From: a virus
Length of the DNA: 64,000 bases
Virus record (IMG/VR): IMGVR_UViG_3300021419_000004
Coordinates: 1-64,000 of that record
Direction: 5' to 3' (one strand)
Of the stretch, positions 1 to 64,000 are shown piece by piece. How positions within the stretch are numbered: the first letter of the stretch is position 1; every line of letters begins with the position of its first letter. Position numbers and translations under genes: made by a program. Under the pieces are notes generated by a model. The model was not told where the DNA came from. It searched no databases and saw only the letters and a list, made by a program, of their open reading frames with translations.

Positions 1-3000
1 TGCCAGCACCAGTCCTGGGGGAAGGCCTCCAGCAGACGCTCCGTCGCACGGCGGACGACGGCGTAGCCGGCGGCCTGGACGCTGTGGTTGACCAGCTCGT
101 TGAAGTTCTCGCCGTCGAGGAAGTCCAGTCTGACACCATCCACAGGATCCGACAGGAAGCCATGCCGACGGAAGGTGAACTGGGTCTGGCCCCACCAGCG
201 TTCGTACTCAGGAGCACCCTTGAGCCAGCTGTTGCGGTACTTGACCACGGTCTCGAGCTTCATGTGGGCGTAGGGCCGAGCGCCCTTGTGGTCGGTGAAC
301 GCGGTAATGCCCTTCCAGGCCGTCTCCGCCGAGCCACCGTAGGTGACCAGGTACACGAAGACCTTGGCCGTGTCGCGCATCGCGGTGAACGCGCCGGTCT
401 TCTTGCCCGTCTTCTCTTTGTGCTTGAGCTCCCGGAGGAAGGCGTCTCCGAAGAGGAGCCGAGCCGTGATGGCGTGCGGGTCTCCTCCGTCCTTGAACAC
501 TTGCAGGTAGCTGTCGCAGTCCGCCATCGCCGCGGAGACCCGAAGCTCGAGCTGGTCCATGTCGGCGCCGACGAAGATGCGCTCGAAGCGGTCGTCACCG
601 GGCTGCATCCATGCCGGCTGCGGCCCTCCAGGGGATGGAAGGCGCGCCAGGCGCCCCCACAGCACATGCAGCCAGCCTGACTGCCACAGCTCCATCAGCT
701 CGCCCAGGGGCTGGGGGATGATGAGGTAGCGGAACACCTTCTCGATGTTCTGGGCGTTGATGGCGGTGGAGCTCAGGCGGTGGGAGACCACCGTGTTCCC
801 CGACACAGAGACGCGCCCGTTCCGGCGCACGACCACCCACCCAGACGGCACGGTTACGCAGTACACACGTCCCTTATAGGGCACCTTGCGGGTGTTGCCG
901 CGGCAAATGCGCGTGTAGGGTCCCGGCATACTTCGACCGAGAACATGCACAACGTGCCTGCCATATGTCCCGTCCTGCTCGGACGACCGGGTTGTAGACC
1001 GGCGGCCTGACAACGCCATCAGTGCCTGCATCCAGCCCGTATCCGACGCGTGCTTTGAGGCATACTGAGTGCGCCGATCTGCACATCCGTCCCAGAACCA
1101 CAGTTCGTCGAGAAGCCATTCGACTTGTTGCCTGGAGCATTTCAGGAGCCAGGACCCCCACCGCTTCCCTGTTGAGGCCCCCAGGAGTTCCTTCATCCTC
1201 GAGGTAAAGGTCGATGCAGGCACATAGAAATGGCCCTTCTCCGCTTCTCGGTACGTGACACCAGCCTCGCGAAGAAGGCGCTGAATGCGTCGGATTTTCC
1301 GCTCCTTGCGGAAGCGCAGCCTGATCCCAGCGGAGCGATGGATGTGCGCATCGGCCTGCACTGCAACCATGCACCGGATCTCAGCCTCCGTCATTGCCTC
1401 CGTGCCCATGCGCAGGCCGCTGCCCCCTGCCCATTCCCCTGCCCCCACTGACTGCCATCCTGACACCGGTCCTGTGGGGTCTGGCATTTCGTCGGCCTTG
1501 ATCTCCTTGAGTCTCCCTGTCTTCACACTACGGACAAGCATCCTGTGGTGCGGGGTCACCTGAAGGTCTGCATAGCGGTTTTGGTAGTGAACCATCTCCC
1601 CCTCGAAGGGATCATCAAGGTACGCAAGAGGCTGTACAAACGTGATGGCCCCTTCATCCCACTGTGCTACTCGATCGCCTGCGTCCAGATCGGAAAAAAG
1701 TACCCAGCCCCTCTCCGTCAGGATCTCAGTGTCTGCGGAGTAACAGTGAGCTGAGTAGCCCGGGTGCAGTCGCAGATCGGAGAGCATGACGCGGCCGTGG
1801 CGCAGGTCCCCTTGCCCGCGGAGCTGGGCGGCTTCGGTGTACCAGCGCTCCGCATCGTCTTTTGCGCGCCACCACCGATCCTCACGGCGCATGGGCTTGC
1901 AGTAGGTGCTGTGCCGTTTGCCCACGTTGCGATGCAGGATCAGCGCCTCGATGTACTCCCGGTGCTCGTCTGTGCATCGGCGGTCGCGCAACAGCGCCAG
2001 CAAGGCGTCCTCACCGGTCGAGGGCTCGCCGGCGTCGGTCTCGTAGGGCGGGAGGTAGTCCCACACATCGTAGAGCAGGTTGGCGACCTGGGGGAAGCTG
2101 CGCGGGTTGTGCTTGTCCAACCCGTACTTGGCAGCGATGCGCTTGCAGGTGATCTCGGTCGAGCTCCGGAGCGCCCCCAGCCAGCCCTCAGCTCGTGCCC
2201 GCCGCTCCTGGCTGACCCACAGGCCATTGCGGTGCATGTCCAGGCACATGGCCTGCACACCGTGGTTGGGGCTGAGGTGATGCCCCTGCCCGCGTTCCTG
2301 CATCAGTCGCAGCACCGGTTCAACCAGGCGGGCCGTGATGCATGTATCGAAGCCGTTGTAGCGCCACAGCTCGGCGTCGTCGTTGGTCTGAGTCGCCGTG
2401 TGGTCTCCCTTCCAGTCTGGAGCATCCAAGAGCAGCGTGCCCACGAAGCCCAGGCCCTTGGGGAGCTCGCTGGCGCAGTCCCGCCACGCCAGGATGAGAT
2501 CCAGGGCCGGAGCCGGCTTGTAGCCGCGCCACTGGAACCACGTCCCAGCGTCGTAGTAGCCGGAGTTCCAGCCGACCTTGACGATCTCCGGGTCCCGGGC
2601 CCACTCATCGAGGATGGCGACGACCTCCGCCCACTCCTCGCCATAGACCATCTGCCGCTCGGGGAGCACCTGCTGCCCCCGGTTGTGCTCGGACCACCAG
2701 CGCCGCGTCTCCTCGATGGTGGTCACCGACACCACCACAGACCACTGAGGGGTGCCGATGGCCAGGCAGCGCATGCGCGCATCCAGGGAGCTGAGCTTGT
2801 GCTGGGTCTCCACGTCGTAGGCGTGCCAGCGCTTGCCCTGCTCAATGTGGGCTGGGAAGCGGGGTGTGCTCCAGTGGGACCGCTTCTCGGTGCTATCGGA
2901 CAGGCGCACCTGGACCTGGAGCCCCTGCTCCGTGAGCAACAGCTTCCGCAGAACATCGGGCGGCGGGTTGTAGATGAGCTCGGGCTCCTCCCAGTCCAAG

Positions 3001-3629
3001 GCGTCGTTGAAGTAGCGCCACGCCTTGGCCAGGTCGGACCGGAAAGGCACTCGCCAGCGCTCGACGCGCGAGACCATGACCGGATGTACCGTCGGCAGGT
3101 ACTTGACCGTGTGCGGCGCTGCGCCGGTCTCGGTGTCCTCCGGGATCAGGAGCCGCTGCATGGTGCCCCGGACGCGCAGGATGGGCTCCTTCAAGCCGGT
3201 GCAGGCTTGATGGGCCTCCATGCCCATCGCCACCACGTAGTGGTGCTGGCGGAGCTCGTTGAGCAGGCGCGGCCGGCAGTAGTCCAGCGGCGTCAGGAGC
3301 TGGGGCTCCCCCCGCTCCTTCCGGGCCTTGTTCCGGGCCTTGATGCCCTTGAGCATCCGCTTGATGTCGTTGTCCTCGGGCCGACACAGCAGTGTGTGTG
3401 TCAAGCTGACCTGACTGCGCTGGATGCCCAGGCGCGCAAGGCCCGTCTCGAGCTCCTGCCCGGAGCGCCCGACGAAGGCCTTGCCCTGGAGTACGTCCTC
3501 CGGCCCAGGGGCCTCGCCCACCATGATGACCGTAGCGCCTGGCTGGTGTTCTGGAGGCACCACGGTTGACCCACGGAGCTGGCACTCTCCGCAGCGTGCT
3601 CCGCAAGCCCTGGGGTCGTAGATCTTCAT
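1..3629 (-). CDS. Family A DNA polymerase with N-terminal family-4 uracil-DNA glycosylase domain (intein-containing, C-terminus off window)
   Basis: Replicative polymerase of the element. Residues 1-200 form a UDG family-4 domain: C13xxC16 plus C82 and C118 supply the four expected Fe-S cysteines, GEAPGPED is at 39-45, and VHP is near 181-183. A 3'-5' exonuclease follows (YDVET at 271-275, YNGFD around 424-428). The palm begins upstream of the intein (Cys629-Asn945) and resumes with TVVSHRLSS. Motif A (ADMDQLELR) and motif B (R-x3-K-x7-YG) are visible. Motif C and the last C-terminal part lie beyond base 1. The ATG overlaps the TGA of the preceding gene (ATGA). Phage UDG-PolA fusions are known (SPO1-like); the combination with an intein at this site is less common. 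Function is secure from motifs. Confidence 0.93.
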   Translation of the reverse strand, partial: MKIYDPRACGARCGECQLRGSTVVPPEHQPGATVIMVGEAPGPEDVLQGKAFVGRSGQELETGLARLGIQRSQVSLTHTLLCRPEDNDIKRMLKGIKARNKARKERGEPQLLTPLDYCRPRLLNELRQHHYVVAMGMEAHQACTGLKEPILRVRGTMQRLLIPEDTETGAAPHTVKYLPTVHPVMVSRVERWRVPFRSDLAKAWRYFNDALDWEEPELIYNPPPDVLRKLLLTEQGLQVQVRLSDSTEKRSHWSTPRFPAHIEQGKRWHAYDVETQHKLSSLDARMRCLAIGTPQWSVVVSVTTIEETRRWWSEHNRGQQVLPERQMVYGEEWAEVVAILDEWARDPEIVKVGWNSGYYDAGTWFQWRGYKPAPALDLILAWRDCASELPKGLGFVGTLLLDAPDWKGDHTATQTNDDAELWRYNGFDTCITARLVEPVLRLMQERGQGHHLSPNHGVQAMCLDMHRNGLWVSQERRARAEGWLGALRSSTEITCKRIAAKYGLDKHNPRSFPQVANLLYDVWDYLPPYETDAGEPSTGEDALLALLRDRRCTDEHREYIEALILHRNVGKRHSTYCKPMRREDRWWRAKDDAERWYTEAAQLRGQGDLRHGRVMLSDLRLHPGYSAHCYSADTEILTERGWVLFSDLDAGDRVAQWDEGAITFVQPLAYLDDPFEGEMVHYQNRYADLQVTPHHRMLVRSVKTGRLKEIKADEMPDPTGPVSGWQSVGAGEWAGGSGLRMGTEAMTEAEIRCMVAVQADAHIHRSAGIRLRFRKERKIRRIQRLLREAGVTYREAEKGHFYVPASTFTSRMKELLGASTGKRWGSWLLKCSRQQVEWLLDELWFWDGCADRRTQYASKHASDTGWMQALMALSGRRSTTRSSEQDGTYGRHVVHVLGRSMPGPYTRICRGNTRKVPYKGRVYCVTVPSGWVVVRRNGRVSVSGNTVVSHRLSSTAINAQNIEKVFRYLIIPQPLGELMELWQSGWLHVLWGRLARLPSPGGPQPAWMQPGDDRFERIFVGADMDQLELRVSAAMADCDSYLQVFKDGGDPHAITARLLFGDAFLRELKHKEKTGKKTGAFTAMRDTAKVFVYLVTYGGSAETAWKGITAFTDHKGARPYAHMKLETVVKYRNSWLKGAPEYERWWGQTQFTFRRHGFLSDPVDGVRLDFLDGENFNELVNHSVQAAGYAVVRRATERLLEAFPQDWCW
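795..1745 (-). other. Intein with LAGLIDADG-type endonuclease remnant inside the polymerase
   Basis: In-frame 317-residue insertion splitting the polymerase palm. It opens with a splicing block starting CYSADTEIL and closes with VSVSGN followed by extein Thr. Removing it joins GYSAH to TVVSHRLSS, restoring the conserved PolA T-x3-RLSS segment just before motif A. The frame is continuous across both joints. A block B-like TPHHRM lies near the start. Two degenerate dodecapeptides (around ADAHIH and LLDELWFWDGCAD) suggest a LAGLIDADG homing endonuclease whose acidic residues may or may not still be active. Splicing is inferred from motifs. Confidence 0.9.
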
Positions 3630-3988
3630 GGGGCCGGAGGCTCCACGGCCCACTGGAGGCGATCTCCAGGCCAGTAGCCCTCCCCTCGTCCATCACACGG
3701 CCCCCAGTGGTAGTTCCCGTCCGATCTCCGCTGGGGGATGCGGTGCACCCACTCCCTGTTGACTCGGATCCAGATCCCGTTTCTCTCATGACCACCGAAC
3801 TCAGGCAGTGTCCAGCCCGAGCGTGGTCTGTCCTCCCCAGTCGCTGACACCCGGGTCGCCGCCCAGCAGTCGCCCAGGTCTTCCGCAAGCTGCTCCAGCT
3901 GTCGCGGATTGCTCTTGGCGTACTCGGGCCCCCAACCGTTGCCCAGCATCTTGAGAAGGCACCGGTCCACGAACTCCTGCTTGTCCAT
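3626..3988 (-). CDS. Hypothetical protein, 120 aa
   Basis: Unrecognised Trp/Arg-rich small protein. The N-terminal half looks helical (KQEFVDRCLLKML...QLEQLAEDLGD); the C-terminal half is Trp/Gly-rich and may be a small beta domain. It lies directly upstream of the polymerase and overlaps its start as ATGA, so the two are probably translationally coupled. The upstream zinc-ribbon gene ends immediately before its ATG. No signal peptide or membrane segment is visible. Confidence 0.8.
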   Translation of the reverse strand: MDKQEFVDRCLLKMLGNGWGPEYAKSNPRQLEQLAEDLGDCWAATRVSATGEDRPRSGWTLPEFGGHERNGIWIRVNREWVHRIPQRRSDGNYHWGPCDGRGEGYWPGDRLQWAVEPPAP

Positions 3989-4192
3989 CTATTCAACCCT
4001 CAAATCCAGAACATCTGCGTGCTGAGACCACCCTATGTGACCGCAGCTGCACCTATACTCGTGTCGTTGTTCTGCCTGCCGCAGCCTTCCTGTAGTGCTC
4101 CTACGGCCGGGCCGCGTGCGTCCTGTCCTGACTTGGGTGGCTTCGGAATCCCGGCAACGGGCGCACTTGAAGAACAACGGAGCAGCGCCCAT
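3989..4192 (-). CDS. Small zinc-ribbon protein, 67 aa
   Basis: Has a CARC pair near residue 10 and a CSCGH pair near the C-terminus, the spacing of a single treble-clef or zinc-ribbon fold. The middle is basic (RTGRTRPGRRS), consistent with nucleic-acid binding, although no target can be inferred. It is packed between neighbours: its ATG follows the TAG of the upstream gene with no gap and its TAG abuts the next ATG. Part of the operon leading to the polymerase. Confidence 0.72.
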   Translation of the reverse strand: MGAAPLFFKCARCRDSEATQVRTGRTRPGRRSTTGRLRQAEQRHEYRCSCGHIGWSQHADVLDLRVE

Positions 4193-4390
4193 CTACTCAG
4201 TCCCTGCAAAGGCGGTGAACTCATCAGCGGTCAGCTTGATGATGTTGACGGCGATGGGCTTCCCCTGGATAGGCGGAAGATCCCTGAAGGTGACAAAGCG
4301 GGCCAGGTAGAACCCGCCGTTGTTGATGAAGCTCACCTCCATGGAGTAGCCGTCCTCTTCCTGGGTCATCAGGTACGTCCAGTGCATCAT
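4193..4390 (-). CDS. Hypothetical protein, 65 aa
   Basis: Unrecognised small protein with alternating hydrophobic residues suggesting a beta-rich fold (MEVSFINNGGFYLARFVTF). The ATG overlaps the TGA of the upstream 228-aa gene (ATGA), and the stop sits directly against the next start. Coding status rests on this tight packing and on codon composition matching the neighbours. Confidence 0.7.
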   Translation of the reverse strand: MMHWTYLMTQEEDGYSMEVSFINNGGFYLARFVTFRDLPPIQGKPIAVNIIKLTADEFTAFAGTE

Positions 4391-5073
4391 TCCTCCTCAC
4401 CATAGAGCCAGTCCCCGCGGCGGTCACGCAGGACAGACGACACGAACTGGCCGATAGCCTGGGTCAGGCCAGTGCGTCCCGGGGTATCCACTCCGCAGCT
4501 GAGGCTGTAGATGGCATCAGGGCCGCAGTTGTAGGGCATGGTGCCCTTTCCTGGGATGGGCGTGGGGGTCTCAGGCGTCACCCGGGCGCTGTAGCCGCGT
4601 TGCCAGGTGAAGCGGGGCAGCCAGCTCCAGCCCCTGGCCCATGCGGCCATCTCGACGTTGACGTAGCGGACGCCCTCGGGGAGCCAGACGGGGACGCGCT
4701 CCCACACGTCCACCGGCTCCGTCTCGTAGCTCTCCCAGCGGATGGTGGTCCAGCGCGTATACCGCCACCACGGCCAACTGGCCGACCACAAAGTGTGCTC
4801 GTCAGTGTTCCACTTCCATCCAGCGGAGGCTGACGCCAACCCCGGGGATTCTTCTCCCTGGAGCAGCGCAGACAGGCTGACCTCGAGGAAATCTCCTGGC
4901 CGTGTGCCGCGCCAGTGTGCAGCCACGGGCCCCAGCAGCAGCGTCCAGCTGCGGCCTTCGTCGCCTCGGTCGAAGTGGAAGCCCAGGCAGAAGTCGGAGA
5001 AGCCCCGCCACACGAGCTCTCGCACGCCGTCTCGACTTCTCCAGGCCCTGCTCACCAAAGGGTGTCCTCGCAT
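4387..5073 (-). CDS. Trp-rich hypothetical protein, 228 aa
   Basis: Unrecognised soluble protein, strikingly rich in Trp (about 20), many in W-x2-W or W-x3-W spacing (WSASWPWWRYTRW), implying a beta-sheet-rich fold. No catalytic motif, signal peptide or membrane helix is visible. It sits mid-operon between two small genes. The start follows the upstream TAG by a few bases with a GGAG-like site, and its stop overlaps the next ATG. Confidence 0.82.
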   Translation of the reverse strand: MRGHPLVSRAWRSRDGVRELVWRGFSDFCLGFHFDRGDEGRSWTLLLGPVAAHWRGTRPGDFLEVSLSALLQGEESPGLASASAGWKWNTDEHTLWSASWPWWRYTRWTTIRWESYETEPVDVWERVPVWLPEGVRYVNVEMAAWARGWSWLPRFTWQRGYSARVTPETPTPIPGKGTMPYNCGPDAIYSLSCGVDTPGRTGLTQAIGQFVSSVLRDRRGDWLYGEEE

Positions 5074-5077
5074 CGTC

Positions 5078-5374
5078 CTACTCCATCAGCGCTGTGAGCG
5101 CCTGCCAAAGGGTGTCTGGGTCCATGCCCTGGCGGTCCAGCTGCGGGCGTCCGGCATCCTGCTCTCGCAGGTTGATGCGGCTGAACATCCGTTGGATGGC
5201 CACCTCCGCTGCATCTGAGGCGCGGAGCTCGCGGCCTTCGGCCTGCGCCTCTACCAACAACCTGCCGGTCGCAGTGACCAGCCACCGGGAGGCGTCCTCT
5301 GCGGTCGGGATGTAGGTGCGCTGGTAGAAACCATACAGCTCTTGCCGGGTATCGGCCATGGATGCCTCCATCAC
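5078..5374 (-). CDS. Hypothetical helical protein, 98 aa
   Basis: Unrecognised, mostly helical and acidic. It contains an AxDAAEVAIQRM stretch and a RxxLDRQGMDPDTLWQALTALME C-terminus that could form a small helical bundle. The start chosen overlaps the stop of the 62-aa gene upstream (ATGA); an internal Met five codons later is possible. Part of the operon following the adenine methylase. Confidence 0.75.
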   Translation of the reverse strand: MMEASMADTRQELYGFYQRTYIPTAEDASRWLVTATGRLLVEAQAEGRELRASDAAEVAIQRMFSRINLREQDAGRPQLDRQGMDPDTLWQALTALME

Positions 5375-5559
5375 GCCTCCGCCGGCGCAACGCCGGACAG
5401 TGCCCGGAGCACCTGTCCGGCCTCGTCCAGGCCGTCTACGTCATCGGGGACCCACCAGACCTGCAGCGACACATCGTCGCCGGCCAGAACACGGATCTCC
5501 GTCAGCTCTCGCCAGGCCAGTCCCTCTTCGCTCAGGTGCAGCGTTGCACTTTCCATCAC
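5371..5559 (-). CDS. Hypothetical protein, 62 aa
   Basis: Small acidic protein with a predicted beta hairpin (LTEIRVLAGDDVSLQVWWV) and a helical tail. Not recognised. The ATG overlaps the stop of the adenine methylase and its own stop overlaps the next ATG, so it is very likely co-translated in the operon. Confidence 0.7.
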   Translation of the reverse strand: MMESATLHLSEEGLAWRELTEIRVLAGDDVSLQVWWVPDDVDGLDEAGQVLRALSGVAPAEA

Positions 5560-6512
5560 ACCTCCACAGGGCCACCGAAGATCAGCAGCTCACGCGCCTT
5601 GGGGCGCTTCACGGTTCCGTCCTTCCCCTTCCTACCCCGAGACACGGGCCGCGGAGCTTCGAAGGACACACACTCGAAGCCCTGCTCTTCCCACATCTCA
5701 CGGACCATGGGCAGATCGTGGTTGTTGTGGACGACGCGGACGCCCCGATTCGCCAGTGCCCCGCCGACACGCGCCAGGGCGCGCTGTTCCCCTTCACCGA
5801 AGGCGCCCGCGTAGCTGACGAAGCCGCCCTTACGGTCGGGCATGTAGGGTGGGTCCCAATACACGCGGTCGCCGGCCTTCGCCCGCCTCCAAGCGCCTGT
5901 CCTCCAGTGGCCGGTGCGCAGCAGGGCGACAGGTCCCAGCGTCGCTGCGAAGGCACGCAGCCTGGCGCCGTCGTCTCCCGGGGGCTTGTAGCCGCCTGCC
6001 ATCTTGCCGTGAGGGACGTTGAAGCCGCCGCTCTTGTTGACCCGGTAGAGCCCGTTGAAGCCCCGGCGGTTCAGGAAAAGCAGGTGCGCAGCCTGCTCAG
6101 GAGCCGGCAGGTTGCCCAAGTTGAAGCGGTTGCGGGCTCGGTAGTAGACCTCACCGCGGGCGTGGTGCGCGAGGTCTTCGCGCTGCCCATCACCTGCCTT
6201 GCGGTAGAGCTCTTCCAGCGCCTCCAACGCCACCAGGACCTCAGGCGTGTGGTGCACCGTCTCCCAGTAGCAGTCGATCAAGCGCTTGTTGATGTCGCCC
6301 AGGATGAGGCGGAGGCCGGGCCAGCGTCCATCGAGCACCCCTGCAGCCACCTCCAGCTCCAGTGCAGCGCCGCCCAGGAAGTCGCCCCAGAAGTTCGCGT
6401 CAGCCGGGGCCTTGTCCAGCTCCAGGGCCTGGAGGAGGGCGGGGACCTGCTTGCGTTTGCCGCCGACCCACTTGAGGATGGGGGCGGCTGACGGTGTGTG
6501 GTTCTCGGCCAT
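5556..6512 (-). CDS. dam: D12-class (Dam-like) DNA adenine-N6 methyltransferase
   Basis: 318 aa. Transfers methyl from SAM to adenine N6. Motif I is present as LKWVGGKRK (residues 13-21), followed by DFLGGAALELE (F-x-GG region), LGDIN, the typical GFNGLYRVNKSGGFNVP segment, and the catalytic DPPY near residue 220. Length fits the Dam family. The ATG at 6512 is chosen because it overlaps the stop of the helicase gene (ATGA) and starts just before motif I. Probable role is self-protection against host restriction or marking replicated DNA. A second, diverged D12 methylase lies at 25.2-26.0 kb. Confidence 0.93.
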   Translation of the reverse strand: MAENHTPSAAPILKWVGGKRKQVPALLQALELDKAPADANFWGDFLGGAALELEVAAGVLDGRWPGLRLILGDINKRLIDCYWETVHHTPEVLVALEALEELYRKAGDGQREDLAHHARGEVYYRARNRFNLGNLPAPEQAAHLLFLNRRGFNGLYRVNKSGGFNVPHGKMAGGYKPPGDDGARLRAFAATLGPVALLRTGHWRTGAWRRAKAGDRVYWDPPYMPDRKGGFVSYAGAFGEGEQRALARVGGALANRGVRVVHNNHDLPMVREMWEEQGFECVSFEAPRPVSRGRKGKDGTVKRPKARELLIFGGPVEV

Positions 6513-8200
6513 CAGGCCCCCCAGAAGACGTGCAGCTGCTCGGCTGCACGGGTGTAGGCGGTATAGAGAAGGTTCGGACCCTGAGGGCTCATGCCGACGT
6601 GGCCGGCCATCGCGGAGTCCACGACGACACCGACATGGGTCCACTCCGAGCCCTGGGAAGCATGCACCGTCAGGCACTCACCATAGGTACAGTGCACGAG
6701 GTTCTTGTCTTTGAAGAGCCGGTAGGCCTTCACGTAGCGCCAGAAGTCGCCCTGACTGAGCTCCATCAGGCCCGGGATGATGATCACGTAGTCGCTGCGG
6801 TCGCTGGACAGCCAGACCTTGAAGCGGCGATGGGACTGCAGCATCGGCGGGTAGTCCCGGCTGTTGCGGACCCACTGATTGATCATCCCCTGCTTGTGCG
6901 CGGACGGCGCCGGGTCGATCTCGAGCACGCGGACAGCCTCGATGACCTCGCCGTTCATCAGACCCACCTCGCGGTTGTTCTTCTTGATGCACAGCCGGTC
7001 GCCCGCAGACACGGGCTCCGAATCCAGACCCCTGAGCTGGCGAACCATGGTGTTCAGGGCTCTCCGCGTGTCGTTGCGCCAGGTGATGAGCGTGGCGTCC
7101 ACGCCCTGCCCCCGACGTGAGGCCAGCCACTTCGCTGCCATCTGCGGAGAGGCCCACTGGCCGGTCCACAGGTTGGCCCGGTTGTCTTCCTCCCCGGGGA
7201 AGTGCCCTGAGCCCTGACGGAGCCGGACCTCGGTGGCGATCTGGATGATGGGGTTGCCCTCGGCCTGCCGGTGGATGGTGGACAGCGAAGCGGTGGGGAA
7301 CTCCAGGGCTGGAACCCAGTTGGCCCTGCCCCGGGTCTTCTCCACGACCGGAGGGAGCTGCGCGGTGTCTCCGACGTACAGCAGGAGGCTGTTGGCTGGG
7401 AGCATGTACTCCAGGGTCTCTCCGACGCCCCTGGCGGTGCCGTCCCGGCTCCACATGCCGTAAGGCACCATGGACGCCTCATCGCACACCAGGAGGCACC
7501 GAGGAGGGCAGGGGGCCACTGGATCCTTGAAGGAGAGCATCTCTCGACGCCGACCTCGTGGGCTTGCTTCCAACTCCTCACCATCCTCTCCTCGCTCGAG
7601 TACCGTGGTGTAGAGCGCCGCGTGGATGGTGCCAGCGCCCGTGCAGCCCTTCTGCCGCAGACGCAGGGCGGCCTTGCCGGTGGGCGCGACAAAGGCCACG
7701 CTGTCCACCAGTCCTTCCCGCAGGGCCCGGCGAGCCAGCACCTTGACCAAGGTCGTCTTGCCAGTGCCTGCAGGTCCGTCGAGGGCCATGATGCGGTCCA
7801 TGGGATCGCCTTCGGCTCCCTCGATGGCGTAGCGCATCTGGCTGATGATCGCATCAACAGCGGCCTGCTGGTCATCGCTGAGTACGACGTTCACGTCATC
7901 GAAGGGCGTGCTGAGCTCCGGCTGCCGCATCTCTTCGGGTGCCGGAGGTGTCGGTGCCTCTCCCGAATCCTGCATCAGCTCCCCGAAGTCTACTCCTCGG
8001 GGCTCTCCGGCTTCCACCTCTCGCTCTCGCTCCCGATCGTCCCAGCGCAGCCGGTTCAGCTTCTCCCGCATCTCCGCGGCTGCTGCCCTCACCGACCGGA
8101 CAGGGATGGAGTTCTCTCCCCAGCCCTGCTGCAGGTAGCCCTGGATCTGTTCTTCGCAGGAGGCGAGGAACGCCTTCGCTGCGGCCTTGTCCAGCTCCAT
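6512..8200 (-). CDS. SF1B helicase, RecD2/Dda-like
   Basis: 562 aa ATP-dependent 5'-3' DNA helicase. Motif Q-like LSDDQQAAVDAI (108-119), Walker A GPAGTGKT (142-149), motif Ia APTGKAALRL, TIHAALY, Walker B LLVCDEASM, motif III GDTAQLPPV, a DTR-type RRALNTMVR region, VHASQGSEW (motif V) and YTAYTRAAEQL (motif VI). About 100 N-terminal residues are charged and unassigned. Probably opens duplex DNA during replication or recombination. The start overlaps the upstream TGA by one base (TGATG); the stop overlaps the methylase ATG. Confidence 0.93.
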   Translation of the reverse strand: MELDKAAAKAFLASCEEQIQGYLQQGWGENSIPVRSVRAAAAEMREKLNRLRWDDREREREVEAGEPRGVDFGELMQDSGEAPTPPAPEEMRQPELSTPFDDVNVVLSDDQQAAVDAIISQMRYAIEGAEGDPMDRIMALDGPAGTGKTTLVKVLARRALREGLVDSVAFVAPTGKAALRLRQKGCTGAGTIHAALYTTVLERGEDGEELEASPRGRRREMLSFKDPVAPCPPRCLLVCDEASMVPYGMWSRDGTARGVGETLEYMLPANSLLLYVGDTAQLPPVVEKTRGRANWVPALEFPTASLSTIHRQAEGNPIIQIATEVRLRQGSGHFPGEEDNRANLWTGQWASPQMAAKWLASRRGQGVDATLITWRNDTRRALNTMVRQLRGLDSEPVSAGDRLCIKKNNREVGLMNGEVIEAVRVLEIDPAPSAHKQGMINQWVRNSRDYPPMLQSHRRFKVWLSSDRSDYVIIIPGLMELSQGDFWRYVKAYRLFKDKNLVHCTYGECLTVHASQGSEWTHVGVVVDSAMAGHVGMSPQGPNLLYTAYTRAAEQLHVFWGA

Positions 8201-8454
8201 CAGATGCCTCGGAAGTTCTGCTCAGCCTGCTCATAGCGGGCCTTGAACTCCTCGACGCTGCGTGTCCAGATGCCTCCAGCGCACCGGTAGACCACCTGCA
8301 CTGCAGGGGTCTCCGTGTCCGCTGACAGGGCGAGCTGGATCACCTGCACCTCCATCCCCTTCTCTCGGTGACAGTAGCGGAAGCCCGGACGGGCGAAGGG
8401 GATTGCCTGGTTCAGCAGGGTCTGGATCTGCTGCTGGGTCAGCCTGTCGGCCAT
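8200..8454 (-). CDS. Hypothetical protein, 84 aa, first gene of helicase operon
   Basis: Unrecognised. It begins MADRLTQQQIQTLLNQ and has a central beta-like stretch with an acidic helical tail. The ATG at 8454 is preferred over an upstream in-frame ATG because it follows the conserved leader ACACGGAGA, with GGAG as ribosome-binding site. It abuts the helicase start, so it heads the operon that runs through the methylase to the polymerase. Confidence 0.78.
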   Translation of the reverse strand: MADRLTQQQIQTLLNQAIPFARPGFRYCHREKGMEVQVIQLALSADTETPAVQVVYRCAGGIWTRSVEEFKARYEQAEQNFRGI

Positions 8455-8459
8455 GGTGT

Positions 8460-8480
8460 TCTCCGTGTCGTGTGTCGTGA
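8460..8480 (-). promoter_or_regulatory. Conserved ACACGGAGA leader / RBS
   Basis: Reads CGACACACGACACGGAGA on the minus strand just before the ATG. The ACACGGAGA core recurs before at least six other operon-leading genes (9.45, 15.56, 20.11, 25.10, 27.80 and 61.91 kb). GGAG is the Shine-Dalgarno, but the conservation extends 5' of it. No clear -35/-10 pair was identified in this 175-bp gap. Confidence 0.6.
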
Positions 8481-8629
8481 CGCGCGTATTGCGCATGCGT
8501 GCCAGGCGCTGAGCCTTCAAGGCTGCCGGTCCGGGTCAATGTGCAAGCGGCACCCTGCATCACTGCCTGTCCCGACAGCCGTGGAGGCTGGCGAGCCCGG
8601 TGTCTCGTCCCACCGGACTCGCGCTGCCC

Positions 8630-9454
8630 TCACTGGGTGAAGAAGCCGGCCGGGGCGTTGCCGGGGGCCGGGGCCGTCGTGCCGGGCAGGGGCGGTGCGC
8701 TGGGAGCGGCGGGCGCGGCGGCGGGCGCAGGGGCGGCAGCCGGGGGCGGGGGTGCGGCGACGCTGGCGGACATCGGCGCCGGCGCGGCCTGGGTCGGGGC
8801 GCCGACACCGGCACCGCCACCCTGGGCGAGGGCGGCGGGGCTGCCCTGCTTGATGAAGCGCTTGCCCCGCTTGGGGATCAGGCTCTTGCCGAACTCGTCC
8901 TTCTCCTTGCCCTCGCTGATCATCTGGAAGACCGGGCCGGGGATCCAGACCAGCTCGTCGTAGAGCCAGCTGTCGCCCTTGAGCGCGCCCTCCTCGCCCT
9001 TGTAGCCGTAGAAGGTGGCCTCGAGCTTGGCGTCAGCGCCTGCCTGGGCCTGCAGCTGCTGCAGCACGGCGGTGTAGAGGCCCTCCCAGTCCAGGACGTT
9101 CTTCTGCAGGGCCTGGGCCCGCTGCGCCAGCCACTGGTTGGCGGACTCCAGGCTGAGGATGCTCTGGGTGGTGCCGGGGACGACCAGGCCGAGGAAGAAG
9201 CCGAGGATCTCGGAGATGCGAGCGCGCGCCGCCCCGTCCTTGGCGTCGGCCTTGGGGTAGAAGTGGGTGTCCTTGGTCTCGCGGCCCTCCACCGAGTAGG
9301 TGACGACCAGCGCTTCGCCGTGTTGGGTGGTCTCCTCCTTCACGCTGAGGATGATGGCCCGGCCGGGGCCGTCCTGGTCGAGGACGCCTCCCTGGCCGGA
9401 GTCGTATCGGGGCTTGATGTCGCCCATCTTGGTCAGGTCGAAAGCGAATGCCAT
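8630..9454 (-). CDS. Putative replication/recombination accessory protein with Ala/Pro-rich tail, 274 aa
   Basis: N-terminal about 190 residues form a beta-plus-alpha domain (GRAIILSVKEETTQHGEALVVTYSVEG) reminiscent of phage single-strand-binding or DUF669-like proteins. The last 80 residues are a low-complexity Ala/Pro/Gly tail ending PAGFFTQ; an acidic or aromatic C-terminal tip is common in SSBs, but this one is not acidic. It lies immediately downstream of the RecA/Sak4-like ATPase, a usual partner of such proteins. The start follows the ACACGGAGA leader. Function is inferred from context only. Confidence 0.75.
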   Translation of the reverse strand: MAFAFDLTKMGDIKPRYDSGQGGVLDQDGPGRAIILSVKEETTQHGEALVVTYSVEGRETKDTHFYPKADAKDGAARARISEILGFFLGLVVPGTTQSILSLESANQWLAQRAQALQKNVLDWEGLYTAVLQQLQAQAGADAKLEATFYGYKGEEGALKGDSWLYDELVWIPGPVFQMISEGKEKDEFGKSLIPKRGKRFIKQGSPAALAQGGGAGVGAPTQAAPAPMSASVAAPPPPAAAPAPAAAPAAPSAPPLPGTTAPAPGNAPAGFFTQ

Positions 9455-9547
9455 GGTGCTTGTTCTCCGTGTCGAAGCAGCCTTTGCTGCGGGGGTTGCA
9501 GCCGAAGCTGCGGGGAATGTGCGGCAGATGCCGCGGGGGGATGAAAG

Positions 9548-9568
9548 CAGGGGCCCCGAGGGCGCCTG
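9548..9568 (-). terminator. Possible terminator/attenuator hairpin between ATPase and accessory gene
   Basis: On the minus strand CAGGCGCCC-tcg-GGGCCCCTG folds into a GC-rich hairpin followed by CTTTC. It lies in the 168-bp leader upstream of the 274-aa gene, after a run of GTT triplets. Short U-tract, so either a weak terminator or an attenuator. Confidence 0.4.
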
Positions 9569-9622
9569 TAGCGTCTGAGGGGGTTGAAGGTAGAACAACA
9601 ACAACAACCCCGGGACCCCTGC

Positions 9623-10681
9623 TCAGTAGAAGACGGGCTCTGCGGTGGACTCGCGGATCCGGTAGCGGTCGATGATGTCCCGGAGGAGCCAGCGGGTTGC
9701 AGCTGCCCGGGGCGCGTGGCCATGAGCGGCCGCAGCCTTGAGGCCGCCGGGCCTCACCTCGTCCCAGTAGGACTGGCCCGAGAGCAGCGCCTGGGCGCCG
9801 GCTTCCACGACCTCCTCCATCCAGGTATGCTCCGAAGGCCTCGGGATGATGTGCCCCGCAGCCACCAACAGCTCACGCATGTTCATCGGGCCCTTGACCG
9901 GGGCAGTGCCCAGGCGGTCGCGGCAGACGTAGCGGTCGTGGTGCGAGAAGTAGTGTCCGGGCCAGCCGAAGGGCTTGGGAGGAGGCTCGGCGGGCGTCAT
10001 TCCCGGAATGGCCAGCGCCGGAGTGCTGCCGCTCCCCAAGCTCCGGTCCTCTTTCTGGGCGTAGAGCAGAGTGCCAGCGTAGCCGCAGACCTTGGAGCCC
10101 ATGTTGCGGGACGGGAGGAAGGGCGTTCCCCGGGGCAGATCGTTGTCCGGGTCCCGGGCGTGGGCGTTGATCCACAGATGCACACCCAGGCTCCGGGCAG
10201 TGTAGAACAGGGCCTCGATGTCGCTGGACACCATGCCGAAGACGGCGCGGGTGTCGGGGTTCTTGCCCTCCGCGGCGCGGGCGGCGGCGTTCTCTTGCTC
10301 GCGAAGCCGGAACTGGCCGTCCGCGAGGTACTGCAGGTCATCGATGCACAGCGCGAGGTAGGGCTGCTGACCGGCGCGGATACGGTCCAGGTTCCACCGG
10401 GCCATTCCATGCATGATCGGGAAGATCTGGGAGATGGAGCCCACGTCGTAGTGGGGCAGCTCCGCCATAGGGATCCCAGTGTTCGCCGGGATGCTGGCCA
10501 GGTGCTGCAGGATGCCGACGTAGATGCCGTTGCGGTGGAAGGTCAGGCCCTGGTCGGCGGTCTTGCCGGAGCCCGGGGGGCCGTAGGTCAGCAGACTCGC
10601 CGGAGCCCCGTTCGGGCCCCAGTAGGCCGCCAAGCGGCTCACCAGCTCGGTGCGCTCCTCAGCGGAGAGTGGTTGTGTCAT
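9623..10681 (-). CDS. RecA/Sak4-like P-loop ATPase
   Basis: 352 aa. Walker A GPPGSGKT (34-41), Walker B YLALCIDDL, and a later VHLWINAHARDP segment matching the sensor strand of RecA-fold proteins. Size and the adjacent SSB-like gene fit a Sak4-type single-strand annealing/recombination ATPase. A packaging or replication-initiation ATPase is the alternative. The ATG at 10681 is chosen over an upstream Thr-rich extension because the operator and the AGGACACGCG leader precede it. It is the first gene of its transcript. Confidence 0.82.
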   Translation of the reverse strand: MTQPLSAEERTELVSRLAAYWGPNGAPASLLTYGPPGSGKTADQGLTFHRNGIYVGILQHLASIPANTGIPMAELPHYDVGSISQIFPIMHGMARWNLDRIRAGQQPYLALCIDDLQYLADGQFRLREQENAAARAAEGKNPDTRAVFGMVSSDIEALFYTARSLGVHLWINAHARDPDNDLPRGTPFLPSRNMGSKVCGYAGTLLYAQKEDRSLGSGSTPALAIPGMTPAEPPPKPFGWPGHYFSHHDRYVCRDRLGTAPVKGPMNMRELLVAAGHIIPRPSEHTWMEEVVEAGAQALLSGQSYWDEVRPGGLKAAAAHGHAPRAAATRWLLRDIIDRYRIRESTAEPVFY

Positions 10682-10699
10682 CGCGTGTCCTGTGTCGGA

Positions 10700-10715
10700 C
10701 CTGCCAGTTGGCAGG
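10700..10715. promoter_or_regulatory. Operator palindrome CCTGCCAGTTGGCAGG
   Basis: Perfect 7-bp arms separated by 2 bp, located just downstream of a leftward -10 and about 19 bp before the ATPase ATG, so a bound protein would block initiation. One of five related sites in the window (10.7, 15.6, 20.2, 25.1, 27.7 kb). Confidence 0.75.
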
Positions 10716-10724
10716 GGTCTATGA

Positions 10725-10753
10725 GTTGTAGTCGGAGGGGTTGTGGTCGTCAA
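10725..10753 (-). promoter_or_regulatory. Sigma70-like promoter for the ATPase operon
   Basis: On the minus strand TTGACG, a 17-bp spacer, then TACAAC. The predicted start is only a few bases from the operator palindrome. It lies in the 105-bp gap after the 261-aa gene. Confidence 0.6.
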
Positions 10754-10786
10754 GAGTTGTGGTGGAGGATGATCGCGTCCGCGATC

Positions 10787-11572
10787 TCACACCCCCACAA
10801 CGCCCATGGGGATGAAGACATCCGCCCGCGCACCCGCTGCCGGGTAGAGCGCCTGCTCTTCGCAGTAGCCTCCGAACTTGCTGCGGAAGTAGCGGAAACC
10901 CCTTCCGTCCCACAGGGCCACCTCGGCGTTGCGGCAGTGGCCGGCATAGAAGGCGCCAGGCTGCAGGGCCTCCTTCGGGATCATGCCGGCTTCCCAGGCC
11001 TGAGTCATCCACTCTTCGGAGATGATGGACGTGAGCTCCATCCCGAGCTGGAGGGCGCGATCCTTGAGCTCCTGCACCGTCGCGGGCTCCGGGGGCTTGT
11101 GCTCGACCTGGCGGGAGGCGCTCAACAGAAACCAAGTGCTGTGCGTCAGTACCAGCAGCCCATCAGCGCACTCGTGAGGGCCCTCGATCACCTCATGGCA
11201 GATGCCGCCTCCTTCATGCTCGGGCTCCAGCAACAGCGTTTGGGCGTCCTCCAGACACCAGTTGATGGTGCGGCGGTCTACCGCCGGGCGCCCACTGTAG
11301 CTCCACATGACCGGGGCAAAGCTCTCGTCCATGAACGGGAGGATCTGCTGCGCCCGCTCAGGCACTCGTCCCAGCGTCTGCCACTGGTAGCCGTTCACGA
11401 AGGCCTCCAAGGCGTCTCCGGTGAAGATGCAGGCCTCTTCGGCCTCCCGCTCGATGCCCTGCTCTTCGTCTTGCTGGGCCCGGATCCTGCCCAGCAAGTA
11501 GAACATGGCCAGCTCGTTCAGGGTGTAGTGGCCGGTTGCCTCTTCCGCAGTGCGGACCTTCGTGTCAGGCAT
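10787..11572 (-). CDS. Hypothetical protein, 261 aa
   Basis: Unrecognised soluble protein. It has an N-terminal helical part (LNELAMFYLLGRIRAQQDEEQG), then mixed segments with several Cys and His (CHEVIEGPHEC, GHCRN, GYCEE) that might bind metal. The ATG at 11572 is preferred because GGAGG sits five bases upstream; it overlaps the end of the nuclease gene. Last gene of the 15.6-kb operon. Confidence 0.78.
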   Translation of the reverse strand: MPDTKVRTAEEATGHYTLNELAMFYLLGRIRAQQDEEQGIEREAEEACIFTGDALEAFVNGYQWQTLGRVPERAQQILPFMDESFAPVMWSYSGRPAVDRRTINWCLEDAQTLLLEPEHEGGGICHEVIEGPHECADGLLVLTHSTWFLLSASRQVEHKPPEPATVQELKDRALQLGMELTSIISEEWMTQAWEAGMIPKEALQPGAFYAGHCRNAEVALWDGRGFRYFRSKFGGYCEEQALYPAAGARADVFIPMGVVGV

Positions 11573-12878
11573 CATCACCTCCAAAGTTCAAGGTCAGCGG
11601 CGGAACAGCGGCGGCAGCGCGCTCCTCGGCGGTCAGACCAGCCTTGCCTGCACCCAGCGTCATCGACTTGACCTTGACTCCGGCCACGGCAGCACGACCC
11701 CGCTGGCACAGCTCCCAGGCCTCGCAGCGGCCGTAGCGCTTGAGCATGCAGGCCATCTCGTGGCCGGTCGCTGGGAAGTCCCAGGGGTCCCGTCCGGACT
11801 CGATGAGCGTGTGCAGCTGGCGGTAGGTGTCCCAGACGTTGCGCCAGTGCCTGGACTCGCGCCAGGGCGCCGGCTCCGGAGGCTCCTGAATCCAGGTCGT
11901 CTTGTTCTTGGGTCCCGGCATCTGGATGACGTTGATGCGGAGCTTGACCAGGCCCTTGGCGGCGAGGTCCGGGTAGTAGAGCTGGGTCAGCAGCCGCAGG
12001 CCCCAGAACTGGCCATGCATGGAGTAGGCCCGCACGGTGCCGTACTCGCCGGTCTTGTAGTGGTTGGTCGTCTTGTGGTCTGCGACCACCAACGCATAGA
12101 CGGGCTGTCCATCAGGCCCCGCAACGCCGGTCGGCTCCCAGGTGATGAGGTCGATGCGCTGGGTGTAGAGGTAGAAGGCCTGGGGGCCCTTGTAGCCGTT
12201 GAGATCCTTGATCCAGGTACTGGGCTGCTGCTCCCTCATGTAGCGGGCGCAGCCCATGATGTCGTCAGCCTCGTGGCAGATGCGGAAGGGCACCACATGG
12301 CGGAGGAACGGCACCTTGGGGTCGTTCACCAGCTCAAGGCCCCGGGCCTGGAGAGCTGCCCGCACTTCGTCCTCGCGGTAGACCCGGATCTCGGGCTCCG
12401 CGCTTTGCCCCTGCAAGGGGTCAGCGTCCAGCAGGGCGCGATACTCGCGCTCCACGCTGACCACCAAGGGCTTGTTCTTGACGAGCTCGTGCTCCATCAC
12501 GAGATCCGACATAGCGTGCGCCGAGACCGCTTCGATCTCGTCCTTCACTGGGATGCCCTCAGCGCGCATCACCTTGGCGTGCGCGTGGATGGCCGCCACA
12601 GGGTCGTAGAGCTCTTCGGGGAGGGGATGTGCAGCGCGGGCCTGCTCGACAGTCATGCCCCCAGCCACAGCGGCGCCCAGCTGCTGCGTGCGGCGCAAGC
12701 GCTCCCAGTAGTGCGCCTCGCCAGTGTGCACGAGGGACCCACGGTGCAAGGGGTCTCGGTTGCCAAGGCCATCGACCTCGAGGAGCTCCACGTAGGCGTA
12801 GAGCTGGTTGCACAACATCGCCTGGCCGACGCGGGAGAAGCCGGCTTCGGAACGTCCGGCGTTGAGGAGCTCAGGCAT
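11565..12878 (-). CDS. PD-(D/E)XK nuclease, RecB/Cas4-like
   Basis: 437 aa. The core ALVVADHKTTNHYK is the family's D-x-K motif (here DHK), preceded by an acidic strand region and followed by the QFWGLRLLTQLYY helix with Gln and Tyr typical of the QxxxY motif. A C-terminal Cys pair (ACMLKRYGRCEAWELC) resembles the RecB/Cas4 Fe-S cysteines, but a full four-Cys set is not certain. Likely processes DNA ends in recombination with the nearby ATPase. The start at 12878 overlaps the upstream gene's stop region. Confidence 0.82.
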   Translation of the reverse strand: MPELLNAGRSEAGFSRVGQAMLCNQLYAYVELLEVDGLGNRDPLHRGSLVHTGEAHYWERLRRTQQLGAAVAGGMTVEQARAAHPLPEELYDPVAAIHAHAKVMRAEGIPVKDEIEAVSAHAMSDLVMEHELVKNKPLVVSVEREYRALLDADPLQGQSAEPEIRVYREDEVRAALQARGLELVNDPKVPFLRHVVPFRICHEADDIMGCARYMREQQPSTWIKDLNGYKGPQAFYLYTQRIDLITWEPTGVAGPDGQPVYALVVADHKTTNHYKTGEYGTVRAYSMHGQFWGLRLLTQLYYPDLAAKGLVKLRINVIQMPGPKNKTTWIQEPPEPAPWRESRHWRNVWDTYRQLHTLIESGRDPWDFPATGHEMACMLKRYGRCEAWELCQRGRAAVAGVKVKSMTLGAGKAGLTAEERAAAAVPPLTLNFGGDDA

Positions 12879-13221
12879 CGGTGCCATCCGCGTGCTTGGT
12901 GAGGACCACCATCCGGCGCTGGGACCAGTCAGCCCAATCCACGCTGATGGAGGCGCGGAAAGCGCCCGAGGACCAGGAGATCTGCGCTTGGTCCCCGCAG
13001 ACAGAACGGATGAGGTACCGGTGCGGAGAGTCGGGATTCTTCCAGTTGGGGGCCATCCACTGCTGCCCTTGCTCGGGAGGGTGTTTGCGCCTGCTGCTGC
13101 GGGACATCCACCACAACGTGGCGAAGGCGTGAGCCCCCTTGCCCAGCGTCCACAGAAGTTTCGCGAGGGCAAGCCCTGCCACGCTGAGCAACGCCCAGCC
13201 GATGATGTTCCAAGGATCCAT
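12871..13221 (-). CDS. Small single-pass membrane protein, 116 aa
   Basis: N-terminal MDPWN followed by one membrane helix (residues 5-26, IIGWALLSVAGLALAKLLW) and a basic, cytoplasm-type segment (RSSRRKH), then a beta-rich tail. Not recognised. The leader contains GACACTGGAGA, a variant of the conserved early leader. It overlaps the nuclease gene by 8 bp. Confidence 0.72.
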   Translation of the reverse strand: MDPWNIIGWALLSVAGLALAKLLWTLGKGAHAFATLWWMSRSSRRKHPPEQGQQWMAPNWKNPDSPHRYLIRSVCGDQAQISWSSGAFRASISVDWADWSQRRMVVLTKHADGTDA

Positions 13222-13240
13222 GTCTGTGTCTTCTCCAGTG

Positions 13241-13612
13241 TCAGCGGCAGGTACGGAAGCCCAGGGCCTCGTAGGCGCGAAGGCAGTCTTGAGCCCGAAC
13301 CCCAGTGTCCGGGGAGACCAAGGGGTCTGGGATCTCGGGCCAATGACTGTACTTTGGCGCCCTCCAGGGCTTGGGATTGCCCTCATCCTCGACGTACCAC
13401 CAGAACAACTGGACTCCGATGTTGTCCAGATAGGCACAGGCGATCAAGCCTTCCTGGGGGGCCTCCGGCATCTCCCAGCCGTCCACCACCTCAAAGCCCT
13501 CGATCCAGCGAGTGCCATAGATGGCATGGACCGCGGCGAGCGCCTGTTGCTTGGTGATGTAGGCCTTCTGACAGGCGAGGGCTGCGGCTGCGAGGTTTCC
13601 AATCTCGTTCAT
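13241..13612 (-). CDS. Hypothetical protein, 123 aa
   Basis: Unrecognised. An Ala-rich helical N-terminus (residues 4-30) is followed by a Trp/Tyr-rich beta-like domain with LFWWYVEDEGNPKPW. No membrane helix. Shares one base with the upstream 75-aa gene's stop, so it is in the same operon. Confidence 0.75.
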   Translation of the reverse strand: MNEIGNLAAAALACQKAYITKQQALAAVHAIYGTRWIEGFEVVDGWEMPEAPQEGLIACAYLDNIGVQLFWWYVEDEGNPKPWRAPKYSHWPEIPDPLVSPDTGVRAQDCLRAYEALGFRTCR

Positions 13613-13839
13613 CAGTCCCTCCTGTGAGAGTCAAAACACCCAGCAGCGCGGGCGGCGCAGTATGCATCGGAGTGGCCTACCTCCAGGCACTCCTGATACT
13701 GCCAGGCCTCACAGCTGACGACACCGGCGCAGAGGATGATGACCACAACAAAGACACCGAAGGCGCCCATGGCCTCAGCGCGCTTGGCACGGGCACTGGG
13801 CTCTACGTAGTCGTCTACGAAGTCGCGTTCATCCCTCAT
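13612..13839 (-). CDS. Single-pass membrane protein, 75 aa
   Basis: A charged N-terminus (about 22 residues) precedes one membrane helix GAFGVFVVVIILCAGVVSC and a Cys-containing C-terminal part (C-x8-C, C, C) that could form disulfides if exported. Unrecognised. Overlaps both neighbours by a few bases. Confidence 0.72.
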   Translation of the reverse strand: MRDERDFVDDYVEPSARAKRAEAMGAFGVFVVVIILCAGVVSCEAWQYQECLEVGHSDAYCAARAAGCFDSHRRD

Positions 13840-14068
13840 CGTCGCCTCCGGTCTTGATGTAGTCCGTGAGGACTTCGTGGATGGTGTAGGTGACGGAGGA
13901 GTAGCGGGGGATGCCGTCGCCGCTCAGCTCCACGCGGAACTCCGGCCAGTCGGACTTCAAGGCCCCCTGATCCACGGTGGCCCACTTCACGCCTTCGGCG
14001 CGGCAAGCCATCGTTTCAGCGTGCCTCTCAAGCACCAGTTGAAGCCACTGGGTGATCTCGATCTTCAC
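13829..14068 (-). CDS. Hypothetical protein, 79 aa
   Basis: Small acidic protein, helical start (ITQWLQLVLERHAETMAC) then beta strands. Not recognised. Overlaps the upstream gene as ATGA and the downstream gene by 11 bp. Confidence 0.7.
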   Translation of the reverse strand: MKIEITQWLQLVLERHAETMACRAEGVKWATVDQGALKSDWPEFRVELSGDGIPRYSSVTYTIHEVLTDYIKTGGDDEG

Positions 14069-14661
14069 AGCAGCTCCCGAGGGCAGTCCTGGCCGGACCG
14101 CTCCGCGTTCAGGCGTGCGGCCCGGGTCGTGATGATCTCGAGCTGCTGCTGCCGGTACTGGATCAGCTTCTCCAGGCAGGCAGGGCAGGTGACCTTGGTG
14201 TCATCGCGGGACAGCAGGCGATCGGGGACGTTGCGCTGCAGGCAGGCGGCGCCAGCACCCTCGACCACGAAGTTCTGCCGCAAGGGGCTGTAGGTGGGGA
14301 TGGAGGGGTCCCAGTGCACTGGCGGCGCTCCTCGCAAGCCGGTCTCCCAGCGGCAGCGGTACTCGCCATACATCAACGAGAGCACCCGCGCCACAACCAA
14401 GGCTCCCCACTCCTCGGGGTTGTTGGTGTAGAGGCCGGCGGCCGCGCGCTTGAGCTCCCACACGGAGGCCCAGGTCGCGGCGCTCACCCCGGCTGTGTTG
14501 ACCAGCAGCGGCGAGCCCTCTTCATCGGAGCCCTTCCAGGCATCGTGCTTCTCGTCCCCCAACAGCGCCACCTGGACGCTGTACTGGTTCAGGACGCGGG
14601 CATCACAGACGAAGCGATCCGGCATTGCGGCGCGGATGGTTTCGAGGGCCTTGGGCTTCAT
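14065..14661 (-). CDS. Hypothetical protein with CxxC, 198 aa
   Basis: Unrecognised. The N-terminal two thirds are mixed alpha/beta. A C-terminal VTCPACLEKLIQYRQQQLEII has one CxxC and a likely coiled coil. An earlier lone Cys (GAACLQ) might complete a metal site. The ATG at 14661 is chosen from the overlap with the upstream stop (ATGA-like). Confidence 0.76.
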   Translation of the reverse strand: MKPKALETIRAAMPDRFVCDARVLNQYSVQVALLGDEKHDAWKGSDEEGSPLLVNTAGVSAATWASVWELKRAAAGLYTNNPEEWGALVVARVLSLMYGEYRCRWETGLRGAPPVHWDPSIPTYSPLRQNFVVEGAGAACLQRNVPDRLLSRDDTKVTCPACLEKLIQYRQQQLEIITTRAARLNAERSGQDCPRELL

Positions 14662-15149
14662 GGGGTCTCCTGGGCGCTTGCAGCGCTGGTGAGGGCGTCG
14701 AGGGAGTTGAGGAGGTCCTTCTGCTCTTGCGTGCCCCACTTCATCACCAGACGACGGCGGAGCCCATCATGCAATGGGGAGTTGACGCGGACGAACGTAG
14801 GCTTGTTGTGGAGGATTGCACCCCGAGCCAGTACATCCGTTGCGTAGAAGGAGCTGTTGCCGCAGTGGCCACAGGGATGGGAGTCGAGGGCGAAGCGATG
14901 ATGGAGCCGCAGGCACTCCGTGCAGACCGTCACCTTGCGCATGCCCAGCCACAGATCGCAGCCCGGCACCTGCATCAGCAGTTCTTGATCCTGCTCTCGG
15001 AGGATCTCCAGGCGCTTTGCCTCCTGGGGGCTTGGGCGGCGCAGCGTGCGCGTAGCCCAACGCCCCCACAAGAGGAGCCGCTGCCGCTGATCACGGAGCG
15101 CCCAGCCGGCGGCGAGGCCGAAGAGGGCTGCCGCCAGCACCTCAAGCAT
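14658..15149 (-). CDS. Membrane-anchored zinc-finger protein, 163 aa
   Basis: N-terminal hydrophobic helix MLEVLAAALFGLAAGWAL anchors the protein. A charged region follows, then a treble-clef-like CTECLRLHH...CGHCGN element and a VRVNSP motif. The membrane anchor plus zinc ribbon suggests a membrane-associated role. Unrecognised as a family. The start overlaps the end of the 137-aa gene. Confidence 0.74.
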   Translation of the reverse strand: MLEVLAAALFGLAAGWALRDQRQRLLLWGRWATRTLRRPSPQEAKRLEILREQDQELLMQVPGCDLWLGMRKVTVCTECLRLHHRFALDSHPCGHCGNSSFYATDVLARGAILHNKPTFVRVNSPLHDGLRRRLVMKWGTQEQKDLLNSLDALTSAASAQETP

Positions 15150-15555
15150 CGACAGCACCGAGGGTCTCGAAGGATTCGATCTCGGAGGGTGTGAAGCCCC
15201 AGACCATATCACCCCAGGCGGGGTCATTGACGCGGACGTAGGCGCCATCCGGGCACATGGCCCAGACGGTCCCCTCCTTCACGGTGACAGGCGGGGAGGT
15301 CTTGCCGAGGATCAGCCGGACACGACGGTTCAGGATGGACTGCGCCAGCTCCAGCGGGCAGCCTCCAGATGCGACAGACACAGCCAGGCGGAGCTGATCA
15401 TCGGGCGCGCCTTGGGGGAGGCTCAGCGCCTTCACGTGTCCCCGCTTGTATCGAAGCGTGGCTGTGCCGTCCGGCTCCCGGGTGAGCTCCGCAGAGGCCG
15501 TCTGCAGCAGCTTCTCCATGCGGTCACGCACGCGCTTGCGCGTCTTCGCGTTCAT
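15142..15555 (-). CDS. Hypothetical basic protein, 137 aa, operon leader
   Basis: Begins with a basic helix (MNAKTRKRVRDRMEKLLQ) and continues with beta-rich segments; the C-terminal part contains VRVNDPAWGDMVWGF. Not recognised. It follows the ACACGGAGA leader and the operator-promoter at 15.6 kb, making it the first gene of an operon of nine leftward genes ending at 10.79 kb. Confidence 0.78.
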   Translation of the reverse strand: MNAKTRKRVRDRMEKLLQTASAELTREPDGTATLRYKRGHVKALSLPQGAPDDQLRLAVSVASGGCPLELAQSILNRRVRLILGKTSPPVTVKEGTVWAMCPDGAYVRVNDPAWGDMVWGFTPSEIESFETLGAVDA

Positions 15556-15597
15556 CGGTCTCTCCGTGTCGCGGCCCGCAGGCCAGGTGTCGGTGAT

Positions 15598-15636
15598 CTA
15601 CTACCTGCCATCTGGCAGGGTGTCAAGTGGGTGATC
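15598..15636 (-). promoter_or_regulatory. Promoter whose 17-bp spacer is the operator palindrome
   Basis: Minus strand: GATCACCC, then TTGACA, then a 17-bp spacer filled by the palindrome CCTGCCAGATGGCAGG, then TAGTAG as -10. The operator therefore replaces the spacer exactly. The GATCACCC box upstream of -35 recurs at 20.2 and 32.5 kb and, as GATCCCCA, at 25.1 kb. Confidence 0.78.
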
Positions 15637-15637
15637 G

Positions 15638-15967
15638 CTACGAGATCCGCTTGGCTCTATGGAAGGCCCGGCTTGTGTGGTGGCCTGCAGGTGCCGGATG
15701 ATTCAGGTCCCAGTCAGAAGGGGGCCATTCAGCCCCGAAGCAGCCGTTGGCGGGATCCCGAGGGGCATGAGAGCTCACCCAAAAGCCAGTGAAGTAGACC
15801 CGCCGCACCGCTCCGCAGCGCTCCACGGCCACCACCATGTGCTCTCCAGTGACTGCAGCCCGCTGCATGTGCGGTTCGTCCACCGCCTCTGCAAACTCGA
15901 ACTCCCATACCTGCCCCACCTCCGCATCGAGGATGTCGTCTCTCCAGTCACTCTCGGTCTTGGCCAT
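15638..15967 (-). CDS. Hypothetical protein, 109 aa
   Basis: Unrecognised. Beta-rich centre (GQVWEFEFAEA, GEHMVVAVERC, RRVYFTGFWV) and a His-containing tail. The ATG at 15967 is supported by AAAGGAGG directly upstream. It is the last gene of the 20.1-kb operon; the next transcript starts just beyond. Confidence 0.76.
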   Translation of the reverse strand: MAKTESDWRDDILDAEVGQVWEFEFAEAVDEPHMQRAAVTGEHMVVAVERCGAVRRVYFTGFWVSSHAPRDPANGCFGAEWPPSDWDLNHPAPAGHHTSRAFHRAKRIS

Positions 15968-16022
15968 GAGGGCCTCCTTTGTCGAAATCGTCAAGTTCGG
16001 TGAAAGGCCCGCAGCCTCACGC

Positions 16023-17882
16023 CTACACATGCGCACTGTCCTCCACGCCCAGCAGCTCCAACAGCTCACTCGCCAGGGCCTCGGGGTCGGGGACACCGCC
16101 GGACAGGCGATCGCTCAGATCACCCGCATCCTTGCCATCCTCGCTCATGGCCTGCACGTCCGGGAGCTTCTCGAGCATGATGGCGCTCAGGCGCTCATCG
16201 ATGGTGCCCTCGGCCACAGCGTAGATCACCGAGTGTGGGCGATCCTTGCCCAGGCGCTGGCCGCGGCCCTCGACCTGGAAGACCTGGCGCGGTGTGAAGG
16301 GGAGCTGGGTGATGACCTGGATGTCCAGATCCTGTAGGTCGATGGACTCTCCCCAAGCGTCCGTGGTCACCACGAGGATGCAGGGGCCCGGATGGTCCAT
16401 GAACTGCCGGCGCTTGGCGTCCCGCACCTCGCCGCTGTCCTCACCGGTGGACTCGTAGACATCGATGGCCGGCCTGCTCTTGGTGCCTTTGAACTGGGAG
16501 CGGAAGCGCTTGGCCCAGTCGGACACGTCGCGCTTGCGGCCGCAGAACACGGCCACCTTGCCCTTGCCGGTCTCCACCCAGTCGTTCATCATCCCCTGCA
16601 CCCAGGGGCGCTTGCGGGCGGCAGCCTCGATGAGGCGCGCCTCCATGCGGGACTGGCGACCCAGCTTCTGGGCGGCCTTGATCATCGACTTGACCGCAGC
16701 CGGCTTGCACTGATCCTCGACAGCGACAGTTGCCACGATTCGCATCATCGGAGGAAGCTCGGCGTCCACCACGGACCGCGGGACTTCGTGCACCAGCATG
16801 GAGCGGCGCTGGAAGAGCTCAGGTGTGTAGGGGCGGGCCTGGGCGCGGATGTTTGGGTTGTCCGGTACCATGCCGTACTCGCCTTGGTAGGCCAGGCCGT
16901 AGCGCTTGGCGAAGTCCCAGAAGCTCCCCCAGCCGAAAGGGTCCAGCAGGTCGAGCTGGCCCCACCAGTCGGTGAGCCTGTCCGCGGTCGGCGTAGCCGT
17001 CGTTCCGATGCGTCGAGCTGCTGCGCGGGAGAGCTGCATGGCGGCGGCTACCCGGTTGTCCTTCGGTGCCCACTGCTCGGTCTCGCGGAGCACACCGCGC
17101 TCATCGCGCTCGACCTTCACCACCTTCTCCCAGCGACCCTTGCTCTTGCCGATGTGCAGCTCATCGAAGATGACATTGAGCGGCATCTTGCGGGCCAGGG
17201 AGATCAGGATCGGGAGCTCGGTCTTGAGCTGGTCCCAGCTCATCACGATGACGGGCCGGGTCCTCCAGCCCCACAGCTCCTCAGGCCCCCAGCCCTCCAG
17301 CGGGCGCGCCTCGAGGCGGCACCACTCCAGGTACTGGGTCAGGGATTGCCAGCGGTCCTTCTTGCGGCGGGCGCTCTCGGGCTTGCAGTTGAAGGGCGTC
17401 CACCGGCTGATGGCTGCGAAGTCCCGGACGTGCTTGGGACGAGGAGCGGAGCGCGTGAGTTCCACGATGGCACCCTGCCGCATCGCTGCTGCCAGAAACC
17501 CGGTCCAGGTCTTGCCGGAGCCAGCTGGATGGTAGAAGAGGGCCCCAGGACGTTCGTAGGCCCAGGCCGGTGCCTCGCGCTGCCAGCTTCGGAGCTTGTC
17601 CAAGATGCCGGGCGACCACTGGGCATGCCATTGCGGGGCGGAGATGGGAGGAGGCAGCAGGCGGCCGGCCACGCCACGCTTGGTGTAGCCGATGCGGTAG
17701 TAGTTGAGGTAGTGCTCAGCCACCGCGGTTGCGTTGGCAGGCACGCTCAGGGCTGCAGCGCCGAAGCGGCGGAGTCCTGGGACCAGTAGCAGCTCAGCGT
17801 CCTCCGCTGGAGTCGGGCGCCTGTTGAGGACGAAGGTCTGAGACCACCGGGCGGGGCTGTAGGTGGTCTGGCGGATGGTCAC
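16023..17882 (-). CDS. SF2 (SNF2-like) DNA helicase/translocase
   Basis: 619 aa with a GTG start. Walker A HPAGSGKT (118-125), DELH as motif II (VIFDELHIGKSK), motif III GTTATPTADR, a VTTDAWGESIDLQ motif V and QVEGRGQRLGKDR motif VI. The two RecA lobes and the DELH box fit the SNF2/RapA-like or phage UvsW-like group; it probably remodels replication or recombination intermediates. The start is fixed by the preceding micro-ORF, whose TGA overlaps this GTG (GTGA), and by GGAGG upstream. Confidence 0.9.
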   Translation of the reverse strand: MTIRQTTYSPARWSQTFVLNRRPTPAEDAELLLVPGLRRFGAAALSVPANATAVAEHYLNYYRIGYTKRGVAGRLLPPPISAPQWHAQWSPGILDKLRSWQREAPAWAYERPGALFYHPAGSGKTWTGFLAAAMRQGAIVELTRSAPRPKHVRDFAAISRWTPFNCKPESARRKKDRWQSLTQYLEWCRLEARPLEGWGPEELWGWRTRPVIVMSWDQLKTELPILISLARKMPLNVIFDELHIGKSKGRWEKVVKVERDERGVLRETEQWAPKDNRVAAAMQLSRAAARRIGTTATPTADRLTDWWGQLDLLDPFGWGSFWDFAKRYGLAYQGEYGMVPDNPNIRAQARPYTPELFQRRSMLVHEVPRSVVDAELPPMMRIVATVAVEDQCKPAAVKSMIKAAQKLGRQSRMEARLIEAAARKRPWVQGMMNDWVETGKGKVAVFCGRKRDVSDWAKRFRSQFKGTKSRPAIDVYESTGEDSGEVRDAKRRQFMDHPGPCILVVTTDAWGESIDLQDLDIQVITQLPFTPRQVFQVEGRGQRLGKDRPHSVIYAVAEGTIDERLSAIMLEKLPDVQAMSEDGKDAGDLSDRLSGGVPDPEALASELLELLGVEDSAHV

Positions 17883-17998
17883 TGGACACGCCTCCACGCG
17901 AGGACGATCATGTGACCAGCGCCTGCAGCAGACAGGCTGCACAACAGTAGAGTCAGGATCGGGTGAGCGGCCAGGAAGGCGCCTATCTGTTCAGTCAT
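17879..17998 (-). CDS. 39-aa membrane microprotein
   Basis: MTEQIGAFLAAHPILTLLLC... encodes one membrane helix (about residues 12-33) and a short basic tail (WRRVQ). The stop overlaps the helicase GTG as GTGA, the same coupling used elsewhere in this operon, which supports coding. Unrecognised. Confidence 0.62.
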   Translation of the reverse strand: MTEQIGAFLAAHPILTLLLCSLSAAGAGHMIVLAWRRVQ

Positions 17999-18009
17999 CG
18001 CATGCGCTC

Positions 18010-18558
18010 CTAAGCAGCCTGAGTGAGCTTCTTCCGCCGCAGACTCCCAACGTGCAGAGCGGTCATGCGGAGGGCTTCGGCGTACACCCAGGGAGCCCCG
18101 TCGAGCAAGGGCGCGCGGGTGCTTGCATCGCTCCAGATGCTGTTGATGCCGGGCACCTGCACACAGAACTGGGAGTCAGGGGCCTCGCTGAACTTGATGC
18201 GGCGGTTCGGGCCGTCCAGGTCCCACATGCCCCGATACGTCCAGGTCAGGCGCAGTGGGTCCCGGCCCAGGCCGAAGACGCCGCCCAGGTACTGGAGCGC
18301 GGCCATGCGGGAGACATCGTAGTTGAGGTCCAGCAGGAGGCCCTGCTCCCAGACCGGATGGCGCTTGTGGTTCCACAGGACCCGCACCCTGCCGCCCCCT
18401 TGAACTTCGGTGACGATGCCCCTGTGCGCGGCACTGGGCTGCTGTGGAAGACGCGCCCGGGCCCCAGGCTGCCACAGCCCCGAGATCCAGCCAGGGAGGG
18501 TCAGGTCATTGTAGTAGCGACCGGCGGTGTTGTTGTCGGCGGACGTGTCGCTGCTCAC
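18010..18558 (-). CDS. Hypothetical protein, 182 aa
   Basis: Unrecognised, beta-rich and Trp-containing (LPGWISGLWQPG, VRVLWNHKRHPVW, LRLTWTYRGMWDLDGP), with a basic C-terminus (GSLRRKKLTQAA). The GTG start overlaps the stop of the upstream 107-aa gene (GTGA). A longer upstream reading frame exists but would lie inside that gene. Confidence 0.76.
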   Translation of the reverse strand: MSSDTSADNNTAGRYYNDLTLPGWISGLWQPGARARLPQQPSAAHRGIVTEVQGGGRVRVLWNHKRHPVWEQGLLLDLNYDVSRMAALQYLGGVFGLGRDPLRLTWTYRGMWDLDGPNRRIKFSEAPDSQFCVQVPGINSIWSDASTRAPLLDGAPWVYAEALRMTALHVGSLRRKKLTQAA

Positions 18559-18878
18559 AGTGCACCTCGCACCACGAACCCGGACGCTTCGGCGATGGCC
18601 AAAGCCCGATCCAGAGTCAGGTTCTCCAGAGGATGAGACATCGCGGCCTCCCAGCTCCACATGACTTGGTTGACGAAGGCGGGCATGGGTGTGCGGTGGG
18701 TCTTCGACAGCTCGATGGCCGTGCAGCGGTCCCAGTGGAAGTCCGCCCTCAGGAACTCGAAGTCCCCGGAACCGACGATCAGGTGGGTGGCTCCCATACC
18801 CAGCTGAATGGCGACGCACACACCCTGAGGACACGGGGGCTCGAGAGGGGCGTCTGGCGCCCAGGTTGAGACGGTCAT
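18555..18878 (-). CDS. Hypothetical protein, 107 aa
   Basis: Unrecognised; beta-rich N-terminus with several Cys and a helical C-terminus (LENLTLDRALAIAEASGF). Overlaps the preceding gene's stop as ATGA. No signal or membrane segment. Confidence 0.74.
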   Translation of the reverse strand: MTVSTWAPDAPLEPPCPQGVCVAIQLGMGATHLIVGSGDFEFLRADFHWDRCTAIELSKTHRTPMPAFVNQVMWSWEAAMSHPLENLTLDRALAIAEASGFVVRGAL

Positions 18879-19288
18879 GGACTGTCCTCGGTGTCAGCGG
18901 TGTCAGCGGTGTCGTCGGTGTCGGTGTCGGTGTTGTGGACGATCCAGGTGATCACCTCAGCCATCGTCATCGGCTTCACCAGCCATGGCGCGTTGGCTTC
19001 CCAGGGGAAGGCCATCCCGCCCGAAGGCGTGTAGCCGGTCGCGTTGCCGACGCTGTAGCCGGGCAGCAGCGCAGCCCCCCAGCCGGTCGCGTAGTTCTTG
19101 CCGTCGTAGGCCCAGCGGATCACGAAGGCGTGGACCCGAGAGCCCCTGCACTTCCGCAGCTTGGTGAGGGCCTGGCGCACCTGCCGGCGTGTGTAGGGCG
19201 GATCCTCAGTGATGACGGAGACTGGAGGCAGGCTCCACAGCCACCGGCCAGCACGTCTGACGATCTTCTGGGCGGTGCGGCGGTTCAT
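18875..19288 (-). CDS. Small protein with RRQVRQAL motif and Asp-Thr tail, paralogue of the gene at 29.6 kb
   Basis: 137 aa. The N-terminus MNRRTAQKIV and YTRRQVRQALTKLR match MNTRTAKKIV and YSRRQVRQALHHLR of the protein at 29.6 kb; both then carry an FPWE motif. The C-terminus ends in a DTDTDDTADTADTED repeat encoded by GTC-type trinucleotide repeats, a composition familiar in myxobacterial proteins. Function unknown. The ATG overlaps the TGA of the upstream microprotein. Confidence 0.75.
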   Translation of the reverse strand: MNRRTAQKIVRRAGRWLWSLPPVSVITEDPPYTRRQVRQALTKLRKCRGSRVHAFVIRWAYDGKNYATGWGAALLPGYSVGNATGYTPSGGMAFPWEANAPWLVKPMTMAEVITWIVHNTDTDTDDTADTADTEDSP

Positions 19289-19440
19289 GGCGCGCCACCA
19301 CCCAGGCAGCCCCACACCACCACCAGGGCGAGCCAGCCGAGCCCCAGCCCGCCGGCAGCGGACAGCAGGAAGCGGGCAGGGGTGCGGCCGTAGAGCCAGT
19401 CAGCGGGCGAGGTCAACCACGCGATGAGGAGGGTGATCAC
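19285..19440 (-). CDS. 51-aa membrane microprotein
   Basis: GTG-initiated MITLLIAWLTSPADWLYGR... with a short hydrophobic start and a second strong helix (residues 23-45, FLLSAAGGLGLGWLALVVVW). The GTG overlaps the stop of the 224-aa gene (GTGA) and its TGA overlaps the next ATG, filling an otherwise empty gap. Possibly a small inner-membrane modulator; unrecognised. Confidence 0.62.
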   Translation of the reverse strand: MITLLIAWLTSPADWLYGRTPARFLLSAAGGLGLGWLALVVVWGCLGGGAP

Positions 19441-20111
19441 TGGTCGTCTCCCCCGGCGGGGGGAGCGTCTTCGTCAACCTTGATGCTCCAGCCCGCAGGC
19501 ATGCCGCCAGCGGCCAGTAGCTCCCAGTGGGAGCGGACATCGGGATGCGCGTCGCGGGCGTCGTCTGCAAGCAACTTGGATGCCTCAGACCGGAGCCACA
19601 CAGCGGTGGAGGGGTCCAGGCGCTGAGGGCCCAGTCGGTCCAGATACTGGGGATAGAGGGCTTGCATGTAGTCCACGATCTTGAAGGGGCCCTTTAGGAC
19701 GTTCCACTCAGCGAGGAACCGGAGGCCAACGTGGCTCGCTTGGAAGCCGGAGATGCCTTGCTGCCGAGAAGCCGCCCAGGCAGCTGCCAGGGTACAGGCG
19801 GTGCAGGCATGGACGGCCGTGCCATAGTCGTGCTGGTAGGCAGTCAGCAGGCGGTCCATGAACGCCTCCAGGCGGGCGATCTCCATCTTCCGGGCCTCCT
19901 TCATCCAAGCCTCTCGGATGACCTCGAAGCCGTCCTCCTTCTCCGAGAGCTGCGGCATCGGCACTGGGTTGAGCTGACGCCCCGCCAAGCTGATGATCTT
20001 GCCAGTGTCGGGGCCCGTGAGGATCACCGCGCGGAGGTCGTTGGCGGGACTCACCAGGGCAGTTGCGGGACGGCCTCCCGGCCCGCGAACATACAGGAAC
20101 TTCTTACTCAC
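19437..20111 (-). CDS. Hypothetical protein, 224 aa, operon leader
   Basis: Unrecognised. Beta-rich N-terminus (KFLYVRGPGGRPATALV), then a largely helical body with HACTACTLAAAWAASRQ and LRFLAEWNVLKGPFKIVDYM, and an acidic Gly-rich tail. GTG start with the CACGGAGA leader. First gene of the operon running to 15.64 kb, behind the operator-promoter at 20.2 kb. Confidence 0.78.
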   Translation of the reverse strand: MSKKFLYVRGPGGRPATALVSPANDLRAVILTGPDTGKIISLAGRQLNPVPMPQLSEKEDGFEVIREAWMKEARKMEIARLEAFMDRLLTAYQHDYGTAVHACTACTLAAAWAASRQQGISGFQASHVGLRFLAEWNVLKGPFKIVDYMQALYPQYLDRLGPQRLDPSTAVWLRSEASKLLADDARDAHPDVRSHWELLAAGGMPAGWSIKVDEDAPPAGGDDQ

Positions 20112-20172
20112 GCTATCTCCGTGCCTGTGTCAGGTGCGGCGTCTACCGCGTGCCGGTGTCATCGGCTTTGGA

Positions 20173-20212
20173 TCTCTACCCTGCCAAGTGGCCGGCCGTC
20201 AAGAGGGTGATC
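20173..20212 (-). promoter_or_regulatory. Promoter with embedded operator palindrome
   Basis: Minus strand: GATCACCC, TTGACG, an 18-bp spacer containing CCGGCCACTTGGCAGG (one mismatch from the perfect palindrome), then TAGAGA. Same architecture as the 15.6-kb site. Confidence 0.72.
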
Positions 20213-20221
20213 GGGCTCGGA

Positions 20222-20461
20222 TCACCCCAGCCCCCACTCCTTCATCTCCAGCTTGTGCAAGGCCCACTTCACCCGCCTGTGCCGGTTCTCCTGGGTCTTG
20301 CTGCGGTACTTCCCGTAGGGCTCCCCCGAGAAGATGTCGTAGCAGATGTGCTGGTGCTTCTTGACGAGCTCCAGGCGCCTGGCCTTCTCGGCCGGGGAGA
20401 GCTCTACGGCCTGACGGCGGTCGAAGAGGCGACGGTACTTGCGTCGCTGGCGGGCGTTCAT
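20222..20461 (-). CDS. Small basic protein, 79 aa
   Basis: Highly basic helical protein (MNARQRRKYRRLFDRRQ, RHRRVKWALHKLEMKEW). The MNARQR start recurs in the 66-aa protein at 30.6 kb. Could bind nucleic acid. Its ATG overlaps the stop of the sigma-factor gene (ATGG/TGA), making it the last gene of that operon. Confidence 0.74.
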   Translation of the reverse strand: MNARQRRKYRRLFDRRQAVELSPAEKARRLELVKKHQHICYDIFSGEPYGKYRSKTQENRHRRVKWALHKLEMKEWGLG

Positions 20462-21729
20462 GGCAGCCTTCCCGTCAAAGTGTATCCGTCGGGCCTCAGG
20501 GTCACCTCGGTGACGTTGGCGGCCTCCATCAAGGGGATGAGCGCGCGGAGAGCATCCCGCAGGGCTGCGTGCGGGTCACTGGGTACTTCCTGGGGCTGCG
20601 GTGCGGATGGTGCGGTCTGCGTGTCCTCAGGCACCACGGACGGTGCAGGCGCAGGAACCGCAGCCGAAGCCGGGCCCCCAAGAGGCGCCAGGCCGGCCTT
20701 GGCGCGTGCGGCGTTGAATCCCTCAAGGTCTCCCACCTTCGGGATCGTCTTCCCGGGCCCGCCTACCACACCCAGCAAGGCGCGGACCTCGCGGACGTAG
20801 TAGCGTGATGAGGTCTCCCCGAACTTCAACCCGGGATGGGCTGCCGCTGCTTTCTGGGCAACCATCTGGCCAGCTTCCCGGGTGCTCAGGGTGGGATCGC
20901 GGAGGATCATGTCGTACAAGGTGGTCTTCACCCACAAGGTAGGGACGCATCCCTCCCGATGCCTGGAGGTGCCGAAGAGATGAGCTGCATGGTGTTCAGG
21001 CACTGGAGGCCTCCGGGGGGCAAGAACGGGTTGTGGTCTCGGGTCTTGGTGCGACCGTGCTGTGAGGCGGGCGACCGCGGATCTCTTGATCTGGGAGATG
21101 CGAGGCTCGGAGACTCCAAGCATGGCTCCCACTTCCAGCATGGTCTTCCCATCGAGGAGCTCGAGCATGACCCTCCGCTCCTGGTCAGGGAGGCGGGCCA
21201 CCAGTCCCCGGACGCGGCGGATGTCCACGAGGCGGTCCACGTCCACCGGAGGCGCGGGAAGGGCCTGGGCCAGGAGGGTCGAGCCCTCACGGTCGGAGAT
21301 GGGCTGAGAGGTGCTGGTCTCCTCAACCTTCTGTCCTCGGTGGCGGAGCTGGTGGAACTCGTCCACGGACAGCTCCAAGGCCTCCGCCATCTCAGCATCA
21401 CTCGGAGTCCTGCCCAGCTGCTGGGTCAGACCGGCGCGGGCCTGTCCGAGCGTGCGGCTCCGCTCGTAGGTGAGTCGGGAAGTCGGAGAGGATCTGCGCA
21501 AGAAGTCGATGGCGGCGCCCTGGAGGCGCTTGCCTACGTAGGCCTCAAGGCCCGGGTCGCTGAGGTCGGCTCCGTCCAGGATTTCTACCAGAGCCAGCAT
21601 GACCGCGCCCTCGACCTCCTCTACAGGGACTGGTGCCTGCTTCCCATAGCGCCAGGCGATGGCCTTGGCTTTGGGCAGCAGGGCCACAATGACCGCATCA
21701 CGGTGGAGATCCGGCCGAGGCGCAGTCAT
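20458..21729 (-). CDS. FliA/sigma70-family sigma factor with long C-terminal extension
   Basis: 423 aa. Residues about 15-80 resemble sigma region 2 (AKAIAWRYGK...VGKRLQGAAIDFLRR). Region 3 follows (GQARAGLTQQLGRTPSDAEMAEAL). Region 4 has LPDQERRVMLELLDGKTMLEVGAMLGVSEPRISQIKRSAVARL with a clear helix-turn-helix. After about residue 235 there is an unrelated extension with an Ala/Pro-rich linker and a C-terminal helix-strand part. Likely redirects host RNA polymerase to element promoters, perhaps the late genes. Start overlaps the HNH gene's stop. Confidence 0.85.
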   Translation of the reverse strand: MTAPRPDLHRDAVIVALLPKAKAIAWRYGKQAPVPVEEVEGAVMLALVEILDGADLSDPGLEAYVGKRLQGAAIDFLRRSSPTSRLTYERSRTLGQARAGLTQQLGRTPSDAEMAEALELSVDEFHQLRHRGQKVEETSTSQPISDREGSTLLAQALPAPPVDVDRLVDIRRVRGLVARLPDQERRVMLELLDGKTMLEVGAMLGVSEPRISQIKRSAVARLTARSHQDPRPQPVLAPRRPPVPEHHAAHLFGTSRHREGCVPTLWVKTTLYDMILRDPTLSTREAGQMVAQKAAAAHPGLKFGETSSRYYVREVRALLGVVGGPGKTIPKVGDLEGFNAARAKAGLAPLGGPASAAVPAPAPSVVPEDTQTAPSAPQPQEVPSDPHAALRDALRALIPLMEAANVTEVTLRPDGYTLTGRLP

Positions 21730-22109
21730 GGCGCCACGCGCTGCTTGGTGGTCTTCAGCCTGGCACGAGCCTCCTTCAAGGGAACCCGACGGGCGCGGCA
21801 GCGGGACACGTGCGCCCGGATGGCCGCCACGTCTGCGCCCTTCTTCTCCAGCTCGCGGTACCAGGAGCGCAGGCTCATGTTCTTCTTGGCACTGTTGCAG
21901 CTGTAGCAGCAGGTCACGAGGTTCCTGGCGTCGTTGGAGCCGCCCTGCTTGCGGGGCTTGCAGTGGTCCAGGGTCAGGACTGTCTGAGTAGCGTGGGCTC
22001 CGCAGTAGACGCAGCGCATGCCGTCCCGCAGATAGATGGCCCAGCGCTTGTCTTTGCGGATCCAGCGAGACCCCTGGCCCCGGTTGCCCCCTTTGCCTCT
22101 ACTGGCCAT
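21726..22109 (-). CDS. HNH endonuclease
   Basis: 127 aa. HNH core: CVYCG, then LDHCKPRKQGGSNDARNLV, then CCYSCNSAKKN. The two CxxC pairs bind structural zinc, and the DH...N...H-type core cuts DNA. The basic N-terminus (SRGKGGNRGQGSRWIRK) suits DNA binding. It could be a homing or packaging-type nuclease; no terminase accompanies it here. The ATG at 22109 lies inside the end of the upstream gene. Confidence 0.86.
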   Translation of the reverse strand: MASRGKGGNRGQGSRWIRKDKRWAIYLRDGMRCVYCGAHATQTVLTLDHCKPRKQGGSNDARNLVTCCYSCNSAKKNMSLRSWYRELEKKGADVAAIRAHVSRCRARRVPLKEARARLKTTKQRVAP

Positions 22110-22407
22110 CGTTCCCCTGATCTCCTCCCAGCAGCGCCTCATCATCCGTCGAGATCCAGCCCTTGTGGATAGGGTCGCCGTGCCTGAACTGCCTGGGCCA
22201 CTCCGCCACGAGGACGTAGCCGCCCGGTTCGGGTCCTTGGAGGTACTCCCCCACCAGCAGGTGGGTGGCCTTGTCCAGGCGTCCTCGCGTTGCCAAGGCA
22301 CCCTTCACCCAATGCTCCCGCAACTCGTCCGTCAGCGGGGTCAGCGTCACCTTGCTGCCCTCGGTCCAGGCCCACTTGCGGCCATCGATGTCTTTGATCT
22401 CGTACAT
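22099..22407 (-). CDS. Hypothetical protein, 102 aa
   Basis: Unrecognised acidic protein with beta-rich segments (YEIKDIDGRKWAWTEGSKVTL, THLLVGEYLQG). The leader GACACTGAGAGGACGACGACATG combines the early leader with the GAGGACGAC site seen before late genes. Overlaps the HNH start by 11 bp. Confidence 0.75.
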   Translation of the reverse strand: MYEIKDIDGRKWAWTEGSKVTLTPLTDELREHWVKGALATRGRLDKATHLLVGEYLQGPEPGGYVLVAEWPRQFRHGDPIHKGWISTDDEALLGGDQGNDGQ

Positions 22408-22446
22408 GTCGTCGTCCTCTCAGTGTCAGTACAGCATCTGCCGCTG

Positions 22447-22899
22447 TCAATCCTCGTGTGTCTTCTCCACGAGAGCGGCTATCACCCCCTTGAGCGATCC
22501 TACCTTAGGGCGCGTCGGTGTTTTGACTTCTAACCGATACAGAGGGTACGAGCGTTGCCGGGGTTTTGGAGGGTGATCAGACACTCTGATTGTCCCCAAA
22601 CTACCTAAGTGGAAGTAGGCTGAGCATGATGATCGGGAAAGCTGGTAGCGAAACGTGAGTCCTTCCCGAACGAGGGCCTGCCTGACCTTGGTTATAGTCT
22701 GGTCCACACGGCGTTTAACGATCTCCCGGGTCCGGTAGGACAGGGCATAGGAGCGGGGATCTGCCTGCCCCTTTAGTTTGCTGATCCACCGTTTGATCGA
22801 CGCGGGGTTCGCCAAGTGCACTACTCGGATCTCATCCACGTAAATCCAAACCCAACGGCCGTCAGTGGGTACCGCCTTGATTCGAGGCTCATGATCCAT
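22447..22899 (-). CDS. Hypothetical protein of lower GC, 150 aa
   Basis: Unrecognised basic protein, helical centre (SIKRWISKLKGQ, EIVKRRVDQTITKVRQALVREG) and beta-rich C-terminus. By eye its DNA is clearly richer in A/T and uses many A- or T-ending codons unlike its neighbours, suggesting recent acquisition. The ATG at 22899 has GGAGGA seven bases upstream and overlaps the end of the 459-aa gene. Confidence 0.75.
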   Translation of the reverse strand: MDHEPRIKAVPTDGRWVWIYVDEIRVVHLANPASIKRWISKLKGQADPRSYALSYRTREIVKRRVDQTITKVRQALVREGLTFRYQLSRSSCSAYFHLGSLGTIRVSDHPPKPRQRSYPLYRLEVKTPTRPKVGSLKGVIAALVEKTHED

Positions 22900-24268
22900 G
22901 AGTTTTTCCTCCATCGCCACCCGTCAGCACATGCAGGGCCTGGCCTGTCTTGGTCTCCCCGCCCAGCCGAATGGGGACTGGCTGAGCTGTGGCCATTCGG
23001 GCACCGCGGCCGCGGGCCATAGCTTCGAAGTCCGCCGCCGTCGCGGAGGGGCGGTCCCGCAGGCGGTAGCCCATGATCACGGTGCCGTCCGCCGTCGGGT
23101 GGGCCATCTGCTCCAGGGCCTGCTCCGCCATCAGGGTCTCGAGCACCGGCATCGCATCGCGCTTGGTGATCTTCAACTGGCGGTAGAGCTCACCGTCCGG
23201 CACCCAGGAGCCCGCCTCACGCAGGATGCGGAGGATGTGCTCTCGGATGCGCATGTCCTCACTGCGGACGGCGAGCTGCTGCAGGTGCCAAACCCCGGGC
23301 AGATGCAGGTGGTAGATGATGGAGAAGGCATAGGCGATCTCGCTGGCCCCCAGGGGGAACTCTTTGTTCTGGTCGCAGTGTAGACGCGCCTTGCCGAAGT
23401 CCCAGCTCAGCAGCATGGCGATGCGTTCGGCCATGCGCTGGGCACGGGCGCGGTAGGACTGGAGGCTGTGCTCCTCACACCGAGTGCTGACCGCGGAGAC
23501 CCAGTTGGCATGCATCTCCCGCGCCTGGTCAGAGGCGAAGTAGGCCGTGTAGACGGCGTAGGGGTCGGAGGCCTTCTCCCCCAGGGCCTGCATGCCGATT
23601 TGGAGCTGGCGGAGCTCCTCATAGTCGCGGGTGCGCGCGCCATGCACTGAAGGCTGCTGACGCTCCCGGCCTGGGGCCAGGAACACCAAGTGGTCGCGCA
23701 GCGTTCCAGACTCCATGTGGGCGAGCAGCAGATCCTCCCGCAAGGTGCGGACCGGGATGGAGCTGATCATCCCCATCCGCGGGCGGCGGGGGCCATGGGT
23801 GCCGCGGCTGGTCCAGCTCCTGATGTCCCGGCCTTCCCAGATCTCATGCAACAGGTGTTCGAAGTCGGCCTTGGTGCGGTTGCCGGTCAACCTGAGCAGG
23901 TTCTCCGCGACCACCAGAGTGGCGCGGTTGCTGTAGCCCAGCATGTCCCGGAGGGCTCCTGGGCTCGATGGCGTGGGGCCCAGGACCCGATCGTCAATCA
24001 AGCGGATCAAGCGCTCCGCTGACCGCACCGCGGTCCCGTCCCGGGCGCCGCGGTGGCCCGCCAGCAAGACGTAGAGGGTGCTGTTGTTTTCGGCGTGGCT
24101 TGCGTCCAGGCGGCACAGGGGCGCCAGCACGCTCAGGGTCGCCAGGTAGCTCCCGACGTGCAGCAGGCTGTGGCCATCGGACTGCCGCATGCCCAGGTCC
24201 ACCCACTGCCGCATCAGGGTGCCCGGGGGCACCACTCGGTCAACGTCGGCTTCGGTGGGGAGCTTCAT
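22889..24268 (-). CDS. DUF3987-like replication protein with degenerate P-loop
   Basis: 459 aa. The order of elements resembles DUF3987/phage primase-helicase proteins: an N-terminal DVDRVVPPGTLMRQWVDLG and SYLATLSVLAPLC block, then TLYVLLAGHRGARDGTA where a Walker A loop would be expected but GK(S/T) is missing, then SPGALRDML, LVVAENLLRLTG and LLHEIWEGR. The C-terminus holds a winged-helix-like segment (RIREHILRILREAG...). Probably a DNA-binding, non-catalytic relative. Family assignment is tentative. Start overlaps the CheR-like gene's stop region. Confidence 0.72.
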   Translation of the reverse strand: MKLPTEADVDRVVPPGTLMRQWVDLGMRQSDGHSLLHVGSYLATLSVLAPLCRLDASHAENNSTLYVLLAGHRGARDGTAVRSAERLIRLIDDRVLGPTPSSPGALRDMLGYSNRATLVVAENLLRLTGNRTKADFEHLLHEIWEGRDIRSWTSRGTHGPRRPRMGMISSIPVRTLREDLLLAHMESGTLRDHLVFLAPGRERQQPSVHGARTRDYEELRQLQIGMQALGEKASDPYAVYTAYFASDQAREMHANWVSAVSTRCEEHSLQSYRARAQRMAERIAMLLSWDFGKARLHCDQNKEFPLGASEIAYAFSIIYHLHLPGVWHLQQLAVRSEDMRIREHILRILREAGSWVPDGELYRQLKITKRDAMPVLETLMAEQALEQMAHPTADGTVIMGYRLRDRPSATAADFEAMARGRGARMATAQPVPIRLGGETKTGQALHVLTGGDGGKTHGS

Positions 24269-24936
24269 GGCTGTGAGCCGTCCTCGCCACCGGCCCGGCT
24301 GTCGATGGCCTGCCCGCAGCAGGAGCAGCGCTCCACGATGGGTGCGAGCAGTGCGCCTGCCACACTTGCACTCGCGCTCGGCAACTTCCACCAGCTCCGG
24401 CCGTGGCCGCACTCAGCGTCCAGGTGCCCGAAGTCGATGCGCCCACCGGGCTTCACGCACCGCTGGAGGGTGTCAAGGGCGGCCACGCGATCTGCAGCCG
24501 GGATCCAGGGGAAGACGTTGCGGGCCAGGATGAGATCGTACCGGCCAAGCACCACGGGATGGCCCTCCGGCCGGGCGAGGTCCACGCCGCCAGAGCAGTA
24601 GGTGACGCGGCCATAGTGCTCAGTGAGCTGGACAAGGGGGTCGTCGAAAACGCGCCCGATCACAGCATGGTGCCTGTCAGCCAGCAGTGCAGGGGAGGCG
24701 AGGGTGAAGATCATGCCCAGAGCCACACCCCTCTCTTTGTCAGATGCGGTCACGTGCCAGTCCAGCTCGGTCTCCTGCAGCAGGAGAGCCAGGGACTGCA
24801 CCTCCTCGCCCGTGGAGCAGGCAGCGCTCCAGACGCGGAAGGGCATCCCCGGAGGCAGGCTGAGGAGCCAGGAGCGGAGGTCCCGCCAGTAGGCGGAATC
24901 CCGGAACATGGCGGTCTGATGAGGGGAGCGGTTCAT
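24265..24936 (-). CDS. CheR-like SAM methyltransferase
   Basis: 223 aa. MFRDSAYWRDLRSWL and FRVWSAACSTGEEVQSLALLL match the CheR catalytic domain (F-F-R-D...W-x-A-x-C-S-T-G-E-E-x-Y-S-L), followed by WHVTASDKERGVAL (acidic end of strand 2) and YDLILARNVFPWI. The usual N-terminal CheR helical domain is missing, and a Cys cluster CSCCG ends the protein. Substrate unknown. The ATG at 24936 overlaps the preceding microprotein's stop. Confidence 0.82.
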   Translation of the reverse strand: MNRSPHQTAMFRDSAYWRDLRSWLLSLPPGMPFRVWSAACSTGEEVQSLALLLQETELDWHVTASDKERGVALGMIFTLASPALLADRHHAVIGRVFDDPLVQLTEHYGRVTYCSGGVDLARPEGHPVVLGRYDLILARNVFPWIPAADRVAALDTLQRCVKPGGRIDFGHLDAECGHGRSWWKLPSASASVAGALLAPIVERCSCCGQAIDSRAGGEDGSQP

Positions 24937-25103
24937 GGCGCGCCTTCCGCGTCTTCCGCGCCTTCCGTGTCCTCCGCGTCCGCGCAACTGCACTGCTCCG
25001 CAGCCTCTGCGAGCTGGATCTCTTTGTAGTCCTCGCTGAAAGCGTTGAGGGCCATTGCTCCTATCAGCACGATGAATACGGCTGCGTCCCAGGCGTCGAA
25101 CAT
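24933..25103 (-). CDS. 56-aa membrane microprotein with acidic tail, operon leader
   Basis: MFDAWDAAVFIVLIGAMALNAF is a membrane helix; the tail carries CSC and an acidic Glu-Asp-Thr/Ala-Gly repeat encoded by a degenerate TCC-GCG type repeat. ACACGGAGA leader directly upstream and the operator-promoter behind it. Unrecognised. Confidence 0.72.
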   Translation of the reverse strand: MFDAWDAAVFIVLIGAMALNAFSEDYKEIQLAEAAEQCSCADAEDTEGAEDAEGAP

Positions 25104-25132
25104 GTGTCTCTCCGTGTCGTGTCTTTGGCCAG

Positions 25133-25148
25133 GCTGCCGCTTGGCCGG
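25133..25148. promoter_or_regulatory. Operator palindrome, degenerate copy
   Basis: GCTGCCGCTTGGCCGG keeps the CTGCC-N3-4-TGGC core of the family but has three mismatches. It sits just downstream of the -10 of the 25.1-kb leftward promoter, as at 10.7 kb. Confidence 0.55.
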
Positions 25149-25155
25149 TCTTGGT

Positions 25156-25194
25156 CTTGTACCCCGGGGAGTCAGGCCGGGGCAAGTGGGGATC
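25156..25194 (-). promoter_or_regulatory. Promoter of the CheR-sigma operon
   Basis: Minus strand: GATCCCCA, TTGCCC, an 18-bp spacer, TACAAG. It drives the operon from the 56-aa gene through the CheR-like, DUF3987-like, HNH and sigma genes. Confidence 0.5.
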
Positions 25195-26008
25195 AGGGGT
25201 GGTAGACGGTCAGGATCTCCTGACGGCCCTTGGGAAGGGGGCGGCCATCGCTCCGCTGCAGGCTGTGCACCTCGGCTTTTCTGCCCGGCAGTTCGACGGT
25301 CTCTGCTTCCGCAATGGCTACCCGGCAGCCCTGCCCCAGGGCAGCTTCTGCGGCCCTCACAACCTCCAGGCGTCCGAACTTGAAGCGGTAGCCGGTGGTC
25401 TTGCGGTAGGGCGGGTCCAGATACACAGTATCCCCGGGCCTCAGACCGTCCAGCCAGAAGAGCTTGGCTGCATCCGTCTGCATCCACTGCGGCTGCAAAT
25501 GCCGCATCCACCGCCCTACGCGCAGCACCTTGGCCGCCAAGGCAGGCGGATTGAGGCGATCCTTGAAGCCCCTGGCGATGCCTGAGGGGCTGACAGTCGC
25601 GTAGCCGGCTGTAGCCCAGGACTCGCCCTCATCACGCGGTGCCTTCCCCAAAGGAGTGGATGCCTGAAGCACCGCGTAGGCAGCAGCCCAGGGGGCCGGT
25701 CCCAACTCAGCGGGCACCAGTGCCCGTGCGAGTTCGAATCCCTCCCGGCCTGGGGGGTAGGCCCTGATCCCCGACGCAACCGCCTCAGGGGCCCCTGCCA
25801 ACTCCTGATAGAAGCGGGCTACGTCGCCGGCATCGTTCAGGCGGAGGAGGTGTGTCCCTGCCTCCAGCCCCAATGCCGCCAGCGTAGGGGCCCTCAGCGC
25901 CCGTTTGCCGCCCTGGTAGGTGAAGGGGGCATGAGGGCCTCCGGCCACCGCAAGCGCCATAGAGCAGCTGCCTGCGCAGGGCTCACACCAGATGGACCGG
26001 CGGCTCAC
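25193..26008 (-). CDS. Second D12-class DNA adenine methyltransferase
   Basis: 271 aa. FTYQGGKRALRAPTLAALG is motif I (Y-x-GGK), and TVYLDPPYRKTTGYRFKF holds the catalytic DPPY. It is diverged from the Dam at 5.6-6.5 kb in length and in the region between the motifs. The GTG at 26008 overlaps the upstream TGA (GTGA) with AGGGAG before it; an ATG 16 codons in is possible. The N-terminal extension carries CEPCAGSC. Confidence 0.85.
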   Translation of the reverse strand: MSRRSIWCEPCAGSCSMALAVAGGPHAPFTYQGGKRALRAPTLAALGLEAGTHLLRLNDAGDVARFYQELAGAPEAVASGIRAYPPGREGFELARALVPAELGPAPWAAAYAVLQASTPLGKAPRDEGESWATAGYATVSPSGIARGFKDRLNPPALAAKVLRVGRWMRHLQPQWMQTDAAKLFWLDGLRPGDTVYLDPPYRKTTGYRFKFGRLEVVRAAEAALGQGCRVAIAEAETVELPGRKAEVHSLQRSDGRPLPKGRQEILTVYHP

Positions 26009-26265
26009 CGGTCCCGCTCCCTGCGGAACAGCAGACCCCCGCGGACTTCGAAGCCTTGAGGGGGCGGGTCCATCCCGGTCACTACCCTGCAGGCCGGGCA
26101 GTCCACCAGCACCCAGGCCCCGGAGCCGTAGACAGTGGTGAGATCTGCCGTTGGAGCGCCGCATGCGGTCGTCTCGCTTCGATCGCAGTGGTGGACGAAG
26201 AGGTGGTGCAGGCCCAGGGGGCCAGTGGCCTTGGAGAGGCTGCGGTGGGGTGTGTACGCAGCCAC
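26005..26265 (-). CDS. Hypothetical protein, 86 aa
   Basis: Unrecognised; His/Cys-containing (HHLFVHHCDRSETTACG, VDCPACRVV), possibly a small metal-binding protein. GTG start directly after the TAG of the integrase-like gene; its stop overlaps the methylase GTG. Confidence 0.7.
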   Translation of the reverse strand: MAAYTPHRSLSKATGPLGLHHLFVHHCDRSETTACGAPTADLTTVYGSGAWVLVDCPACRVVTGMDPPPQGFEVRGGLLFRRERDR

Positions 26266-26266
26266 G

Positions 26267-27415
26267 CTACACCCCCGCCGGCGGAGGGACTGGGAGGCCG
26301 GTCACCACTTCCTCGAGCTGGACACGCTGAGAAGGCTGAGCTTGAGGGAGAGGAGGGCGCGTGGCTTGAGCGACGGGTGCGGTGGGCGCGTCGGAGGGCA
26401 CAGCTGACGCAGCTGACGCAACTGGCGTCGGCGTACCCCCCGGAAGCCACAGGCCGCTCGCGGGCAGTCCATCCGGGCCCGAATCCACACTGCCCCAGGA
26501 GGCCGTGCGGGCGCGCTCCAAGGTGCGTTCCCTGGGGAGCCAGAAGGAGCCAGCGCTCACCCGGTGCTCGACGCGGTGACGCCAGGCCGCGAAGTGGCGA
26601 GGGAACTGGTGCCTCCACACCAGTGCGATCGTCTCCTCCCAAGGGAGGGCGGCGGTAGCCGCGGTCATGCCGCCCAGGCGGGGGGTGAAGTACAGGCCTC
26701 GCTCCCACAGGGCGAAGACCATCATGGTCACCTGCAGCACATGGAGGGGATAGGCCAGCTTGGCCTCCAGGGGCCGGGCGCCCAGGACCGGCGTGGCGGT
26801 CTTCAGCAGCAGCGGCGAGATGGGGGCGTTGGGGGCCTGGCCCAAGGTCCAGTCGATCAGGGGGCGGAAGGTGCTCTCAGGCACGGGCTGGCGAGTGCGC
26901 CGGTCCAGGATGAAATCTTCGCGGAGCTCCGGTCCCGAGAAGTCTGAGAGCTTGACGCGGGCGAGGGCCCGCACCGACTGGGGGTAGAAGTTGATGATCT
27001 GCCCGATGGCGGTGACGACCTCGTAGGGCAGCGGGTCACACTGGAAGCAGGTGTCGCGGCCTTGGGAAGCTGGCGCCCGAGGCTGTCTCTTGAGCGCAGG
27101 GAAAGGAGCCGGGAGCAAGGGGGACGCGGCGCCGAACACACTGACGGCCCATGCAGTGAACACGGGCCAGGCGGTAGCGCAGTGGCGATTCACGTAGGGA
27201 GGGAGCGTGGCCAGCACCGAGGCCAGCGTCTGGGTGTCGGTGGGCCCCGCATCGTGAGGCAGAGCACGCAGCAGCCGCTTGAGTGAACGGACGTACTGCC
27301 GCGAAGTCTCAGGGGAGCGACCCGACTTGATGAGGTGAGGATAGAGCACGGAGTGCTGCGGGTCCCCCCTGCGGGCGAGCTGGTGGTAATCGGCAAGGGG
27401 GTGAGAGAACTGCAT
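26267..27415 (-). CDS. Integrase-core-like protein without recognisable catalytic tetrad
   Basis: 382 aa. The N-terminal LIKSGRSPETSRQYVRSLKRLLRAL resembles a SAM-like core-binding domain of tyrosine recombinases. The C-terminal region does not show the R...HxxR...Y set of active recombinases, and the last 80 residues are Pro/Ala-rich. It may be a decayed recombinase or a DNA-binding relative. Clear integrase function is carried by the gene at 58.1-59.0 kb. First gene of a leftward operon with the second methylase. Confidence 0.66.
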   Translation of the reverse strand: MQFSHPLADYHQLARRGDPQHSVLYPHLIKSGRSPETSRQYVRSLKRLLRALPHDAGPTDTQTLASVLATLPPYVNRHCATAWPVFTAWAVSVFGAASPLLPAPFPALKRQPRAPASQGRDTCFQCDPLPYEVVTAIGQIINFYPQSVRALARVKLSDFSGPELREDFILDRRTRQPVPESTFRPLIDWTLGQAPNAPISPLLLKTATPVLGARPLEAKLAYPLHVLQVTMMVFALWERGLYFTPRLGGMTAATAALPWEETIALVWRHQFPRHFAAWRHRVEHRVSAGSFWLPRERTLERARTASWGSVDSGPDGLPASGLWLPGGTPTPVASAASAVPSDAPTAPVAQATRPPLPQAQPSQRVQLEEVVTGLPVPPPAGV

Positions 27416-27437
27416 AGCGGCTCCGGGAGCGAGAGGT

Positions 27438-27481
27438 GGGTACAGTGTACCCTCAGATAACGGGGGCTGAGGCTTTAACAA
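27438..27481 (-). promoter_or_regulatory. Promoter and GGGTAC/GTACCC palindrome of the integrase-like operon
   Basis: Minus strand TTGTTA, 16 bp, TATCTG, then GGGTACACTGTACCC (6-bp arms, 3-bp centre) just downstream, 23 bp before the ATG. The palindrome differs from the CCTGCCA family, so another regulator may act here. Confidence 0.5.
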
Positions 27482-27718
27482 GACAGCGGCCCCAAGTATG
27501 GTCAACCCTCGATAGAGGCGCAATAGAAAAGCTACAAACACAATGCGTGTATCACGACTTGATCACTCGGATATAGCCGGATATCGCCCCCGTAGGCTCG
27601 GAAAATGGCATGCGAGTAATGCGATATTCCATGACGTGGAACGCCATTTTTCCACCCATACGCGCGGGCGCGCGCTTGATCTACTGGCGCTGGCTGCGAT
27701 TCGGCTCGGTATTTTTGT
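27482..27718. promoter_or_regulatory. Central AT-richer intergenic region with inverted repeats
   Basis: No convincing gene in either direction. It contains GGATAT direct repeats flanking AGCC, GGAAAATGGC facing GCCATTTTTCC across about 33 bp, and an inner TTCCA-TGACG-TGGAA. It separates the leftward and rightward halves of the element, so it may be a switch or origin. Confidence 0.45.
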
Positions 27719-27734
27719 CCTGCCACTTGGCAGG
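27719..27734. promoter_or_regulatory. Operator palindrome CCTGCCACTTGGCAGG
   Basis: Perfect copy of the operator family, lying after a TATTTT sequence that could be a rightward -10, about 70 bp ahead of the rightward lipoprotein gene with its ACACGGAGA leader. Promoter assignment is weak. Confidence 0.65.
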
Positions 27735-27802
27735 CGCGCGATCGCCGGGCTACGGTGCTTGGGACTGGCCAGCACTGTGCCTGGCGCAACACGGAGACTG
27801 GA

Positions 27803-27910
27803 ATGCTGATCCTCTTCTTGACCCTGCTTGGCTGCGAGTTCACTGACGGCGATGCCGGTGGTGATGGGCACCCCGTGCTCGAGGCCCAGAAGGCCGGGTG
27901 GTTGGTGTGA
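27803..27910 (+). CDS. 35-aa lipoprotein-like micro-ORF
   Basis: MLILFLTLLGC is a short lipoprotein signal with lipobox LLGC, followed by an acidic Gly-rich tail. It has the conserved leader AACACGGAGA at the right distance, supporting translation. It resembles the starts of the lipoproteins at 29.3 and 57.9 kb (MTILLLLLAC, MTLLLFFLAC). First gene of the rightward central operon. Confidence 0.58.
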   Translation: MLILFLTLLGCEFTDGDAGGDGHPVLEAQKAGWLV

Positions 27911-28065
27911 GCCACCACCCCGCGCCAGTCGGTCCCGAGTGTTTCGGAGGCTTGGACTTCGATCCTCTCAATGCTACTTCCCTCATCAGTCAGGGGTTCG
28001 CACAAGCCGTGTTCGACCCCCATGCAGCTCACCCCTACGCCGCCACCCACGAACAGGAGGCTTCT

Positions 28066-28812
28066 GTGCCTCGAATCTCGCAGATCCCGCAGACAGATGC
28101 GAAGCTCCAGGCCCTGGACGCCGCCCTCAAGGAGGCTGAGGAGCGTGCAGCGCAGCTCCGAAAGGAGCGCGACGAGCACCTGGCTTGGGCGTCCAAGGTA
28201 GTGGTGATCCCGGCCGCCCGCTGGATGGAGCTCATCGAACGCGTGGACGCCTCAACTGCCCGGAGGATGACGGCCCACAAGCCGGAGCCTGCCCCCGAAG
28301 AGGGGCTGACTCGCCCGCAGGTGGAGGACTTGCTGCGGGAGATCCTGGGATGGCTACACAGCGCCCGAAATGGCGGGTCCCGGACCAGGGCAGGATCCCA
28401 TGTGCACCTCGATGCCGCACGCTGGGATCGAATCCTCGCCGTCCTGTGTCGTCTGGCGGCCGTCGATCCGAGAGCACCGGCGTGGTATGGCGCCATCCCC
28501 GCTGCCGGCACCGCCTCCCTGGTGCCCTGGGAGCTCATCTCACCCATCAACCGCGATGAGGGGGCACCCGACCCCTCCATCCCCCTCACCAACCGAGAGA
28601 AGCAGCTCTGGGGACTGCTGGCGTCCACCCAGGCGCTCGTGGAGAAGGCCTACAGGGAAGGCTGGAGCGCCCTCGGGATCCGTGAGGGCATCGACGCCTT
28701 CAAGTGCGGCCCCGCCGCATCTCAGCCCTTCTACGACCAGTCCGATGTGTGCAAGCGCCTGCAGGACCTGGACGCCGAAGTCGGTGAGCTCATGGAGGTG
28801 CCGCGTGGCTGA
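28066..28812 (+). CDS. Coiled-coil hypothetical protein, 248 aa
   Basis: N-terminal coiled coil (LQALDAALKEAEERAAQLRKERDEHLA), a middle helical domain, and a C-terminal VEKAYREGWSALG followed by VCKRLQDLDAEVGELME. Not recognised. The GTG at 28066 is chosen because AGGAGG lies five bases upstream; the frame is open back to 27898 and a GTG overlapping the lipoprotein stop is an alternative. Confidence 0.75.
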   Translation: MPRISQIPQTDAKLQALDAALKEAEERAAQLRKERDEHLAWASKVVVIPAARWMELIERVDASTARRMTAHKPEPAPEEGLTRPQVEDLLREILGWLHSARNGGSRTRAGSHVHLDAARWDRILAVLCRLAAVDPRAPAWYGAIPAAGTASLVPWELISPINRDEGAPDPSIPLTNREKQLWGLLASTQALVEKAYREGWSALGIREGIDAFKCGPAASQPFYDQSDVCKRLQDLDAEVGELMEVPRG

Positions 28813-28827
28813 GCGCAGGAGCCCTCA

Positions 28828-29097
28828 GTGGGAGGACACCACGAGCTACCGCCAAGGGGAGAGGTCCCCGCCCGCGCCTGGACCCTCCGAGTGCGTGATC
28901 TCCAGCTCACCATCCACAGGCACCGTGACTACGAGCCCGGCCAGTGGCTGCTCACCTGCCCCCAGGTCCGGCAGGGGCGCTATGCCCTGGAGGCCTACGG
29001 CACCGATGACGCAGCTCTGGAGGCTGCCAAGGCGGAGGCCATTGAACACGTGCGCACAGTGCTCCGAGTGCGGCTGGTCGCGCTGGAGGGGCTGTGA
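28828..29097 (+). CDS. Hypothetical protein, 89 aa
   Basis: Unrecognised; beta-rich N-terminus (WTLRVRDLQLTIHRHRDY) and helical C-terminus (DDAALEAAKAEAIEHVRTVL). GTG start with AGGAG seven bases upstream. Overlaps the next gene as GTGA. Confidence 0.68.
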   Translation: MGGHHELPPRGEVPARAWTLRVRDLQLTIHRHRDYEPGQWLLTCPQVRQGRYALEAYGTDDAALEAAKAEAIEHVRTVLRVRLVALEGL

Positions 29098-29342
29098 GTC
29101 GGCGGCGCGAAGTGCCGCCCTTGGCAGCCCTGCCCCAAGTCCACTGTGAGTTCGACCCCATGACCACCAAGGGCGTGAAGTACCAGTGGTGGGAGTGCAG
29201 GCACTGTGGGCGGCAGACCCGCACCGGCTGGCACGTAGAGAGCCGAGAAAGCTTCGGCCACTGCTACGCGCGTGTGGAGCAGCTCCGCATCGACCACCGA
29301 AACCTACAACAGCAACTGCAAGCCTCTGGAGACACCCAATGA
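29094..29342 (+). CDS. Zinc-finger-like protein, 82 aa
   Basis: VHCEFD...YQWWECRHCGRQTRTGWH...HCYARVE gives a CxxC plus flanking Cys/His, consistent with one zinc site. The C-terminus is a Gln-rich helix. GTG start overlapping the previous stop. Function unknown. Confidence 0.7.
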   Translation: MSRRREVPPLAALPQVHCEFDPMTTKGVKYQWWECRHCGRQTRTGWHVESRESFGHCYARVEQLRIDHRNLQQQLQASGDTQ

Positions 29343-29602
29343 CCATCCTCCTGCTGCTGCTTGCTTGTGGGTCCACGCCCGAACCCAGCGCAACGTCAGG
29401 CCCTGACGGCATCTGTCATGTGAGCGCCGGCAAGCCCCGCACCGAAGACATCGACTGCCCATGCCAAGACGAGATCTATGTGATCGGCGGCTGGGGCGCC
29501 GTCGTGGCCACCTGTCACCCTCACGCATCCGGGTCCCTGGAGCGCACCGCTGACGGCGAGGCTGACCTGCTGATCTGCACTTGCCCAAAGGAGACCCCGT
29601 GA
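29339..29602 (+). CDS. Small lipoprotein, 87 aa
   Basis: MTILLLLLACGS is a lipoprotein signal (LLAC lipobox, Cys10). The mature part has six Cys in a pattern that could form disulfides (ICHVS, DCPCQD, ATCH, ICTC). Possibly a periplasmic superinfection or host-interaction factor; unproven. Overlaps the next gene as GTGA. Confidence 0.72.
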   Translation: MTILLLLLACGSTPEPSATSGPDGICHVSAGKPRTEDIDCPCQDEIYVIGGWGAVVATCHPHASGSLERTADGEADLLICTCPKETP

Positions 29603-29868
29603 ACACCAGAACCGCCAAGAAGATCGTGGATTGCACCGCCCGCGCCGTCGCGCACAAGCAACCCGTCAGGTACAGCCGGCGCCAGGTTCGCCAAGCCCTG
29701 CACCACCTGCGCCGCCGGAACGGCAAGTGCTGGAGGCAGGCAGTGGACTACGCCGGAGTCTCATGCGACTACTGCGCGCCCGTCTTCCGCACCCGCACCG
29801 GCAAGCTCAGCTTCCCTTGGGAAGTGGGCAGCAGGGGCGTGGGCATCTGGGCACTGGGGGCGCCGTGA
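29599..29868 (+). CDS. Paralogue of the 18.9-kb RRQVRQAL protein, 89 aa
   Basis: MNTRTAKKIV, YSRRQVRQALHHLRRR and LSFPWEVGS align with the protein at 18.9-19.3 kb (MNRRTAQKIV, YTRRQVRQALTKLR, MAFPWEAN). Basic and Cys-containing (CDYC). GTG start chosen by GGAG and alignment. Function unknown, but its presence in both transcription units suggests a repeated accessory role. Confidence 0.73.
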   Translation: MNTRTAKKIVDCTARAVAHKQPVRYSRRQVRQALHHLRRRNGKCWRQAVDYAGVSCDYCAPVFRTRTGKLSFPWEVGSRGVGIWALGAP

Positions 29869-30290
29869 ACGCAACACCGAAGATGACCGCCCGGATCCCC
29901 ATCCGCCGCTGCACCCCTCGCACCGGCAGCGGCGAGGGCTTGCTGACGCTCACCGTCTACCCGCCCCGAGATGACGACAACACCTTCCACCCCCGGAACA
30001 CCGTGCTGTGCGAGACGTTCGGAGACAAGCAGTGCGCACTGGCCCTCCCTGAGGTGAGCATGCTGCGGCGCCTGACGAGCCCGGACTGCATCCACGGAGA
30101 TGTGGAGATCAGCCTCCCCCTGGGTGGCTGGAAGTTCGACATCGACTCCGAGGACGTGCAGATCACGATGCCCTTCGTCGGATTCGCCCCTCCCGGGGGC
30201 AAGGCCCCCAAGAAGCGCATCCTGCGTGTGGATCGGAGGGACCTGCACGGCGCCCTCAACGCCTGCATCGCTGTGGGAGGTGAGACGTGA
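29865..30290 (+). CDS. Hypothetical protein, 141 aa
   Basis: Unrecognised, mainly beta (EGLLTLTVYPPRDDDNTFHPRN, VEISLPLGGWKFDIDSEDVQITMPF) with a C-terminal helix. GTG start overlapping the previous stop; overlaps the next gene as GTGA. Confidence 0.72.
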   Translation: MNATPKMTARIPIRRCTPRTGSGEGLLTLTVYPPRDDDNTFHPRNTVLCETFGDKQCALALPEVSMLRRLTSPDCIHGDVEISLPLGGWKFDIDSEDVQITMPFVGFAPPGGKAPKKRILRVDRRDLHGALNACIAVGGET

Positions 30291-30640
30291 TCCCCGCCGG
30301 GAAGAACGAAGAGGGGCGCGCCCTGTGCCCATGCTGCGGCGCGGAACTCACGCTGCGGTGGACCGACCACCATGGCATCGCCGAGTGCGGGGTCTGCGGC
30401 GTTGCCCTGGGCATCGAAGGCTATGGCAAGTTCGAAGAGACCACCGTGCTGCTGGATGCCGTCGAGCTGGAAGCCTGCCAGGCGTACTGGAAGGAGACCA
30501 GCACTCGGATGATCTGGGGCGACACGCACCGCTGGGGCAACGTCTCGGACACCGCCGAGGAGCGCGCCCAGCACATGAAGGCCTGGATGCAAGAGCACAG
30601 GCCTGAGGTCGCCGCGATCTGGTACAGGAGGGAGGCGTGA
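30287..30640 (+). CDS. Zinc-ribbon protein, 117 aa
   Basis: LCPCCGAELTLRW...IAECGVCGVAL forms a two-CxxC zinc ribbon (residues about 14-40) like those of restriction-alleviation (Lar) proteins of phages, although the match is short. A helical C-terminus with Trp follows. GTG start overlapping the previous gene. Confidence 0.72.
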   Translation: MIPAGKNEEGRALCPCCGAELTLRWTDHHGIAECGVCGVALGIEGYGKFEETTVLLDAVELEACQAYWKETSTRMIWGDTHRWGNVSDTAEERAQHMKAWMQEHRPEVAAIWYRREA

Positions 30641-30837
30641 ACGCACGGCAACGATGGAAGCAACAGCGCCAGCTGGCCGAAGCCCTGGCCGTAGGCACTG
30701 GTGTCGTCGGCGGCGTCGCCTGGATCCTGATCGGTGCAGCCACGGAGGATGTAGGCCGCAGCGCAGCTGGGGTGCTCCTGCTCGGCACAGGGGCGCTTGT
30801 CCTGTCAGGCTTGACCATCGCGCGGTGGTTCGACTGA
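30637..30837 (+). CDS. Two-helix membrane protein, 66 aa
   Basis: MNARQRWKQQRQ is followed by two membrane helices (AVGTGVVGGVAWILIGAAT and AAGVLLLGTGALVLSGLTIA). Size and hairpin topology would suit a holin-like protein, but it is not in the late module. The start motif MNARQR is shared with the 79-aa protein at 20.2 kb. Last gene of the central operon. Confidence 0.7.
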   Translation: MNARQRWKQQRQLAEALAVGTGVVGGVAWILIGAATEDVGRSAAGVLLLGTGALVLSGLTIARWFD

Positions 30838-30884
30838 GGGAGGCGCGTAGCGTGCGCGGCACGCACAGCGTCCGAAACGCGAGA

Positions 30885-30910
30885 GCCCCTCCTGCTTGCA
30901 CAGGAGGGGC
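30885..30910 (+). terminator. Strong hairpin terminator of the central operon
   Basis: GCCCCTCCTG and CAGGAGGGGC form a perfect 10-bp stem with a 6-nt loop, preceded by a smaller GCGTGC/GCACGC hairpin at 30850-30864. No U-tract follows, so termination may need a factor. Confidence 0.6.
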
Positions 30911-30997
30911 CGACACTGTGAGGCTGACAAGACCTCGGACACGGGTGCTCCTCTCGGAGCTACCCAGACACTATCGACACATTTGGAGACCGTCAAC

Positions 30998-31729
30998 ATG
31001 AAGATCGAGATTCATTTGCCTGATGCGAACGCGAGTGCAGACGCAGGCAATGCACCCGCCACCGGTTCCCTTCGGTTCTACGGCACCGAAGCTGAGGTGC
31101 GCGAAGCAGCCGCCCGGCTGTTGGACCTGCTGCCCGGAGAGGAGCTCTTGGACGTGACCGACCTGGAGGTTGCGTTCAAGAAGGCGCTTCGAACAGTGGA
31201 CGCGCAGGCCGTGGTCCTGACGGATGTTCGCTGTGCGTTGGACGGCAAGAAGGCCGTAGGTAACAGCGGAGTGGCGCTGGACGTGCAGAAGCTGGTGAAG
31301 CGCCTGCAGGAGGCGGAGCAGCGGCTGCACGAGCTGGAGACGGTGCCTCAGGCAGAGGAACGAGAGGAGCGCCACGCCAGGAAGGCCGCCGAAATAGAGA
31401 CGGCCTTGGCAGGGCTGCATCAAAGCAACCCAGACCTCTACTGGGCGATCAAGCGGCTGCAGCACCCCGTCATCCGCTTCGCCTACCCCGCGGCGCCTGA
31501 CGATCTGGAGATGGCGCTCACCTCCAATGCGAAGCGCCTTCACCCGGCGCTGCTGCATCCCGGGAGCAATCTGCCGCCAACGCCCGTAGATCCGGCTCCG
31601 GGGGAGTGGGTGAAGGAATGGAAGGAATGGGTGGATGCTGCCGGAGCAAAGTGGCCGAAGGCAGGCCCCTTCAGCAGGCTCGCCGGTGCTTGGCTGAGGT
31701 ACGCAAACTCATTCTACGGCCTCAAGTAG
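30998..31729 (+). CDS. Coiled-coil hypothetical protein, 243 aa
   Basis: N-terminal alpha/beta part (KIEIHLPDAN..., VREAAARLLDLLPG), a central coiled coil (LVKRLQEAEQRLHELETV, EEREERHARKAAEIETAL), and a Trp-rich end (EWVKEWKEWVDAAGAKW). Unrecognised. TTTGGAG lies upstream of the ATG. It stands alone between a terminator and a tandem repeat. Confidence 0.77.
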   Translation: MKIEIHLPDANASADAGNAPATGSLRFYGTEAEVREAAARLLDLLPGEELLDVTDLEVAFKKALRTVDAQAVVLTDVRCALDGKKAVGNSGVALDVQKLVKRLQEAEQRLHELETVPQAEEREERHARKAAEIETALAGLHQSNPDLYWAIKRLQHPVIRFAYPAAPDDLEMALTSNAKRLHPALLHPGSNLPPTPVDPAPGEWVKEWKEWVDAAGAKWPKAGPFSRLAGAWLRYANSFYGLK

Positions 31730-31734
31730 ACGGG

Positions 31735-31763
31735 TGGGCAGGTGGGCAGGTGGGCAGGTGGGC
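31735..31763. repeat. Tandem GGTGGGCA repeats
   Basis: About four copies of the 8-mer GGTGGGCA directly after the 243-aa gene and before the convergent acidic gene. Short array; role unclear. Confidence 0.8.
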
Positions 31764-31770
31764 GCCCCGG

Positions 31771-32373
31771 CTACCCCTCCAAGAACTCTTCCCAGCCCTC
31801 TTCCTGTAGCTGGTCTACCAGCTCGGAGACGATGAAGCGCCCCAGGGCCTCCGGGTCCCTGAGGGCGGCCGCGCTGAGCTCCAGCGAAACTTCGGCCACG
31901 TCGTAGTCCTCGCCGTCGTCCCCTTCGATCTCGACCAAGCCGGACAGCTCGACCGTCACGTCAGGGTCAGCTGCGCTGGTGGCGGCGAGCTCTTCCTCCA
32001 GCACCTGCAGCAGCACCTCCGCCTGCTCTTCGACCATCTGCGCCCCGCGATCCTTGAACCAGCGCAGCAGCTTGCTCTTCGCCTGGCCGAAGAGCCCATC
32101 GCCCGCACCCTCAGCAGCGGCCTCGAGCTCCTCCGCCAGCGTGGCCCAGACCTCGCGGAAGACCTCCGGGTCCCGGAAGTCCGGGGGCACCTCGGCGGTG
32201 CGGCGGGCCTCCTCCTGGGCGTGGAAGGCGGCGGCAGCAGCCTGGAGGTTCGGGTGCTTCTCCTCCAGGCGACGGGCGGCCTTGAGGGCCGTCTTGGCCT
32301 CGTTGGCGGGTGTGTCAGGGTGCTCCGCGAGGGCGAGCAGCTTGATGTACTTCTCCAGGGCCTTGGCATCCAT
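31771..32373 (-). CDS. Acidic protein with DUF2786-like N-terminus, 200 aa
   Basis: The first 40 residues (ALEKYIKLLALAEHPDTPANEAKTALKAARRL) match the DUF2786 pattern. The rest is strongly acidic and helical with a VELSGLVEIEGDDGEDYDVAEV stretch. Leader AAACGGAGAGG before the ATG. It is transcribed away from the late module and shares its control region, so a regulatory or DNA-mimic role is possible but unproven. Confidence 0.78.
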   Translation of the reverse strand: MDAKALEKYIKLLALAEHPDTPANEAKTALKAARRLEEKHPNLQAAAAAFHAQEEARRTAEVPPDFRDPEVFREVWATLAEELEAAAEGAGDGLFGQAKSKLLRWFKDRGAQMVEEQAEVLLQVLEEELAATSAADPDVTVELSGLVEIEGDDGEDYDVAEVSLELSAAALRDPEALGRFIVSELVDQLQEEGWEEFLEG

Positions 32374-32448
32374 GGGTGTCCTCTCCGTTTGGGTGCATCG
32401 GCATCTTAGCGGCTGGAGGCGTTGACTGCCTGTGGGGCGATCGTTTGC

Positions 32449-32487
32449 TGAACGCGTTCACTGAATGCATTCACTGAATACGTTCAC
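32449..32487. repeat. Three tandem 13-bp palindromic iterons
   Basis: TGAACGCGTTCAC, TGAATGCATTCAC, TGAATACGTTCAC in direct tandem with no gap. The first two contain perfect 12-bp palindromes. They lie between a leftward gene and the late promoter, the expected place for an activator, repressor or replication protein array. Confidence 0.85.
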
Positions 32488-32530
32488 CGAAACACCGTGC
32501 GCAACTTTTGAGCACGCAGCCTCACCACAC

Positions 32531-32569
32531 GATCACCCCCTTGCACGCCCCCCTCAGAACCCGTAAGCT
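32531..32569 (+). promoter_or_regulatory. Late-module promoter
   Basis: GATCACCC, TTGCAC, a 17-bp spacer, TAAGCT, about 50 bp before the first late gene. It shares the GATCACCC box with the early promoters at 15.6 and 20.2 kb but lacks the CCTGCCA operator; the iterons lie just upstream instead. Confidence 0.6.
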
Positions 32570-32619
32570 CTCCACAGCCAGTCTCCAGACGCCGGAGTGC
32601 CACATAGAGGACGAACTCG

Positions 32620-34503
32620 ATGAGCTACGATGATCTGGAGCCAGGTCTGGATGGGCCTGATGATGGCGGCATCTTCGGCGACCAGGGAGATGTGCATCAG
32701 CGCCTGATGGGCGTTGGCGACGGCATGGGCGGTATGGGGGGCGGTCCGCCGCTCCCCAGCGCCTCGGCTCCCAGCCTCATGCAGCAGCACAGCCTGGGCA
32801 GTGACACCGTGCTGCGGGTCCAGCGGCGGGATGAGCACGACGGGCGCATCAAGGATCTGGGCACCTTCCCGGCCACGCTGAACTCCGACGCGCTGGTACG
32901 CCGGTTGGGACGTCCGGGCTCCTACATCCTGACGCCGGTCAATGGCATCGGGCAGCGCGCGGGCACACCCATCTCCTTCGATGTGGACCCGGCGCACGAG
33001 GCCCTGCGCAGCCTTCCTACCGTTGCGGAGAGTGCAGCCGGCGGAGGCGCCAGCCTGGGTGAAGTGCAGCAGCTGGTGGCCGCCACCATGGCACCGCTGC
33101 TCCAGCAGCTCCAGCAGCGAGAGGCCCGCCTGGACGCGCACGAACGGCGCCTTCTGGAGCAACAGTCGAAGCTCGAGGACGCCCGTGTGGCGACGCTGAC
33201 CCTGGCCAACGACGCACAGATCAACGCCGCCGACAAGGCCATGGACGCAGCAACGGCCCGCATGCAGGAGCAGCAGCAGTCCTTCGCGCAGACCATGATG
33301 GCCCTGCAGGAGGCCTCTGAGCAGCGCCACCAGCAGGCCATGGAGCAGCAGAAGGCCGCCAACGATGTGCTCCTGACCCGCATCATGGCCATCAACGACG
33401 CCGACCAGCAGCGGGCGAAGGACTGGATGGCGATCCAGCAGCAGGCCCTGCAGCAGCAGCAGGAAATCCTGGCCAGCAACAACCAGATGATGATGGCTCG
33501 CTGGGACAACGAGCGGGCCTCCGAGAAGGAGCGCATGGAGCGCGAGGACACCAGGCGCCAGCAGCAGGCAGCCTCGGACCTGGAGCGCCAGCGCGAGCAC
33601 AGTCGCACGGTCCTCGCGCTCCGCGAGCAGCAGGCCGAGGCGGCCTCGGGCATGGGTTCTTTGGAGAGGCTGGTGGAGCTCAAGAAGGTCATGGACCAGC
33701 TGGGGGGCGGCGAAGCGGGCGAGAAGCCCCTCATCAGCCAGATCGTGGACGGCCTCAAGGAAGTGGCCGGCCTCGGAACGGAGCTGGTGAAGGCCAGCAA
33801 CGCCGCGAACGACGCTGAGGTGGGCATCGAAGAGGAGATGGCCCGGGAGCAGGCGCTGCACCAGCAGGCGCAGCAGGAGCAGATGCTCCGACAGCAGGCG
33901 CTGATGCAGCAGCAGGCAGCACTCCAGCAGCAGGCGCAGGCGCAGCCACCCCAGCACACGCCACTGGCCCTGCCCCCTCCTGACCCCTTCGATGAGTTCA
34001 ACGCGACGGAGCTGGCGACTGCTGACCAGCAGCCTGCGAGCGTGGCGGTCGCTGCCACTGCGGCGGCTGCGGCGGACCCCTTCGCGCCGGCCGCGCAGCC
34101 CGCTCTGCCCGTGCAGCAGGCCCAGCCGGCCGCAGATCCCTTCGCGCCTTCTGCGCCCTCCACAGCACTGGCGGCGCCGGCAGTCGCGCCCCCAGCCGCC
34201 GCTTCCCGCCTGCCTGCGCAGACTCTGGCCACCGCGCGCGCGGCCTTCCGCTGGGCCGCCGGCCAGATCCTGGCGCAGCCTCCGGGGGAGTGGCAGACGA
34301 TCATCACGGGCGCCCTGGCGCAGGCGCACTCGGCCATCGTCCCCTATGTGCAAGAGGTCGGTGTGACCCAGGCCCTGGGAGAGGCGGGACTCCCTCCCCA
34401 GATCACCGCTCAGGTCATCGCGGGCATGCAGCAGAATCCCCTCTTGGCCAGCGCCCTGGAGAGCAACTACAACATGACGGTGGCCCAGCTCCGCTGGCAC
34501 TGA
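32620..34503 (+). CDS. Large Gln-rich coiled-coil structural protein, 627 aa
   Basis: Residues 1-130 are Gly/Asp-rich with a small folded part (NSDALVRRLGRPGSYILTPVNG). Residues about 145-430 are a long Gln/Ala coiled coil with two Met/Gln-rich stretches. An Ala/Pro-rich linker spans to about 530, and a helical C-terminal domain ends the protein. A scaffold or internal rod role is plausible. Leader AGAGGACGAACTCG. First gene of the late module. Confidence 0.8.
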   Translation: MSYDDLEPGLDGPDDGGIFGDQGDVHQRLMGVGDGMGGMGGGPPLPSASAPSLMQQHSLGSDTVLRVQRRDEHDGRIKDLGTFPATLNSDALVRRLGRPGSYILTPVNGIGQRAGTPISFDVDPAHEALRSLPTVAESAAGGGASLGEVQQLVAATMAPLLQQLQQREARLDAHERRLLEQQSKLEDARVATLTLANDAQINAADKAMDAATARMQEQQQSFAQTMMALQEASEQRHQQAMEQQKAANDVLLTRIMAINDADQQRAKDWMAIQQQALQQQQEILASNNQMMMARWDNERASEKERMEREDTRRQQQAASDLERQREHSRTVLALREQQAEAASGMGSLERLVELKKVMDQLGGGEAGEKPLISQIVDGLKEVAGLGTELVKASNAANDAEVGIEEEMAREQALHQQAQQEQMLRQQALMQQQAALQQQAQAQPPQHTPLALPPPDPFDEFNATELATADQQPASVAVAATAAAAADPFAPAAQPALPVQQAQPAADPFAPSAPSTALAAPAVAPPAAASRLPAQTLATARAAFRWAAGQILAQPPGEWQTIITGALAQAHSAIVPYVQEVGVTQALGEAGLPPQITAQVIAGMQQNPLLASALESNYNMTVAQLRWH

Positions 34504-34531
34504 GGGGCCACAAGGCCAGGAGAGGACGACG

Positions 34532-35611
34532 ATGAGACTGACCTTGAAGACGAAGGGCCTGGAGGCCGTGCTGGAGTTCACAGCTGCCGAGGCGGCCGAG
34601 TTCGCGCAAGCGGTGCCTGCAGGCCTGGCGGAGAAGGCGCGCCAGACGGCAGCGGCTCACCTGGCCTCCCTACTCGACCAGTGGGCAGCGGAGGACAGGG
34701 AGGCGGCGGCGGCCACACCAACCGCGCCCACCGCCGAAACTACACCGCTCAGCGCCGATCGGTTCCAGGGCCTGCTGGACCACGTTTACGCCGCCCTCGG
34801 CGCGTCTCGGGATGATTCAGTGCCCCTGGAGATGGTCTACTGGACAACGTGGAAGGAGGGTCTCCAGAACACCCGACAGCTGGATCTCATCGACTTCACT
34901 GTAGACGTGGGCGATGTGGAGGCGGTTCGGGAGATCCTCGGGCGCAGGCTGGGCCGCGCTCAGGGTGAAGTAGAGGGCGACTACCCCTTCTTCGACTTCT
35001 ACGACGACCAGGGCCGGAAGATCGCCCGTGCCTCCACTGCCCCCACTCCGGGCGTCGTCGTCGGTGAGCAAGAGGACGTGACCCTCCCGGGGCAGCCGAC
35101 GGACGCACCTGTTCCCGTCGAGGAGATCGCAGCCGCCCGCCCGCCCATCGACCCCCTGGCGCCGCCTGCCCAGCCTCCGGCCGCTGACGCCCACGCCCGG
35201 GAGACGCCCGCGCAGAAGGCTGAACGCATCTACCTCACCAAGCGGGCCAAGGCCGCTGAGACCGATCCGGCGCTGGCCGGCGGCCCGGCAGTGGATGTAC
35301 CGGCGACCCTGCAGCGCCTGAACGAGTGGATCGCCGGCTGGGTGCAGCACGGCCAGGAGCCTGACGGAACGAACCGGGTTCTCCGGCTCGCCCAGGACCG
35401 AGAGGCTGTGACTTTGTGCTCCTACCTGGGCGGCCTGGTCGGTGCCGCTGATCTCCTGGGCTGTGATCTGGCTGCCCCCGCCATCAACTGGAAGCCGGTC
35501 GGACACCATCCGTGGCAGCCTACCTGGCGGGACACCATCATCGCCGCCACGACCGTCGCTGGGACCCTTCCCATGGTCCCGTCTGAGGTGGCCGCCGCGC
35601 TCCGCAGCTGA
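34532..35611 (+). CDS. Hypothetical late protein, 359 aa
   Basis: Unrecognised. The N-terminal 60 residues are helical and Ala-rich, with a central acidic alpha/beta part, a Pro/Ala-rich linker near 195-230, and a C-terminal Trp-rich part (WIAGWVQHGQEPDG, INWKPVGHHPWQPTW). GAGAGGACGACG precedes the ATG. Co-transcribed with the coiled-coil protein. Confidence 0.78.
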   Translation: MRLTLKTKGLEAVLEFTAAEAAEFAQAVPAGLAEKARQTAAAHLASLLDQWAAEDREAAAATPTAPTAETTPLSADRFQGLLDHVYAALGASRDDSVPLEMVYWTTWKEGLQNTRQLDLIDFTVDVGDVEAVREILGRRLGRAQGEVEGDYPFFDFYDDQGRKIARASTAPTPGVVVGEQEDVTLPGQPTDAPVPVEEIAAARPPIDPLAPPAQPPAADAHARETPAQKAERIYLTKRAKAAETDPALAGGPAVDVPATLQRLNEWIAGWVQHGQEPDGTNRVLRLAQDREAVTLCSYLGGLVGAADLLGCDLAAPAINWKPVGHHPWQPTWRDTIIAATTVAGTLPMVPSEVAAALRS

Positions 35612-35679
35612 CACGCCGCGCGCCAGCGCACACACGCGTACCTGCGCGCACCCTTTCCCTACCCCCCAACGAGGACGAC

Positions 35680-36582
35680 ATGAGCAAGCATCTCGCAATC
35701 TCTGTGCTGGACGACATCGACGGCACTCCCATGCACCTGGACTACGACGGTGAACCGCCCGCAGACGAGCGGGACGGCCTGGGCTCCGAGCTCTTCGCCG
35801 CTGAGTTCCTGCCCCGCAACTGGTGCCAGGTGACCCTGACCATGAAGACGGCGAACCCCGAGTACGCCGCGGCCCAGAAGCAGTGGACTGAGACCCTCAA
35901 CCAGGCCGTGATGGGCATGGCGATGCAGGGTGTTCGGGAACAGCTCGAGGCCACCGGCCAGCCCCTGGACGACAACGCCATCCAGCAGGCCGCCCTCCAG
36001 CTCCTGCAGAACGCCGCCGACCGGGCCTCCCTGGAGGCCCTGGCGGAGCAGCAGCTCGGCGGACCCCCGGACATCGAGCCCACGCGCCTGCGCGAGGAGG
36101 TGCTGCACTTCAAGCCCCAGCACTTCTTCCAGCTGTTGCGTAGCCTGCCCGGCGTGGACCGCGACGGCTTCATCGCCCTGGCCACCGGACTCGGGCTGTC
36201 CGAGCAGCAGGCCGCCAAGCACGCCCCAGTGGCAGCCACCGGGAGCCCGCCGGTCACCGCACCGGCGCCTGTCCCGGCGGCTGCTCCCGCCCAACCCGCG
36301 CCGCAACCCGTCCCGCAGCCTGCTCCTCAGCCGGTTTCGGTGCCTCAGCCAGTCCCGACTCCCCAGCCGGCACCGGGTCTCCCGAACCCGGCCATGGCGC
36401 CCGGCCTTCCCCAGCCGGCAACGACGGCACCCGGACTCCCGAACCCGGGCCTCACCCCTCAGGCACAGCCGACCCCGGCTGTGCCGGCCGCCGCACCGCC
36501 CCGGCCCGCGCCTCAGGCCGTCCCGGCTCCCTCAGGGCCCGTGGTGCCCCAGGTGGCGGACATGAAGGACCCCTTCGCGTAG
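35680..36582 (+). CDS. Hypothetical late protein with Pro-rich tail, 300 aa
   Basis: The N-terminal 180 residues are folded (LAISVLDDIDGTPMHLDYDGEPP; helical LEALAEQQLGG...). The C-terminal 110 residues are an extended Pro/Ala/Gln linker (QPVPQPAPQPVSVPQP...) with repeats of LPNP. The GAGGACGACATG leader is canonical for this module. Unrecognised. Confidence 0.78.
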   Translation: MSKHLAISVLDDIDGTPMHLDYDGEPPADERDGLGSELFAAEFLPRNWCQVTLTMKTANPEYAAAQKQWTETLNQAVMGMAMQGVREQLEATGQPLDDNAIQQAALQLLQNAADRASLEALAEQQLGGPPDIEPTRLREEVLHFKPQHFFQLLRSLPGVDRDGFIALATGLGLSEQQAAKHAPVAATGSPPVTAPAPVPAAAPAQPAPQPVPQPAPQPVSVPQPVPTPQPAPGLPNPAMAPGLPQPATTAPGLPNPGLTPQAQPTPAVPAAAPPRPAPQAVPAPSGPVVPQVADMKDPFA

Positions 36583-36593
36583 CGCTTTCGACA

Positions 36594-36654
36594 GGCCGCC
36601 GGTGAGACGAGACACCGGTGGCCCTTCGACTACTCCAGCGCGGGTGCGGAGTAG
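36594..36654 (+). terminator. Tandem hairpins between late genes
   Basis: GGCCGCCGGTG pairs with CACCGGTGGCC (36594-36623), and CTACTCC pairs with GGAGTAG (36630-36654). No U-tract, so attenuator or processing signal is as likely as termination. Confidence 0.5.
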
Positions 36655-36703
36655 CCGGAGCGACGGACTGCACCGGCATGCGGCATGGCCGCTCGAGGAC
36701 GAC

Positions 36704-37186
36704 ATGATCAAGGCACTGACGACCGTAGAGGTCGAGATGATCGAGGCCCAGGGACAGAACGCGGACGACTACATCGCGGTGGAGTTGCCCACGTTGCCGG
36801 GAGGTTTCGGCACGGTGGGTATCGCCAAGCAAGAGCTCAAAGCGGACGGCAAACTGCTGGACGCGCAGGAGCTACTGGTTTGCAAGGCCACCTTCTCGAT
36901 GGATCCGCGCATCTTCTCCGGTACCGGTGTGTCTCAGTTCGCGCCGCAGTCGGTAGAGGCAGCAGCGCGGCTCATCGGCCGCAACGTGGGCCCCATGCAC
37001 ATGCGCCTGGTCTACAGGAAGGACGGCCTGACGCCGAAGGCGCTGGCCAGCCAGGAGATGGAAGCGGCGGAGTCGGGAGCTGCGGCATCCGGCCTGGATG
37101 GCGCTGAGGAGGTTGCTCCGAAGACCATGCCTGAGGAGGGTGCCTCCGTTGGCCGAGTCCGACTGCCAACGGAAAAGAAGCCTTGA
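36704..37186 (+). CDS. Hypothetical late protein, 160 aa
   Basis: Beta-rich N-terminal domain (DDYIAVELPTLPGGFGTVGIAKQ, ELLVCKATFSMDPRIFSG), and an Ala/Glu-rich C-terminus. Unrecognised. GAGGACGACATG leader. Overlaps the next gene by 4 bp. Confidence 0.76.
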   Translation: MIKALTTVEVEMIEAQGQNADDYIAVELPTLPGGFGTVGIAKQELKADGKLLDAQELLVCKATFSMDPRIFSGTGVSQFAPQSVEAAARLIGRNVGPMHMRLVYRKDGLTPKALASQEMEAAESGAAASGLDGAEEVAPKTMPEEGASVGRVRLPTEKKP

Positions 37187-37518
37187 AGAAGCTCACCATC
37201 TACGTCTTCGATGGACCGCCCGAGAACGACATGATGCGGACCCCGGGCCTTCCCTCAGTGCAGGTCGAGGGCCTGAACTCCTTCACCGATCGGGAGCTGG
37301 CTGCCGTCTTCATGGGCACCTCCGGCTATCTGACTGCCGCCCGCCCGGGCTCCAGTCAGTACATCGCTGAGATCCTCCAGCACATGAACCTCATCGCGCC
37401 TGAGTCGGTGAAGGCTCACGTCGAGGCCATGACGGCGCCTCCGCCACTTGCCGAGGACTGGAGCTGGCTGGATGAGGTGCCCGTGCCTCCAGTGAGTGAC
37501 GATGCAGGGGAGGAGTAG
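37183..37518 (+). CDS. Hypothetical late protein, 111 aa
   Basis: Unrecognised; beta strand start (KKLTIYVFDGPP), helical middle, acidic Trp-containing end. TTG start (listed as Met) overlapping the upstream stop; no gap before the next gene. Confidence 0.73.
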   Translation: MKKLTIYVFDGPPENDMMRTPGLPSVQVEGLNSFTDRELAAVFMGTSGYLTAARPGSSQYIAEILQHMNLIAPESVKAHVEAMTAPPPLAEDWSWLDEVPVPPVSDDAGEE

Positions 37519-38376
37519 GTGAGGGACTACACACCGGGCAAGCCTCGAGACTCCCTGCCCCCACTGAACAAGCGCTGCAAGGCCGTGCTTTCCACTGACC
37601 GATGGGGCGTGCGCCTCTTCCCGGTCTTCCTCCCCTGCAGCAACTCGGCGAAGGGCGCTCACGGTTACTGCGGCGCGCATGCACGCCACGCGGAGTGGTA
37701 CAACCAGCAGCTCCAGGTCCTGGGCACAGAATGGGAAGAGCGGCAGTACCTCCACTGTCTGAGGCACTACGGGGACGAAGGCATGGAGGCGATCTGGACG
37801 ACGCTCGAGGCCGAGATCCAGAGCAAGCCTCCTGCCAAGCAGAAGTCCATCCTGGGGCGCCTGAACAGCGCCAAGCTCTGGTGGGTCGAGTACGGAGCTC
37901 ACCGGCGCCAGCAGCGGGCCGAGCGCCGCAAGGCAGGCGTCACCCAGGACGATGAAGTCCGCCAAGCGAGGCAGGCTCGGGGCATTCAAGAGCGCCGCCA
38001 GCAGGGTGAGCCCATCCGCGGGGCTGAGATCGGCCAGCGCGTGGCCCGGGTGGCGCAGCAGGCGCGCCGGGCACGGGGTGTGGAGGGCGCGGAGGCTGTG
38101 GAGGGCGCGTCGAGAGCACCGGCCATGCAACCTCCTCCCGCCCCACTTCCCCCCGACTCCCGAGTTCGCGTGCGTGTGCGTCCTCTAACGCTGGAGGACA
38201 TTGAAGCCGGCCTGGCGCCCGTGCAGGCTGTGCATCCCGCACCCGTGCCCGCGTCCGCACCAGCGACGACGACGACGGCCGCCGCCCCTGCCTCGTCTCC
38301 AAAGCCCACAGACCCTGCAGTTGCTGCCCGGGAGTCCCTCCTGGGGAGCTGGGCCAGCAAGAGGAGGAAGCGATGA
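37519..38376 (+). CDS. Basic hypothetical protein, 285 aa
   Basis: N-terminal Cys/His region (KRCKAVLSTDRWG, GYCGAHARHAEWYNQQ) could hold a zinc site like small RING or HNH-like folds but lacks a full signature. Then a basic Arg-rich helix (GAHRRQQRAERRKAG) and a long Ala/Pro/Thr tail ending WASKRRKR. GTG directly follows the preceding TAG. Possible DNA-binding structural protein. Confidence 0.74.
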   Translation: MRDYTPGKPRDSLPPLNKRCKAVLSTDRWGVRLFPVFLPCSNSAKGAHGYCGAHARHAEWYNQQLQVLGTEWEERQYLHCLRHYGDEGMEAIWTTLEAEIQSKPPAKQKSILGRLNSAKLWWVEYGAHRRQQRAERRKAGVTQDDEVRQARQARGIQERRQQGEPIRGAEIGQRVARVAQQARRARGVEGAEAVEGASRAPAMQPPPAPLPPDSRVRVRVRPLTLEDIEAGLAPVQAVHPAPVPASAPATTTTAAAPASSPKPTDPAVAARESLLGSWASKRRKR

Positions 38377-38744
38377 CCCGACAACAACCGCAACAACCGC
38401 AGCCCCACGTCCTCGACCGCATGGGACTCAAGGCACCCTTCCACGTAGGGCCCATGGGCATCTATGTGTTCGACGCCGACAACCGGATGGTCGCGGAGTT
38501 CACGGACCTGGAGATGCACCCCAGGGGATGGGGGCGCATCCGCAAGCAAGAAAACGCGGAAGACCTGTTCGGGCACTGGGAGAGGTGGCTGCTGTCTGCC
38601 TTCCTTCTGGAACCGCACAGCAAGCACGAGACGCCTGCAGCTGCTCTGGCTTGCATCCTCAACCAGATCGCAGCGAAGCGGGCCTCCATGAAGCGGATTC
38701 TCCGACCCCTCACCGTCCATCAACTCCGGGATCGGTGGAAGTGA
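38373..38744 (+). CDS. Hypothetical protein, 123 aa
   Basis: Unrecognised; beta segment with MGIYVFDADNRMVAEFTDLEMHPRGWGRI and helical C-terminus (ACILNQIAAKRASMKRIL). ATGA overlap with the preceding gene, GTGA overlap with the next. Confidence 0.72.
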   Translation: MTRQQPQQPQPHVLDRMGLKAPFHVGPMGIYVFDADNRMVAEFTDLEMHPRGWGRIRKQENAEDLFGHWERWLLSAFLLEPHSKHETPAAALACILNQIAAKRASMKRILRPLTVHQLRDRWK

Positions 38745-39004
38745 CAGTTGAGCTCGATGTTCGGAAGCTGCGCGGAAGCCTCACGGTCGCCGAGATGGCC
38801 CTACTACTCGGGTGCGCCCCGTCGTCGGTCTACCGGTGGGAGCAACAGAAGACCCCGACCATCGACCCGGCACAGCGGCGCATCCTTCTGGTGCTGGAAG
38901 CGCACCCGGGCGACGAGCTCCGCGGAGAGCTTTCTCGAGCACTCGCGTTGCGAGGCACCCTCTACGCCCTCTACAAGCTGTTGGGGGTTCACTTCGGACC
39001 TTGA
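38741..39004 (+). CDS. Small HTH protein, 87 aa
   Basis: LTVAEMALLLGCAPSSVYRWEQQK is a helix-turn-helix of the XRE/MerR-like type. The rest is helical. A transcription factor such as a late regulator or repressor is plausible; it is the only clear small HTH protein in the window. GTG start overlaps the upstream stop. Its stop lies inside the -35 of the following promoter. Confidence 0.72.
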   Translation: MTVELDVRKLRGSLTVAEMALLLGCAPSSVYRWEQQKTPTIDPAQRRILLVLEAHPGDELRGELSRALALRGTLYALYKLLGVHFGP

Positions 39005-39030
39005 CGACCAAGTGACTCCCCGGCTACCTT
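39001..39030 (+). promoter_or_regulatory. Promoter of a possible small RNA
   Basis: TTGACG, 18 bp, TACCTT. The CTCCCCGGCTA segment before -10 resembles CTCCGGCTA at the next promoter. Confidence 0.45.
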
Positions 39031-39036
39031 GACGAG

Positions 39037-39168
39037 GCTGGGAGTTTGTGGGCCGTCCAATGCCCCGTTGGTGCTCCCGGCCACCTCGCCTGGGAGGCCC
39101 TCCAGGTAGCCGCATAGGCCAAGCCCCCTGGACCGTTTCACGTTGGCGGGTCAGGGGGCTTCTGCTTT
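39037..39168 (+). ncRNA. Candidate small RNA with terminator
   Basis: A promoter at 39001, a large inverted repeat GGCTACCT (39022) with AGGTAGCC (39104) and inner CTCCC/GGGAG pairings, then AAGCCCCCTG...CAGGGGGCTT with CTGCTTTCT at 39121-39168. No open reading frame of note. The structure suggests an RNA of about 130 nt; it could instead be a leader of the next gene. Confidence 0.4.
39121..39168 (+). terminator. Rho-independent-like terminator
   Basis: AAGCCCCCTG and CAGGGGGCTT form a perfect 10-bp stem with a 21-nt loop, followed by CTGCTTTCT. Separates the HTH/sRNA region from the transglutaminase operon. Confidence 0.65.
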
Positions 39169-39181
39169 CTGACTCGGCATC

Positions 39182-39210
39182 TTGACCTGACAAGACGCTC
39201 CGGCTATCGT
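39182..39210 (+). promoter_or_regulatory. Promoter of the virion membrane-protein operon
   Basis: TTGACC, 17 bp, TATCGT, with the -10 only six bases before the ATG at 39217. Transcription would start at or within a base or two of the initiation codon, implying a leaderless mRNA. Confidence 0.6.
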
Positions 39211-39216
39211 CCGCCC

Positions 39217-40278
39217 ATGTCGTCTCTCGCACTGTCCTGGCTCTCCCGTCAGCATGAGCTCAACGCACCCTTCCAAGAAGGACCGCAGCGCATTGGACCC
39301 GGGGGTATCCCGGACATGAGCGACATGCGCGGGCGCCTCTTCGGCGTCCCAGGCTTCCACCGCTGGTCTGACCGCAAGAAGGTGCGCAAGCTGCGCGAAA
39401 TGGCCGAAGCCTATGGCAACGACCCGCGCATGCGCTTCTTCACGGTCAACTCGGTGCTGAGGCCGGCGGGGGCCACCGACTTCCGCAACTACCGCCAGGT
39501 GGCGGAGACCCTGCTCAAGGCGGTGCAGGACGCCGGAACGCTCGGCATCATGTACACCAACGAGCCCAATGAGCAGCTCCAGTCCCCGTGGTGGACACTC
39601 AAGGTGCGCACGGGGGACTGCGATGACATGTCTCTCTTGCTCGCTGCAATGGCGCATTCCGTCCGCCTGCCCTGGCGCTTTGTGCTGGCGGGTACTGCCC
39701 GGGGCGGACGGGCCCGATGGGCGGAGGGCGGCCGCATGCCTCGAGGCTTCCGCGCCAGCCACATCTACCTGGACCTGGGCTGGCCTCCCTTCTCCGAGGG
39801 CAAAAAGGATGCTCACGGACGCCCGGTCACCCAGTGGGCGCCGGCGGAGCCAACCCTGCGCGGTCTGCCCCTCGGGCATGACGTGGTGCTGCACGGCATC
39901 CCTGGTCAGGGACAGCGCCTGGATCTGGGCGGCGGGGTCGCCGGACACACGGCCGGGCCCTCCTGGGGCGGCTTCACGAACGGGGCCTACGGCGACTTCG
40001 GCGGCACCATCTACAGCCGCCGCGCCAACTGGGGCGACGCTGCGTTGGCGAGCAACGGATCGACCGGTGGATCGACCGGTGGATCCACCGCGGAGGAGGA
40101 GGTCTACTACCTCCAGCCGACCAACGGCGCCCTCGCCCAGCTCCAAGACAAGCCCCTGGTCGGCATCGTCGCCCGGGCTGTCGCGTCCCTGGACGCATCT
40201 CTCATCCTCGCGGAGGCCATCGGGGCAGTCATCCAGGCTGTCATCGTGTCCTACGCCCTGTCCAAGCTCAAGCTGTAA
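39217..40278 (+). CDS. Transglutaminase/cysteine-protease-like protein
   Basis: 353 aa. The GDCDDMSLLLAAMAHSVRLPWRFV block is the catalytic-Cys motif of transglutaminase-like proteins (Cys135), and SHIYLDL supplies the His (His182) and a nearby Asp. After the domain come a Gly-rich part, a repeated STGG linker (GGSTGGST) and a C-terminal amphipathic or membrane helix. In a structural module it could crosslink or process virion proteins or open the cell wall. Probably leaderless; a later Met is possible. Confidence 0.82.
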   Translation: MSSLALSWLSRQHELNAPFQEGPQRIGPGGIPDMSDMRGRLFGVPGFHRWSDRKKVRKLREMAEAYGNDPRMRFFTVNSVLRPAGATDFRNYRQVAETLLKAVQDAGTLGIMYTNEPNEQLQSPWWTLKVRTGDCDDMSLLLAAMAHSVRLPWRFVLAGTARGGRARWAEGGRMPRGFRASHIYLDLGWPPFSEGKKDAHGRPVTQWAPAEPTLRGLPLGHDVVLHGIPGQGQRLDLGGGVAGHTAGPSWGGFTNGAYGDFGGTIYSRRANWGDAALASNGSTGGSTGGSTAEEEVYYLQPTNGALAQLQDKPLVGIVARAVASLDASLILAEAIGAVIQAVIVSYALSKLKL

Positions 40279-40296
40279 CGCCAAGGAGACGAGACC

Positions 40297-40680
40297 ATGG
40301 CTGCAACCGAGATTGAGTCCTTCCTGACCCCTGAGACCTGCGAACGGGCCTACCGCATCGCGCGTCAGTGCCAGGAGAAGCGTGACTACGAGCGGGCCAG
40401 CTACGGCCTGCGCGCCGCCCGGGACCGCAACCCCAAGCTCCTCAAGACCCTGGAGGCGATGGCCGAGGCCACCGACAAGGCCGAGGAGAACCAGCGCGGG
40501 CGCACCCGTCGCGGCATGTCCACGACCCACGCGGACAAGGCCAAGGCCACCGAGGTGTCCCTCTGCCGTGAGGCCTACAAGGCCGTGGACAGCAACAACC
40601 AGCCCGTCATGGGTCACTTCCAGTTCATCTACTACGGCGCCGCGTGCGTCGCCGGACTCGTCACAGGCCCCTACGGGTAG
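40297..40680 (+). CDS. Hypothetical protein, 127 aa
   Basis: Helical N-terminal two thirds (YRIARQCQEKRDYERASYGLRAARD; TPR-like but only one unit) and a hydrophobic C-terminus (FIYYGAACVAGLVTG). AAGGAGACGAGACC leader. Unrecognised virion candidate. Confidence 0.73.
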   Translation: MAATEIESFLTPETCERAYRIARQCQEKRDYERASYGLRAARDRNPKLLKTLEAMAEATDKAEENQRGRTRRGMSTTHADKAKATEVSLCREAYKAVDSNNQPVMGHFQFIYYGAACVAGLVTGPYG

Positions 40681-40713
40681 GCCACCAGCGGCTGGAGCCG
40701 CAAAGGAGATCAC

Positions 40714-41394
40714 ATGCTCGTGCCCATCAACGGTGCCTTCGGCTCCATGGACGCTGCCTACGGAGATGCCTACGGAGCGTCCTACGGCGCCAGCAGCTGG
40801 CTGGCCGAGCGCCGCCGCAACCTCAAGAAGGCCCGTCAGCGCGTGATCGCCGCCACCAAGAACCAGGCCGCCCAGGCTCAGTCCCGCGGCTACCTGGTCC
40901 CCACCTCCTCCGCCGCCCAGGCCGGTTCCGCCGCCTGGACCGGCCGGACTCGCTTCTTCCAGAAGCCCGGCTTCGTGGAGCGCTACCAGTCCCTGCCCAC
41001 CGCCGTGAAGGCAGGCACTGCGGCCATGATCCCCGGCATCGGCCCTTGGCTGGCCGCCGGCATCCTGGGCAAGAAGGTGGTCGAGGTGGGCACCAGCCGT
41101 CGCAAGGGCAGCGTCGGCACCAGCATCCGCAAGGGGCCGGGCGGAGCCACTGTCGGCCGCGGGCCTCGAGGCACCAGCGCCTACACCACTGCCAACGACC
41201 TCTACGCCGCCCAGGATGCCTTCTCCCAGGGCTACCCGGCCGAGGGCGCCGCTACCTCCTCCGAGACCGCAGTGGCTGAGGTCTCCGCACCGAGCTACGG
41301 CCTGATGGCGGTCGGCGCCCTCCTGTTGGCCGGTGCCGGCTACGCCCTCTTCAAGCGCTTCAAGAAGGGCAAGAAGAGCAAGAGCAAGAAGTAG
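40714..41394 (+). CDS. Membrane protein with Lys-rich tail, 226 aa
   Basis: A Tyr/Gly-Ala N-terminus (YGDAYGASYGASS) precedes a basic helix, a membrane segment (TAAMIPGIGPWLAAGILGKK), a Gly/Arg linker and a C-terminal membrane helix (YGLMAVGALLLAGAGYALF) followed by KRFKKGKKSKSKK. First of a run of small membrane proteins. Likely component of an internal membrane, with its basic tail facing DNA. Unrecognised. Confidence 0.76.
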   Translation: MLVPINGAFGSMDAAYGDAYGASYGASSWLAERRRNLKKARQRVIAATKNQAAQAQSRGYLVPTSSAAQAGSAAWTGRTRFFQKPGFVERYQSLPTAVKAGTAAMIPGIGPWLAAGILGKKVVEVGTSRRKGSVGTSIRKGPGGATVGRGPRGTSAYTTANDLYAAQDAFSQGYPAEGAATSSETAVAEVSAPSYGLMAVGALLLAGAGYALFKRFKKGKKSKSKK

Positions 41395-41403
41395 GAGGCA
41401 CCC

Positions 41404-42090
41404 ATGTCCGCCTGGAGCAACAGCAGCAACTGGGGGCACCCAGTCGCGGGAGCTGCAGCACCGTCTGTGGCCGCCACACCTGCGTCTTTCGCGGGCTACG
41501 GGGACCCCTTCGTGCGCCCGCAGATGGCCGGTCCGCAGGTGGCGGCCTTGGGCAGTGACGCCAAGGTCAACCGGCTGCTGTCAACCAAGGCCAGCGCCGA
41601 GCTGGCGAGTGGCTACTACAAGGGCGGCGGCGGCTACACCTACCTGTGGGACGCACCCTCGGCGACCATCACCATCGCAGCCGGGCCCACGGGCGCGGGC
41701 TCCCAGCTCTCCCCGGGGCACACCTACTACAACGCCGTGCTGACGGAGCTCTACCGCATCGGCGCTCCCAACACCTCCAGCCCCACCGGCAGCGCAGGCA
41801 GCTCGGCAGCGGCCGCCGCGGCGGACGCAAGTGGTGCCGGTGGGATCTCTGGCGGCAGCCGCTTCGCCAACATCGTCTCCGGCCTCAGTCAAGCAGCCAC
41901 GACCGCCGCGGCGCTGACCTCCCAGGTCGCCGCAGCCAAGGCGGCCCAGGCCGCCACGGCAGCGCCAGCAGTCGCAGCTCCGGCGCAGATGGCGCCGGCA
42001 ACGCCCTCGCGCCTGCCCTGGATCCTGGCCGCTGTTGGTGGAACCGTGGTTCTCGGACTCATCTTCGCCACCCTCCGGAAGCGCCGATGA
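41404..42090 (+). CDS. Tail-anchored membrane protein, 228 aa
   Basis: Gly/Ala/Ser-rich body with a Tyr-containing part (SGYYKGGGGYTYLWD, SPGHTYYNAVLTELYR), Ala-rich helix, and one C-terminal membrane helix (LPWILAAVGGTVVLGLIFA) ending LRKRR. Unrecognised. Overlaps the next gene as ATGA. Confidence 0.76.
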   Translation: MSAWSNSSNWGHPVAGAAAPSVAATPASFAGYGDPFVRPQMAGPQVAALGSDAKVNRLLSTKASAELASGYYKGGGGYTYLWDAPSATITIAAGPTGAGSQLSPGHTYYNAVLTELYRIGAPNTSSPTGSAGSSAAAAAADASGAGGISGGSRFANIVSGLSQAATTAAALTSQVAAAKAAQAATAAPAVAAPAQMAPATPSRLPWILAAVGGTVVLGLIFATLRKRR

Positions 42091-42770
42091 GTACCGCTCA
42101 GCTGGCCGGAACGGGTGGGCGCTGGGGAGCTGCGTCTCCCTGGGGTGCCTATGGCCGCGGCGGCGCTGTCCTCAGCACCGTGGGCGCCGGCCTGCAGAAC
42201 ATCGACTGGCAGCAGACCGGAGAGGCCCTGAGCCAGGCCGGCGCTGCCGGCGTCAGCATCTACAGCAACATCTCCGCCATCAAGGCTCAGCAGGCCGCCG
42301 AGCAGGCCGCAGCCAACCAACTCGCCCTCCAGGCCTCCGCGCCAGCGCCTGTTGTCTCGATTCCGACGGGCTCCGGCGTCCTGCCTTGGGTTGTGGCAGG
42401 AGTGGCAGGCCTGGGGGCTTTGGTGCTGCTGCTCCGTGGTCGCGGGAAGGGCGGCCGCCGCAAGAACCCCTATGGCGTCGAGCCGGTCACCATCATCACC
42501 GGCCTGGCCACCGGCATCTCCGCCCTCGTGGGCGCCGCCAAGGTCGGGTACGACATCCGCAGTGGCAAGCGCGCGGAGCGCATGAGCCAGACGATGGCAG
42601 CTCACCAGCAGCTGCAGGCAGCTCAGACCGCGGCCTACACCGCAGGGGCCCAACAGGCCGGCGCCGAGCTCCAGCGGGCTCAGCAGGCGCGCAGCCTCAA
42701 GACCTTCGGAGCACTCGCCGTTGTCGGCGTGCTCGTCTACCTGTTCTACAAGAAGCGGAGTTCCAAGTGA
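42087..42770 (+). CDS. Two-helix membrane protein with RRKNP motif, 227 aa
   Basis: Ala-rich helical first half, membrane helix GVLPWVVAGVAGLGALVLLL followed by GRGKGGRRKNP, an Ala/Gln-rich helix, and a second membrane helix (FGALAVVGVLVYLFY) ending KKRSSK. The RRKNP-type motif recurs in the proteins at 44.9, 48.1 and 52.2 kb. GTGA overlap with the next gene. Confidence 0.77.
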   Translation: MSTAQLAGTGGRWGAASPWGAYGRGGAVLSTVGAGLQNIDWQQTGEALSQAGAAGVSIYSNISAIKAQQAAEQAAANQLALQASAPAPVVSIPTGSGVLPWVVAGVAGLGALVLLLRGRGKGGRRKNPYGVEPVTIITGLATGISALVGAAKVGYDIRSGKRAERMSQTMAAHQQLQAAQTAAYTAGAQQAGAELQRAQQARSLKTFGALAVVGVLVYLFYKKRSSK

Positions 42771-43447
42771 ACCAGCCTCTCCAGTTCTCCCAGGATCCGG
42801 GAATGACGCCCGTCCCTCTCCCCCAGGGCCGCATGCAGATGCCGGCAGGGGCCCAGTCCGGTGGCGGCAAGCTGCCCGCCCTGCGTCCGGTGCCCCAGGG
42901 CTACATCCACGGCCGAAGTGCTGAGCTGCCCCTCGACGTGGAGGCGGATCTGGAAGGGGGGCCTGCCGTGAATGTGAAGCACCTGCTTCTGGGAGCTGGG
43001 GCCGGGTACGCCGTGGGCGGCCCTGTTGGCGCCCTGGCTGGCGGCATCGTGGCCCACATCCTGGGCAAGCGGTCGTCTCAGCACGCCTACCAGATGCCGG
43101 ACAACACCGTCGGCTATGGCGCCACCTACGGAGACGCCTGCAGCCGCTGGCAGCGCAAGTACGAGCGTTACGCCCGCAAGGGTGGCAAGCGCCGAGACAA
43201 GTGGGCCGACAAGAACTACTCCAAGGCGGCTGCTGCAGGCTGCGCCTGGACCCAGCCTGAGGGCGTCCAGCAGATGCTCCAGGGCCAGATGCCGGACGTG
43301 ACCAGCTATCAGACCCAGGGCTACCAGGAGGCCATGGCTGCGGCTGGTGGGACCGGAGTCGGTGGCGGCAACGCGGCCTCACCGGTGTTGCTGGTCGCCG
43401 GTCTGGGCGCAGCCGCGCTGGGCCTGATCTACATGTTCACTCGCTGA
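42767..43447 (+). CDS. Membrane protein with Gly-zipper helix, 226 aa
   Basis: Pro/Gln-rich start; a Gly-rich membrane segment (LLLGAGAGYAVGGPVGALAGGIVAHILG) resembles Gly-zipper helices. A Cys/Trp basic domain (CSRWQRKYERYARKGGKRRDKWADK) follows, with a C-terminal helix (VLLVAGLGAAALGLIYMF). GTG start overlapping the previous gene. Unrecognised virion candidate. Confidence 0.76.
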   Translation: MNQPLQFSQDPGMTPVPLPQGRMQMPAGAQSGGGKLPALRPVPQGYIHGRSAELPLDVEADLEGGPAVNVKHLLLGAGAGYAVGGPVGALAGGIVAHILGKRSSQHAYQMPDNTVGYGATYGDACSRWQRKYERYARKGGKRRDKWADKNYSKAAAAGCAWTQPEGVQQMLQGQMPDVTSYQTQGYQEAMAAAGGTGVGGGNAASPVLLVAGLGAAALGLIYMFTR

Positions 43448-43494
43448 GCGCTGAGCGCCAGCACACCGCGCCCCGGGGCGCAAAGGACGAGACC

Positions 43495-43749
43495 ATGAGC
43501 AAGAAGTTCGCCAGCAAGGGTCAGATCAAAGAGCAGCTGCAGGACGCCGTGGAGAAGGTGGCTGAGAAGCTCGAGGCCACCAACATCCAGGCCGACGAGC
43601 TCCCTGAGCTCTCCGCCAAGTTCACCATCGCCCTGACTTCGACCATCGAGGCCGCCAGCGACAAGCGCTTCACCTTCACTGAGCTGATGGATGTCGGTGC
43701 CAAGTGGAGGGCCTTTGGTGCTGCCTGGAAGGCCGCCCGCCAGGACTGA
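43495..43749 (+). CDS. Small helical protein, 84 aa
   Basis: Two amphipathic helices (IKEQLQDAVEKVAEKLEA and MDVGAKWRAFGAAWKAA), no membrane helix. AAGGACGAGACC leader. Could be a minor virion or scaffold protein. Confidence 0.74.
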   Translation: MSKKFASKGQIKEQLQDAVEKVAEKLEATNIQADELPELSAKFTIALTSTIEAASDKRFTFTELMDVGAKWRAFGAAWKAARQD

Positions 43750-43775
43750 GAGCGCGCAAGCGCTGAGGAGCCCCT

Positions 43776-44201
43776 ATGCCCTGCACCTGCCATCAACGCG
43801 CCTCCCACGGCTACCTGGGCTACCAGGGCTACGGGAATGCGCACTACGGCAACGCGGACACCGATACGCCTGAGGCCGAGTCGTCCTCCTGGGAACAGTA
43901 CGCGCCCCTGGTGACGGCAGTGGTCGAGGGCACCTCTGACCCCCACAAGCAGGCGTTGCTGTGGGAACAGCGGCTGGTGACGCTGCAGAAGGCAGGCTTC
44001 TCCCCCGAGAGCGCCGCCTACCGCAGCGCAGAGGCTCGGTACCAGGCTGCCCTTCGCGCCGCCGGGATGGAGCTCGAGGAGGAGCAGTCCACGCGCGAGT
44101 GGCGGGCCCTCGGCAAGGCTGGCATCGCTACTGGCATTGTCGTCGGTATCGGTGTCCTGGTGGCGCTGGGCGTGGCCATCGGCCGCGGAGGCAAGAAGTG
44201 A
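43776..44201 (+). CDS. Tail-anchored membrane protein, 141 aa
   Basis: Cys/Tyr/Gly-rich N-terminus (CTCH, YLGYQGYGNAHYGNAD), helical middle, C-terminal membrane helix (GIATGIVVGIGVLVALGVAIG) with RGGKK. Overlaps the next gene as GTGA. Unrecognised. Confidence 0.74.
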   Translation: MPCTCHQRASHGYLGYQGYGNAHYGNADTDTPEAESSSWEQYAPLVTAVVEGTSDPHKQALLWEQRLVTLQKAGFSPESAAYRSAEARYQAALRAAGMELEEEQSTREWRALGKAGIATGIVVGIGVLVALGVAIGRGGKK

Positions 44202-44884
44202 GCATCCAGGCTGCCCGCATCCAGCGACAGGCGGAGCTCCTCAAGCAGCTCAAGCCGGCCGGCACCTTGCGGAAGAACAAGCGAGCCCGCAAGAAGGCCA
44301 AGCGGAAGTTCTCCGGCACGGCTGTGGCGCGTACCAACGCCGCAGGCAGCAAGCGTTGGATGTGGTGGGCAGCTGCGGGCACAGGCGTCGCTCTCATCGC
44401 GGGCAGCCTCTTCAAGCCGGTGCGGGGGCTCCTGCGCGGGTTGGGCATCGGAGGTGTGGACCATCCCGAAGCCTGGGCGGTAGACCGTAGTGCAGCCGCC
44501 CTGGACGAAGCTGCTCGGGAGACCAGCGACGCTGCGCTGTCGGACAACTACAGCCGTCTGTCCCAGCTCGTCGCCTCCGGAGGCGTCTGGGGCCAGGATC
44601 GCAGCGCGGCGGACATCCTCATCGGGACCGCGGCGATGATCAACTACCAGGCAGCCCCGGTGGCCTCCAGCCGGCTCCGGCTGTTCATGGCGGACCGAGG
44701 GGTGAGCTGGAAAAGCGGCGGCACCGTCGTCACAGATGCTGAGCTCGCTGAGCTGGAGGACGTGGTAGGCTGGCGCTCGATGTTGCCGGCCTGGCGCCCC
44801 TCCCTGGGACTGGCTGGTGCCGGTGCAAGCCTGGTGCTCGTCGGCATCGTGGGCACCATGCTCACGCGGAGGAAGAAGCGATGA
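44198..44884 (+). CDS. Two-helix membrane protein, 228 aa
   Basis: Very basic N-terminus (LRKNKRARKKAKRKFSG), then a membrane helix (WMWWAAAGTGVALIAGSLF), a soluble helical middle, and a C-terminal helix (GLAGAGASLVLVGIVGTML) with RRKKR. Basic ends at both membrane anchors suit DNA-facing tails. GTG start overlapping the previous gene. Confidence 0.76.
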   Translation: MSIQAARIQRQAELLKQLKPAGTLRKNKRARKKAKRKFSGTAVARTNAAGSKRWMWWAAAGTGVALIAGSLFKPVRGLLRGLGIGGVDHPEAWAVDRSAAALDEAARETSDAALSDNYSRLSQLVASGGVWGQDRSAADILIGTAAMINYQAAPVASSRLRLFMADRGVSWKSGGTVVTDAELAELEDVVGWRSMLPAWRPSLGLAGAGASLVLVGIVGTMLTRRKKR

Positions 44885-45618
44885 ACGCGATGACCACGAC
44901 CATTCAGCCGGGCATGCCCCGGGCCAAGGCAACGGCGACTGGCGTCGGCCTCCGCTCTCTCCCCTGGATCATCGGCGGCGCCATCCTCGCCAAGGCCGGC
45001 GGCTTCCAGCCCGCTGCGGGTGCGTTCATGGGCCTGGGCATCGGGGTGTCCCTGGGCCTGCGGCGGGCAAAGGAGCAGGAGCTCCTGGGCAGCGCTGGGT
45101 CTCCGGTCCTGCAGGACGCCGCTGCCAGCGTGGCGACCGCGGGCATGGCCGACGCGGACACCCTCAAGACCGCCTGGAACTACTGGACCAAGTGGGGTGT
45201 GCGTGGCGGGCTCGAGAACGTGGCCTATGAGGCCGAGGAAGCTGCGGCCGAGGCTGCAGGTGCTGCCGGGGGCATCGCCGCAGCTGCGCAGCAAGCCTAC
45301 AAGGATGAACTGGAGCGCCGAGAGCAGGAGCGCAAGCGCAAGCGCATGGAGCGCATCCTCAAGATCGGCGGTCTGAGCCTGCTGGGTCTGGTCATCGCCG
45401 GTGGGGTCGCTGGCCGGGCGGCGGGCGGGACTCGTCGGCGGAACCCGGCGAAGGACAAGGGCCCCAGCTGGCTCGCCGTTGGCCTTGTGACTGCCCTGGC
45501 AGCTGCGGACACCGTGACGCCCGGGTTCCCCTTCCCGGGCTCCGCCGTGGTACTGGTACCAGCGGCTGCCGCAACCTGGCTGGCCAAGCTGAGCGCCATG
45601 GGTGTGAAGCTCCGCTGA
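44881..45618 (+). CDS. Polytopic membrane protein with RRRNP motif, 245 aa
   Basis: Three or more hydrophobic segments (LPWIIGGAILAKAGGF plus GAFMGLGIGVSLGL; IGGLSLLGLVIAGGVAG; WLAVGLVTALAAAD/ GSAVVLVPAAAATWL), an intervening coiled coil (ERREQERKRKRMERIL), and GTRRRNPAK after the third. ATGA overlap with the upstream gene. Confidence 0.76.
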   Translation: MNAMTTTIQPGMPRAKATATGVGLRSLPWIIGGAILAKAGGFQPAAGAFMGLGIGVSLGLRRAKEQELLGSAGSPVLQDAAASVATAGMADADTLKTAWNYWTKWGVRGGLENVAYEAEEAAAEAAGAAGGIAAAAQQAYKDELERREQERKRKRMERILKIGGLSLLGLVIAGGVAGRAAGGTRRRNPAKDKGPSWLAVGLVTALAAADTVTPGFPFPGSAVVLVPAAAATWLAKLSAMGVKLR

Positions 45619-45627
45619 GAGGACGAC

Positions 45628-46347
45628 ATGAGACTGCTGAACCAGGGCATCCGCAACATCGCCGCCCGGCTGGGGATTGACCAGGCCTGGGAGGACTCCG
45701 AGGAGGCCGCCCAGGACGCCTACGAGTCCCACCACTGGGGCCACAAGCATGACGGCACCACCTTCACCGACGACCATCCGGACGCGCCGGCGGTCTCGAC
45801 GGAGATGGGCAAGCTGCTGGCGCTGGGGGTCATTCCCATCGGCAAGCGAGGTACTCCCGACCGACGGGCCGCCAAGGCCATGCACCACTGGGAGAAGCGC
45901 CTCGAGCTCAACCCGGAGAAGGTGCCGGGCGAGGATGAGGGCATCGCCGAGCTGTGGTTCAACGGCCGGAAGGACCCGCGCTGCATCGTCAGCTTCACGC
46001 CTGCATCGGAGCTCCTGCACCTGGCGCTCCCTCCCGATGAGCAGAAGCGCATGCAGGCCTACTTCCGTAGCGCGCACCTCTACCCCCTGGGCGAGCTGGC
46101 CGGTATCCGCGGTGGTCGAGCTGCTGAGGGTGATGAGCGTCAGGTTCCGGTGGCGCTCCTGGGTGAGCTCGCCTGGGTGATGTACCTCACCGACAAGAAG
46201 GGCGATGGCGTCAGTGAGTACGTGCACGGCATGGGCACGGAAGGCCGCTTGACCCCGATGCGCCCCTACCTGTGTGTCGCCGAGGATGGGTCCCTGTGGC
46301 TCGCCGGTGGCAACTACGAGGTCAAGTCCGTCGGGATCAGCGGATGA
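45628..46347 (+). CDS. Hypothetical protein, 239 aa
   Basis: Unrecognised soluble alpha/beta protein; several His residues (HHWGHKHDGTTFTDDH) near the N-terminus may bind metal. GAGAGGACGACATG leader. ATGA overlap with the endopeptidase suggests a linked function, perhaps in entry or lysis. Confidence 0.75.
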   Translation: MRLLNQGIRNIAARLGIDQAWEDSEEAAQDAYESHHWGHKHDGTTFTDDHPDAPAVSTEMGKLLALGVIPIGKRGTPDRRAAKAMHHWEKRLELNPEKVPGEDEGIAELWFNGRKDPRCIVSFTPASELLHLALPPDEQKRMQAYFRSAHLYPLGELAGIRGGRAAEGDERQVPVALLGELAWVMYLTDKKGDGVSEYVHGMGTEGRLTPMRPYLCVAEDGSLWLAGGNYEVKSVGISG

Positions 46348-46991
46348 GGCGTGGGTGGCTGTGGCTTGCGGCGGTGACGCTGCCTGCAGTCACCGGGCTG
46401 TTGGCGTGGTGGTACCGCCGCAGGACCGTCTTGTCGCTACCCGGCCAAGAGGAGAGCATCGTGGCAAAGGTCTACCAGTGGACGGAAGAGCTGATGTCCG
46501 GCACCGAGGAGACGGAGGTCGAGGGTGTCCGGGCCAAGAAGGGCGTCGTCTTCACGCCCCAGATCCTGACGGGCCTGCAGCGCCTGCGGGACGCCCTCGG
46601 GCAGGATGCCTACGGGCTCGTGGTCACCGACGGCTGGCGCACCCCTGAAGTACAGGCTGCCCGGCTGTGGAGCAAGTACCTCAAGGGCACGACCATCCGA
46701 GGCAAGTACACTCCGCCCGGCTTTGGTGCGCTCTACGCGCTCTACAAGGCCGACTGGATCATCGCCAAGCTCGAGGAGGCCGGCGCCAGCAAGAGCGCCT
46801 GGGCCAGTGTGCTCAAGAAGCTGGCGAACCAGGGCTACTACCTCAGCGACCACCAGCGGGGTGATGCCTTCGACCTGCGCACCCGCGGCATGCCCGCCGA
46901 CGACCGTGCCAAGATCCTCGCAGCCGTGAAGGCCCTCGGCGGGTCGGCATTGGACGAGGGCGACCACATCCATGTGGAGAATCTGGGATGA
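46344..46991 (+). CDS. Membrane-anchored M15-type peptidoglycan endopeptidase
   Basis: 215 aa. N-terminal membrane anchor (WLWLAAVTLPAVTGLLAWW) then RRR. The zinc site is clear: SDHQRGDAFDLR (His170, Asp177) and DHIHVEN (His210), with TDGWRTPEVQ upstream, the pattern of M15/L-Ala-D-Glu peptidases. Acts on peptidoglycan, either as a virion-borne entry enzyme or a lysis enzyme. The anchor fits a virion membrane protein or a signal-arrest endolysin. Confidence 0.84.
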   Translation: MRRGWLWLAAVTLPAVTGLLAWWYRRRTVLSLPGQEESIVAKVYQWTEELMSGTEETEVEGVRAKKGVVFTPQILTGLQRLRDALGQDAYGLVVTDGWRTPEVQAARLWSKYLKGTTIRGKYTPPGFGALYALYKADWIIAKLEEAGASKSAWASVLKKLANQGYYLSDHQRGDAFDLRTRGMPADDRAKILAAVKALGGSALDEGDHIHVENLG

Positions 46992-47239
46992 CTCTTTCCG
47001 AAGCCTTGGAAGCCTACGGGCGCCTCGCCCCTGCCGACAATGCGCTATCCCGACGCGTGTACGCGGCTATGCCCCAGCTCTCCGACCCGCCCACGCGGGA
47101 GGAGCTCATCGAGTGGCTGGCCTGGAATGACCCCAACGGCGTCTACTACGACGAGGACATGCTCTATGAGTTCGGTGAGGTGCTGACCCTGGAAGAGGCC
47201 CAGGATCTCTTCATCGAGACGATGGAGGAGGCGGGCTGA
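46988..47239 (+). CDS. Small acidic protein, 83 aa
   Basis: Helical, acidic (PPTREELIEWLAWND, LTLEEAQDLFIETMEEAG). Overlaps the endopeptidase and abuts the next gene, so it is in the same operon; possibly a regulator of lysis, unproven. Confidence 0.72.
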   Translation: MTLSEALEAYGRLAPADNALSRRVYAAMPQLSDPPTREELIEWLAWNDPNGVYYDEDMLYEFGEVLTLEEAQDLFIETMEEAG

Positions 47240-47595
47240 TGCCCCGCTTCCTCATCTACCTCACCTTGCCTGCCGTGGAACTCATCAGGCCGGCGGCGCT
47301 GGTGCGGGGAGTCTCGAAGGTGGCCCTGGGCGTCGAACGGAGCAGGGCTGGTGACGGCGGCTTCTACAAGGCGTACCGGAGAGCCGGCGGGGACCCAGAC
47401 AAGCTCTCCGACTACTGGATCCAGAAGAGGGATGCCTTCATCGCCCGCCACCGCGCCCAGATGCGGGAGCGCGGGTCGAATGGCTGGGAGAAGGTGGGAG
47501 GCGAGTGGAGGCCAACCCGCCAACATCTGGCGCTGGCCGCCTGGGCCTACTCACCATCTCCCGACCGGCTCATCCGCTGGGCTGAGAGCCAGTAG
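47239..47595 (+). CDS. Hypothetical protein, 118 aa
   Basis: Basic, with a hydrophobic start (FLIYLTLPAVELI) and Trp/Tyr-containing helices (YWIQKRDAFIARHRAQMRERG). ATG shares a base with the preceding TGA. Last gene of this rightward operon before the leftward 79-aa gene. Confidence 0.72.
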   Translation: MPRFLIYLTLPAVELIRPAALVRGVSKVALGVERSRAGDGGFYKAYRRAGGDPDKLSDYWIQKRDAFIARHRAQMRERGSNGWEKVGGEWRPTRQHLALAAWAYSPSPDRLIRWAESQ

Positions 47596-47605
47596 CGCCA
47601 GCAGC

Positions 47606-47845
47606 TCAGCCGAGGTGCCCCAGGCTCGCGGGGCCCGGGTTGCTGCTCACCTTGATGGCCTTCTCCAGCTCGGGGGTCATCTGGCCTTTGCGCCTGGCCT
47701 CTTGCACCAGGACCCACAGGGCCATCGCTTCCTCCACGGCCGCAACCAGCGAGATCTGACGCCATCCGCGCATCATGTCGAAGTTGCGCTTGATGGCCGT
47801 GCGGACATCGACGCGCACGCTGGATCGGCTTTGGGGTGTGGCCAT
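47606..47845 (-). CDS. Leftward small protein in the late module, 79 aa
   Basis: ATG with GGAGGA upstream. MATPQSRSSVRVDVRTAIKRNFDMM, then a helical segment (LVAAVEEAMALWVLVQEARRKG). The N-terminal RVDVRTAIKRN resembles small ribbon-helix-helix DNA-binding proteins, but this is a weak call. The only leftward gene between 32.6 and 57.3 kb. Confidence 0.6.
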   Translation of the reverse strand: MATPQSRSSVRVDVRTAIKRNFDMMRGWRQISLVAAVEEAMALWVLVQEARRKGQMTPELEKAIKVSSNPGPASLGHLG

Positions 47846-47969
47846 GTGGATGCAGTCCTCCGGACCGTCCTGTGGCCCGTGGAGGGACCATAGCACAGGT
47901 GCAGGAAGTGTGAAAGGTGCGAGAGGTGCGCAATAACCGGAGTATCTCAGGTGAATCGAGCTTCGTCCC

Positions 47970-47998
47970 TTGGACTGCTCTACCGCCTCCGCTACGGT
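47970..47998 (+). promoter_or_regulatory. Promoter of the Arg-rich and capsid genes
   Basis: TTGGAC, 17 bp, TACGGT, with CTCCGC before the -10 as at 39.2 kb. The gap 47846-48059 between divergent genes otherwise holds only an AGGTGC repeat. Confidence 0.55.
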
Positions 47999-48059
47999 CC
48001 AAGTGTCTCGAGCCCACCGCGGGTCTCGGAACCTTCATTCCCACCCCGAGGAGGCCCCC

Positions 48060-48896
48060 ATGGCCGTGCGCAAGCGCAAGACGCGCAAGAGCACCAAGCG
48101 CCGCCGGAAGAACCCGGTGCGCGGCGTTGGCACGCTCGTCCTGAACCCCCGCCGCAAGCGTCGGCGCCCGGTCAAGCGGAAGCGTCCCGTGAAGCGCCGC
48201 GTGGCAGCTCGCCGGAAGCCGGTGCGTCGCCGCAGGCCCGCCGTCCGTCGGCGCAAGGCTGTGGCTCGTCGTCGCCCGGTGCGGCGTCGTCGGCCCGTGC
48301 GCCGGAAGGCAACGCGTCGCCGCAACAGCGCCGTCTACATGCGGAAGACCAACCCCAAGCGCCGCCGGCGCAGCAAGGCCAAGGTCCGCTACAGCCGCAA
48401 GAAGAACAGCGTCCGGCGTCGCCGGAACCCGGGCTTCGCTGGCATGCTCAAGAAGATCCCCTTCATCGGCAAGCCCCTGGCCGCCATGGTCGAGGCCCTC
48501 CCCGCTGCTGCCCTGGGCGCCATCGGTGTCGAACCCACCATGATGCTCGCCAAGTTCGTCGGGCCCTACGTGCCCCAGATGAACCCGGCGATCTTCTACG
48601 CCCTGACCGGCTCCCTCCTGGCCGGCATCATCGGCTCCACCTCCTTCCTGGGCGCCGCCTTCCACAAGAAGCTGGCCATCGCGGTGGCTTCGGCTGCCGG
48701 CGGTGTCGCCTACTACAAGTGGCGGACCGAAGGGCCCATGTCGGACATGCCGACCGAGATGGCGGGTCTCCCCTCCTACTCCGGCATCGGCAACGTCCTG
48801 GGCCTCCCCGACTACGGGGACACCGGCTACGCCGTCGTGCCCATGGCAGGCCTGCACACCCAGCCCCTCGCGGGCCCCGGTGGCTACCCCCGCTGA
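48060..48896 (+). CDS. Extremely Arg/Lys-rich membrane protein
   Basis: 278 aa. The first 125 residues are protamine-like, over half Arg/Lys with RRRP, VRRRR and four NP motifs (RRKNP, LNPRRKRR, TNPKRRRR, RRRRNP). The second half is hydrophobic (IFYALTGSLLAGIIGSTSFLG; AIAVASAAGGVAYYKW) with a Gly/Pro C-terminus. A DNA-condensing tail on a membrane anchor would tie the genome to an internal membrane. Homology to known families not recognised. GAGGAGG before the ATG. Confidence 0.8.
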   Translation: MAVRKRKTRKSTKRRRKNPVRGVGTLVLNPRRKRRRPVKRKRPVKRRVAARRKPVRRRRPAVRRRKAVARRRPVRRRRPVRRKATRRRNSAVYMRKTNPKRRRRSKAKVRYSRKKNSVRRRRNPGFAGMLKKIPFIGKPLAAMVEALPAAALGAIGVEPTMMLAKFVGPYVPQMNPAIFYALTGSLLAGIIGSTSFLGAAFHKKLAIAVASAAGGVAYYKWRTEGPMSDMPTEMAGLPSYSGIGNVLGLPDYGDTGYAVVPMAGLHTQPLAGPGGYPR

Positions 48897-48902
48897 CTGA
48901 GT

Positions 48903-48926
48903 GCGGCCCTGGACAACCAGGGCCGC
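48903..48926 (+). terminator. Hairpin after the Arg-rich gene
   Basis: GCGGCCCTGG-acaa-CCAGGGCCGC, a perfect 10-bp stem. No U-tract; probably reduces readthrough into the capsid gene. Confidence 0.5.
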
Positions 48927-49009
48927 CTCACCCTCGCTTCCCCGCTCGCAAAAGAGCACCTGGCTGGGCCGATTGAGGCCCTCACTCCTACCCCCCAAAG
49001 AGGTACACC

Positions 49010-49696
49010 ATGTTCCCTTCTCTCGGCGCTCCCGGCCAGGTCGTGGCTGGCGGAAACCCCACCGCCCTCGCTCCGATGGCCCTCCCCAAGTCCGTCGTCC
49101 GCATCGGCGAGCAGGCCATCTGGTCCACCCAGCAGTACGCTGACGCGACCGCCCTGGCCCGCAACGAGGACATCCTGTTCTCGACCCCCCAGAACGGCAC
49201 CGGCCAGGGCTTCGCGGCCCCGCTGAGCCTCGCGGAGACCAACCTCCGTGAGTCCAGCCGCATCCCCGGCGGCTACGCCTACACCGTCCAGGCCATCGCC
49301 CTGCAGACCTACTACGCCGACCAGTGGGCCATCGTGCGCGCTGACGTGGCGAACCTGGTCAACAACTGCGTCCCCCAGTGGTCCTTCCTCCAGGTCCGCA
49401 TCGAGATCGCTCCCGCCCAGCTCATCGGCGCCGGCGGCGGTGTGTACGGCGACACCGCCGACACCGGTGCGGCCGACGGTGGCTCCGGCGGTTCCCGGAC
49501 CACGCTGAACAACGGCAACGGGCAGGTGTGGGTCTACCGCGCCCACCCGGTCGCCCTGCCCGCGAACAGCACCTACAACATCGTCCTGAGCTGGGGCGCC
49601 AACGCCTCCGCGGTGGACGGCGGCCAGAACAACAGCTCGCAGAACGTGCGCTGTGTCCTGCTCGGCACCTTCGAGAGCGCGATCCCCATCGCCTGA
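49010..49696 (+). CDS. Candidate major capsid protein (beta-rich), 228 aa
   Basis: Gly/Asn/Ser-rich, predicted all-beta with a variable Gly-Ala loop (GGGVYGDTADTGAADGGSGG) flanked by strands (SFLQVRIEIAPAQL, YNIVLSWG, NVRCVLLGTF). No signal peptide or membrane helix. It follows a strong promoter and leader and is followed by its own terminator, as expected for an abundantly made coat protein. Single jelly-roll is my guess; not proven. Confidence 0.72.
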   Translation: MFPSLGAPGQVVAGGNPTALAPMALPKSVVRIGEQAIWSTQQYADATALARNEDILFSTPQNGTGQGFAAPLSLAETNLRESSRIPGGYAYTVQAIALQTYYADQWAIVRADVANLVNNCVPQWSFLQVRIEIAPAQLIGAGGGVYGDTADTGAADGGSGGSRTTLNNGNGQVWVYRAHPVALPANSTYNIVLSWGANASAVDGGQNNSSQNVRCVLLGTFESAIPIA

Positions 49697-49745
49697 CCGA
49701 GGGCGGGTCTTCCCGCTGGCCTCGGCCCTTCTCGGGCCACCACAG

Positions 49746-49782
49746 GGCCGGGGCCCCTCATCTGAGGTGGTCCCGGCCTTTT
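49746..49782 (+). terminator. Terminator after the candidate capsid gene
   Basis: GGCCGGG...CCCGGCC with inner CCTCA/TGAGG, followed by TTTTGCTTT. The clearest Rho-independent terminator in the late module. Confidence 0.75.
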
Positions 49783-49798
49783 GCTTTCAGGAGCTCCG

Positions 49799-50461
49799 AT
49801 GAGCAAGCCCTTCGTCCCGGCCTGGCTGCAGGGCCAGTACGGCCAGCAGGTCCAGTTCCCCAAGGACTACCGCGCCTCCCTCTCCCCTCCCACCCTGGGT
49901 CAGATGGCCCAGGCTGCCGCCAACGCACAAGCAGCGCAGCAGGCTCAGGCAGCTGCGCAGGGAGCACCCATGCATCCCCACATGACCGGAGCTCCCACCT
50001 GGCAGCGCGAGCAGGTCTACTACCCGACCCCGCTCCTGCCGGAAGCCCCCAACCTGGCCAAGACGCCGCGCGACATCGTGCTGCGCTTCACCAACCAGGC
50101 CGTGGGTCAGGAGATCTTCCTGCCGCTGCAGGTGGACATCCCTGGCGTCATCTACGCCGTCTCCGGAGGTGCCTACACCACCGACGACTCCAACCTGCCC
50201 GTGGGCCGTGATCCCCTGGACACCTTCCTGGTCCGCATCGAGCGCAACAACGGCGACCGCTTGCAGACCCAGGCGGGGTTGGGCTCGGCTGTCGTGGGCC
50301 CCGCCCGCTTCCCCCGTCTGCTCGGCGGCCCTGGCTATGTGTTCCAGCGTGGCGCTTCGCTGCGGGTGGCGGTGACGCCCCTGATCGCCAACCTGGACAT
50401 CACCATCTGCTGCTGGATCATGGAGATCCGCGGTCCCACCAACATCTCGGCCGTGGGCTGA
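49799..50461 (+). CDS. Second beta-rich capsid-type protein, 220 aa
   Basis: The first 80 residues are Ala/Gln-rich and flexible; the rest is all-beta (EIFLPLQVDIPGVIYAVSG, FLVRIERNNGDRLQT, RGASLRVAVTPLIANLDITICCWIM). A likely partner or minor capsid protein of the 49.0-kb product. AGGAG before the ATG. No tail homologues recognised. Confidence 0.7.
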   Translation: MSKPFVPAWLQGQYGQQVQFPKDYRASLSPPTLGQMAQAAANAQAAQQAQAAAQGAPMHPHMTGAPTWQREQVYYPTPLLPEAPNLAKTPRDIVLRFTNQAVGQEIFLPLQVDIPGVIYAVSGGAYTTDDSNLPVGRDPLDTFLVRIERNNGDRLQTQAGLGSAVVGPARFPRLLGGPGYVFQRGASLRVAVTPLIANLDITICCWIMEIRGPTNISAVG

Positions 50462-50472
50462 GGAGGTAGATC

Positions 50473-50955
50473 ATGAACACGATGTTCCCCCACACCGTCG
50501 GCATCACGCCGGGGCTCAACAACACCATGGCGCTGGGCCTGGGCCTGTACCCGGATGCCACGCAGTCGATGAACTACGACAACGAGAGCAACTCGCCCTC
50601 CCCGGGCGACACCCTCACCGGCGGCACCTCGGGTGCCACCGGCACCGTCATCGGCGTCTCTCCCCTGGTGGCGGCGGGCTCCCGCAACGTCTACCTGGCG
50701 GATGTGGTCGGCACCTTCCAGAACAACGAAGTGCTGAGCGTCGGAGCCACCACCATTGGTGATGCCAACGGCACCAACACCTCCTACGACCCCAACACCG
50801 ACGACCCCCTGGTCAGCATGTACTTCGTGGACGTGGCCCCCAACGGGGCGGTCCAGGGGAACAAGGGCGACATCGCCATCTTCCTGGGCGGTGCCACCGC
50901 AGCCTACTACGGCTGTGACGGCGGCTCCGTCTGGCGGCAGTTCACCCTCGTCTGA
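50473..50955 (+). CDS. Gly/Thr-rich virion-type protein, 160 aa
   Basis: SPGDTLTGGTSGATGTVIGVSP and YLADVVGTFQNNEVLSVG resemble short repeats common in phage surface proteins. Mostly beta. Probable capsid decoration or spike base. AGGAGG before the ATG. Confidence 0.7.
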   Translation: MNTMFPHTVGITPGLNNTMALGLGLYPDATQSMNYDNESNSPSPGDTLTGGTSGATGTVIGVSPLVAAGSRNVYLADVVGTFQNNEVLSVGATTIGDANGTNTSYDPNTDDPLVSMYFVDVAPNGAVQGNKGDIAIFLGGATAAYYGCDGGSVWRQFTLV

Positions 50956-50963
50956 TCTGCTAT

Positions 50964-50997
50964 GAGCACTGCCCTGGGGTATCTTGGGGCAGTGCTC
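50964..50997 (+). terminator. Hairpin terminator after the capsid cluster
   Basis: GAGCACTGCCC pairs with GGGCAGTGCTC, a perfect 11-bp stem with a 12-nt loop; no U-tract. Confidence 0.55.
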
Positions 50998-51065
50998 GCG
51001 TGGCTGCGGCCACCTCCGGCCGCCTCGCGCGGCCTCTCCTCTCTCTGGACCTTGGAGCGCTCCCC

Positions 51066-51809
51066 ATGAAGCCGAAGCCGACCGGTCAGCCCGTGATGCC
51101 TGTGGCAGCTCCTACTCCGACCTCTCCAGTGGTCGGGGCCCATGCCCTCCCCGGCCCCAGCCTTGCGGGCCACGGACAGATGGCCGGCCCCGAGCATCTG
51201 GCCGGCAACGTCCAGGGAGCTGGACGGCATCCCTTCTACGGCTACCCGAACCTGTGGGCAGGCGCCGATGCATCGGCGCCTGCTGAGGCAGGAAAGGAGA
51301 TCCGGGCCTTCTACGGGGAGACCCTGGTTGTCCCTGCAGCAGCCTGGGAGACCAACCCGGCCAACTTTGAGCCGGACACGCCGGACGACGTGGTGGCCCA
51401 GTACATCTGGGAGGGCCCGCTGCTGGACTTGCGGAAGGACCTCAAGGGCTCCTTCGGCAACGGCCTGCACGAGGCGACGACCATCGGCCGAGCTGGCAGC
51501 TACGGCTCCGGCGTCAAGATGACCATGCTCGCCCGCATCGAGGGCATCAACATCCCGGACTATCCGGAGACCCTCCGGGTGTTCAGCCGGGAGGCCCTCA
51601 GCCCCTTTGACTCCCGGGACATTCAGACGGTCACCGAGTGGCAGGAGATCTCCACGGACTGGTGGTCCGGGGGCGCTGCCGTCAACCTCACCTGGAGCCC
51701 CCCGGGCGCCCCCATCCGCTTCTGGCGCGTCTACCTGCGCCTGGACCAGGCCTCCGGAACCGCGCCTGCGGACACGCCCCTGCTCCGCCTCCAGCCCAAC
51801 GCCCAGTAG
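51066..51809 (+). CDS. Hypothetical virion-type protein, 247 aa
   Basis: The N-terminal 85 residues are Pro/Gly-rich and probably flexible; the C-terminal domain is beta-rich and Trp-containing (WEGPLLDLRKDLKG, MLARIEGINIPDYPETLRVF, IRFWRVYLRLDQASG). Unrecognised. Followed closely by the 124-aa gene. Confidence 0.72.
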   Translation: MKPKPTGQPVMPVAAPTPTSPVVGAHALPGPSLAGHGQMAGPEHLAGNVQGAGRHPFYGYPNLWAGADASAPAEAGKEIRAFYGETLVVPAAAWETNPANFEPDTPDDVVAQYIWEGPLLDLRKDLKGSFGNGLHEATTIGRAGSYGSGVKMTMLARIEGINIPDYPETLRVFSREALSPFDSRDIQTVTEWQEISTDWWSGGAAVNLTWSPPGAPIRFWRVYLRLDQASGTAPADTPLLRLQPNAQ

Positions 51810-51818
51810 GACAGAACC

Positions 51819-52193
51819 ATGCCTTTCGAAGGATCGGAACAGTGGGGAGCTACCCGGGTCGCATCGGCGCAGACCAGCCAGGAGCGTGAGATCAGCGCAC
51901 TGGCTGGCGGCTCCGACTACACAGGCCAGACCCAGGCAGTCAACAACCTGCCGCACCATACCCTCTACATCCGGCAGGACTCCGGGGATCAGCTGTGGGA
52001 CGTGACTGTCGAAGTGCTGCACTCCACCGGCACTTGGCGCCCCATTGACGAGTTCACCATGACCGGCATTGGCGGACCGACGCTGTTCCGCGAGTACCGC
52101 GTGGTGGCGGAATCCATCCGCGTCGAAGTCTCCAACCCGCCTGTGGGAGCACCCTCGGGCGGTTGGTACATCCTCTCCTCCTTCTCGCTGTAG
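51819..52193 (+). CDS. Beta-rich virion-type protein, 124 aa
   Basis: Predicted beta sandwich (HTLYIRQDSGDQLWDVTVEVLHSTGTW; LFREYRVVAESIRVEVSN; GWYILSSFSL). Size and composition suit a penton or spike subunit. Unrecognised. Confidence 0.7.
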   Translation: MPFEGSEQWGATRVASAQTSQEREISALAGGSDYTGQTQAVNNLPHHTLYIRQDSGDQLWDVTVEVLHSTGTWRPIDEFTMTGIGGPTLFREYRVVAESIRVEVSNPPVGAPSGGWYILSSFSL

Positions 52194-52202
52194 GAGCTCT
52201 CC

Positions 52203-53015
52203 GTGAGCCAGTACGTCATCCGCATTCGTGAGCGTCAGGGCAAGGGCAAGATCCGTGCCGAGCTCCCTGGCACCTTCACTCAGGCCAAGGCAGTGAAGAC
52301 CGGTCAGTCCATCGCTGACGACTACTCGTTGCCCGCGGGGTGCAAGGTGGTCGTGGAGAAGAAGGGAGGAGCCAGGCGCAAGAAGGCCGCAAAGAAGCCC
52401 CGTAAGCCGGCACGCAAGGCGGCCCCGAAGCGTGCATCCAAGCGCAAGAGCAACCCTCACCGCCCGACCCTGACGATGCTCCTCAACAAGGGTGAAACGC
52501 TCAGCTGGGCCAAGAAGCGCAAGCCGGGCTCAACGGTGACCATGGGCCAGGGGCACAAGGGCTTCGCCGTCATCGACTGGACCGTGCCTGGGGGGAAGGA
52601 GCACCACTACAAGACCCCCAGCGGCGCCATCAAGCGCTTTGAGGAGCTGGTGGGCACCCAGGGCGCCTACAAGGCCATTGCTGCGTGGGAGCAGAAGCAC
52701 GGCAAGCTGGCCGCAGCGGGTCGCATGGGCGACCTCGAGAAGGCCAGCAAGCAGGCGAGCCGGCGCAAGAACGCGGGCAAGCGCAGCAAGAAGTGGATCC
52801 AGAAGGCCGACGCGCAGATGGAGAGAGCAGGCACCGAAGGGGCCTTCACCGCCCAGGCCAAGCGCGCCGGCTACGACGATCCCTTGAAGTACGCCCGGCA
52901 CGTCAAGAAGACCTATGAGGCCGCCCGCAAGAAGGGCAAGACCGCCGGCAGCAAGGGTGTCCCGACCTTGCGCACCTACCGCCGGGCGATGTTCGCGCTG
53001 AACGCGCAGAAGTAG
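52203..53015 (+). CDS. Basic Lys-rich virion-type protein, 270 aa
   Basis: An N-terminal small alpha/beta part (YVIRIRERQGKGKIRAELPG) is followed by a Lys/Arg/Ala/Pro segment (residues 55-85) containing KRKSNP, then a helical, basic C-terminal half. GTG start. The KRKSNP motif links it to the RRNP group. Possible DNA-contacting capsid or core protein. Confidence 0.74.
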   Translation: MSQYVIRIRERQGKGKIRAELPGTFTQAKAVKTGQSIADDYSLPAGCKVVVEKKGGARRKKAAKKPRKPARKAAPKRASKRKSNPHRPTLTMLLNKGETLSWAKKRKPGSTVTMGQGHKGFAVIDWTVPGGKEHHYKTPSGAIKRFEELVGTQGAYKAIAAWEQKHGKLAAAGRMGDLEKASKQASRRKNAGKRSKKWIQKADAQMERAGTEGAFTAQAKRAGYDDPLKYARHVKKTYEAARKKGKTAGSKGVPTLRTYRRAMFALNAQK

Positions 53016-53053
53016 GGGCAGGAGAGGACGGGGAGCCCTGATCGAGGTCTCCT

Positions 53054-53656
53054 ATGGCAGGCAGCAACAACTTCCAGGGCCCCGTCATCCTGACGGAGCT
53101 CGACAGCTACTTCGCCTGGGGGCGTCAAGGCCCGGGGGTGTCGAGCCACGTCCGCGTCTACCGAGTGGACTACGACCCGAATGGAGTGCTCGCAGCTCCT
53201 CGGGGTAGCTGGGCTCTCCGGGACGATGCGGGGCAGGTGGCCGCCTACCTGAACCAGGATGGTGCCTCGACCTGGGCCAAGCTGGTCCCTAACGGAGGAG
53301 GCACCGCCGGCCTGGTGATGCCCCTGGAGAAGGAACTGCTGCCTTTGGGTGGGGATGACATCACGGACTCCGTGAGGGTCAATGCAGCGGGCACCATAGT
53401 CGAGGTGCTGTTCTACTGCAGCGTGGCCTACACCACGGCCGGCTCTTTCACCATCGACGTGCAACTGAACAGCGTCAGCGTGCTCAGCGCTGTGGTGGAC
53501 GGCACGACTATTCCGGCACTCCCCGGGGTGCTCACGGCGCCGCTGGCGGCATCTACGCCCCTGGCCGCGGGGGATGTCCTCTCAGTGGTGCTTTCCAGTG
53601 ACAACGCAGACCTGGCTGGGGCCGGGCTCACGGCTGTTTTTCGGACGGAGGCCTGA
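53054..53656 (+). CDS. Beta-rich spike/capsid-type protein, 200 aa
   Basis: All-beta, Gly/Ser/Val-rich (EVLFYCSVAYTTAGSFTIDVQLN; LAAGDVLSVVLSSDN). Resembles short fibre or head-decoration domains. Its stop is next to the spike gene start. Unrecognised family. Confidence 0.72.
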   Translation: MAGSNNFQGPVILTELDSYFAWGRQGPGVSSHVRVYRVDYDPNGVLAAPRGSWALRDDAGQVAAYLNQDGASTWAKLVPNGGGTAGLVMPLEKELLPLGGDDITDSVRVNAAGTIVEVLFYCSVAYTTAGSFTIDVQLNSVSVLSAVVDGTTIPALPGVLTAPLAASTPLAAGDVLSVVLSSDNADLAGAGLTAVFRTEA

Positions 53657-53657
53657 G

Positions 53658-55196
53658 ATGGGCGACTACAAGAGCAGCCGTGATGCAGGTGCCAAGAGCC
53701 CGGCGTCCCCTACCCGGATCGGAGCTTCGACCGACAACCAGGTGCGCGGCCAGTTCAACACCGGCGCCACAGGCATCATCACCGGCGGCCGTGGCTCCGT
53801 AGATGCGGATCCGGCCAAGTTCCAGCTCGCCGCTGGCGAGGGCTGGGTGCGCGTGAACACCACCAACCCGGACGACCCTGAGCAGATCCGGCTGGTGTGG
53901 GATGCAGTGACAGGCATTGACCCGCTCAACAAGGCAGGGCCCGGCGCGGCCATCAGCTACGTGTGGGCCAGCCTACCCACGGTCTATTCAGGCGAGGTGG
54001 TCACCGCTGAGATCACCCAGACACAGCCCAGCGACTACCCAGACCCGGGAGACCCTACGCCTTCGGAGTTCCGGGAAAAGGTCTACCTCGGTTTCGTCGT
54101 CTTTGAGTCCTTCCTGGGCATCGTATTGGCCTTCGTCGTCAACGTCCGGGCAGCCCTGAACGTTGCTGCCCAGCTCGCCGACCTCAGCGCTTCCCTGGGT
54201 TCCCTCCGGGTGCAGGATGGCGAGGTCCGGGCCATCGGCGCACTCCAGCTCGAGCAGGACGCCGGCGTCTTCTACGCGGAGGGCGCCAACTGGGTAACCT
54301 CGGAGCTTGTGCCTTCGGTGGTTGATGCTGCAGCCATCTCTCCCCTGCTTGGCGGGACCGGCTACCGCAGTGGCGCCAACGATGGGCGCTTCTCGGTGAC
54401 TCCGGGCCCGCCCACGACCTCGCTGGATCCCACGCTCTATGACGACGGGAGCGGCACTCCTCGGACGGTCCCGGCAGGCCAGGTGACCATCCAGCGCATC
54501 TACTACAATGTGACCAGCCCTGGGCACCTGTTCATGTATGGGCAGGAACTCTACGAGAGCCTGGCGGAGGCGCACGCCAACATCCTCACCGGTCCCTTGG
54601 AGGACATCCCTCAGTTGCGGGCGGAGGATTGGGTGTTGGTGGCTCAGGTTGCGGTGGTGCAGTCGGCTACGGACCTCACCGACCCCGAGCAGGCCCTGGT
54701 CTACAACGCGTTGCCCTCAGGGAAGCTCAGCCTCGAGGCCGATCCGCCTGCGATGCCGGCCCCCAGCGGCATCGTGGGCACGGCCACCAACTTTCCCTCT
54801 GGGGGTGGAGCGATTGAGTTCGCCAACTTCGGTGCGGTCACCGGCCCTGGTGCAGGCGCCTTCACGCTACCGGTGGACGCCTACATCGTCGCTGTGGTCT
54901 ACACGTTCAGCCACACCAATCCCATCAACATCGGAGCCGGTGAGTCCATCACCTTGACCGCGGGCCTCTTCGTGCCGGGCGCGGCGTTGACCACTGCCAA
55001 CTACACGCCTGAAGCAACCACTGAACAGATCTGGGACAGCAGCTTCTCCGGCACGCACCCGATCTCCGTGGTGCAGCCGACGGATCCCATCTTGGTGAAC
55101 GCGGGGACCCCCATCGGTATCCGGACCGTGGAAAGCGGTTCAGTGACCCCTGCCAATGCTGACCTATTGGCCACGCTGTGGTATAGACCAGCATGA
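53658..55196 (+). CDS. Putative spike/fibre receptor-binding protein
   Basis: 512 aa. The segment with GWVRVN...IRLVWDAVTG, then KVYLGFVVF...AFVVNVRAALNVAAQLADLSASLGSL and a later GVFYAEGANWV, follows the order of N-terminal modules of tailed-phage fibres or head spikes. The C-terminal 150 residues are all-beta (PVDAYIVAVVYTFSH..., TPIGIRTVESG). Probably a trimeric host-recognition spike. Family match is by pattern only. Confidence 0.68.
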   Translation: MGDYKSSRDAGAKSPASPTRIGASTDNQVRGQFNTGATGIITGGRGSVDADPAKFQLAAGEGWVRVNTTNPDDPEQIRLVWDAVTGIDPLNKAGPGAAISYVWASLPTVYSGEVVTAEITQTQPSDYPDPGDPTPSEFREKVYLGFVVFESFLGIVLAFVVNVRAALNVAAQLADLSASLGSLRVQDGEVRAIGALQLEQDAGVFYAEGANWVTSELVPSVVDAAAISPLLGGTGYRSGANDGRFSVTPGPPTTSLDPTLYDDGSGTPRTVPAGQVTIQRIYYNVTSPGHLFMYGQELYESLAEAHANILTGPLEDIPQLRAEDWVLVAQVAVVQSATDLTDPEQALVYNALPSGKLSLEADPPAMPAPSGIVGTATNFPSGGGAIEFANFGAVTGPGAGAFTLPVDAYIVAVVYTFSHTNPINIGAGESITLTAGLFVPGAALTTANYTPEATTEQIWDSSFSGTHPISVVQPTDPILVNAGTPIGIRTVESGSVTPANADLLATLWYRPA

Positions 55197-55228
55197 GGCG
55201 AGTCGCGCCGTAGCGCGAAGGAGATTCC

Positions 55229-56389
55229 ATGGCCAACGCCAAGACTGTTCTTGCAGCCGTCCGTCGTTCTGTCAAGCTCCGAAGGACCGAAGAGGGCGAG
55301 CGCAATGCCGTGGCCATGGTGCTGTCCCGCTACGGCTACACCAAGCCTCCCAGGGTCCAGCAGGTCGCCGACCCGGAGCGGAAGACCCGCCGGGTCTACG
55401 TGTGGCAGGGCGCCCTGGGTGACGACGACTTGGTGCTGATCGCCGGCCCCTCCTACGAGGGCAAGGTGGTTGCCGGCAGCACGGTGCGCCTGGACAGCGA
55501 CAGCGACGATGGCATCACGGCCTGGATCTCCGGGGCCGACTACACCCAGAAGGGCATGCAGTCGGCCATGAAGCGCGCTACAGAGCGCGGCGCCGTGGAC
55601 CCCTTGACCGAGGGCCCCAAGAAGCGGGCCGCAGCACGCGCCAGGCGGGCGCAGACGCGGGCGGCGAGGCCCGCAGCTCCCGTGAAGCCTGCGGTGCCCC
55701 AGGAGACCGCTGAGGCCATGCACGCTGCGAAGGCACGCAGGGCTGCCGCCAAGGCCCCTGCGACGATGGAGGACCGCCTCAAGGGGGCGGTTTGGGCCGT
55801 GCGCTCGGAACCCAACGAGATCCGCTGGCCCATCGAGCTGGTGGCGCTCATGCAGCAGGTGGGTGAGATGCCCCATGCTGTAGAGGCCATGGATCAGTAC
55901 GTCCAGCGTGTGCTGAGTGGGGAAGCTCGACGGCCCTCGCTGGTGCAGATGCGCTCGCTGGGGCGCTGGGGCAAGCAGCTCCAACAGGCCCAGGACCGGT
56001 CCATCTGGGACAAGCCGGCTCCTGGGATGGAGCTGGAGACGGCGCAGGCCCGGCTGGCTGAAGACGCCGACCTCCGGCTGCAGGCCCGCCTGGACAAGGT
56101 GGTGCGGAACCTCAAGGCGTCCCAGGACATCCGCTGGGCCATCGAGGCTGTGGACCTGATGGGCCAGATGGGCACCGAGCCCGACTCCGCCGTCTTCGCT
56201 CTCAACGACTTCGTGATGGGTGTGCAGGACGGCGACGTTCCAATGCCCACGGCAGCTCAGCGGGCGAAGCTGGGGCGCTGGGGCGCTGAGATGACGCCTC
56301 CAGCCCCCGTCCAGTCCAGCAGCGACAACGACGCGGCCATGATGGCCAAGTTCCAGGCGCTGCTCAAGTCCGCGCTGGCTGAGGCTTGA
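55229..56389 (+). CDS. Virion protein with internal 70-residue duplication, 386 aa
   Basis: N-terminal beta domain (RRVYVWQGALGDDDLVLIAG), then an Ala/Arg/Lys linker. Two homologous repeats follow: IRWPIELVALMQQVGEMPHAVEAM...LGRWGKQ and IRWAIEAVDLMGQMGTEPDSAVFAL...LGRWGAE. GAAGGAG leader. Function unknown. Confidence 0.76.
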   Translation: MANAKTVLAAVRRSVKLRRTEEGERNAVAMVLSRYGYTKPPRVQQVADPERKTRRVYVWQGALGDDDLVLIAGPSYEGKVVAGSTVRLDSDSDDGITAWISGADYTQKGMQSAMKRATERGAVDPLTEGPKKRAAARARRAQTRAARPAAPVKPAVPQETAEAMHAAKARRAAAKAPATMEDRLKGAVWAVRSEPNEIRWPIELVALMQQVGEMPHAVEAMDQYVQRVLSGEARRPSLVQMRSLGRWGKQLQQAQDRSIWDKPAPGMELETAQARLAEDADLRLQARLDKVVRNLKASQDIRWAIEAVDLMGQMGTEPDSAVFALNDFVMGVQDGDVPMPTAAQRAKLGRWGAEMTPPAPVQSSSDNDAAMMAKFQALLKSALAEA

Positions 56390-56391
56390 GC

Positions 56392-56769
56392 ATGGACGAC
56401 AAGGAAGTCCGAGACCAGCTGTTCATCGCCATCCGCGAGGGCAACGAGGCCAACAAGGCCATGGCCCAGGCCATGCAGGCTGTCGCCACCGCCGTGAGCT
56501 CCATTGGGGAGACCCAGCGAGAGCACACACGCAGCCTGGACGAGCACTCGCTGACGGTGGACCGGCTGGTCACTACCATCCAGGCGCGCCAGGCTATCTG
56601 GAAGGAGATGATCGACACGGTGAAGGACTACAAGGTGCTCAGCGGCATTGTCATCGGGATCATCCTGACTGTGGCTGTGCTGGGCCCTCTCGTCATGGCA
56701 TCCTTGCCTTCGACTCTTTCCACCTTGGGGGTTGAGGACGCCGTGCCGGCGCCTGCGGAGATTCCATGA
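56392..56769 (+). CDS. Coiled-coil protein with one membrane helix, 125 aa
   Basis: N-terminal helical coiled coil (residues 1-70) and a membrane helix (VLSGIVIGIILTVAVLGPLVMA), acidic-Pro C-terminus. The layout suits a holin- or spanin-like function or a virion membrane protein. Overlaps the next gene as ATGA. Confidence 0.74.
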   Translation: MDDKEVRDQLFIAIREGNEANKAMAQAMQAVATAVSSIGETQREHTRSLDEHSLTVDRLVTTIQARQAIWKEMIDTVKDYKVLSGIVIGIILTVAVLGPLVMASLPSTLSTLGVEDAVPAPAEIP

Positions 56770-56960
56770 GCCAGCTTGACCCGACTCCCATTCAGGTGAT
56801 GCAGAACGCCGTTGCGCGCGCTGCCGAGAAGGAGCTCAAGGCCCGAAAGACCGCCTCGGCAGTGCTCGCCCAGGTGCTACCGGATGAGGACAGGCAAGCG
56901 CTGGAGGAGAGGCTCAAGGAAGGCTCCCCTCTCAAGCTCAAGCCCATCACCCGCCACTGA
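56766..56960 (+). CDS. Small basic helical protein, 64 aa
   Basis: Ala/Lys-rich helix (VMQNAVARAAEKELKARKTASAVLAQVL). Overlaps the previous gene as ATGA. Unrecognised. Confidence 0.7.
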   Translation: MSQLDPTPIQVMQNAVARAAEKELKARKTASAVLAQVLPDEDRQALEERLKEGSPLKLKPITRH

Positions 56961-56970
56961 GGAGTCTCCC

Positions 56971-57354
56971 GTGGGCAACCCTGCAGTCGATGCCACCTGT
57001 CCCATCCATTTCTACCAGGGAGACCCATCCTCTTGGGCGCTGGGGCTCCACTACGGAGACGCCGGGATCGCGGTGGGTGCCTCTCAGATCACCCAGTACG
57101 ACTTCTCCCCGGAGGAGCCCGTTGCGTCTCTCCTGACGGACCTGGGGCCCATCGCCATGCAGGACTACTCGCTGCAACTGGGGGGCGCTGCAGCCGGCGC
57201 GTACCTCCACAGCCAGATCGCTTCCAGGCCCGGCGCCTGGTTCGACTGGTATAGGGCCATGGTGGACCCTCAGCTACGCACAGCTGCGCAGCAGGTGGAG
57301 ATCCAGGCTGGGGTGAGGGACGCCCTACTCCATGGGGTCCGTGGGTGTGTCTGA
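56971..57354 (+). CDS. Hypothetical protein, 127 aa
   Basis: GTG start with GGAG upstream. Cys/Gly-containing alpha/beta protein (LGLHYGDAGIAVGASQITQYDFS). Last rightward late gene; its end overlaps the leftward 87-aa gene. Confidence 0.7.
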   Translation: MGNPAVDATCPIHFYQGDPSSWALGLHYGDAGIAVGASQITQYDFSPEEPVASLLTDLGPIAMQDYSLQLGGAAAGAYLHSQIASRPGAWFDWYRAMVDPQLRTAAQQVEIQAGVRDALLHGVRGCV

Positions 57355-57588
57355 GGCCATCAGCGACTGCTGGCAAGTGCCGCACTCCAGACGGGCTGCG
57401 AAGGCGGAGTAGACCTCCAGGCAGTCGTCAAAGCGCTTGAAGGCCCGGGTGAGCGCCGCGGCGATGCGTGCGTGGTCTTGAGCAGTCGGCGGGTCCGCTG
57501 CCTCGGCCACAGCCTGTAGGTAGTCCAGGCGCGCCTTCTTGAGCGCGTCCTGGGCTCTGGAGAGTGCGAGCTGGTACTGCAGTGGCAT
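57325..57588 (-). CDS. Hypothetical helical protein, 87 aa
   Basis: Helical, Ala-rich (QLALSRAQDALKKARLDYLQAVAEA), ending with a Cys pair (CGTCQQS). Tail-to-tail overlap with the last late gene. Unrecognised. Confidence 0.68.
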   Translation of the reverse strand: MPLQYQLALSRAQDALKKARLDYLQAVAEAADPPTAQDHARIAAALTRAFKRFDDCLEVYSAFAARLECGTCQQSLMASDTPTDPME

Positions 57589-57679
57589 CGCCCTACAGTC
57601 TATCTCGATCCGCCCCTACACTGCATTTCACCGGTTTTCGGGAGCGCCACGCGGGTAACACGCAAGCCGGATGCAAGAG

Positions 57680-57970
57680 TCACAGGATGCAGGGATCCAC
57701 GTCCACGTCCCACTCTTCATCGATGTTCCCATCGCAGTCGTTGTCGAGGCCATCGCAGATCTCCTCGGCCGCGGGGGAGGTGTCCGGGTCCTGATCGTCG
57801 CAGTCTTCACCCTCACTCCAGACGCCGACCTCGATGAAGTAGCCGTCTCCGTCGCAGTCCTCGAGCCCATACCCGTCGCAGGTGGTGTCGGTTGCAGTAT
57901 CGGAGGTGTCGGAGGTGTCGATGGCACTCAAGGGGGAGCGGCAGGCCAGGAAGAAGAGGAGGAGGGTCAT
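57680..57970 (-). CDS. Lipoprotein with CDGxDNDCDG metal-binding motif
   Basis: 96 aa. MTLLLFFLAC is a lipoprotein signal with Cys lipobox. The mature chain has Thr-Ser-Asp repeats (DTSDTSDTATD), then EDCDDQDPDT and ICDGLDNDCDGNIDE, the Ca-binding-type repeat common in myxobacterial and deltaproteobacterial secreted proteins. Suggests host origin of this gene. Surface-located accessory (moron-like) protein is my inference. Confidence 0.78.
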   Translation of the reverse strand: MTLLLFFLACRSPLSAIDTSDTSDTATDTTCDGYGLEDCDGDGYFIEVGVWSEGEDCDDQDPDTSPAAEEICDGLDNDCDGNIDEEWDVDVDPCIL

Positions 57971-58021
57971 GGGGTGCCCGTGTCTGGTTGAGCTCCAGTG
58001 CTCATGGGACACTACGGCCAG

Positions 58022-58083
58022 GATCCCTGAGTCTTCATTTCAGGGCCTTGCAGGATCCCGGGATCCCAGGATCCTGGGATCCT
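58022..58083. repeat. GGATCC array and 22-bp perfect palindrome
   Basis: GGATCC occurs at 58022, 58054, 58062, 58070 and 58078; the last four are 8 bp apart (GGATCCNN repeats). The stretch 58062-58083 is a perfect 22-bp palindrome, with an imperfect extension of four more matched pairs. It lies between the integrase stop and the lipoprotein start: an attachment/recombination site or a terminator. Confidence 0.8.
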
Positions 58084-58102
58084 GGGAGGACCGCCTTGTC
58101 CG

Positions 58103-59035
58103 TCAGTCCAGCTCATCAACTGCGGAGGCCAGGTCGCCGGCGCGCGGCTTGGTGTAGCGGCTGGTGGTCGAGATGTTGCTGTGCCCCAGCAGCTGCTGCA
58201 CCACACGCATCTCCACGCCCTTGTCCAACAGCAGCCGGGTCGCGAAGGTGTGCCGCAGCGTGTGGGGAGTGGCCTTGCCGGCGTTGCCGGGCAGCCCCTG
58301 GCGGGCCTTGCTGAGCTGCTTGCGCACCGTGGAGGGGCTGACCACGCCGTGGCTGTCCCCGGGGAAGAGGTAGCCGCTCACAGGCCCGTCCTGCCGCTCC
58401 CGGAGATGCACCCAGCTGTCGATGAGCCTGCGTGCGCGGGAGTTCAACGGCACCCAGCGCAAGGTGTTGCCCTTGCACGGGCCGATGCCGGAGGGCTTCC
58501 AGCTCCGCTGCACCTCGATGCCCCAGGCCTTCCCCTGCCGCTGCAGGTCTCCTCGACGGAGCGCCACAGCCTCACCGACGCGCAGGCCGGTCTCAGGGAG
58601 CAACTGCAGGATGACGGCGATGTCGTCCGAGCAGACGTGCTGCACGGCGTTCCGGTACTCGTTGAGCTCCTCCTCGGTGAGACCCTCGCCCACGAAACCA
58701 GTCTCACCTACGTTGGCCCTGCGGACCTTGGGCAGCACCTGGCGTACGGCCCGGGAGGCGTCGTCCCTGGACGCCCCCTTGTAGCGCAGCCACCAGCGGA
58801 CGGCGGCACTGTAGCTGTCCCGGGTGCCCCGGGGTGTAGCGGGAGAGACAGCCTGCTGCAGCCAATCCAGTGGAGGTACGGCGATTCGGCCCTGCTCATC
58901 CAACCACTGGTGGGCCAGTCGGGCGTAGGTGCCAGCGGAGGAGGGGCTGAGTCCACCGTCCTCCACGAGGTAGGCCACAAAGGCCTGCCGGGCGTTGTCG
59001 AGGGGGTCTGTGGATCGGCTGATGATGTCACCCAT
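58103..59035 (-). CDS. Tyrosine recombinase (XerC/XerD-like integrase)
   Basis: 310 aa. A SAM-like core-binding domain (residues 10-105) precedes the catalytic domain with GLRVGEAVALR (Arg), HTLRHTFAT (His-x2-Arg), GHSNISTTSRYT (His and Tyr nucleophile). Complete and apparently active. Likely catalyses integration or dimer resolution; the GGATCC palindrome just downstream may be a target. Confidence 0.93.
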   Translation of the reverse strand: MGDIISRSTDPLDNARQAFVAYLVEDGGLSPSSAGTYARLAHQWLDEQGRIAVPPLDWLQQAVSPATPRGTRDSYSAAVRWWLRYKGASRDDASRAVRQVLPKVRRANVGETGFVGEGLTEEELNEYRNAVQHVCSDDIAVILQLLPETGLRVGEAVALRRGDLQRQGKAWGIEVQRSWKPSGIGPCKGNTLRWVPLNSRARRLIDSWVHLRERQDGPVSGYLFPGDSHGVVSPSTVRKQLSKARQGLPGNAGKATPHTLRHTFATRLLLDKGVEMRVVQQLLGHSNISTTSRYTKPRAGDLASAVDELD

Positions 59036-59044
59036 GGATGCAGT

Positions 59045-59650
59045 CTACTCCTCTCCGGGGGCGGCAGGGGGAGCAGGCCGAAGGCGGGGCACTTGCTGCC
59101 GCTCTCGCAGGACCTGGACCTCCTCCAGCAGCCTGGATGGGCACAGGGCCGAAACGGGGTCGTAGGCGCCCCACAGCTCGACAGGGAGGCCGCAGAACTC
59201 GCAGCGGCCATCCTCGTCCTCGGCGTGCCCGAAGCGCGCCGCCTCGGCGTCCAAGTCTGCGGGGGGTACGGGGACTTGCGCCAGCGGCCGGGGCTCAAGC
59301 ACGTCCATGGCCTCCGCCTCGCTGTGAGCGATGACCGCCAGGGCCCGGAGCGTCGCTTCGGCGTAGCCCGCGGCGTGCCCGTAGTCAGGGCCGGCTTCCT
59401 GCAGCATCTCCACAGCATCGTCTGCCAGGCCGGCGGCGTGCCTCAGGGTATCACCCAGGGCGCGCTGGGGCGCTGGTGGAGGCGGAGGCACGAGGGAGAT
59501 GGGATCGGGGGGCAGATTCCGTCCCACAAGACCCTCGGGCCAGGGAGCCCCACAGGTCCCACAACCGCGCTGGTTCTCGGCGCAGATGGCGGTCCAGTTG
59601 CCCGTGACGCCGCAGCGGCACTGCACAATCTCGGAAGGCTGACGGTTCAT
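59045..59650 (-). CDS. Zinc-containing hypothetical protein, 201 aa
   Basis: Cys-rich N-terminus (CRCGVTGNWTAICAENQRGCGTCG) suggests a zinc ribbon; the C-terminal part has CEFCG. Middle is Pro-rich. Unrecognised. Start overlaps the 108-aa gene's stop region. First gene upstream of the integrase in this leftward operon. Confidence 0.74.
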   Translation of the reverse strand: MNRQPSEIVQCRCGVTGNWTAICAENQRGCGTCGAPWPEGLVGRNLPPDPISLVPPPPPAPQRALGDTLRHAAGLADDAVEMLQEAGPDYGHAAGYAEATLRALAVIAHSEAEAMDVLEPRPLAQVPVPPADLDAEAARFGHAEDEDGRCEFCGLPVELWGAYDPVSALCPSRLLEEVQVLRERQQVPRLRPAPPAAPGEE

Positions 59651-59976
59651 CACCGCTCCTGGTAGGCCATCTGGGCCCGGCAGTCGTTGCGAGGGCGGGT
59701 CGTGCAGGTGACTTCGATCACGCCGTGGGGTGTGCCTGCGAAGCACTGGTACACGTCGTTGCCTGCAGGGATGACCCGCCACGCGCAGATGGCGTCGGCG
59801 CCCTGGTAGGCGTCGATGACGCTGGCGGCGTCCTGCTCGGCCATGGGGGCGTACTCGTCAGCCTTGTAGGCCTCCACGATGATGGCGGTGAGCGCGCATA
59901 CACCCACGATGAGGCCGAGAAGGAAGGGCCAAAGGTTGCGGAGCCGGTACCGGTCCCGCACTCGTGCAGTCTGCAT
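59650..59976 (-). CDS. Single-pass membrane protein, 108 aa
   Basis: Basic N-terminus (RVRDRYRLRNL), membrane helix (WPFLLGLIVGVCALTAIIV), and a Cys-containing domain outside (ICAWRV, QCFAG, TCTTRPRNDC). Probably exported part with disulfides. GAGGACGACGACATG leader, as in the late module. Confidence 0.74.
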   Translation of the reverse strand: MQTARVRDRYRLRNLWPFLLGLIVGVCALTAIIVEAYKADEYAPMAEQDAASVIDAYQGADAICAWRVIPAGNDVYQCFAGTPHGVIEVTCTTRPRNDCRAQMAYQER

Positions 59977-59986
59977 GTCGTCGTCC

Positions 59987-60433
59987 TCAGCCGGCGGAGA
60001 GCCGCTCGGCGCAGATGGGCCCAAGGCCCCGTTGGATGGATTCAGGGTTGGTCAGTGGGCGCCCGCAGGCGCTGCACTTGCCCTCGTGGAAGAAGCGGAC
60101 CTGGGCCAGCTTGTCGGCGTTGTGGTTGTAGAGCTGGGCGTGTAGCCAGCGGAAGGCGGCGGAGGCTTGGTAGGGGCCGGAGATACTGAGAGGCAGCGGG
60201 CCAGCGCCACGGAGCTCGGAGACACAGCTCCGGTCCTCGGAGAGCGTACCCAGCCACTCCGCCCTGCCTTCCAGGCCTCCGCGCATCCAGTAGAGCGCGG
60301 TGCCATCGAGTTGGAAGGTCAGGTGCTTGTCGGTGCGGCTGGACTGCAGAGTGAACACGGCGTGCTTGCCCTGCAGGAAGCGCTTGATGTCCTCCGGCTC
60401 GGTGAGCTCGCCGCGGCGGGAGGCAGTGGTCAT
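59987..60433 (-). CDS. Protein with DUF6011-like zinc ribbon, 148 aa
   Basis: The C-terminal CSACGRPLTNPESIQRGLGPICA is the DUF6011 zinc-ribbon signature (CxxC...GxGPxC). The N-terminus is alpha/beta. Such domains often accompany DNA- or RNA-handling accessory proteins. ATGA-type overlap with the upstream 165-aa gene. Confidence 0.76.
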   Translation of the reverse strand: MTTASRRGELTEPEDIKRFLQGKHAVFTLQSSRTDKHLTFQLDGTALYWMRGGLEGRAEWLGTLSEDRSCVSELRGAGPLPLSISGPYQASAAFRWLHAQLYNHNADKLAQVRFFHEGKCSACGRPLTNPESIQRGLGPICAERLSAG

Positions 60434-60927
60434 CGCCGCCTCTTCTTGCCGCGACGGTTGCGGCCCTTGCCCTTGTGGTTGCTGCCCCGCCTGGCGGCCC
60501 GGTTGTTGGGTGGTGCGCCCGGTGCGAGTGCTTCGAGGCGGTCTATGTAGGGGTGGCTGGGCTGGAGACGATCAAGTCCATGGTGATAGGTGCCGATGGC
60601 CCGTTGAATCTTCTCCGGCCAGCCGCGCTTGAACTGCACCAGACAGCCGGCGTGGAGGGTGTTGCTCAGGTACGCAGGGTGAGCCTCCACGGGTTCGTCC
60701 AAGATCTCCGCGTGGACGCCGGGCTCCTGCTCCAGCAGCTCTTTGACCTCCCGGGCTGTTTCAGCCGGGCCGGTCACAGCATACACGCCATCCTCGGTGG
60801 TGATCTTGATGCAGACCTCGCCGTCTCGCAGCTTGCCCTGCACGTAGGCCAGCCCATCGTTGTGCTCAGTTGCTGCGGGCGTGCCTGCTGCATCTGCGCG
60901 GGCCGTCACGTCTTCCTTAGCGCTCAT
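60430..60927 (-). CDS. Hypothetical protein with basic tail, 165 aa
   Basis: N-terminal acidic alpha/beta part (VCIKITTEDGVYAVTGPA), a helical middle, and a strongly basic tail (GSNHKGKGRNRRGKKRRR) suited to nucleic-acid binding. Overlaps both neighbours. Unrecognised. Confidence 0.74.
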   Translation of the reverse strand: MSAKEDVTARADAAGTPAATEHNDGLAYVQGKLRDGEVCIKITTEDGVYAVTGPAETAREVKELLEQEPGVHAEILDEPVEAHPAYLSNTLHAGCLVQFKRGWPEKIQRAIGTYHHGLDRLQPSHPYIDRLEALAPGAPPNNRAARRGSNHKGKGRNRRGKKRRR

Positions 60928-61912
60928 CGGAGGGCCCCGGGCCGATGTCGTGGAAGCCGGGCATCCCGGCCCAGGAGTCTCGGACCAAGGGCTCCGAGAA
61001 GGCGAGGGCCTTGAGGGTCTTCGCCCTCTCGTTGTCGATCAGGCAGGGATCCTGCATGTAGTCGAGCAGCAGGGGGAGCAGGATGTCCTGGCACGCGGTG
61101 GAGGGCTTGTAGGCGATGGCCCGCACTTCGTCCTCGGTCGCCTCCCTTGCCGCATCGACGTTCTGGGCAAAGCAGCGGGGGAGGTGGTAGGGCCGGTTGA
61201 GCAGGCATCCTCGGGAGCTGGTCCAGAAGCGCAACTGTCCGTGCACGGACAGGGAGAGCAGCGGCCTGTCTGCGTAGTAGTGCACGGTCCAGTCGGAGGT
61301 AGGGGTAGGCCGCCCCAGGCTGACGCCGAAGGCGCCGTTGGGCGTCACCTTGGAGATCCGGGCCGTCAGCAGCGGCGGCCCGGACTTCTGCTTGATCTCC
61401 CGCAAGCTGGCCCGGAGCAGGCCATCGGTGCTGATCCATCCGTAGCCGGGGGCGATGGGCGGGATGGTGCTTGCGGGCTTCGTGGAGGTTGCCTCGGAGG
61501 CGGCCTCGGCGGCCCTGGCCTGCTGGGCCTTCGTCGGGGAGTAGGCGTAGCGGCCCTGGTAGAGGATGGAGTTCCGCACGCTGGTTGCCAGCAGCATGGC
61601 CAGGGCTTGCATCGCGGCATCCACGATCTGTTGCTCGGTGGCGTCTTCGTCCAGCGGCCACCAGTTCCCGACAGCTCCGCACCCGTAGCCGATGCGGAGG
61701 AGCAGTTGGCCATGCGTGCTGCCGTGGTAGACGGCCTCCCAGCGGAGCCCTTCGGTTCTCAGCAGGGACGGCCCCAGCTCGATGCCGCGGAGCACGCGGA
61801 AGAGGCGGTCGAGGGGGATGCGGCCCGGGGCAAGGCCCTCGGGGAGGCGCGCGAGGGGGGCAGGTTGTTCCTGCAGGCAGGTGGTCTTGATGCGCTGATG
61901 GTAGACGGCCAT
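60917..61912 (-). CDS. Hypothetical protein, 331 aa, operon leader
   Basis: Unrecognised soluble alpha/beta protein; mixed body with a Cys-containing GCLLNRPYHLPRCF segment. The ATG at 61912 follows the ACACGGAGA leader. First gene of the leftward operon to 58.1 kb. Confidence 0.74.
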   Translation of the reverse strand: MAVYHQRIKTTCLQEQPAPLARLPEGLAPGRIPLDRLFRVLRGIELGPSLLRTEGLRWEAVYHGSTHGQLLLRIGYGCGAVGNWWPLDEDATEQQIVDAAMQALAMLLATSVRNSILYQGRYAYSPTKAQQARAAEAASEATSTKPASTIPPIAPGYGWISTDGLLRASLREIKQKSGPPLLTARISKVTPNGAFGVSLGRPTPTSDWTVHYYADRPLLSLSVHGQLRFWTSSRGCLLNRPYHLPRCFAQNVDAAREATEDEVRAIAYKPSTACQDILLPLLLDYMQDPCLIDNERAKTLKALAFSEPLVRDSWAGMPGFHDIGPGPSDER

Positions 61913-61917
61913 GAGGA

Positions 61918-62206
61918 TCTCCGTGTCGTGTGTCTGGTCTGCCCGGCTCACGCCAGGCGGTGCTCTACAGCTATAGCTGCGGGATCCGGTCGCGTAAAGG
62001 AGCATTTACGCGATTAGCAAAAAACCCAGTGATTTCAAGCACTTACGCGCCGATCGCCAAATAAAGTGGATAAAACACTTTACGCGACGCGATCCCCCTC
62101 CTATGTTGTTTGAGGCCGGGCAAGACAAGCCCGCAGGCAAAGCGGCCCGCCTACTGCCGCTGACCGCCTGCTACCCTTCCCCCAACCCCCACCAACTGGA
62201 GCCCCG
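61918..62206. promoter_or_regulatory. Divergent control region with inverted repeats and near-consensus DnaA box
   Basis: Contains CGCGTAAA-N6-TTTACGCG (61991-62012), a second TTTACGCG near 62078-62086, CTTACGCGC at 62042, and AAAGTG...CACTTT flanking GTGGATAA. AGTGGATAA at 62065-62073 differs from the DnaA box TGTGGATAA by one base. A leftward promoter candidate (TTGAAA, 16 bp, TAATCG) overlaps the first repeat; a CAGCTATAGCTG palindrome lies near 61968. It may be an origin or a switch. Confidence 0.62.
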
Positions 62207-62689
62207 ATGTCCCGCAAGTCCCTGATCATGTCCCTGCACTCCGCCAACCCCGGCCACACCCTGGACGACATTGAGGAGGTTTTCGACCTCGGCGCCACCT
62301 CCGTCGAGGAGACCGAAGCAGCCGGAGAGGATCCCTATGCCGCCTGGGCCAGCATGACCTTGGTCGCCGCAGAAGAGGCCTTGAACGCAGCGGCAGACGC
62401 CGATGATGCGGACTACCCCGACCTGCCTGCAGTGTTCCTCGCTGGCGTCAACGCAGCACTCCCCAAGGCCACCATCGACTACTACGTGGAGCTGCTGGAG
62501 TTGGACGCCCCTGACCTCGATGACGAGCAACTCGCCATCGGCTTCGGCTACAACGACTCCCACATCATGGACCCCACCATGGACGAGGGCATGCAGCCGG
62601 TGGACCCCGTGGGCTTCTACGGAAAGCCGCTCATCGACGCCTGGATCTCCAGGGCCATCGCCTACGCCAACCAGCACGGCTACCAGTAG
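62207..62689 (+). CDS. Acidic hypothetical protein, 160 aa
   Basis: Strongly acidic and mainly helical (SVEETEAAGEDPYAAWASMTLVAAEEALNAAADADDADYPD). Unrecognised. First rightward gene after the divergent region. Confidence 0.76.
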   Translation: MSRKSLIMSLHSANPGHTLDDIEEVFDLGATSVEETEAAGEDPYAAWASMTLVAAEEALNAAADADDADYPDLPAVFLAGVNAALPKATIDYYVELLELDAPDLDDEQLAIGFGYNDSHIMDPTMDEGMQPVDPVGFYGKPLIDAWISRAIAYANQHGYQ

Positions 62690-62690
62690 C

Positions 62691-62909
62691 ATGCCCAAGC
62701 GCCTCCCGACCATCATCAGCATCACCGGCGCCAGGTCGAAGGACGAAGCGCTGGCAGCGATGGCGGACGCGTGGACCTTCATGCAGGAAGAGCAGGAGCG
62801 CCGCTTGCGCTCCCCTCGTGTCTTCCAGCACACCGGACGGGACCACCTCGTCTACTGGTGCAGCGGCCCGCACGACACCCGCCGCCTCACCATCCAGATC
62901 AGACACTGA
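62691..62909 (+). CDS. Hypothetical protein, 72 aa
   Basis: Helical start with RSKDEALAAMADAWTFMQEEQERRL then beta (HLVYWCSG, RRLTIQIRH). ATG one base after the previous TAG. Unrecognised. Confidence 0.68.
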   Translation: MPKRLPTIISITGARSKDEALAAMADAWTFMQEEQERRLRSPRVFQHTGRDHLVYWCSGPHDTRRLTIQIRH

Positions 62910-62933
62910 CCTCAACCCCCGACAGGACGCGCC

Positions 62934-63212
62934 ATGGACCCCAAGATCACCCACCTCAACGCACGCCATCAGCAGCAGCTCGCCTTCGTCATCGACTGCA
63001 ACACCATCATCGACCGCTTCCTGCGTGCCGTGCGTCGCGGTGCCGCTCCTGCTGAGGCCTGGAACGACCAGATCGACTGGCTGGATGCCTGGGCCGAGGA
63101 GATGAAGGACTGCGGCCGCCTGGACGCCGCGGAGAGCGCCAAGCAACTCGCCAAGTGGTGGTGCACCATCGACCCCCGGGCACTGGCCGCAGACGTGCGG
63201 GCTACGGCGTGA
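62934..63212 (+). CDS. Hypothetical helical protein, 92 aa
   Basis: Helical, Trp-rich (WNDQIDWLDAWAEEM, AKQLAKWWC). Unrecognised. Overlaps the next gene as GTGA. Confidence 0.7.
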   Translation: MDPKITHLNARHQQQLAFVIDCNTIIDRFLRAVRRGAAPAEAWNDQIDWLDAWAEEMKDCGRLDAAESAKQLAKWWCTIDPRALAADVRATA

Positions 63213-63355
63213 GCCGCGCGCCCAAGTCCTACCCTTGGGTGGCTGTGCTGCTGGCGGTGCTGGGCTTCTTCGCGCTGCCGATCTTCTTCGGTCTCGGAGA
63301 GGCTCTGGTCTCCTGCGGCTACGCACCGCCCCCCGGGTTCCACCCCTCCCACTGA
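63209..63355 (+). CDS. 48-aa membrane microprotein
   Basis: MSRAPKSYPWVAVLLAVLGFFALPIFFGLGEAL has one strong membrane helix; Pro-rich end with SC. GTG start overlapping the previous gene, terminator directly after. Unrecognised. Confidence 0.65.
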   Translation: MSRAPKSYPWVAVLLAVLGFFALPIFFGLGEALVSCGYAPPPGFHPSH

Positions 63356-63362
63356 ACGCAAA

Positions 63363-63397
63363 GAGCCCCCGACATGCACCATGCACATCGGGGGCTC
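63363..63397. terminator. Bidirectional terminator
   Basis: GAGCCCCCGA and TCGGGGGCTC form a perfect 10-bp stem with a 15-nt loop, between convergent genes; U-tract weak. Confidence 0.65.
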
Positions 63398-63427
63398 AGC
63401 CAATCTCCGGCACGGAGAGAGTGGACT

Positions 63428-64000
63428 CTACACCTGGGCGTCAGCACTCGGCAAGGGGAGGGGCTGGCAGCTCTCGGATTCCGCGGTGTCCAGCAGCACG
63501 GAGCGCAGGACCATCCGCAGGCCGATGACGCGGCCCTCACGGGTCTCAGGGATGCAGACCAAGGCGTCACCATCGGGGACGTGCAACGCTGCCATGGGCA
63601 GGCCGGTCTCGCTGAACCCGGAGCCGTTCTCCCGGCACAGGTCGGCGGCCACCCACTGGGACTCGTCCAGCAGGTGCATGTTGCACACCGGCATCGGGTA
63701 GCCCTCCTCGGAGGTCCGCACGAATTGCTCGATCTTGCCCTTGCGGAGCTGGGCCTCAGCAGCGTCCTTGCAGGGGATGCGGACGGTGCCGTCGGGCAGG
63801 GTCTGCACGCTCGCACGCAGGTGCTCGCTCAGCATCCGCTTGGCCAGGTAGAGGTTGATGTCGGTGCCCTTCTTGCCAGGCGTGTAGAGGTCCAGGCAGG
63901 CCTGCCCGCGCGCACCGCGGTTGAGCTGGCGCCACATCTCATCGATGTCTTGCGGCTCCGCGATGACCACGTTGGTGCCATGGCCCAAGACCGGCTTGCG
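63428..64000 (-). CDS. Hypothetical protein, partial (5' end off window)
   Basis: At least 190 aa visible. Frame is open to the window edge (RKPVLGHGTNVVIAEPQDID...), so its start is beyond 64000. Mixed alpha/beta with Cys (CLDLYTPG, CKDAAEAQL, VCNMHLLD, LCREN). Unrecognised. Confidence 0.72.
   Translation of the reverse strand, partial: RKPVLGHGTNVVIAEPQDIDEMWRQLNRGARGQACLDLYTPGKKGTDINLYLAKRMLSEHLRASVQTLPDGTVRIPCKDAAEAQLRKGKIEQFVRTSEEGYPMPVCNMHLLDESQWVAADLCRENGSGFSETGLPMAALHVPDGDALVCIPETREGRVIGLRMVLRSVLLDTAESESCQPLPLPSADAQV

Follow-up and report, generated by a model that had tools for sequence, protein, structure and literature searches.

Among described systems, the phage SSIP-1 is a membrane-containing, tailless virus with two types of capsid protein (PMC6356626, PMC4958249). 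Sulfolobus polyhedral virus 1 (SPV1; Portogloboviridae), an archaeal virus, came out as the closest structural match to the capsid family discussed below and was compared at the level of its capsid alone. In the Sphaerolipoviridae/P23-77 group (Helvetiavirae, realm Singelaviria), known genomes are 16–30 kb long. Here, we compare these systems with a window of 64,000 nucleotides (the whole stretch of DNA analysed, positions 1 to 64,000 of IMG/VR virus record IMGVR_UViG_3300021419_000004), whose late module lies at positions 32,620–57,354. The record very probably represents most of the genome of an SSIP-1-like dsDNA phage, that is, a tailless icosahedral virus with a single vertical jelly-roll shell and an internal membrane. 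The homology of three genes, a common gene order and the lack of detectable tailed-phage hallmarks are direct results of the comparison, and they support the earlier proposal of a tailless virus with an internal membrane, in which the membrane and the particle themselves are inferred.

Gene order and membrane proteins of the late module

The source viral record (the window together with L001) comprises 68,459 bases and is incomplete: the contig is linear and its left end cuts into a DNA polymerase gene, so that genes are missing from it. A codon-model gene call on this record placed 37 genes in the late module, all rightward except for two short, doubtful minus-strand calls, in line with the rightward 25-kb module described in the initial annotation. 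The record also carries an integrase gene, so the phage is possibly temperate; a scan with the integrase returned distant recombinases only.

We found nine relatives: seven are IMG/VR contigs (37–129 kb) and the other two are genome contigs of Pseudomonadota, one of which carries a tandem element of ~12.5 kb; DNA records that bear the cassette span about 12,500 to 129,000 bases. The cassette runs from a coiled-coil protein through a transglutaminase, tail-anchored small proteins and a ‘GGxY’ protein to a Lys/Arg-rich protein, the putative major capsid protein (MCP1), a second beta protein, a wall enzyme and spikes. The window follows this order, for several members on character and position alone, and three of its genes join the group by sequence, namely W58, W68 and W75 (E 1.7e-14, 2.7e-7 and 7.4e-6 with window-free profiles). 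Each of the three is the best match of its own profile among 101 window genes, and they stand in the same order as in the relatives. Single-protein scans of IMG/VR with W75, W58 and W8 gave no matches, nor did a genome-contig scan with W76 or tblastn against phages with W75, W58, W11 and four joined beta proteins.

The module opens with W50 (32620..34503, + strand), a Gln-rich coiled-coil protein of 627 aa that resembles in character both SSIP-1 gp33 and the coiled-coil proteins encoded ahead of the transglutaminase in relatives, without sequence-level homology having been shown in either case. The transglutaminase-like enzyme W58 (39217..40278, + strand), which ends in a C-terminal membrane helix, matches PF01841 (E 2.4e-5), bearing out its initial assignment. 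The relatives’ profile that also detects it was built from 8 relatives, including SSIP-1 gp34 and excluding the window protein, and hhalign agrees (98%). This gene is the marker of the cassette. Phage matches of two of the group’s transglutaminases, searched against 50,697 phage records, were limited to SSIP-1 and one pleomorphic archaeal virus, with no tailed phages among them. Most matches in bacterial genomes scored less well and lay in long frames (often ~1,700 aa); they were taken to be other proteins and excluded. An over-specific version of the transglutaminase pattern had no matches; one pattern match (L047, contig G410) fell outside this transglutaminase family, and its contig, a chance catch with terminase and portal present, was classed as tailed. 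The membrane-anchored W58 may act on proteins of the virion or of the cell wall, by cross-linking or processing them.

In eight proteins between 39.2 and 45.6 kb (W58, W60–W63 and W65–W67), a hydrophobic helix lies near the C terminus, and the short tail beyond it carries a net positive charge. By hydropathy, a C-terminal membrane helix is found in W60 (40714..41394; tail KRFKKGKKSKSKK), W61 (41404..42090; RKRR), W63 (42767..43447), W65 (43776..44201; GRGGKK) and W66 (44198..44884; TRRKKR), up to three hydrophobic segments in W62 (42087..42770; KKRSSK) and two in W67 (44881..45618), all on the + strand. Such ends occur in 8 of 36 late proteins and in none of the record’s 61 proteins outside the module (Fisher p 2e-4), which upholds the claim of at least eight basic-tailed membrane proteins. 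The C-terminally anchored, basic-tailed proteins would be placed in the internal membrane.

W68 (45628..46347, + strand) carries a C-terminal ‘GGxY’ domain that is conserved in the cassette of the relatives; against the profile of 6 relatives, from which the window protein was again excluded, the next best score was 0.09, and hhalign gave 91%. Next to it, W70 (46341..46991, + strand) had been described as a membrane-anchored M15 peptidase. The peptidase domain is present (Peptidase_M15_3, E 7.8e-6). Read from the automatic start at 46,461, the protein has no anchor; an ATG at 46,341, from which the same frame is open, adds an N-terminal membrane segment (MRRGWLWLAAVTLPAVTGLLAWWYRRR), so that the anchor is plausible. 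W70 is presumed to be an entry or lysis enzyme, one that would breach the wall.

W74 (48060..48896, + strand) combines a Lys/Arg-rich N-terminal half with RRNP motifs (53% Lys/Arg in the first 125 residues) and a subsequent hydrophobic segment. Its gene lies directly upstream of the MCP1 gene, as in relatives, to which hhalign links it at 86% without support from bias-corrected HMMER. From composition and position, we presume that W74 is a DNA/membrane linker, which would join DNA or membrane to the shell. Like this one, every role stated here is inferred, not observed.

Candidate capsid proteins and spikes

The initial annotation had pointed to beta-rich proteins at 49.0, 49.8 and 51.1 kb; all are present, and the first belongs to the family at the capsid position. 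This protein, W75 (MCP1; 49010..49696, + strand), is a putative major capsid protein. It was matched by the window-free MCP1 profile with E 4.6e-9 (200 proteins), the value given above having been obtained with one more member in the profile (423 proteins); the best score among 2000 shuffles was 0.024. When the MCP1 and MCP2 alignments were compared with PDB sequences, all matches were chance-like.

Two models of the MCP1 family are of low confidence (pLDDT 44.5 for W75 and 56.3 for the better one). In VIA searches, both had SPV1 as the best match (Z 8.5 for W75; Z 9.2 over 155 residues at 3.9 Å for the better model), followed for the better model by HHIV-2 (Z 7.5), SH1 (7.2), P23-77 VP17 (7.1) and HCIV-1 (7.0). 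Z values of 7–9 are middling, and PHM, an enzyme that has a similar barrel without being related, reaches 7.1. In BFVD, the matches listed for the W75 model included CRESS-virus capsids and other beta-barrel proteins, which is consistent with a modelled jelly roll and uninformative on kinship. HK97 capsids are absent among the structural matches listed for the MCP1 models, which is not proof. In the structural check suggested for W75, the best solved matches are jelly-roll capsids, largely of the single vertical kind, with the reservation that the models are weak; on the same models, the single jelly-roll fold of W75 is inferred, not observed.

PRD1 and PR772 coat proteins also appear among the VIA matches (Z 6.5–6.7), and an abundance of membrane proteins is anatomy shared with tailless double jelly-roll viruses (tectivirus, corticovirus, autolykivirus or FLiP-like). 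That the phage is one of these is barely plausible, given that W75 and most relatives have 202–247 aa (one has 329) and are modelled as one barrel, that the better model comes closest to single-barrel capsids and that separate beta proteins follow in succession. Of the two groups proposed initially, the sphaerolipovirus side is favored by the single jelly-roll matches and the tectivirus side is not, insofar as weak models can decide.

W76 (49799..50461, + strand) is a beta protein that lies where a second capsid protein would be expected. It gave only weak scores with the relatives’ profiles, and its assignment as a second capsid protein is unproven. The beta-rich W78 (51066..51809, + strand) is a possible further capsid protein, inferred from where it lies and from how its size compares with that of SSIP-1 gp47. 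In the relatives, two or three beta proteins are retained. A different single jelly-roll lineage, SPV1/Portogloboviridae-like with one capsid protein and having only the transglutaminase and accessory genes in common with SSIP-1, would suit the top rank of SPV1 for both models, the lack of a demonstrated second capsid protein in the window and the lack of a significant capsid-level link to SSIP-1. We consider it unlikely, though worth keeping in mind, as in several relatives MCP1 is followed by two related beta proteins in succession and SSIP-1 has the same gene order. Under the preferred SSIP-1-like reading, W75 would be one capsid protein and W76 and/or W78 presumably the second. Spikes may be built by W81 (53054..53656, + strand), a putative spike-associated beta protein (E 0.0025 with a relatives’ spike-like profile), and W82 (53658..55196, + strand), a beta-rich protein of 512 aa inferred from position and character to be a spike or receptor-binding protein.

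Terminase, portal and packaging genes

No terminase, portal or tail gene had been seen in the module, and profile searches extended this to the whole, albeit incomplete, record. In its 68,459 bases, PF03237 (terminase) and PF04860 (portal) had no match; the former matched 6 controls and the latter 4, as well as the tailed contig G410 in both cases. None of the 36 late proteins scanned matched a structural PHROG, a search that a very divergent protein could escape.

These negatives bear on whether the record might come from a tailed phage (Caudoviricetes) whose head and tail genes are very divergent, or whose head and packaging genes lie in the missing part, the module being accessory. The cut contig, with its truncated polymerase, leaves room for such a phage, and the early genes match families also seen in tailed phages. 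Against it stand the PHROG result, the modelling of the capsid family as a beta barrel and the silence of the terminase and portal profiles in 9 of 9 searched virus records with the cassette, which total about 574 kb and include the window’s record and SSIP-1, a complete tailless phage genome. We regard a tailed phage as highly unlikely. No FtsK/HerA-type packaging ATPase exceeded the cut-off in SSIP-1 or in the window record, which is incomplete; three relatives encode HerA-type (DUF87) proteins. W11, considered as a packaging ATPase, was set aside as Sak4-like.

Comparison with SSIP-1 and other single jelly-roll viruses

Formerly an orphan, SSIP-1 now joins the window and its nine relatives in a group whose records reach 129 kb and whose recognizable cassette includes a marker, the transglutaminase, by which further members can be found. 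On the evidence of these relatives and their record lengths, the particle type is commoner than isolates suggest and might hold larger genomes. We give even odds to a broader proposal, that these are parts of a wide, undescribed lineage of bacterial viruses in which one single-jelly-roll, membrane-lined virion cassette is carried by replicons from ~12.5 kb (rolling-circle Rep) to more than 100 kb (other replication genes), several-fold past SSIP-1, some members having no recognizable FtsK/HerA ATPase or terminase. The group bears on the maximum genome size for a membrane-lined single-jelly-roll particle, on viruses overlooked when annotation relies on tailed-phage hallmarks and on how far the new realm Singelaviria extends.

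In the Sphaerolipoviridae/P23-77 group, the capsids of SH1, HHIV-2, HCIV-1 and P23-77 resemble the MCP1 model (Z 6.0–7.5), but no sequence similarity to the MCP1 family was found, and the FtsK/HerA ATPase typical of that group was not found in the window record. SSIP-1, too, lacks a significant sequence link to the window at the level of capsid candidates: its proteins scored no better than 0.9 against the MCP1 profile, gp46 reached 0.009 with one relative and gp47 0.02 with gene B32 of G402, and its capsid proteins matched nothing besides SSIP-1 among the 50,697 phage records. By sequence, the two are linked through the transglutaminase. SSIP-1 is a complete circle of 44 kb, whereas the window belongs to an incomplete 68-kb record; they also differ in that PolA, a Sak4-like protein and a Dda-like helicase are encoded in the window and a virion RecA-type ATPase (gp40) in SSIP-1. 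Like the window, SSIP-1 has an integrase and no detected terminase or portal. It also has a transglutaminase with a C-terminal membrane helix (gp34) just downstream of a coiled-coil protein, many C-terminally anchored small proteins, a hydrophobic-helix protein (gp44) followed by structural proteins of 210–256 aa (gp45–gp47) and, later, a large structural protein (gp57). The window seems to use this virion gene set, formerly known from SSIP-1 only.

Homologous genes in a shared order

Homology and a shared gene order join the late module (W50-W86, rightward, 32,620-57,354) to a set of relatives that single-protein scans of IMG/VR did not find. SSIP-1, an isolated tailless phage with an internal membrane, has the same anatomy as the late module, and its transglutaminase matched that of the window weakly (E = 7e-4 in a small comparison). 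An alignment of the two enzymes found a contig, G234:C85, among 398 Pseudomonadota genomes (E = 4e-13). Adding its transglutaminase to the alignment brought out G402, a contig of 94 kb, in IMG/VR, along with SSIP-1 itself. The motif Q[ST]P-x8-GDCDD[MH], written as a degenerate nucleotide pattern and run on 2.9 million contigs, matched seven. In six of these the transglutaminase is a homologue (E = 4e-22 to 7e-31) and adjoins small membrane proteins of the same type, with the remaining virion genes in the flanks; in G404, the transglutaminase and the capsid genes lie at opposite contig ends. A second search (369 genomes) added G573:C366, a degraded copy split by a transposase. Besides the already-known SSIP-1 (G403), the new relatives are thus the two genome contigs and G402, G404 (37 kb), G405 (37 kb), G406 (129 kb), G407 (80 kb), G408 (43 kb) and G409 (41 kb). 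Record length is not genome size: any of the larger contigs may be only part of a genome, or may include host flanks.

Profiles built without window proteins were run on 423 proteins from the window, part of SSIP-1 and the relatives. They recovered the transglutaminase W58 (E = 1.7e-14), the GGxY-domain protein W68 (E = 2.7e-7; next non-member 0.09) and the first capsid candidate, MCP1, W75 at 49.0 kb (E = 7.4e-6; next 0.21). When W75 was shuffled 2,000 times, the best E was 0.024; an earlier MCP1 profile had found W75 among 200 proteins at E = 4.6e-9. With hhalign, W58, W68, W75 and the Lys/Arg-rich W74 each ranked top among all window proteins for their own family. The probability for W75 was low (14.5%), and the rank of W74 may reflect composition, because bias-corrected HMMER gives it no support. 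One of two second-capsid profiles placed the second capsid candidate, W76, joint first, but its score was not significant. W58, W68, W74, W75 and W76 follow one another as in the relatives.

Several relatives have features of their own. G234:C85 (1-18527) is a small rolling-circle relative: the 18.5-kb contig repeats a 12,532-base unit in tandem (98.3% identity across the 5,995 bases compared) and carries genes for a G2P-type Rep and an integrase together with the virion cassette. In G573:C366 (826-8628), which a transposase-like gene interrupts, we observed a 329-aa MCP1-like protein and two MCP2-like domains sharing one frame. In G402, MCP1 is separated from the following beta protein by a gene of 533 aa (record 50568-52169) that, judged by eye, resembles a homing endonuclease.

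The late module and its surroundings

None of the 36 late proteins scanned matched a structural PHROG, and their Pfam matches were limited to a handful of general families: transglutaminase core, M15 peptidase and helix-turn-helix. The initial annotation had seen no terminase or portal in the module, and this held when PF03237 and PF04860 were run over the whole 68,459-base record, where neither matched. Its many small membrane proteins with basic tails were likewise borne out: 8 late proteins vs. 0 of 61 elsewhere in the record have a C-terminal membrane helix followed by a short tail of net positive charge (p = 2e-4). The M15 peptidase is membrane-anchored, as proposed, provided that translation begins at the ATG at 46,341. 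Basic stretches of the module contain 7 [KR]-(x)-NP motifs (2.3 expected by shuffling), which are carried by W59, W62, W67, W74 and W80 (40.3-53.0 kb) and are present in relatives too.

The window is bases 1-64,000 of an IMG/VR record. This record (101 called genes, W1-W101) is linear, without end repeats, and incomplete, because a UDG/DNA polymerase A gene runs past its left end. That gene (3-3629, minus strand) encodes a family A polymerase with a fused N-terminal uracil-DNA glycosylase domain and a Hint (intein-like) insert. It belongs to the leftward genes at 0-27 kb, which include replication and recombination functions: a Dda-like and a second helicase, Sak4-like and exonuclease V-like proteins, DNA methyltransferases and a sigma-70-like factor. 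An integrase lies at 58.1-59.0 kb. A small protein at 57680-57970 (minus strand) matches PF11617, the MopE-type putative metal-binding motif, with a best E of 3e-10 in the scan; we take proteins of this kind to be associated with Myxococcota and similar bacteria, a possible hint of the host. Past the window, at 64227-68341 (minus strand), large proteins of 703 and 664 aa lack PHROG matches; by eye, stretches of them resemble a Trp-containing repeat of the SSIP-1 structural protein gp41.

Predicted fold of the first capsid candidate

The AlphaFold model of W75 (nine sequences; pLDDT 44.5, pTM 0.43) is mostly beta with one helix, and its VIA matches were SPV1 (Z 8.5), satellite panicum mosaic virus (7.5), PR772 (6.7), PRD1 (6.5) and KHP30 (6.1). 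The family member from G409, modeled from ten rows that include the window protein and closer relatives than W75 had, reached pLDDT 56.3 and pTM 0.50, matching SPV1 (Z 9.2), HHIV-2 (7.5), SH1 (7.2), P23-77 VP17 (7.1) and HCIV-1 (7.0). An unrelated peptidylglycine monooxygenase scored 7.1 in the same comparison; therefore, by score, SPV1 alone stands out. Foldseek gave no PDB match with E < 0.001. The models favor a single jelly roll for the MCP1 family, short of proof.

Comparison with known membrane-containing viruses

The absent hallmarks and the likeness to SSIP-1 suggest a tailless particle, which, given the membrane-protein content and SSIP-1 again, would have an internal membrane. W75 is a putative capsid protein by family, position and weak fold evidence, and the roles of the transglutaminase, M15 peptidase, W74 and spikes are likewise inferred. 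The enzyme also occurs in another membrane virus, Geoglobus acetivorans pleomorphic virus 1, whose transglutaminase (BK065156.1, 7809-8129) is similar at 30% identity and E = 2e-5.

Neither FtsK (PF01580) nor HerA (PF01935) gave a match over the cut-off in the window record, and a profile built from the relatives' proteins found no packaging ATPase there. Three relatives (L069, L070 and L071) encode HerA-type (DUF87) ATPases of ~555 aa with repeated C-terminal motifs, whose packaging role is not established. Sphaerolipoviruses have FtsK/HerA packaging ATPases (PMC8328091); the virion ATPase of SSIP-1, gp40, is RecA-like (AAA_25). In a non-exhaustive search of the open-access literature, no account of large SSIP-1-like viruses came up. 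Helvetiavirae were transferred in 2025 to the new realm Singelaviria (PMC12714852), and SSIP-1 itself is described as a 44-kb, membrane-containing virus with two capsid protein types and T=49 (PMC6260650, PMC6356626, PMC4958249).
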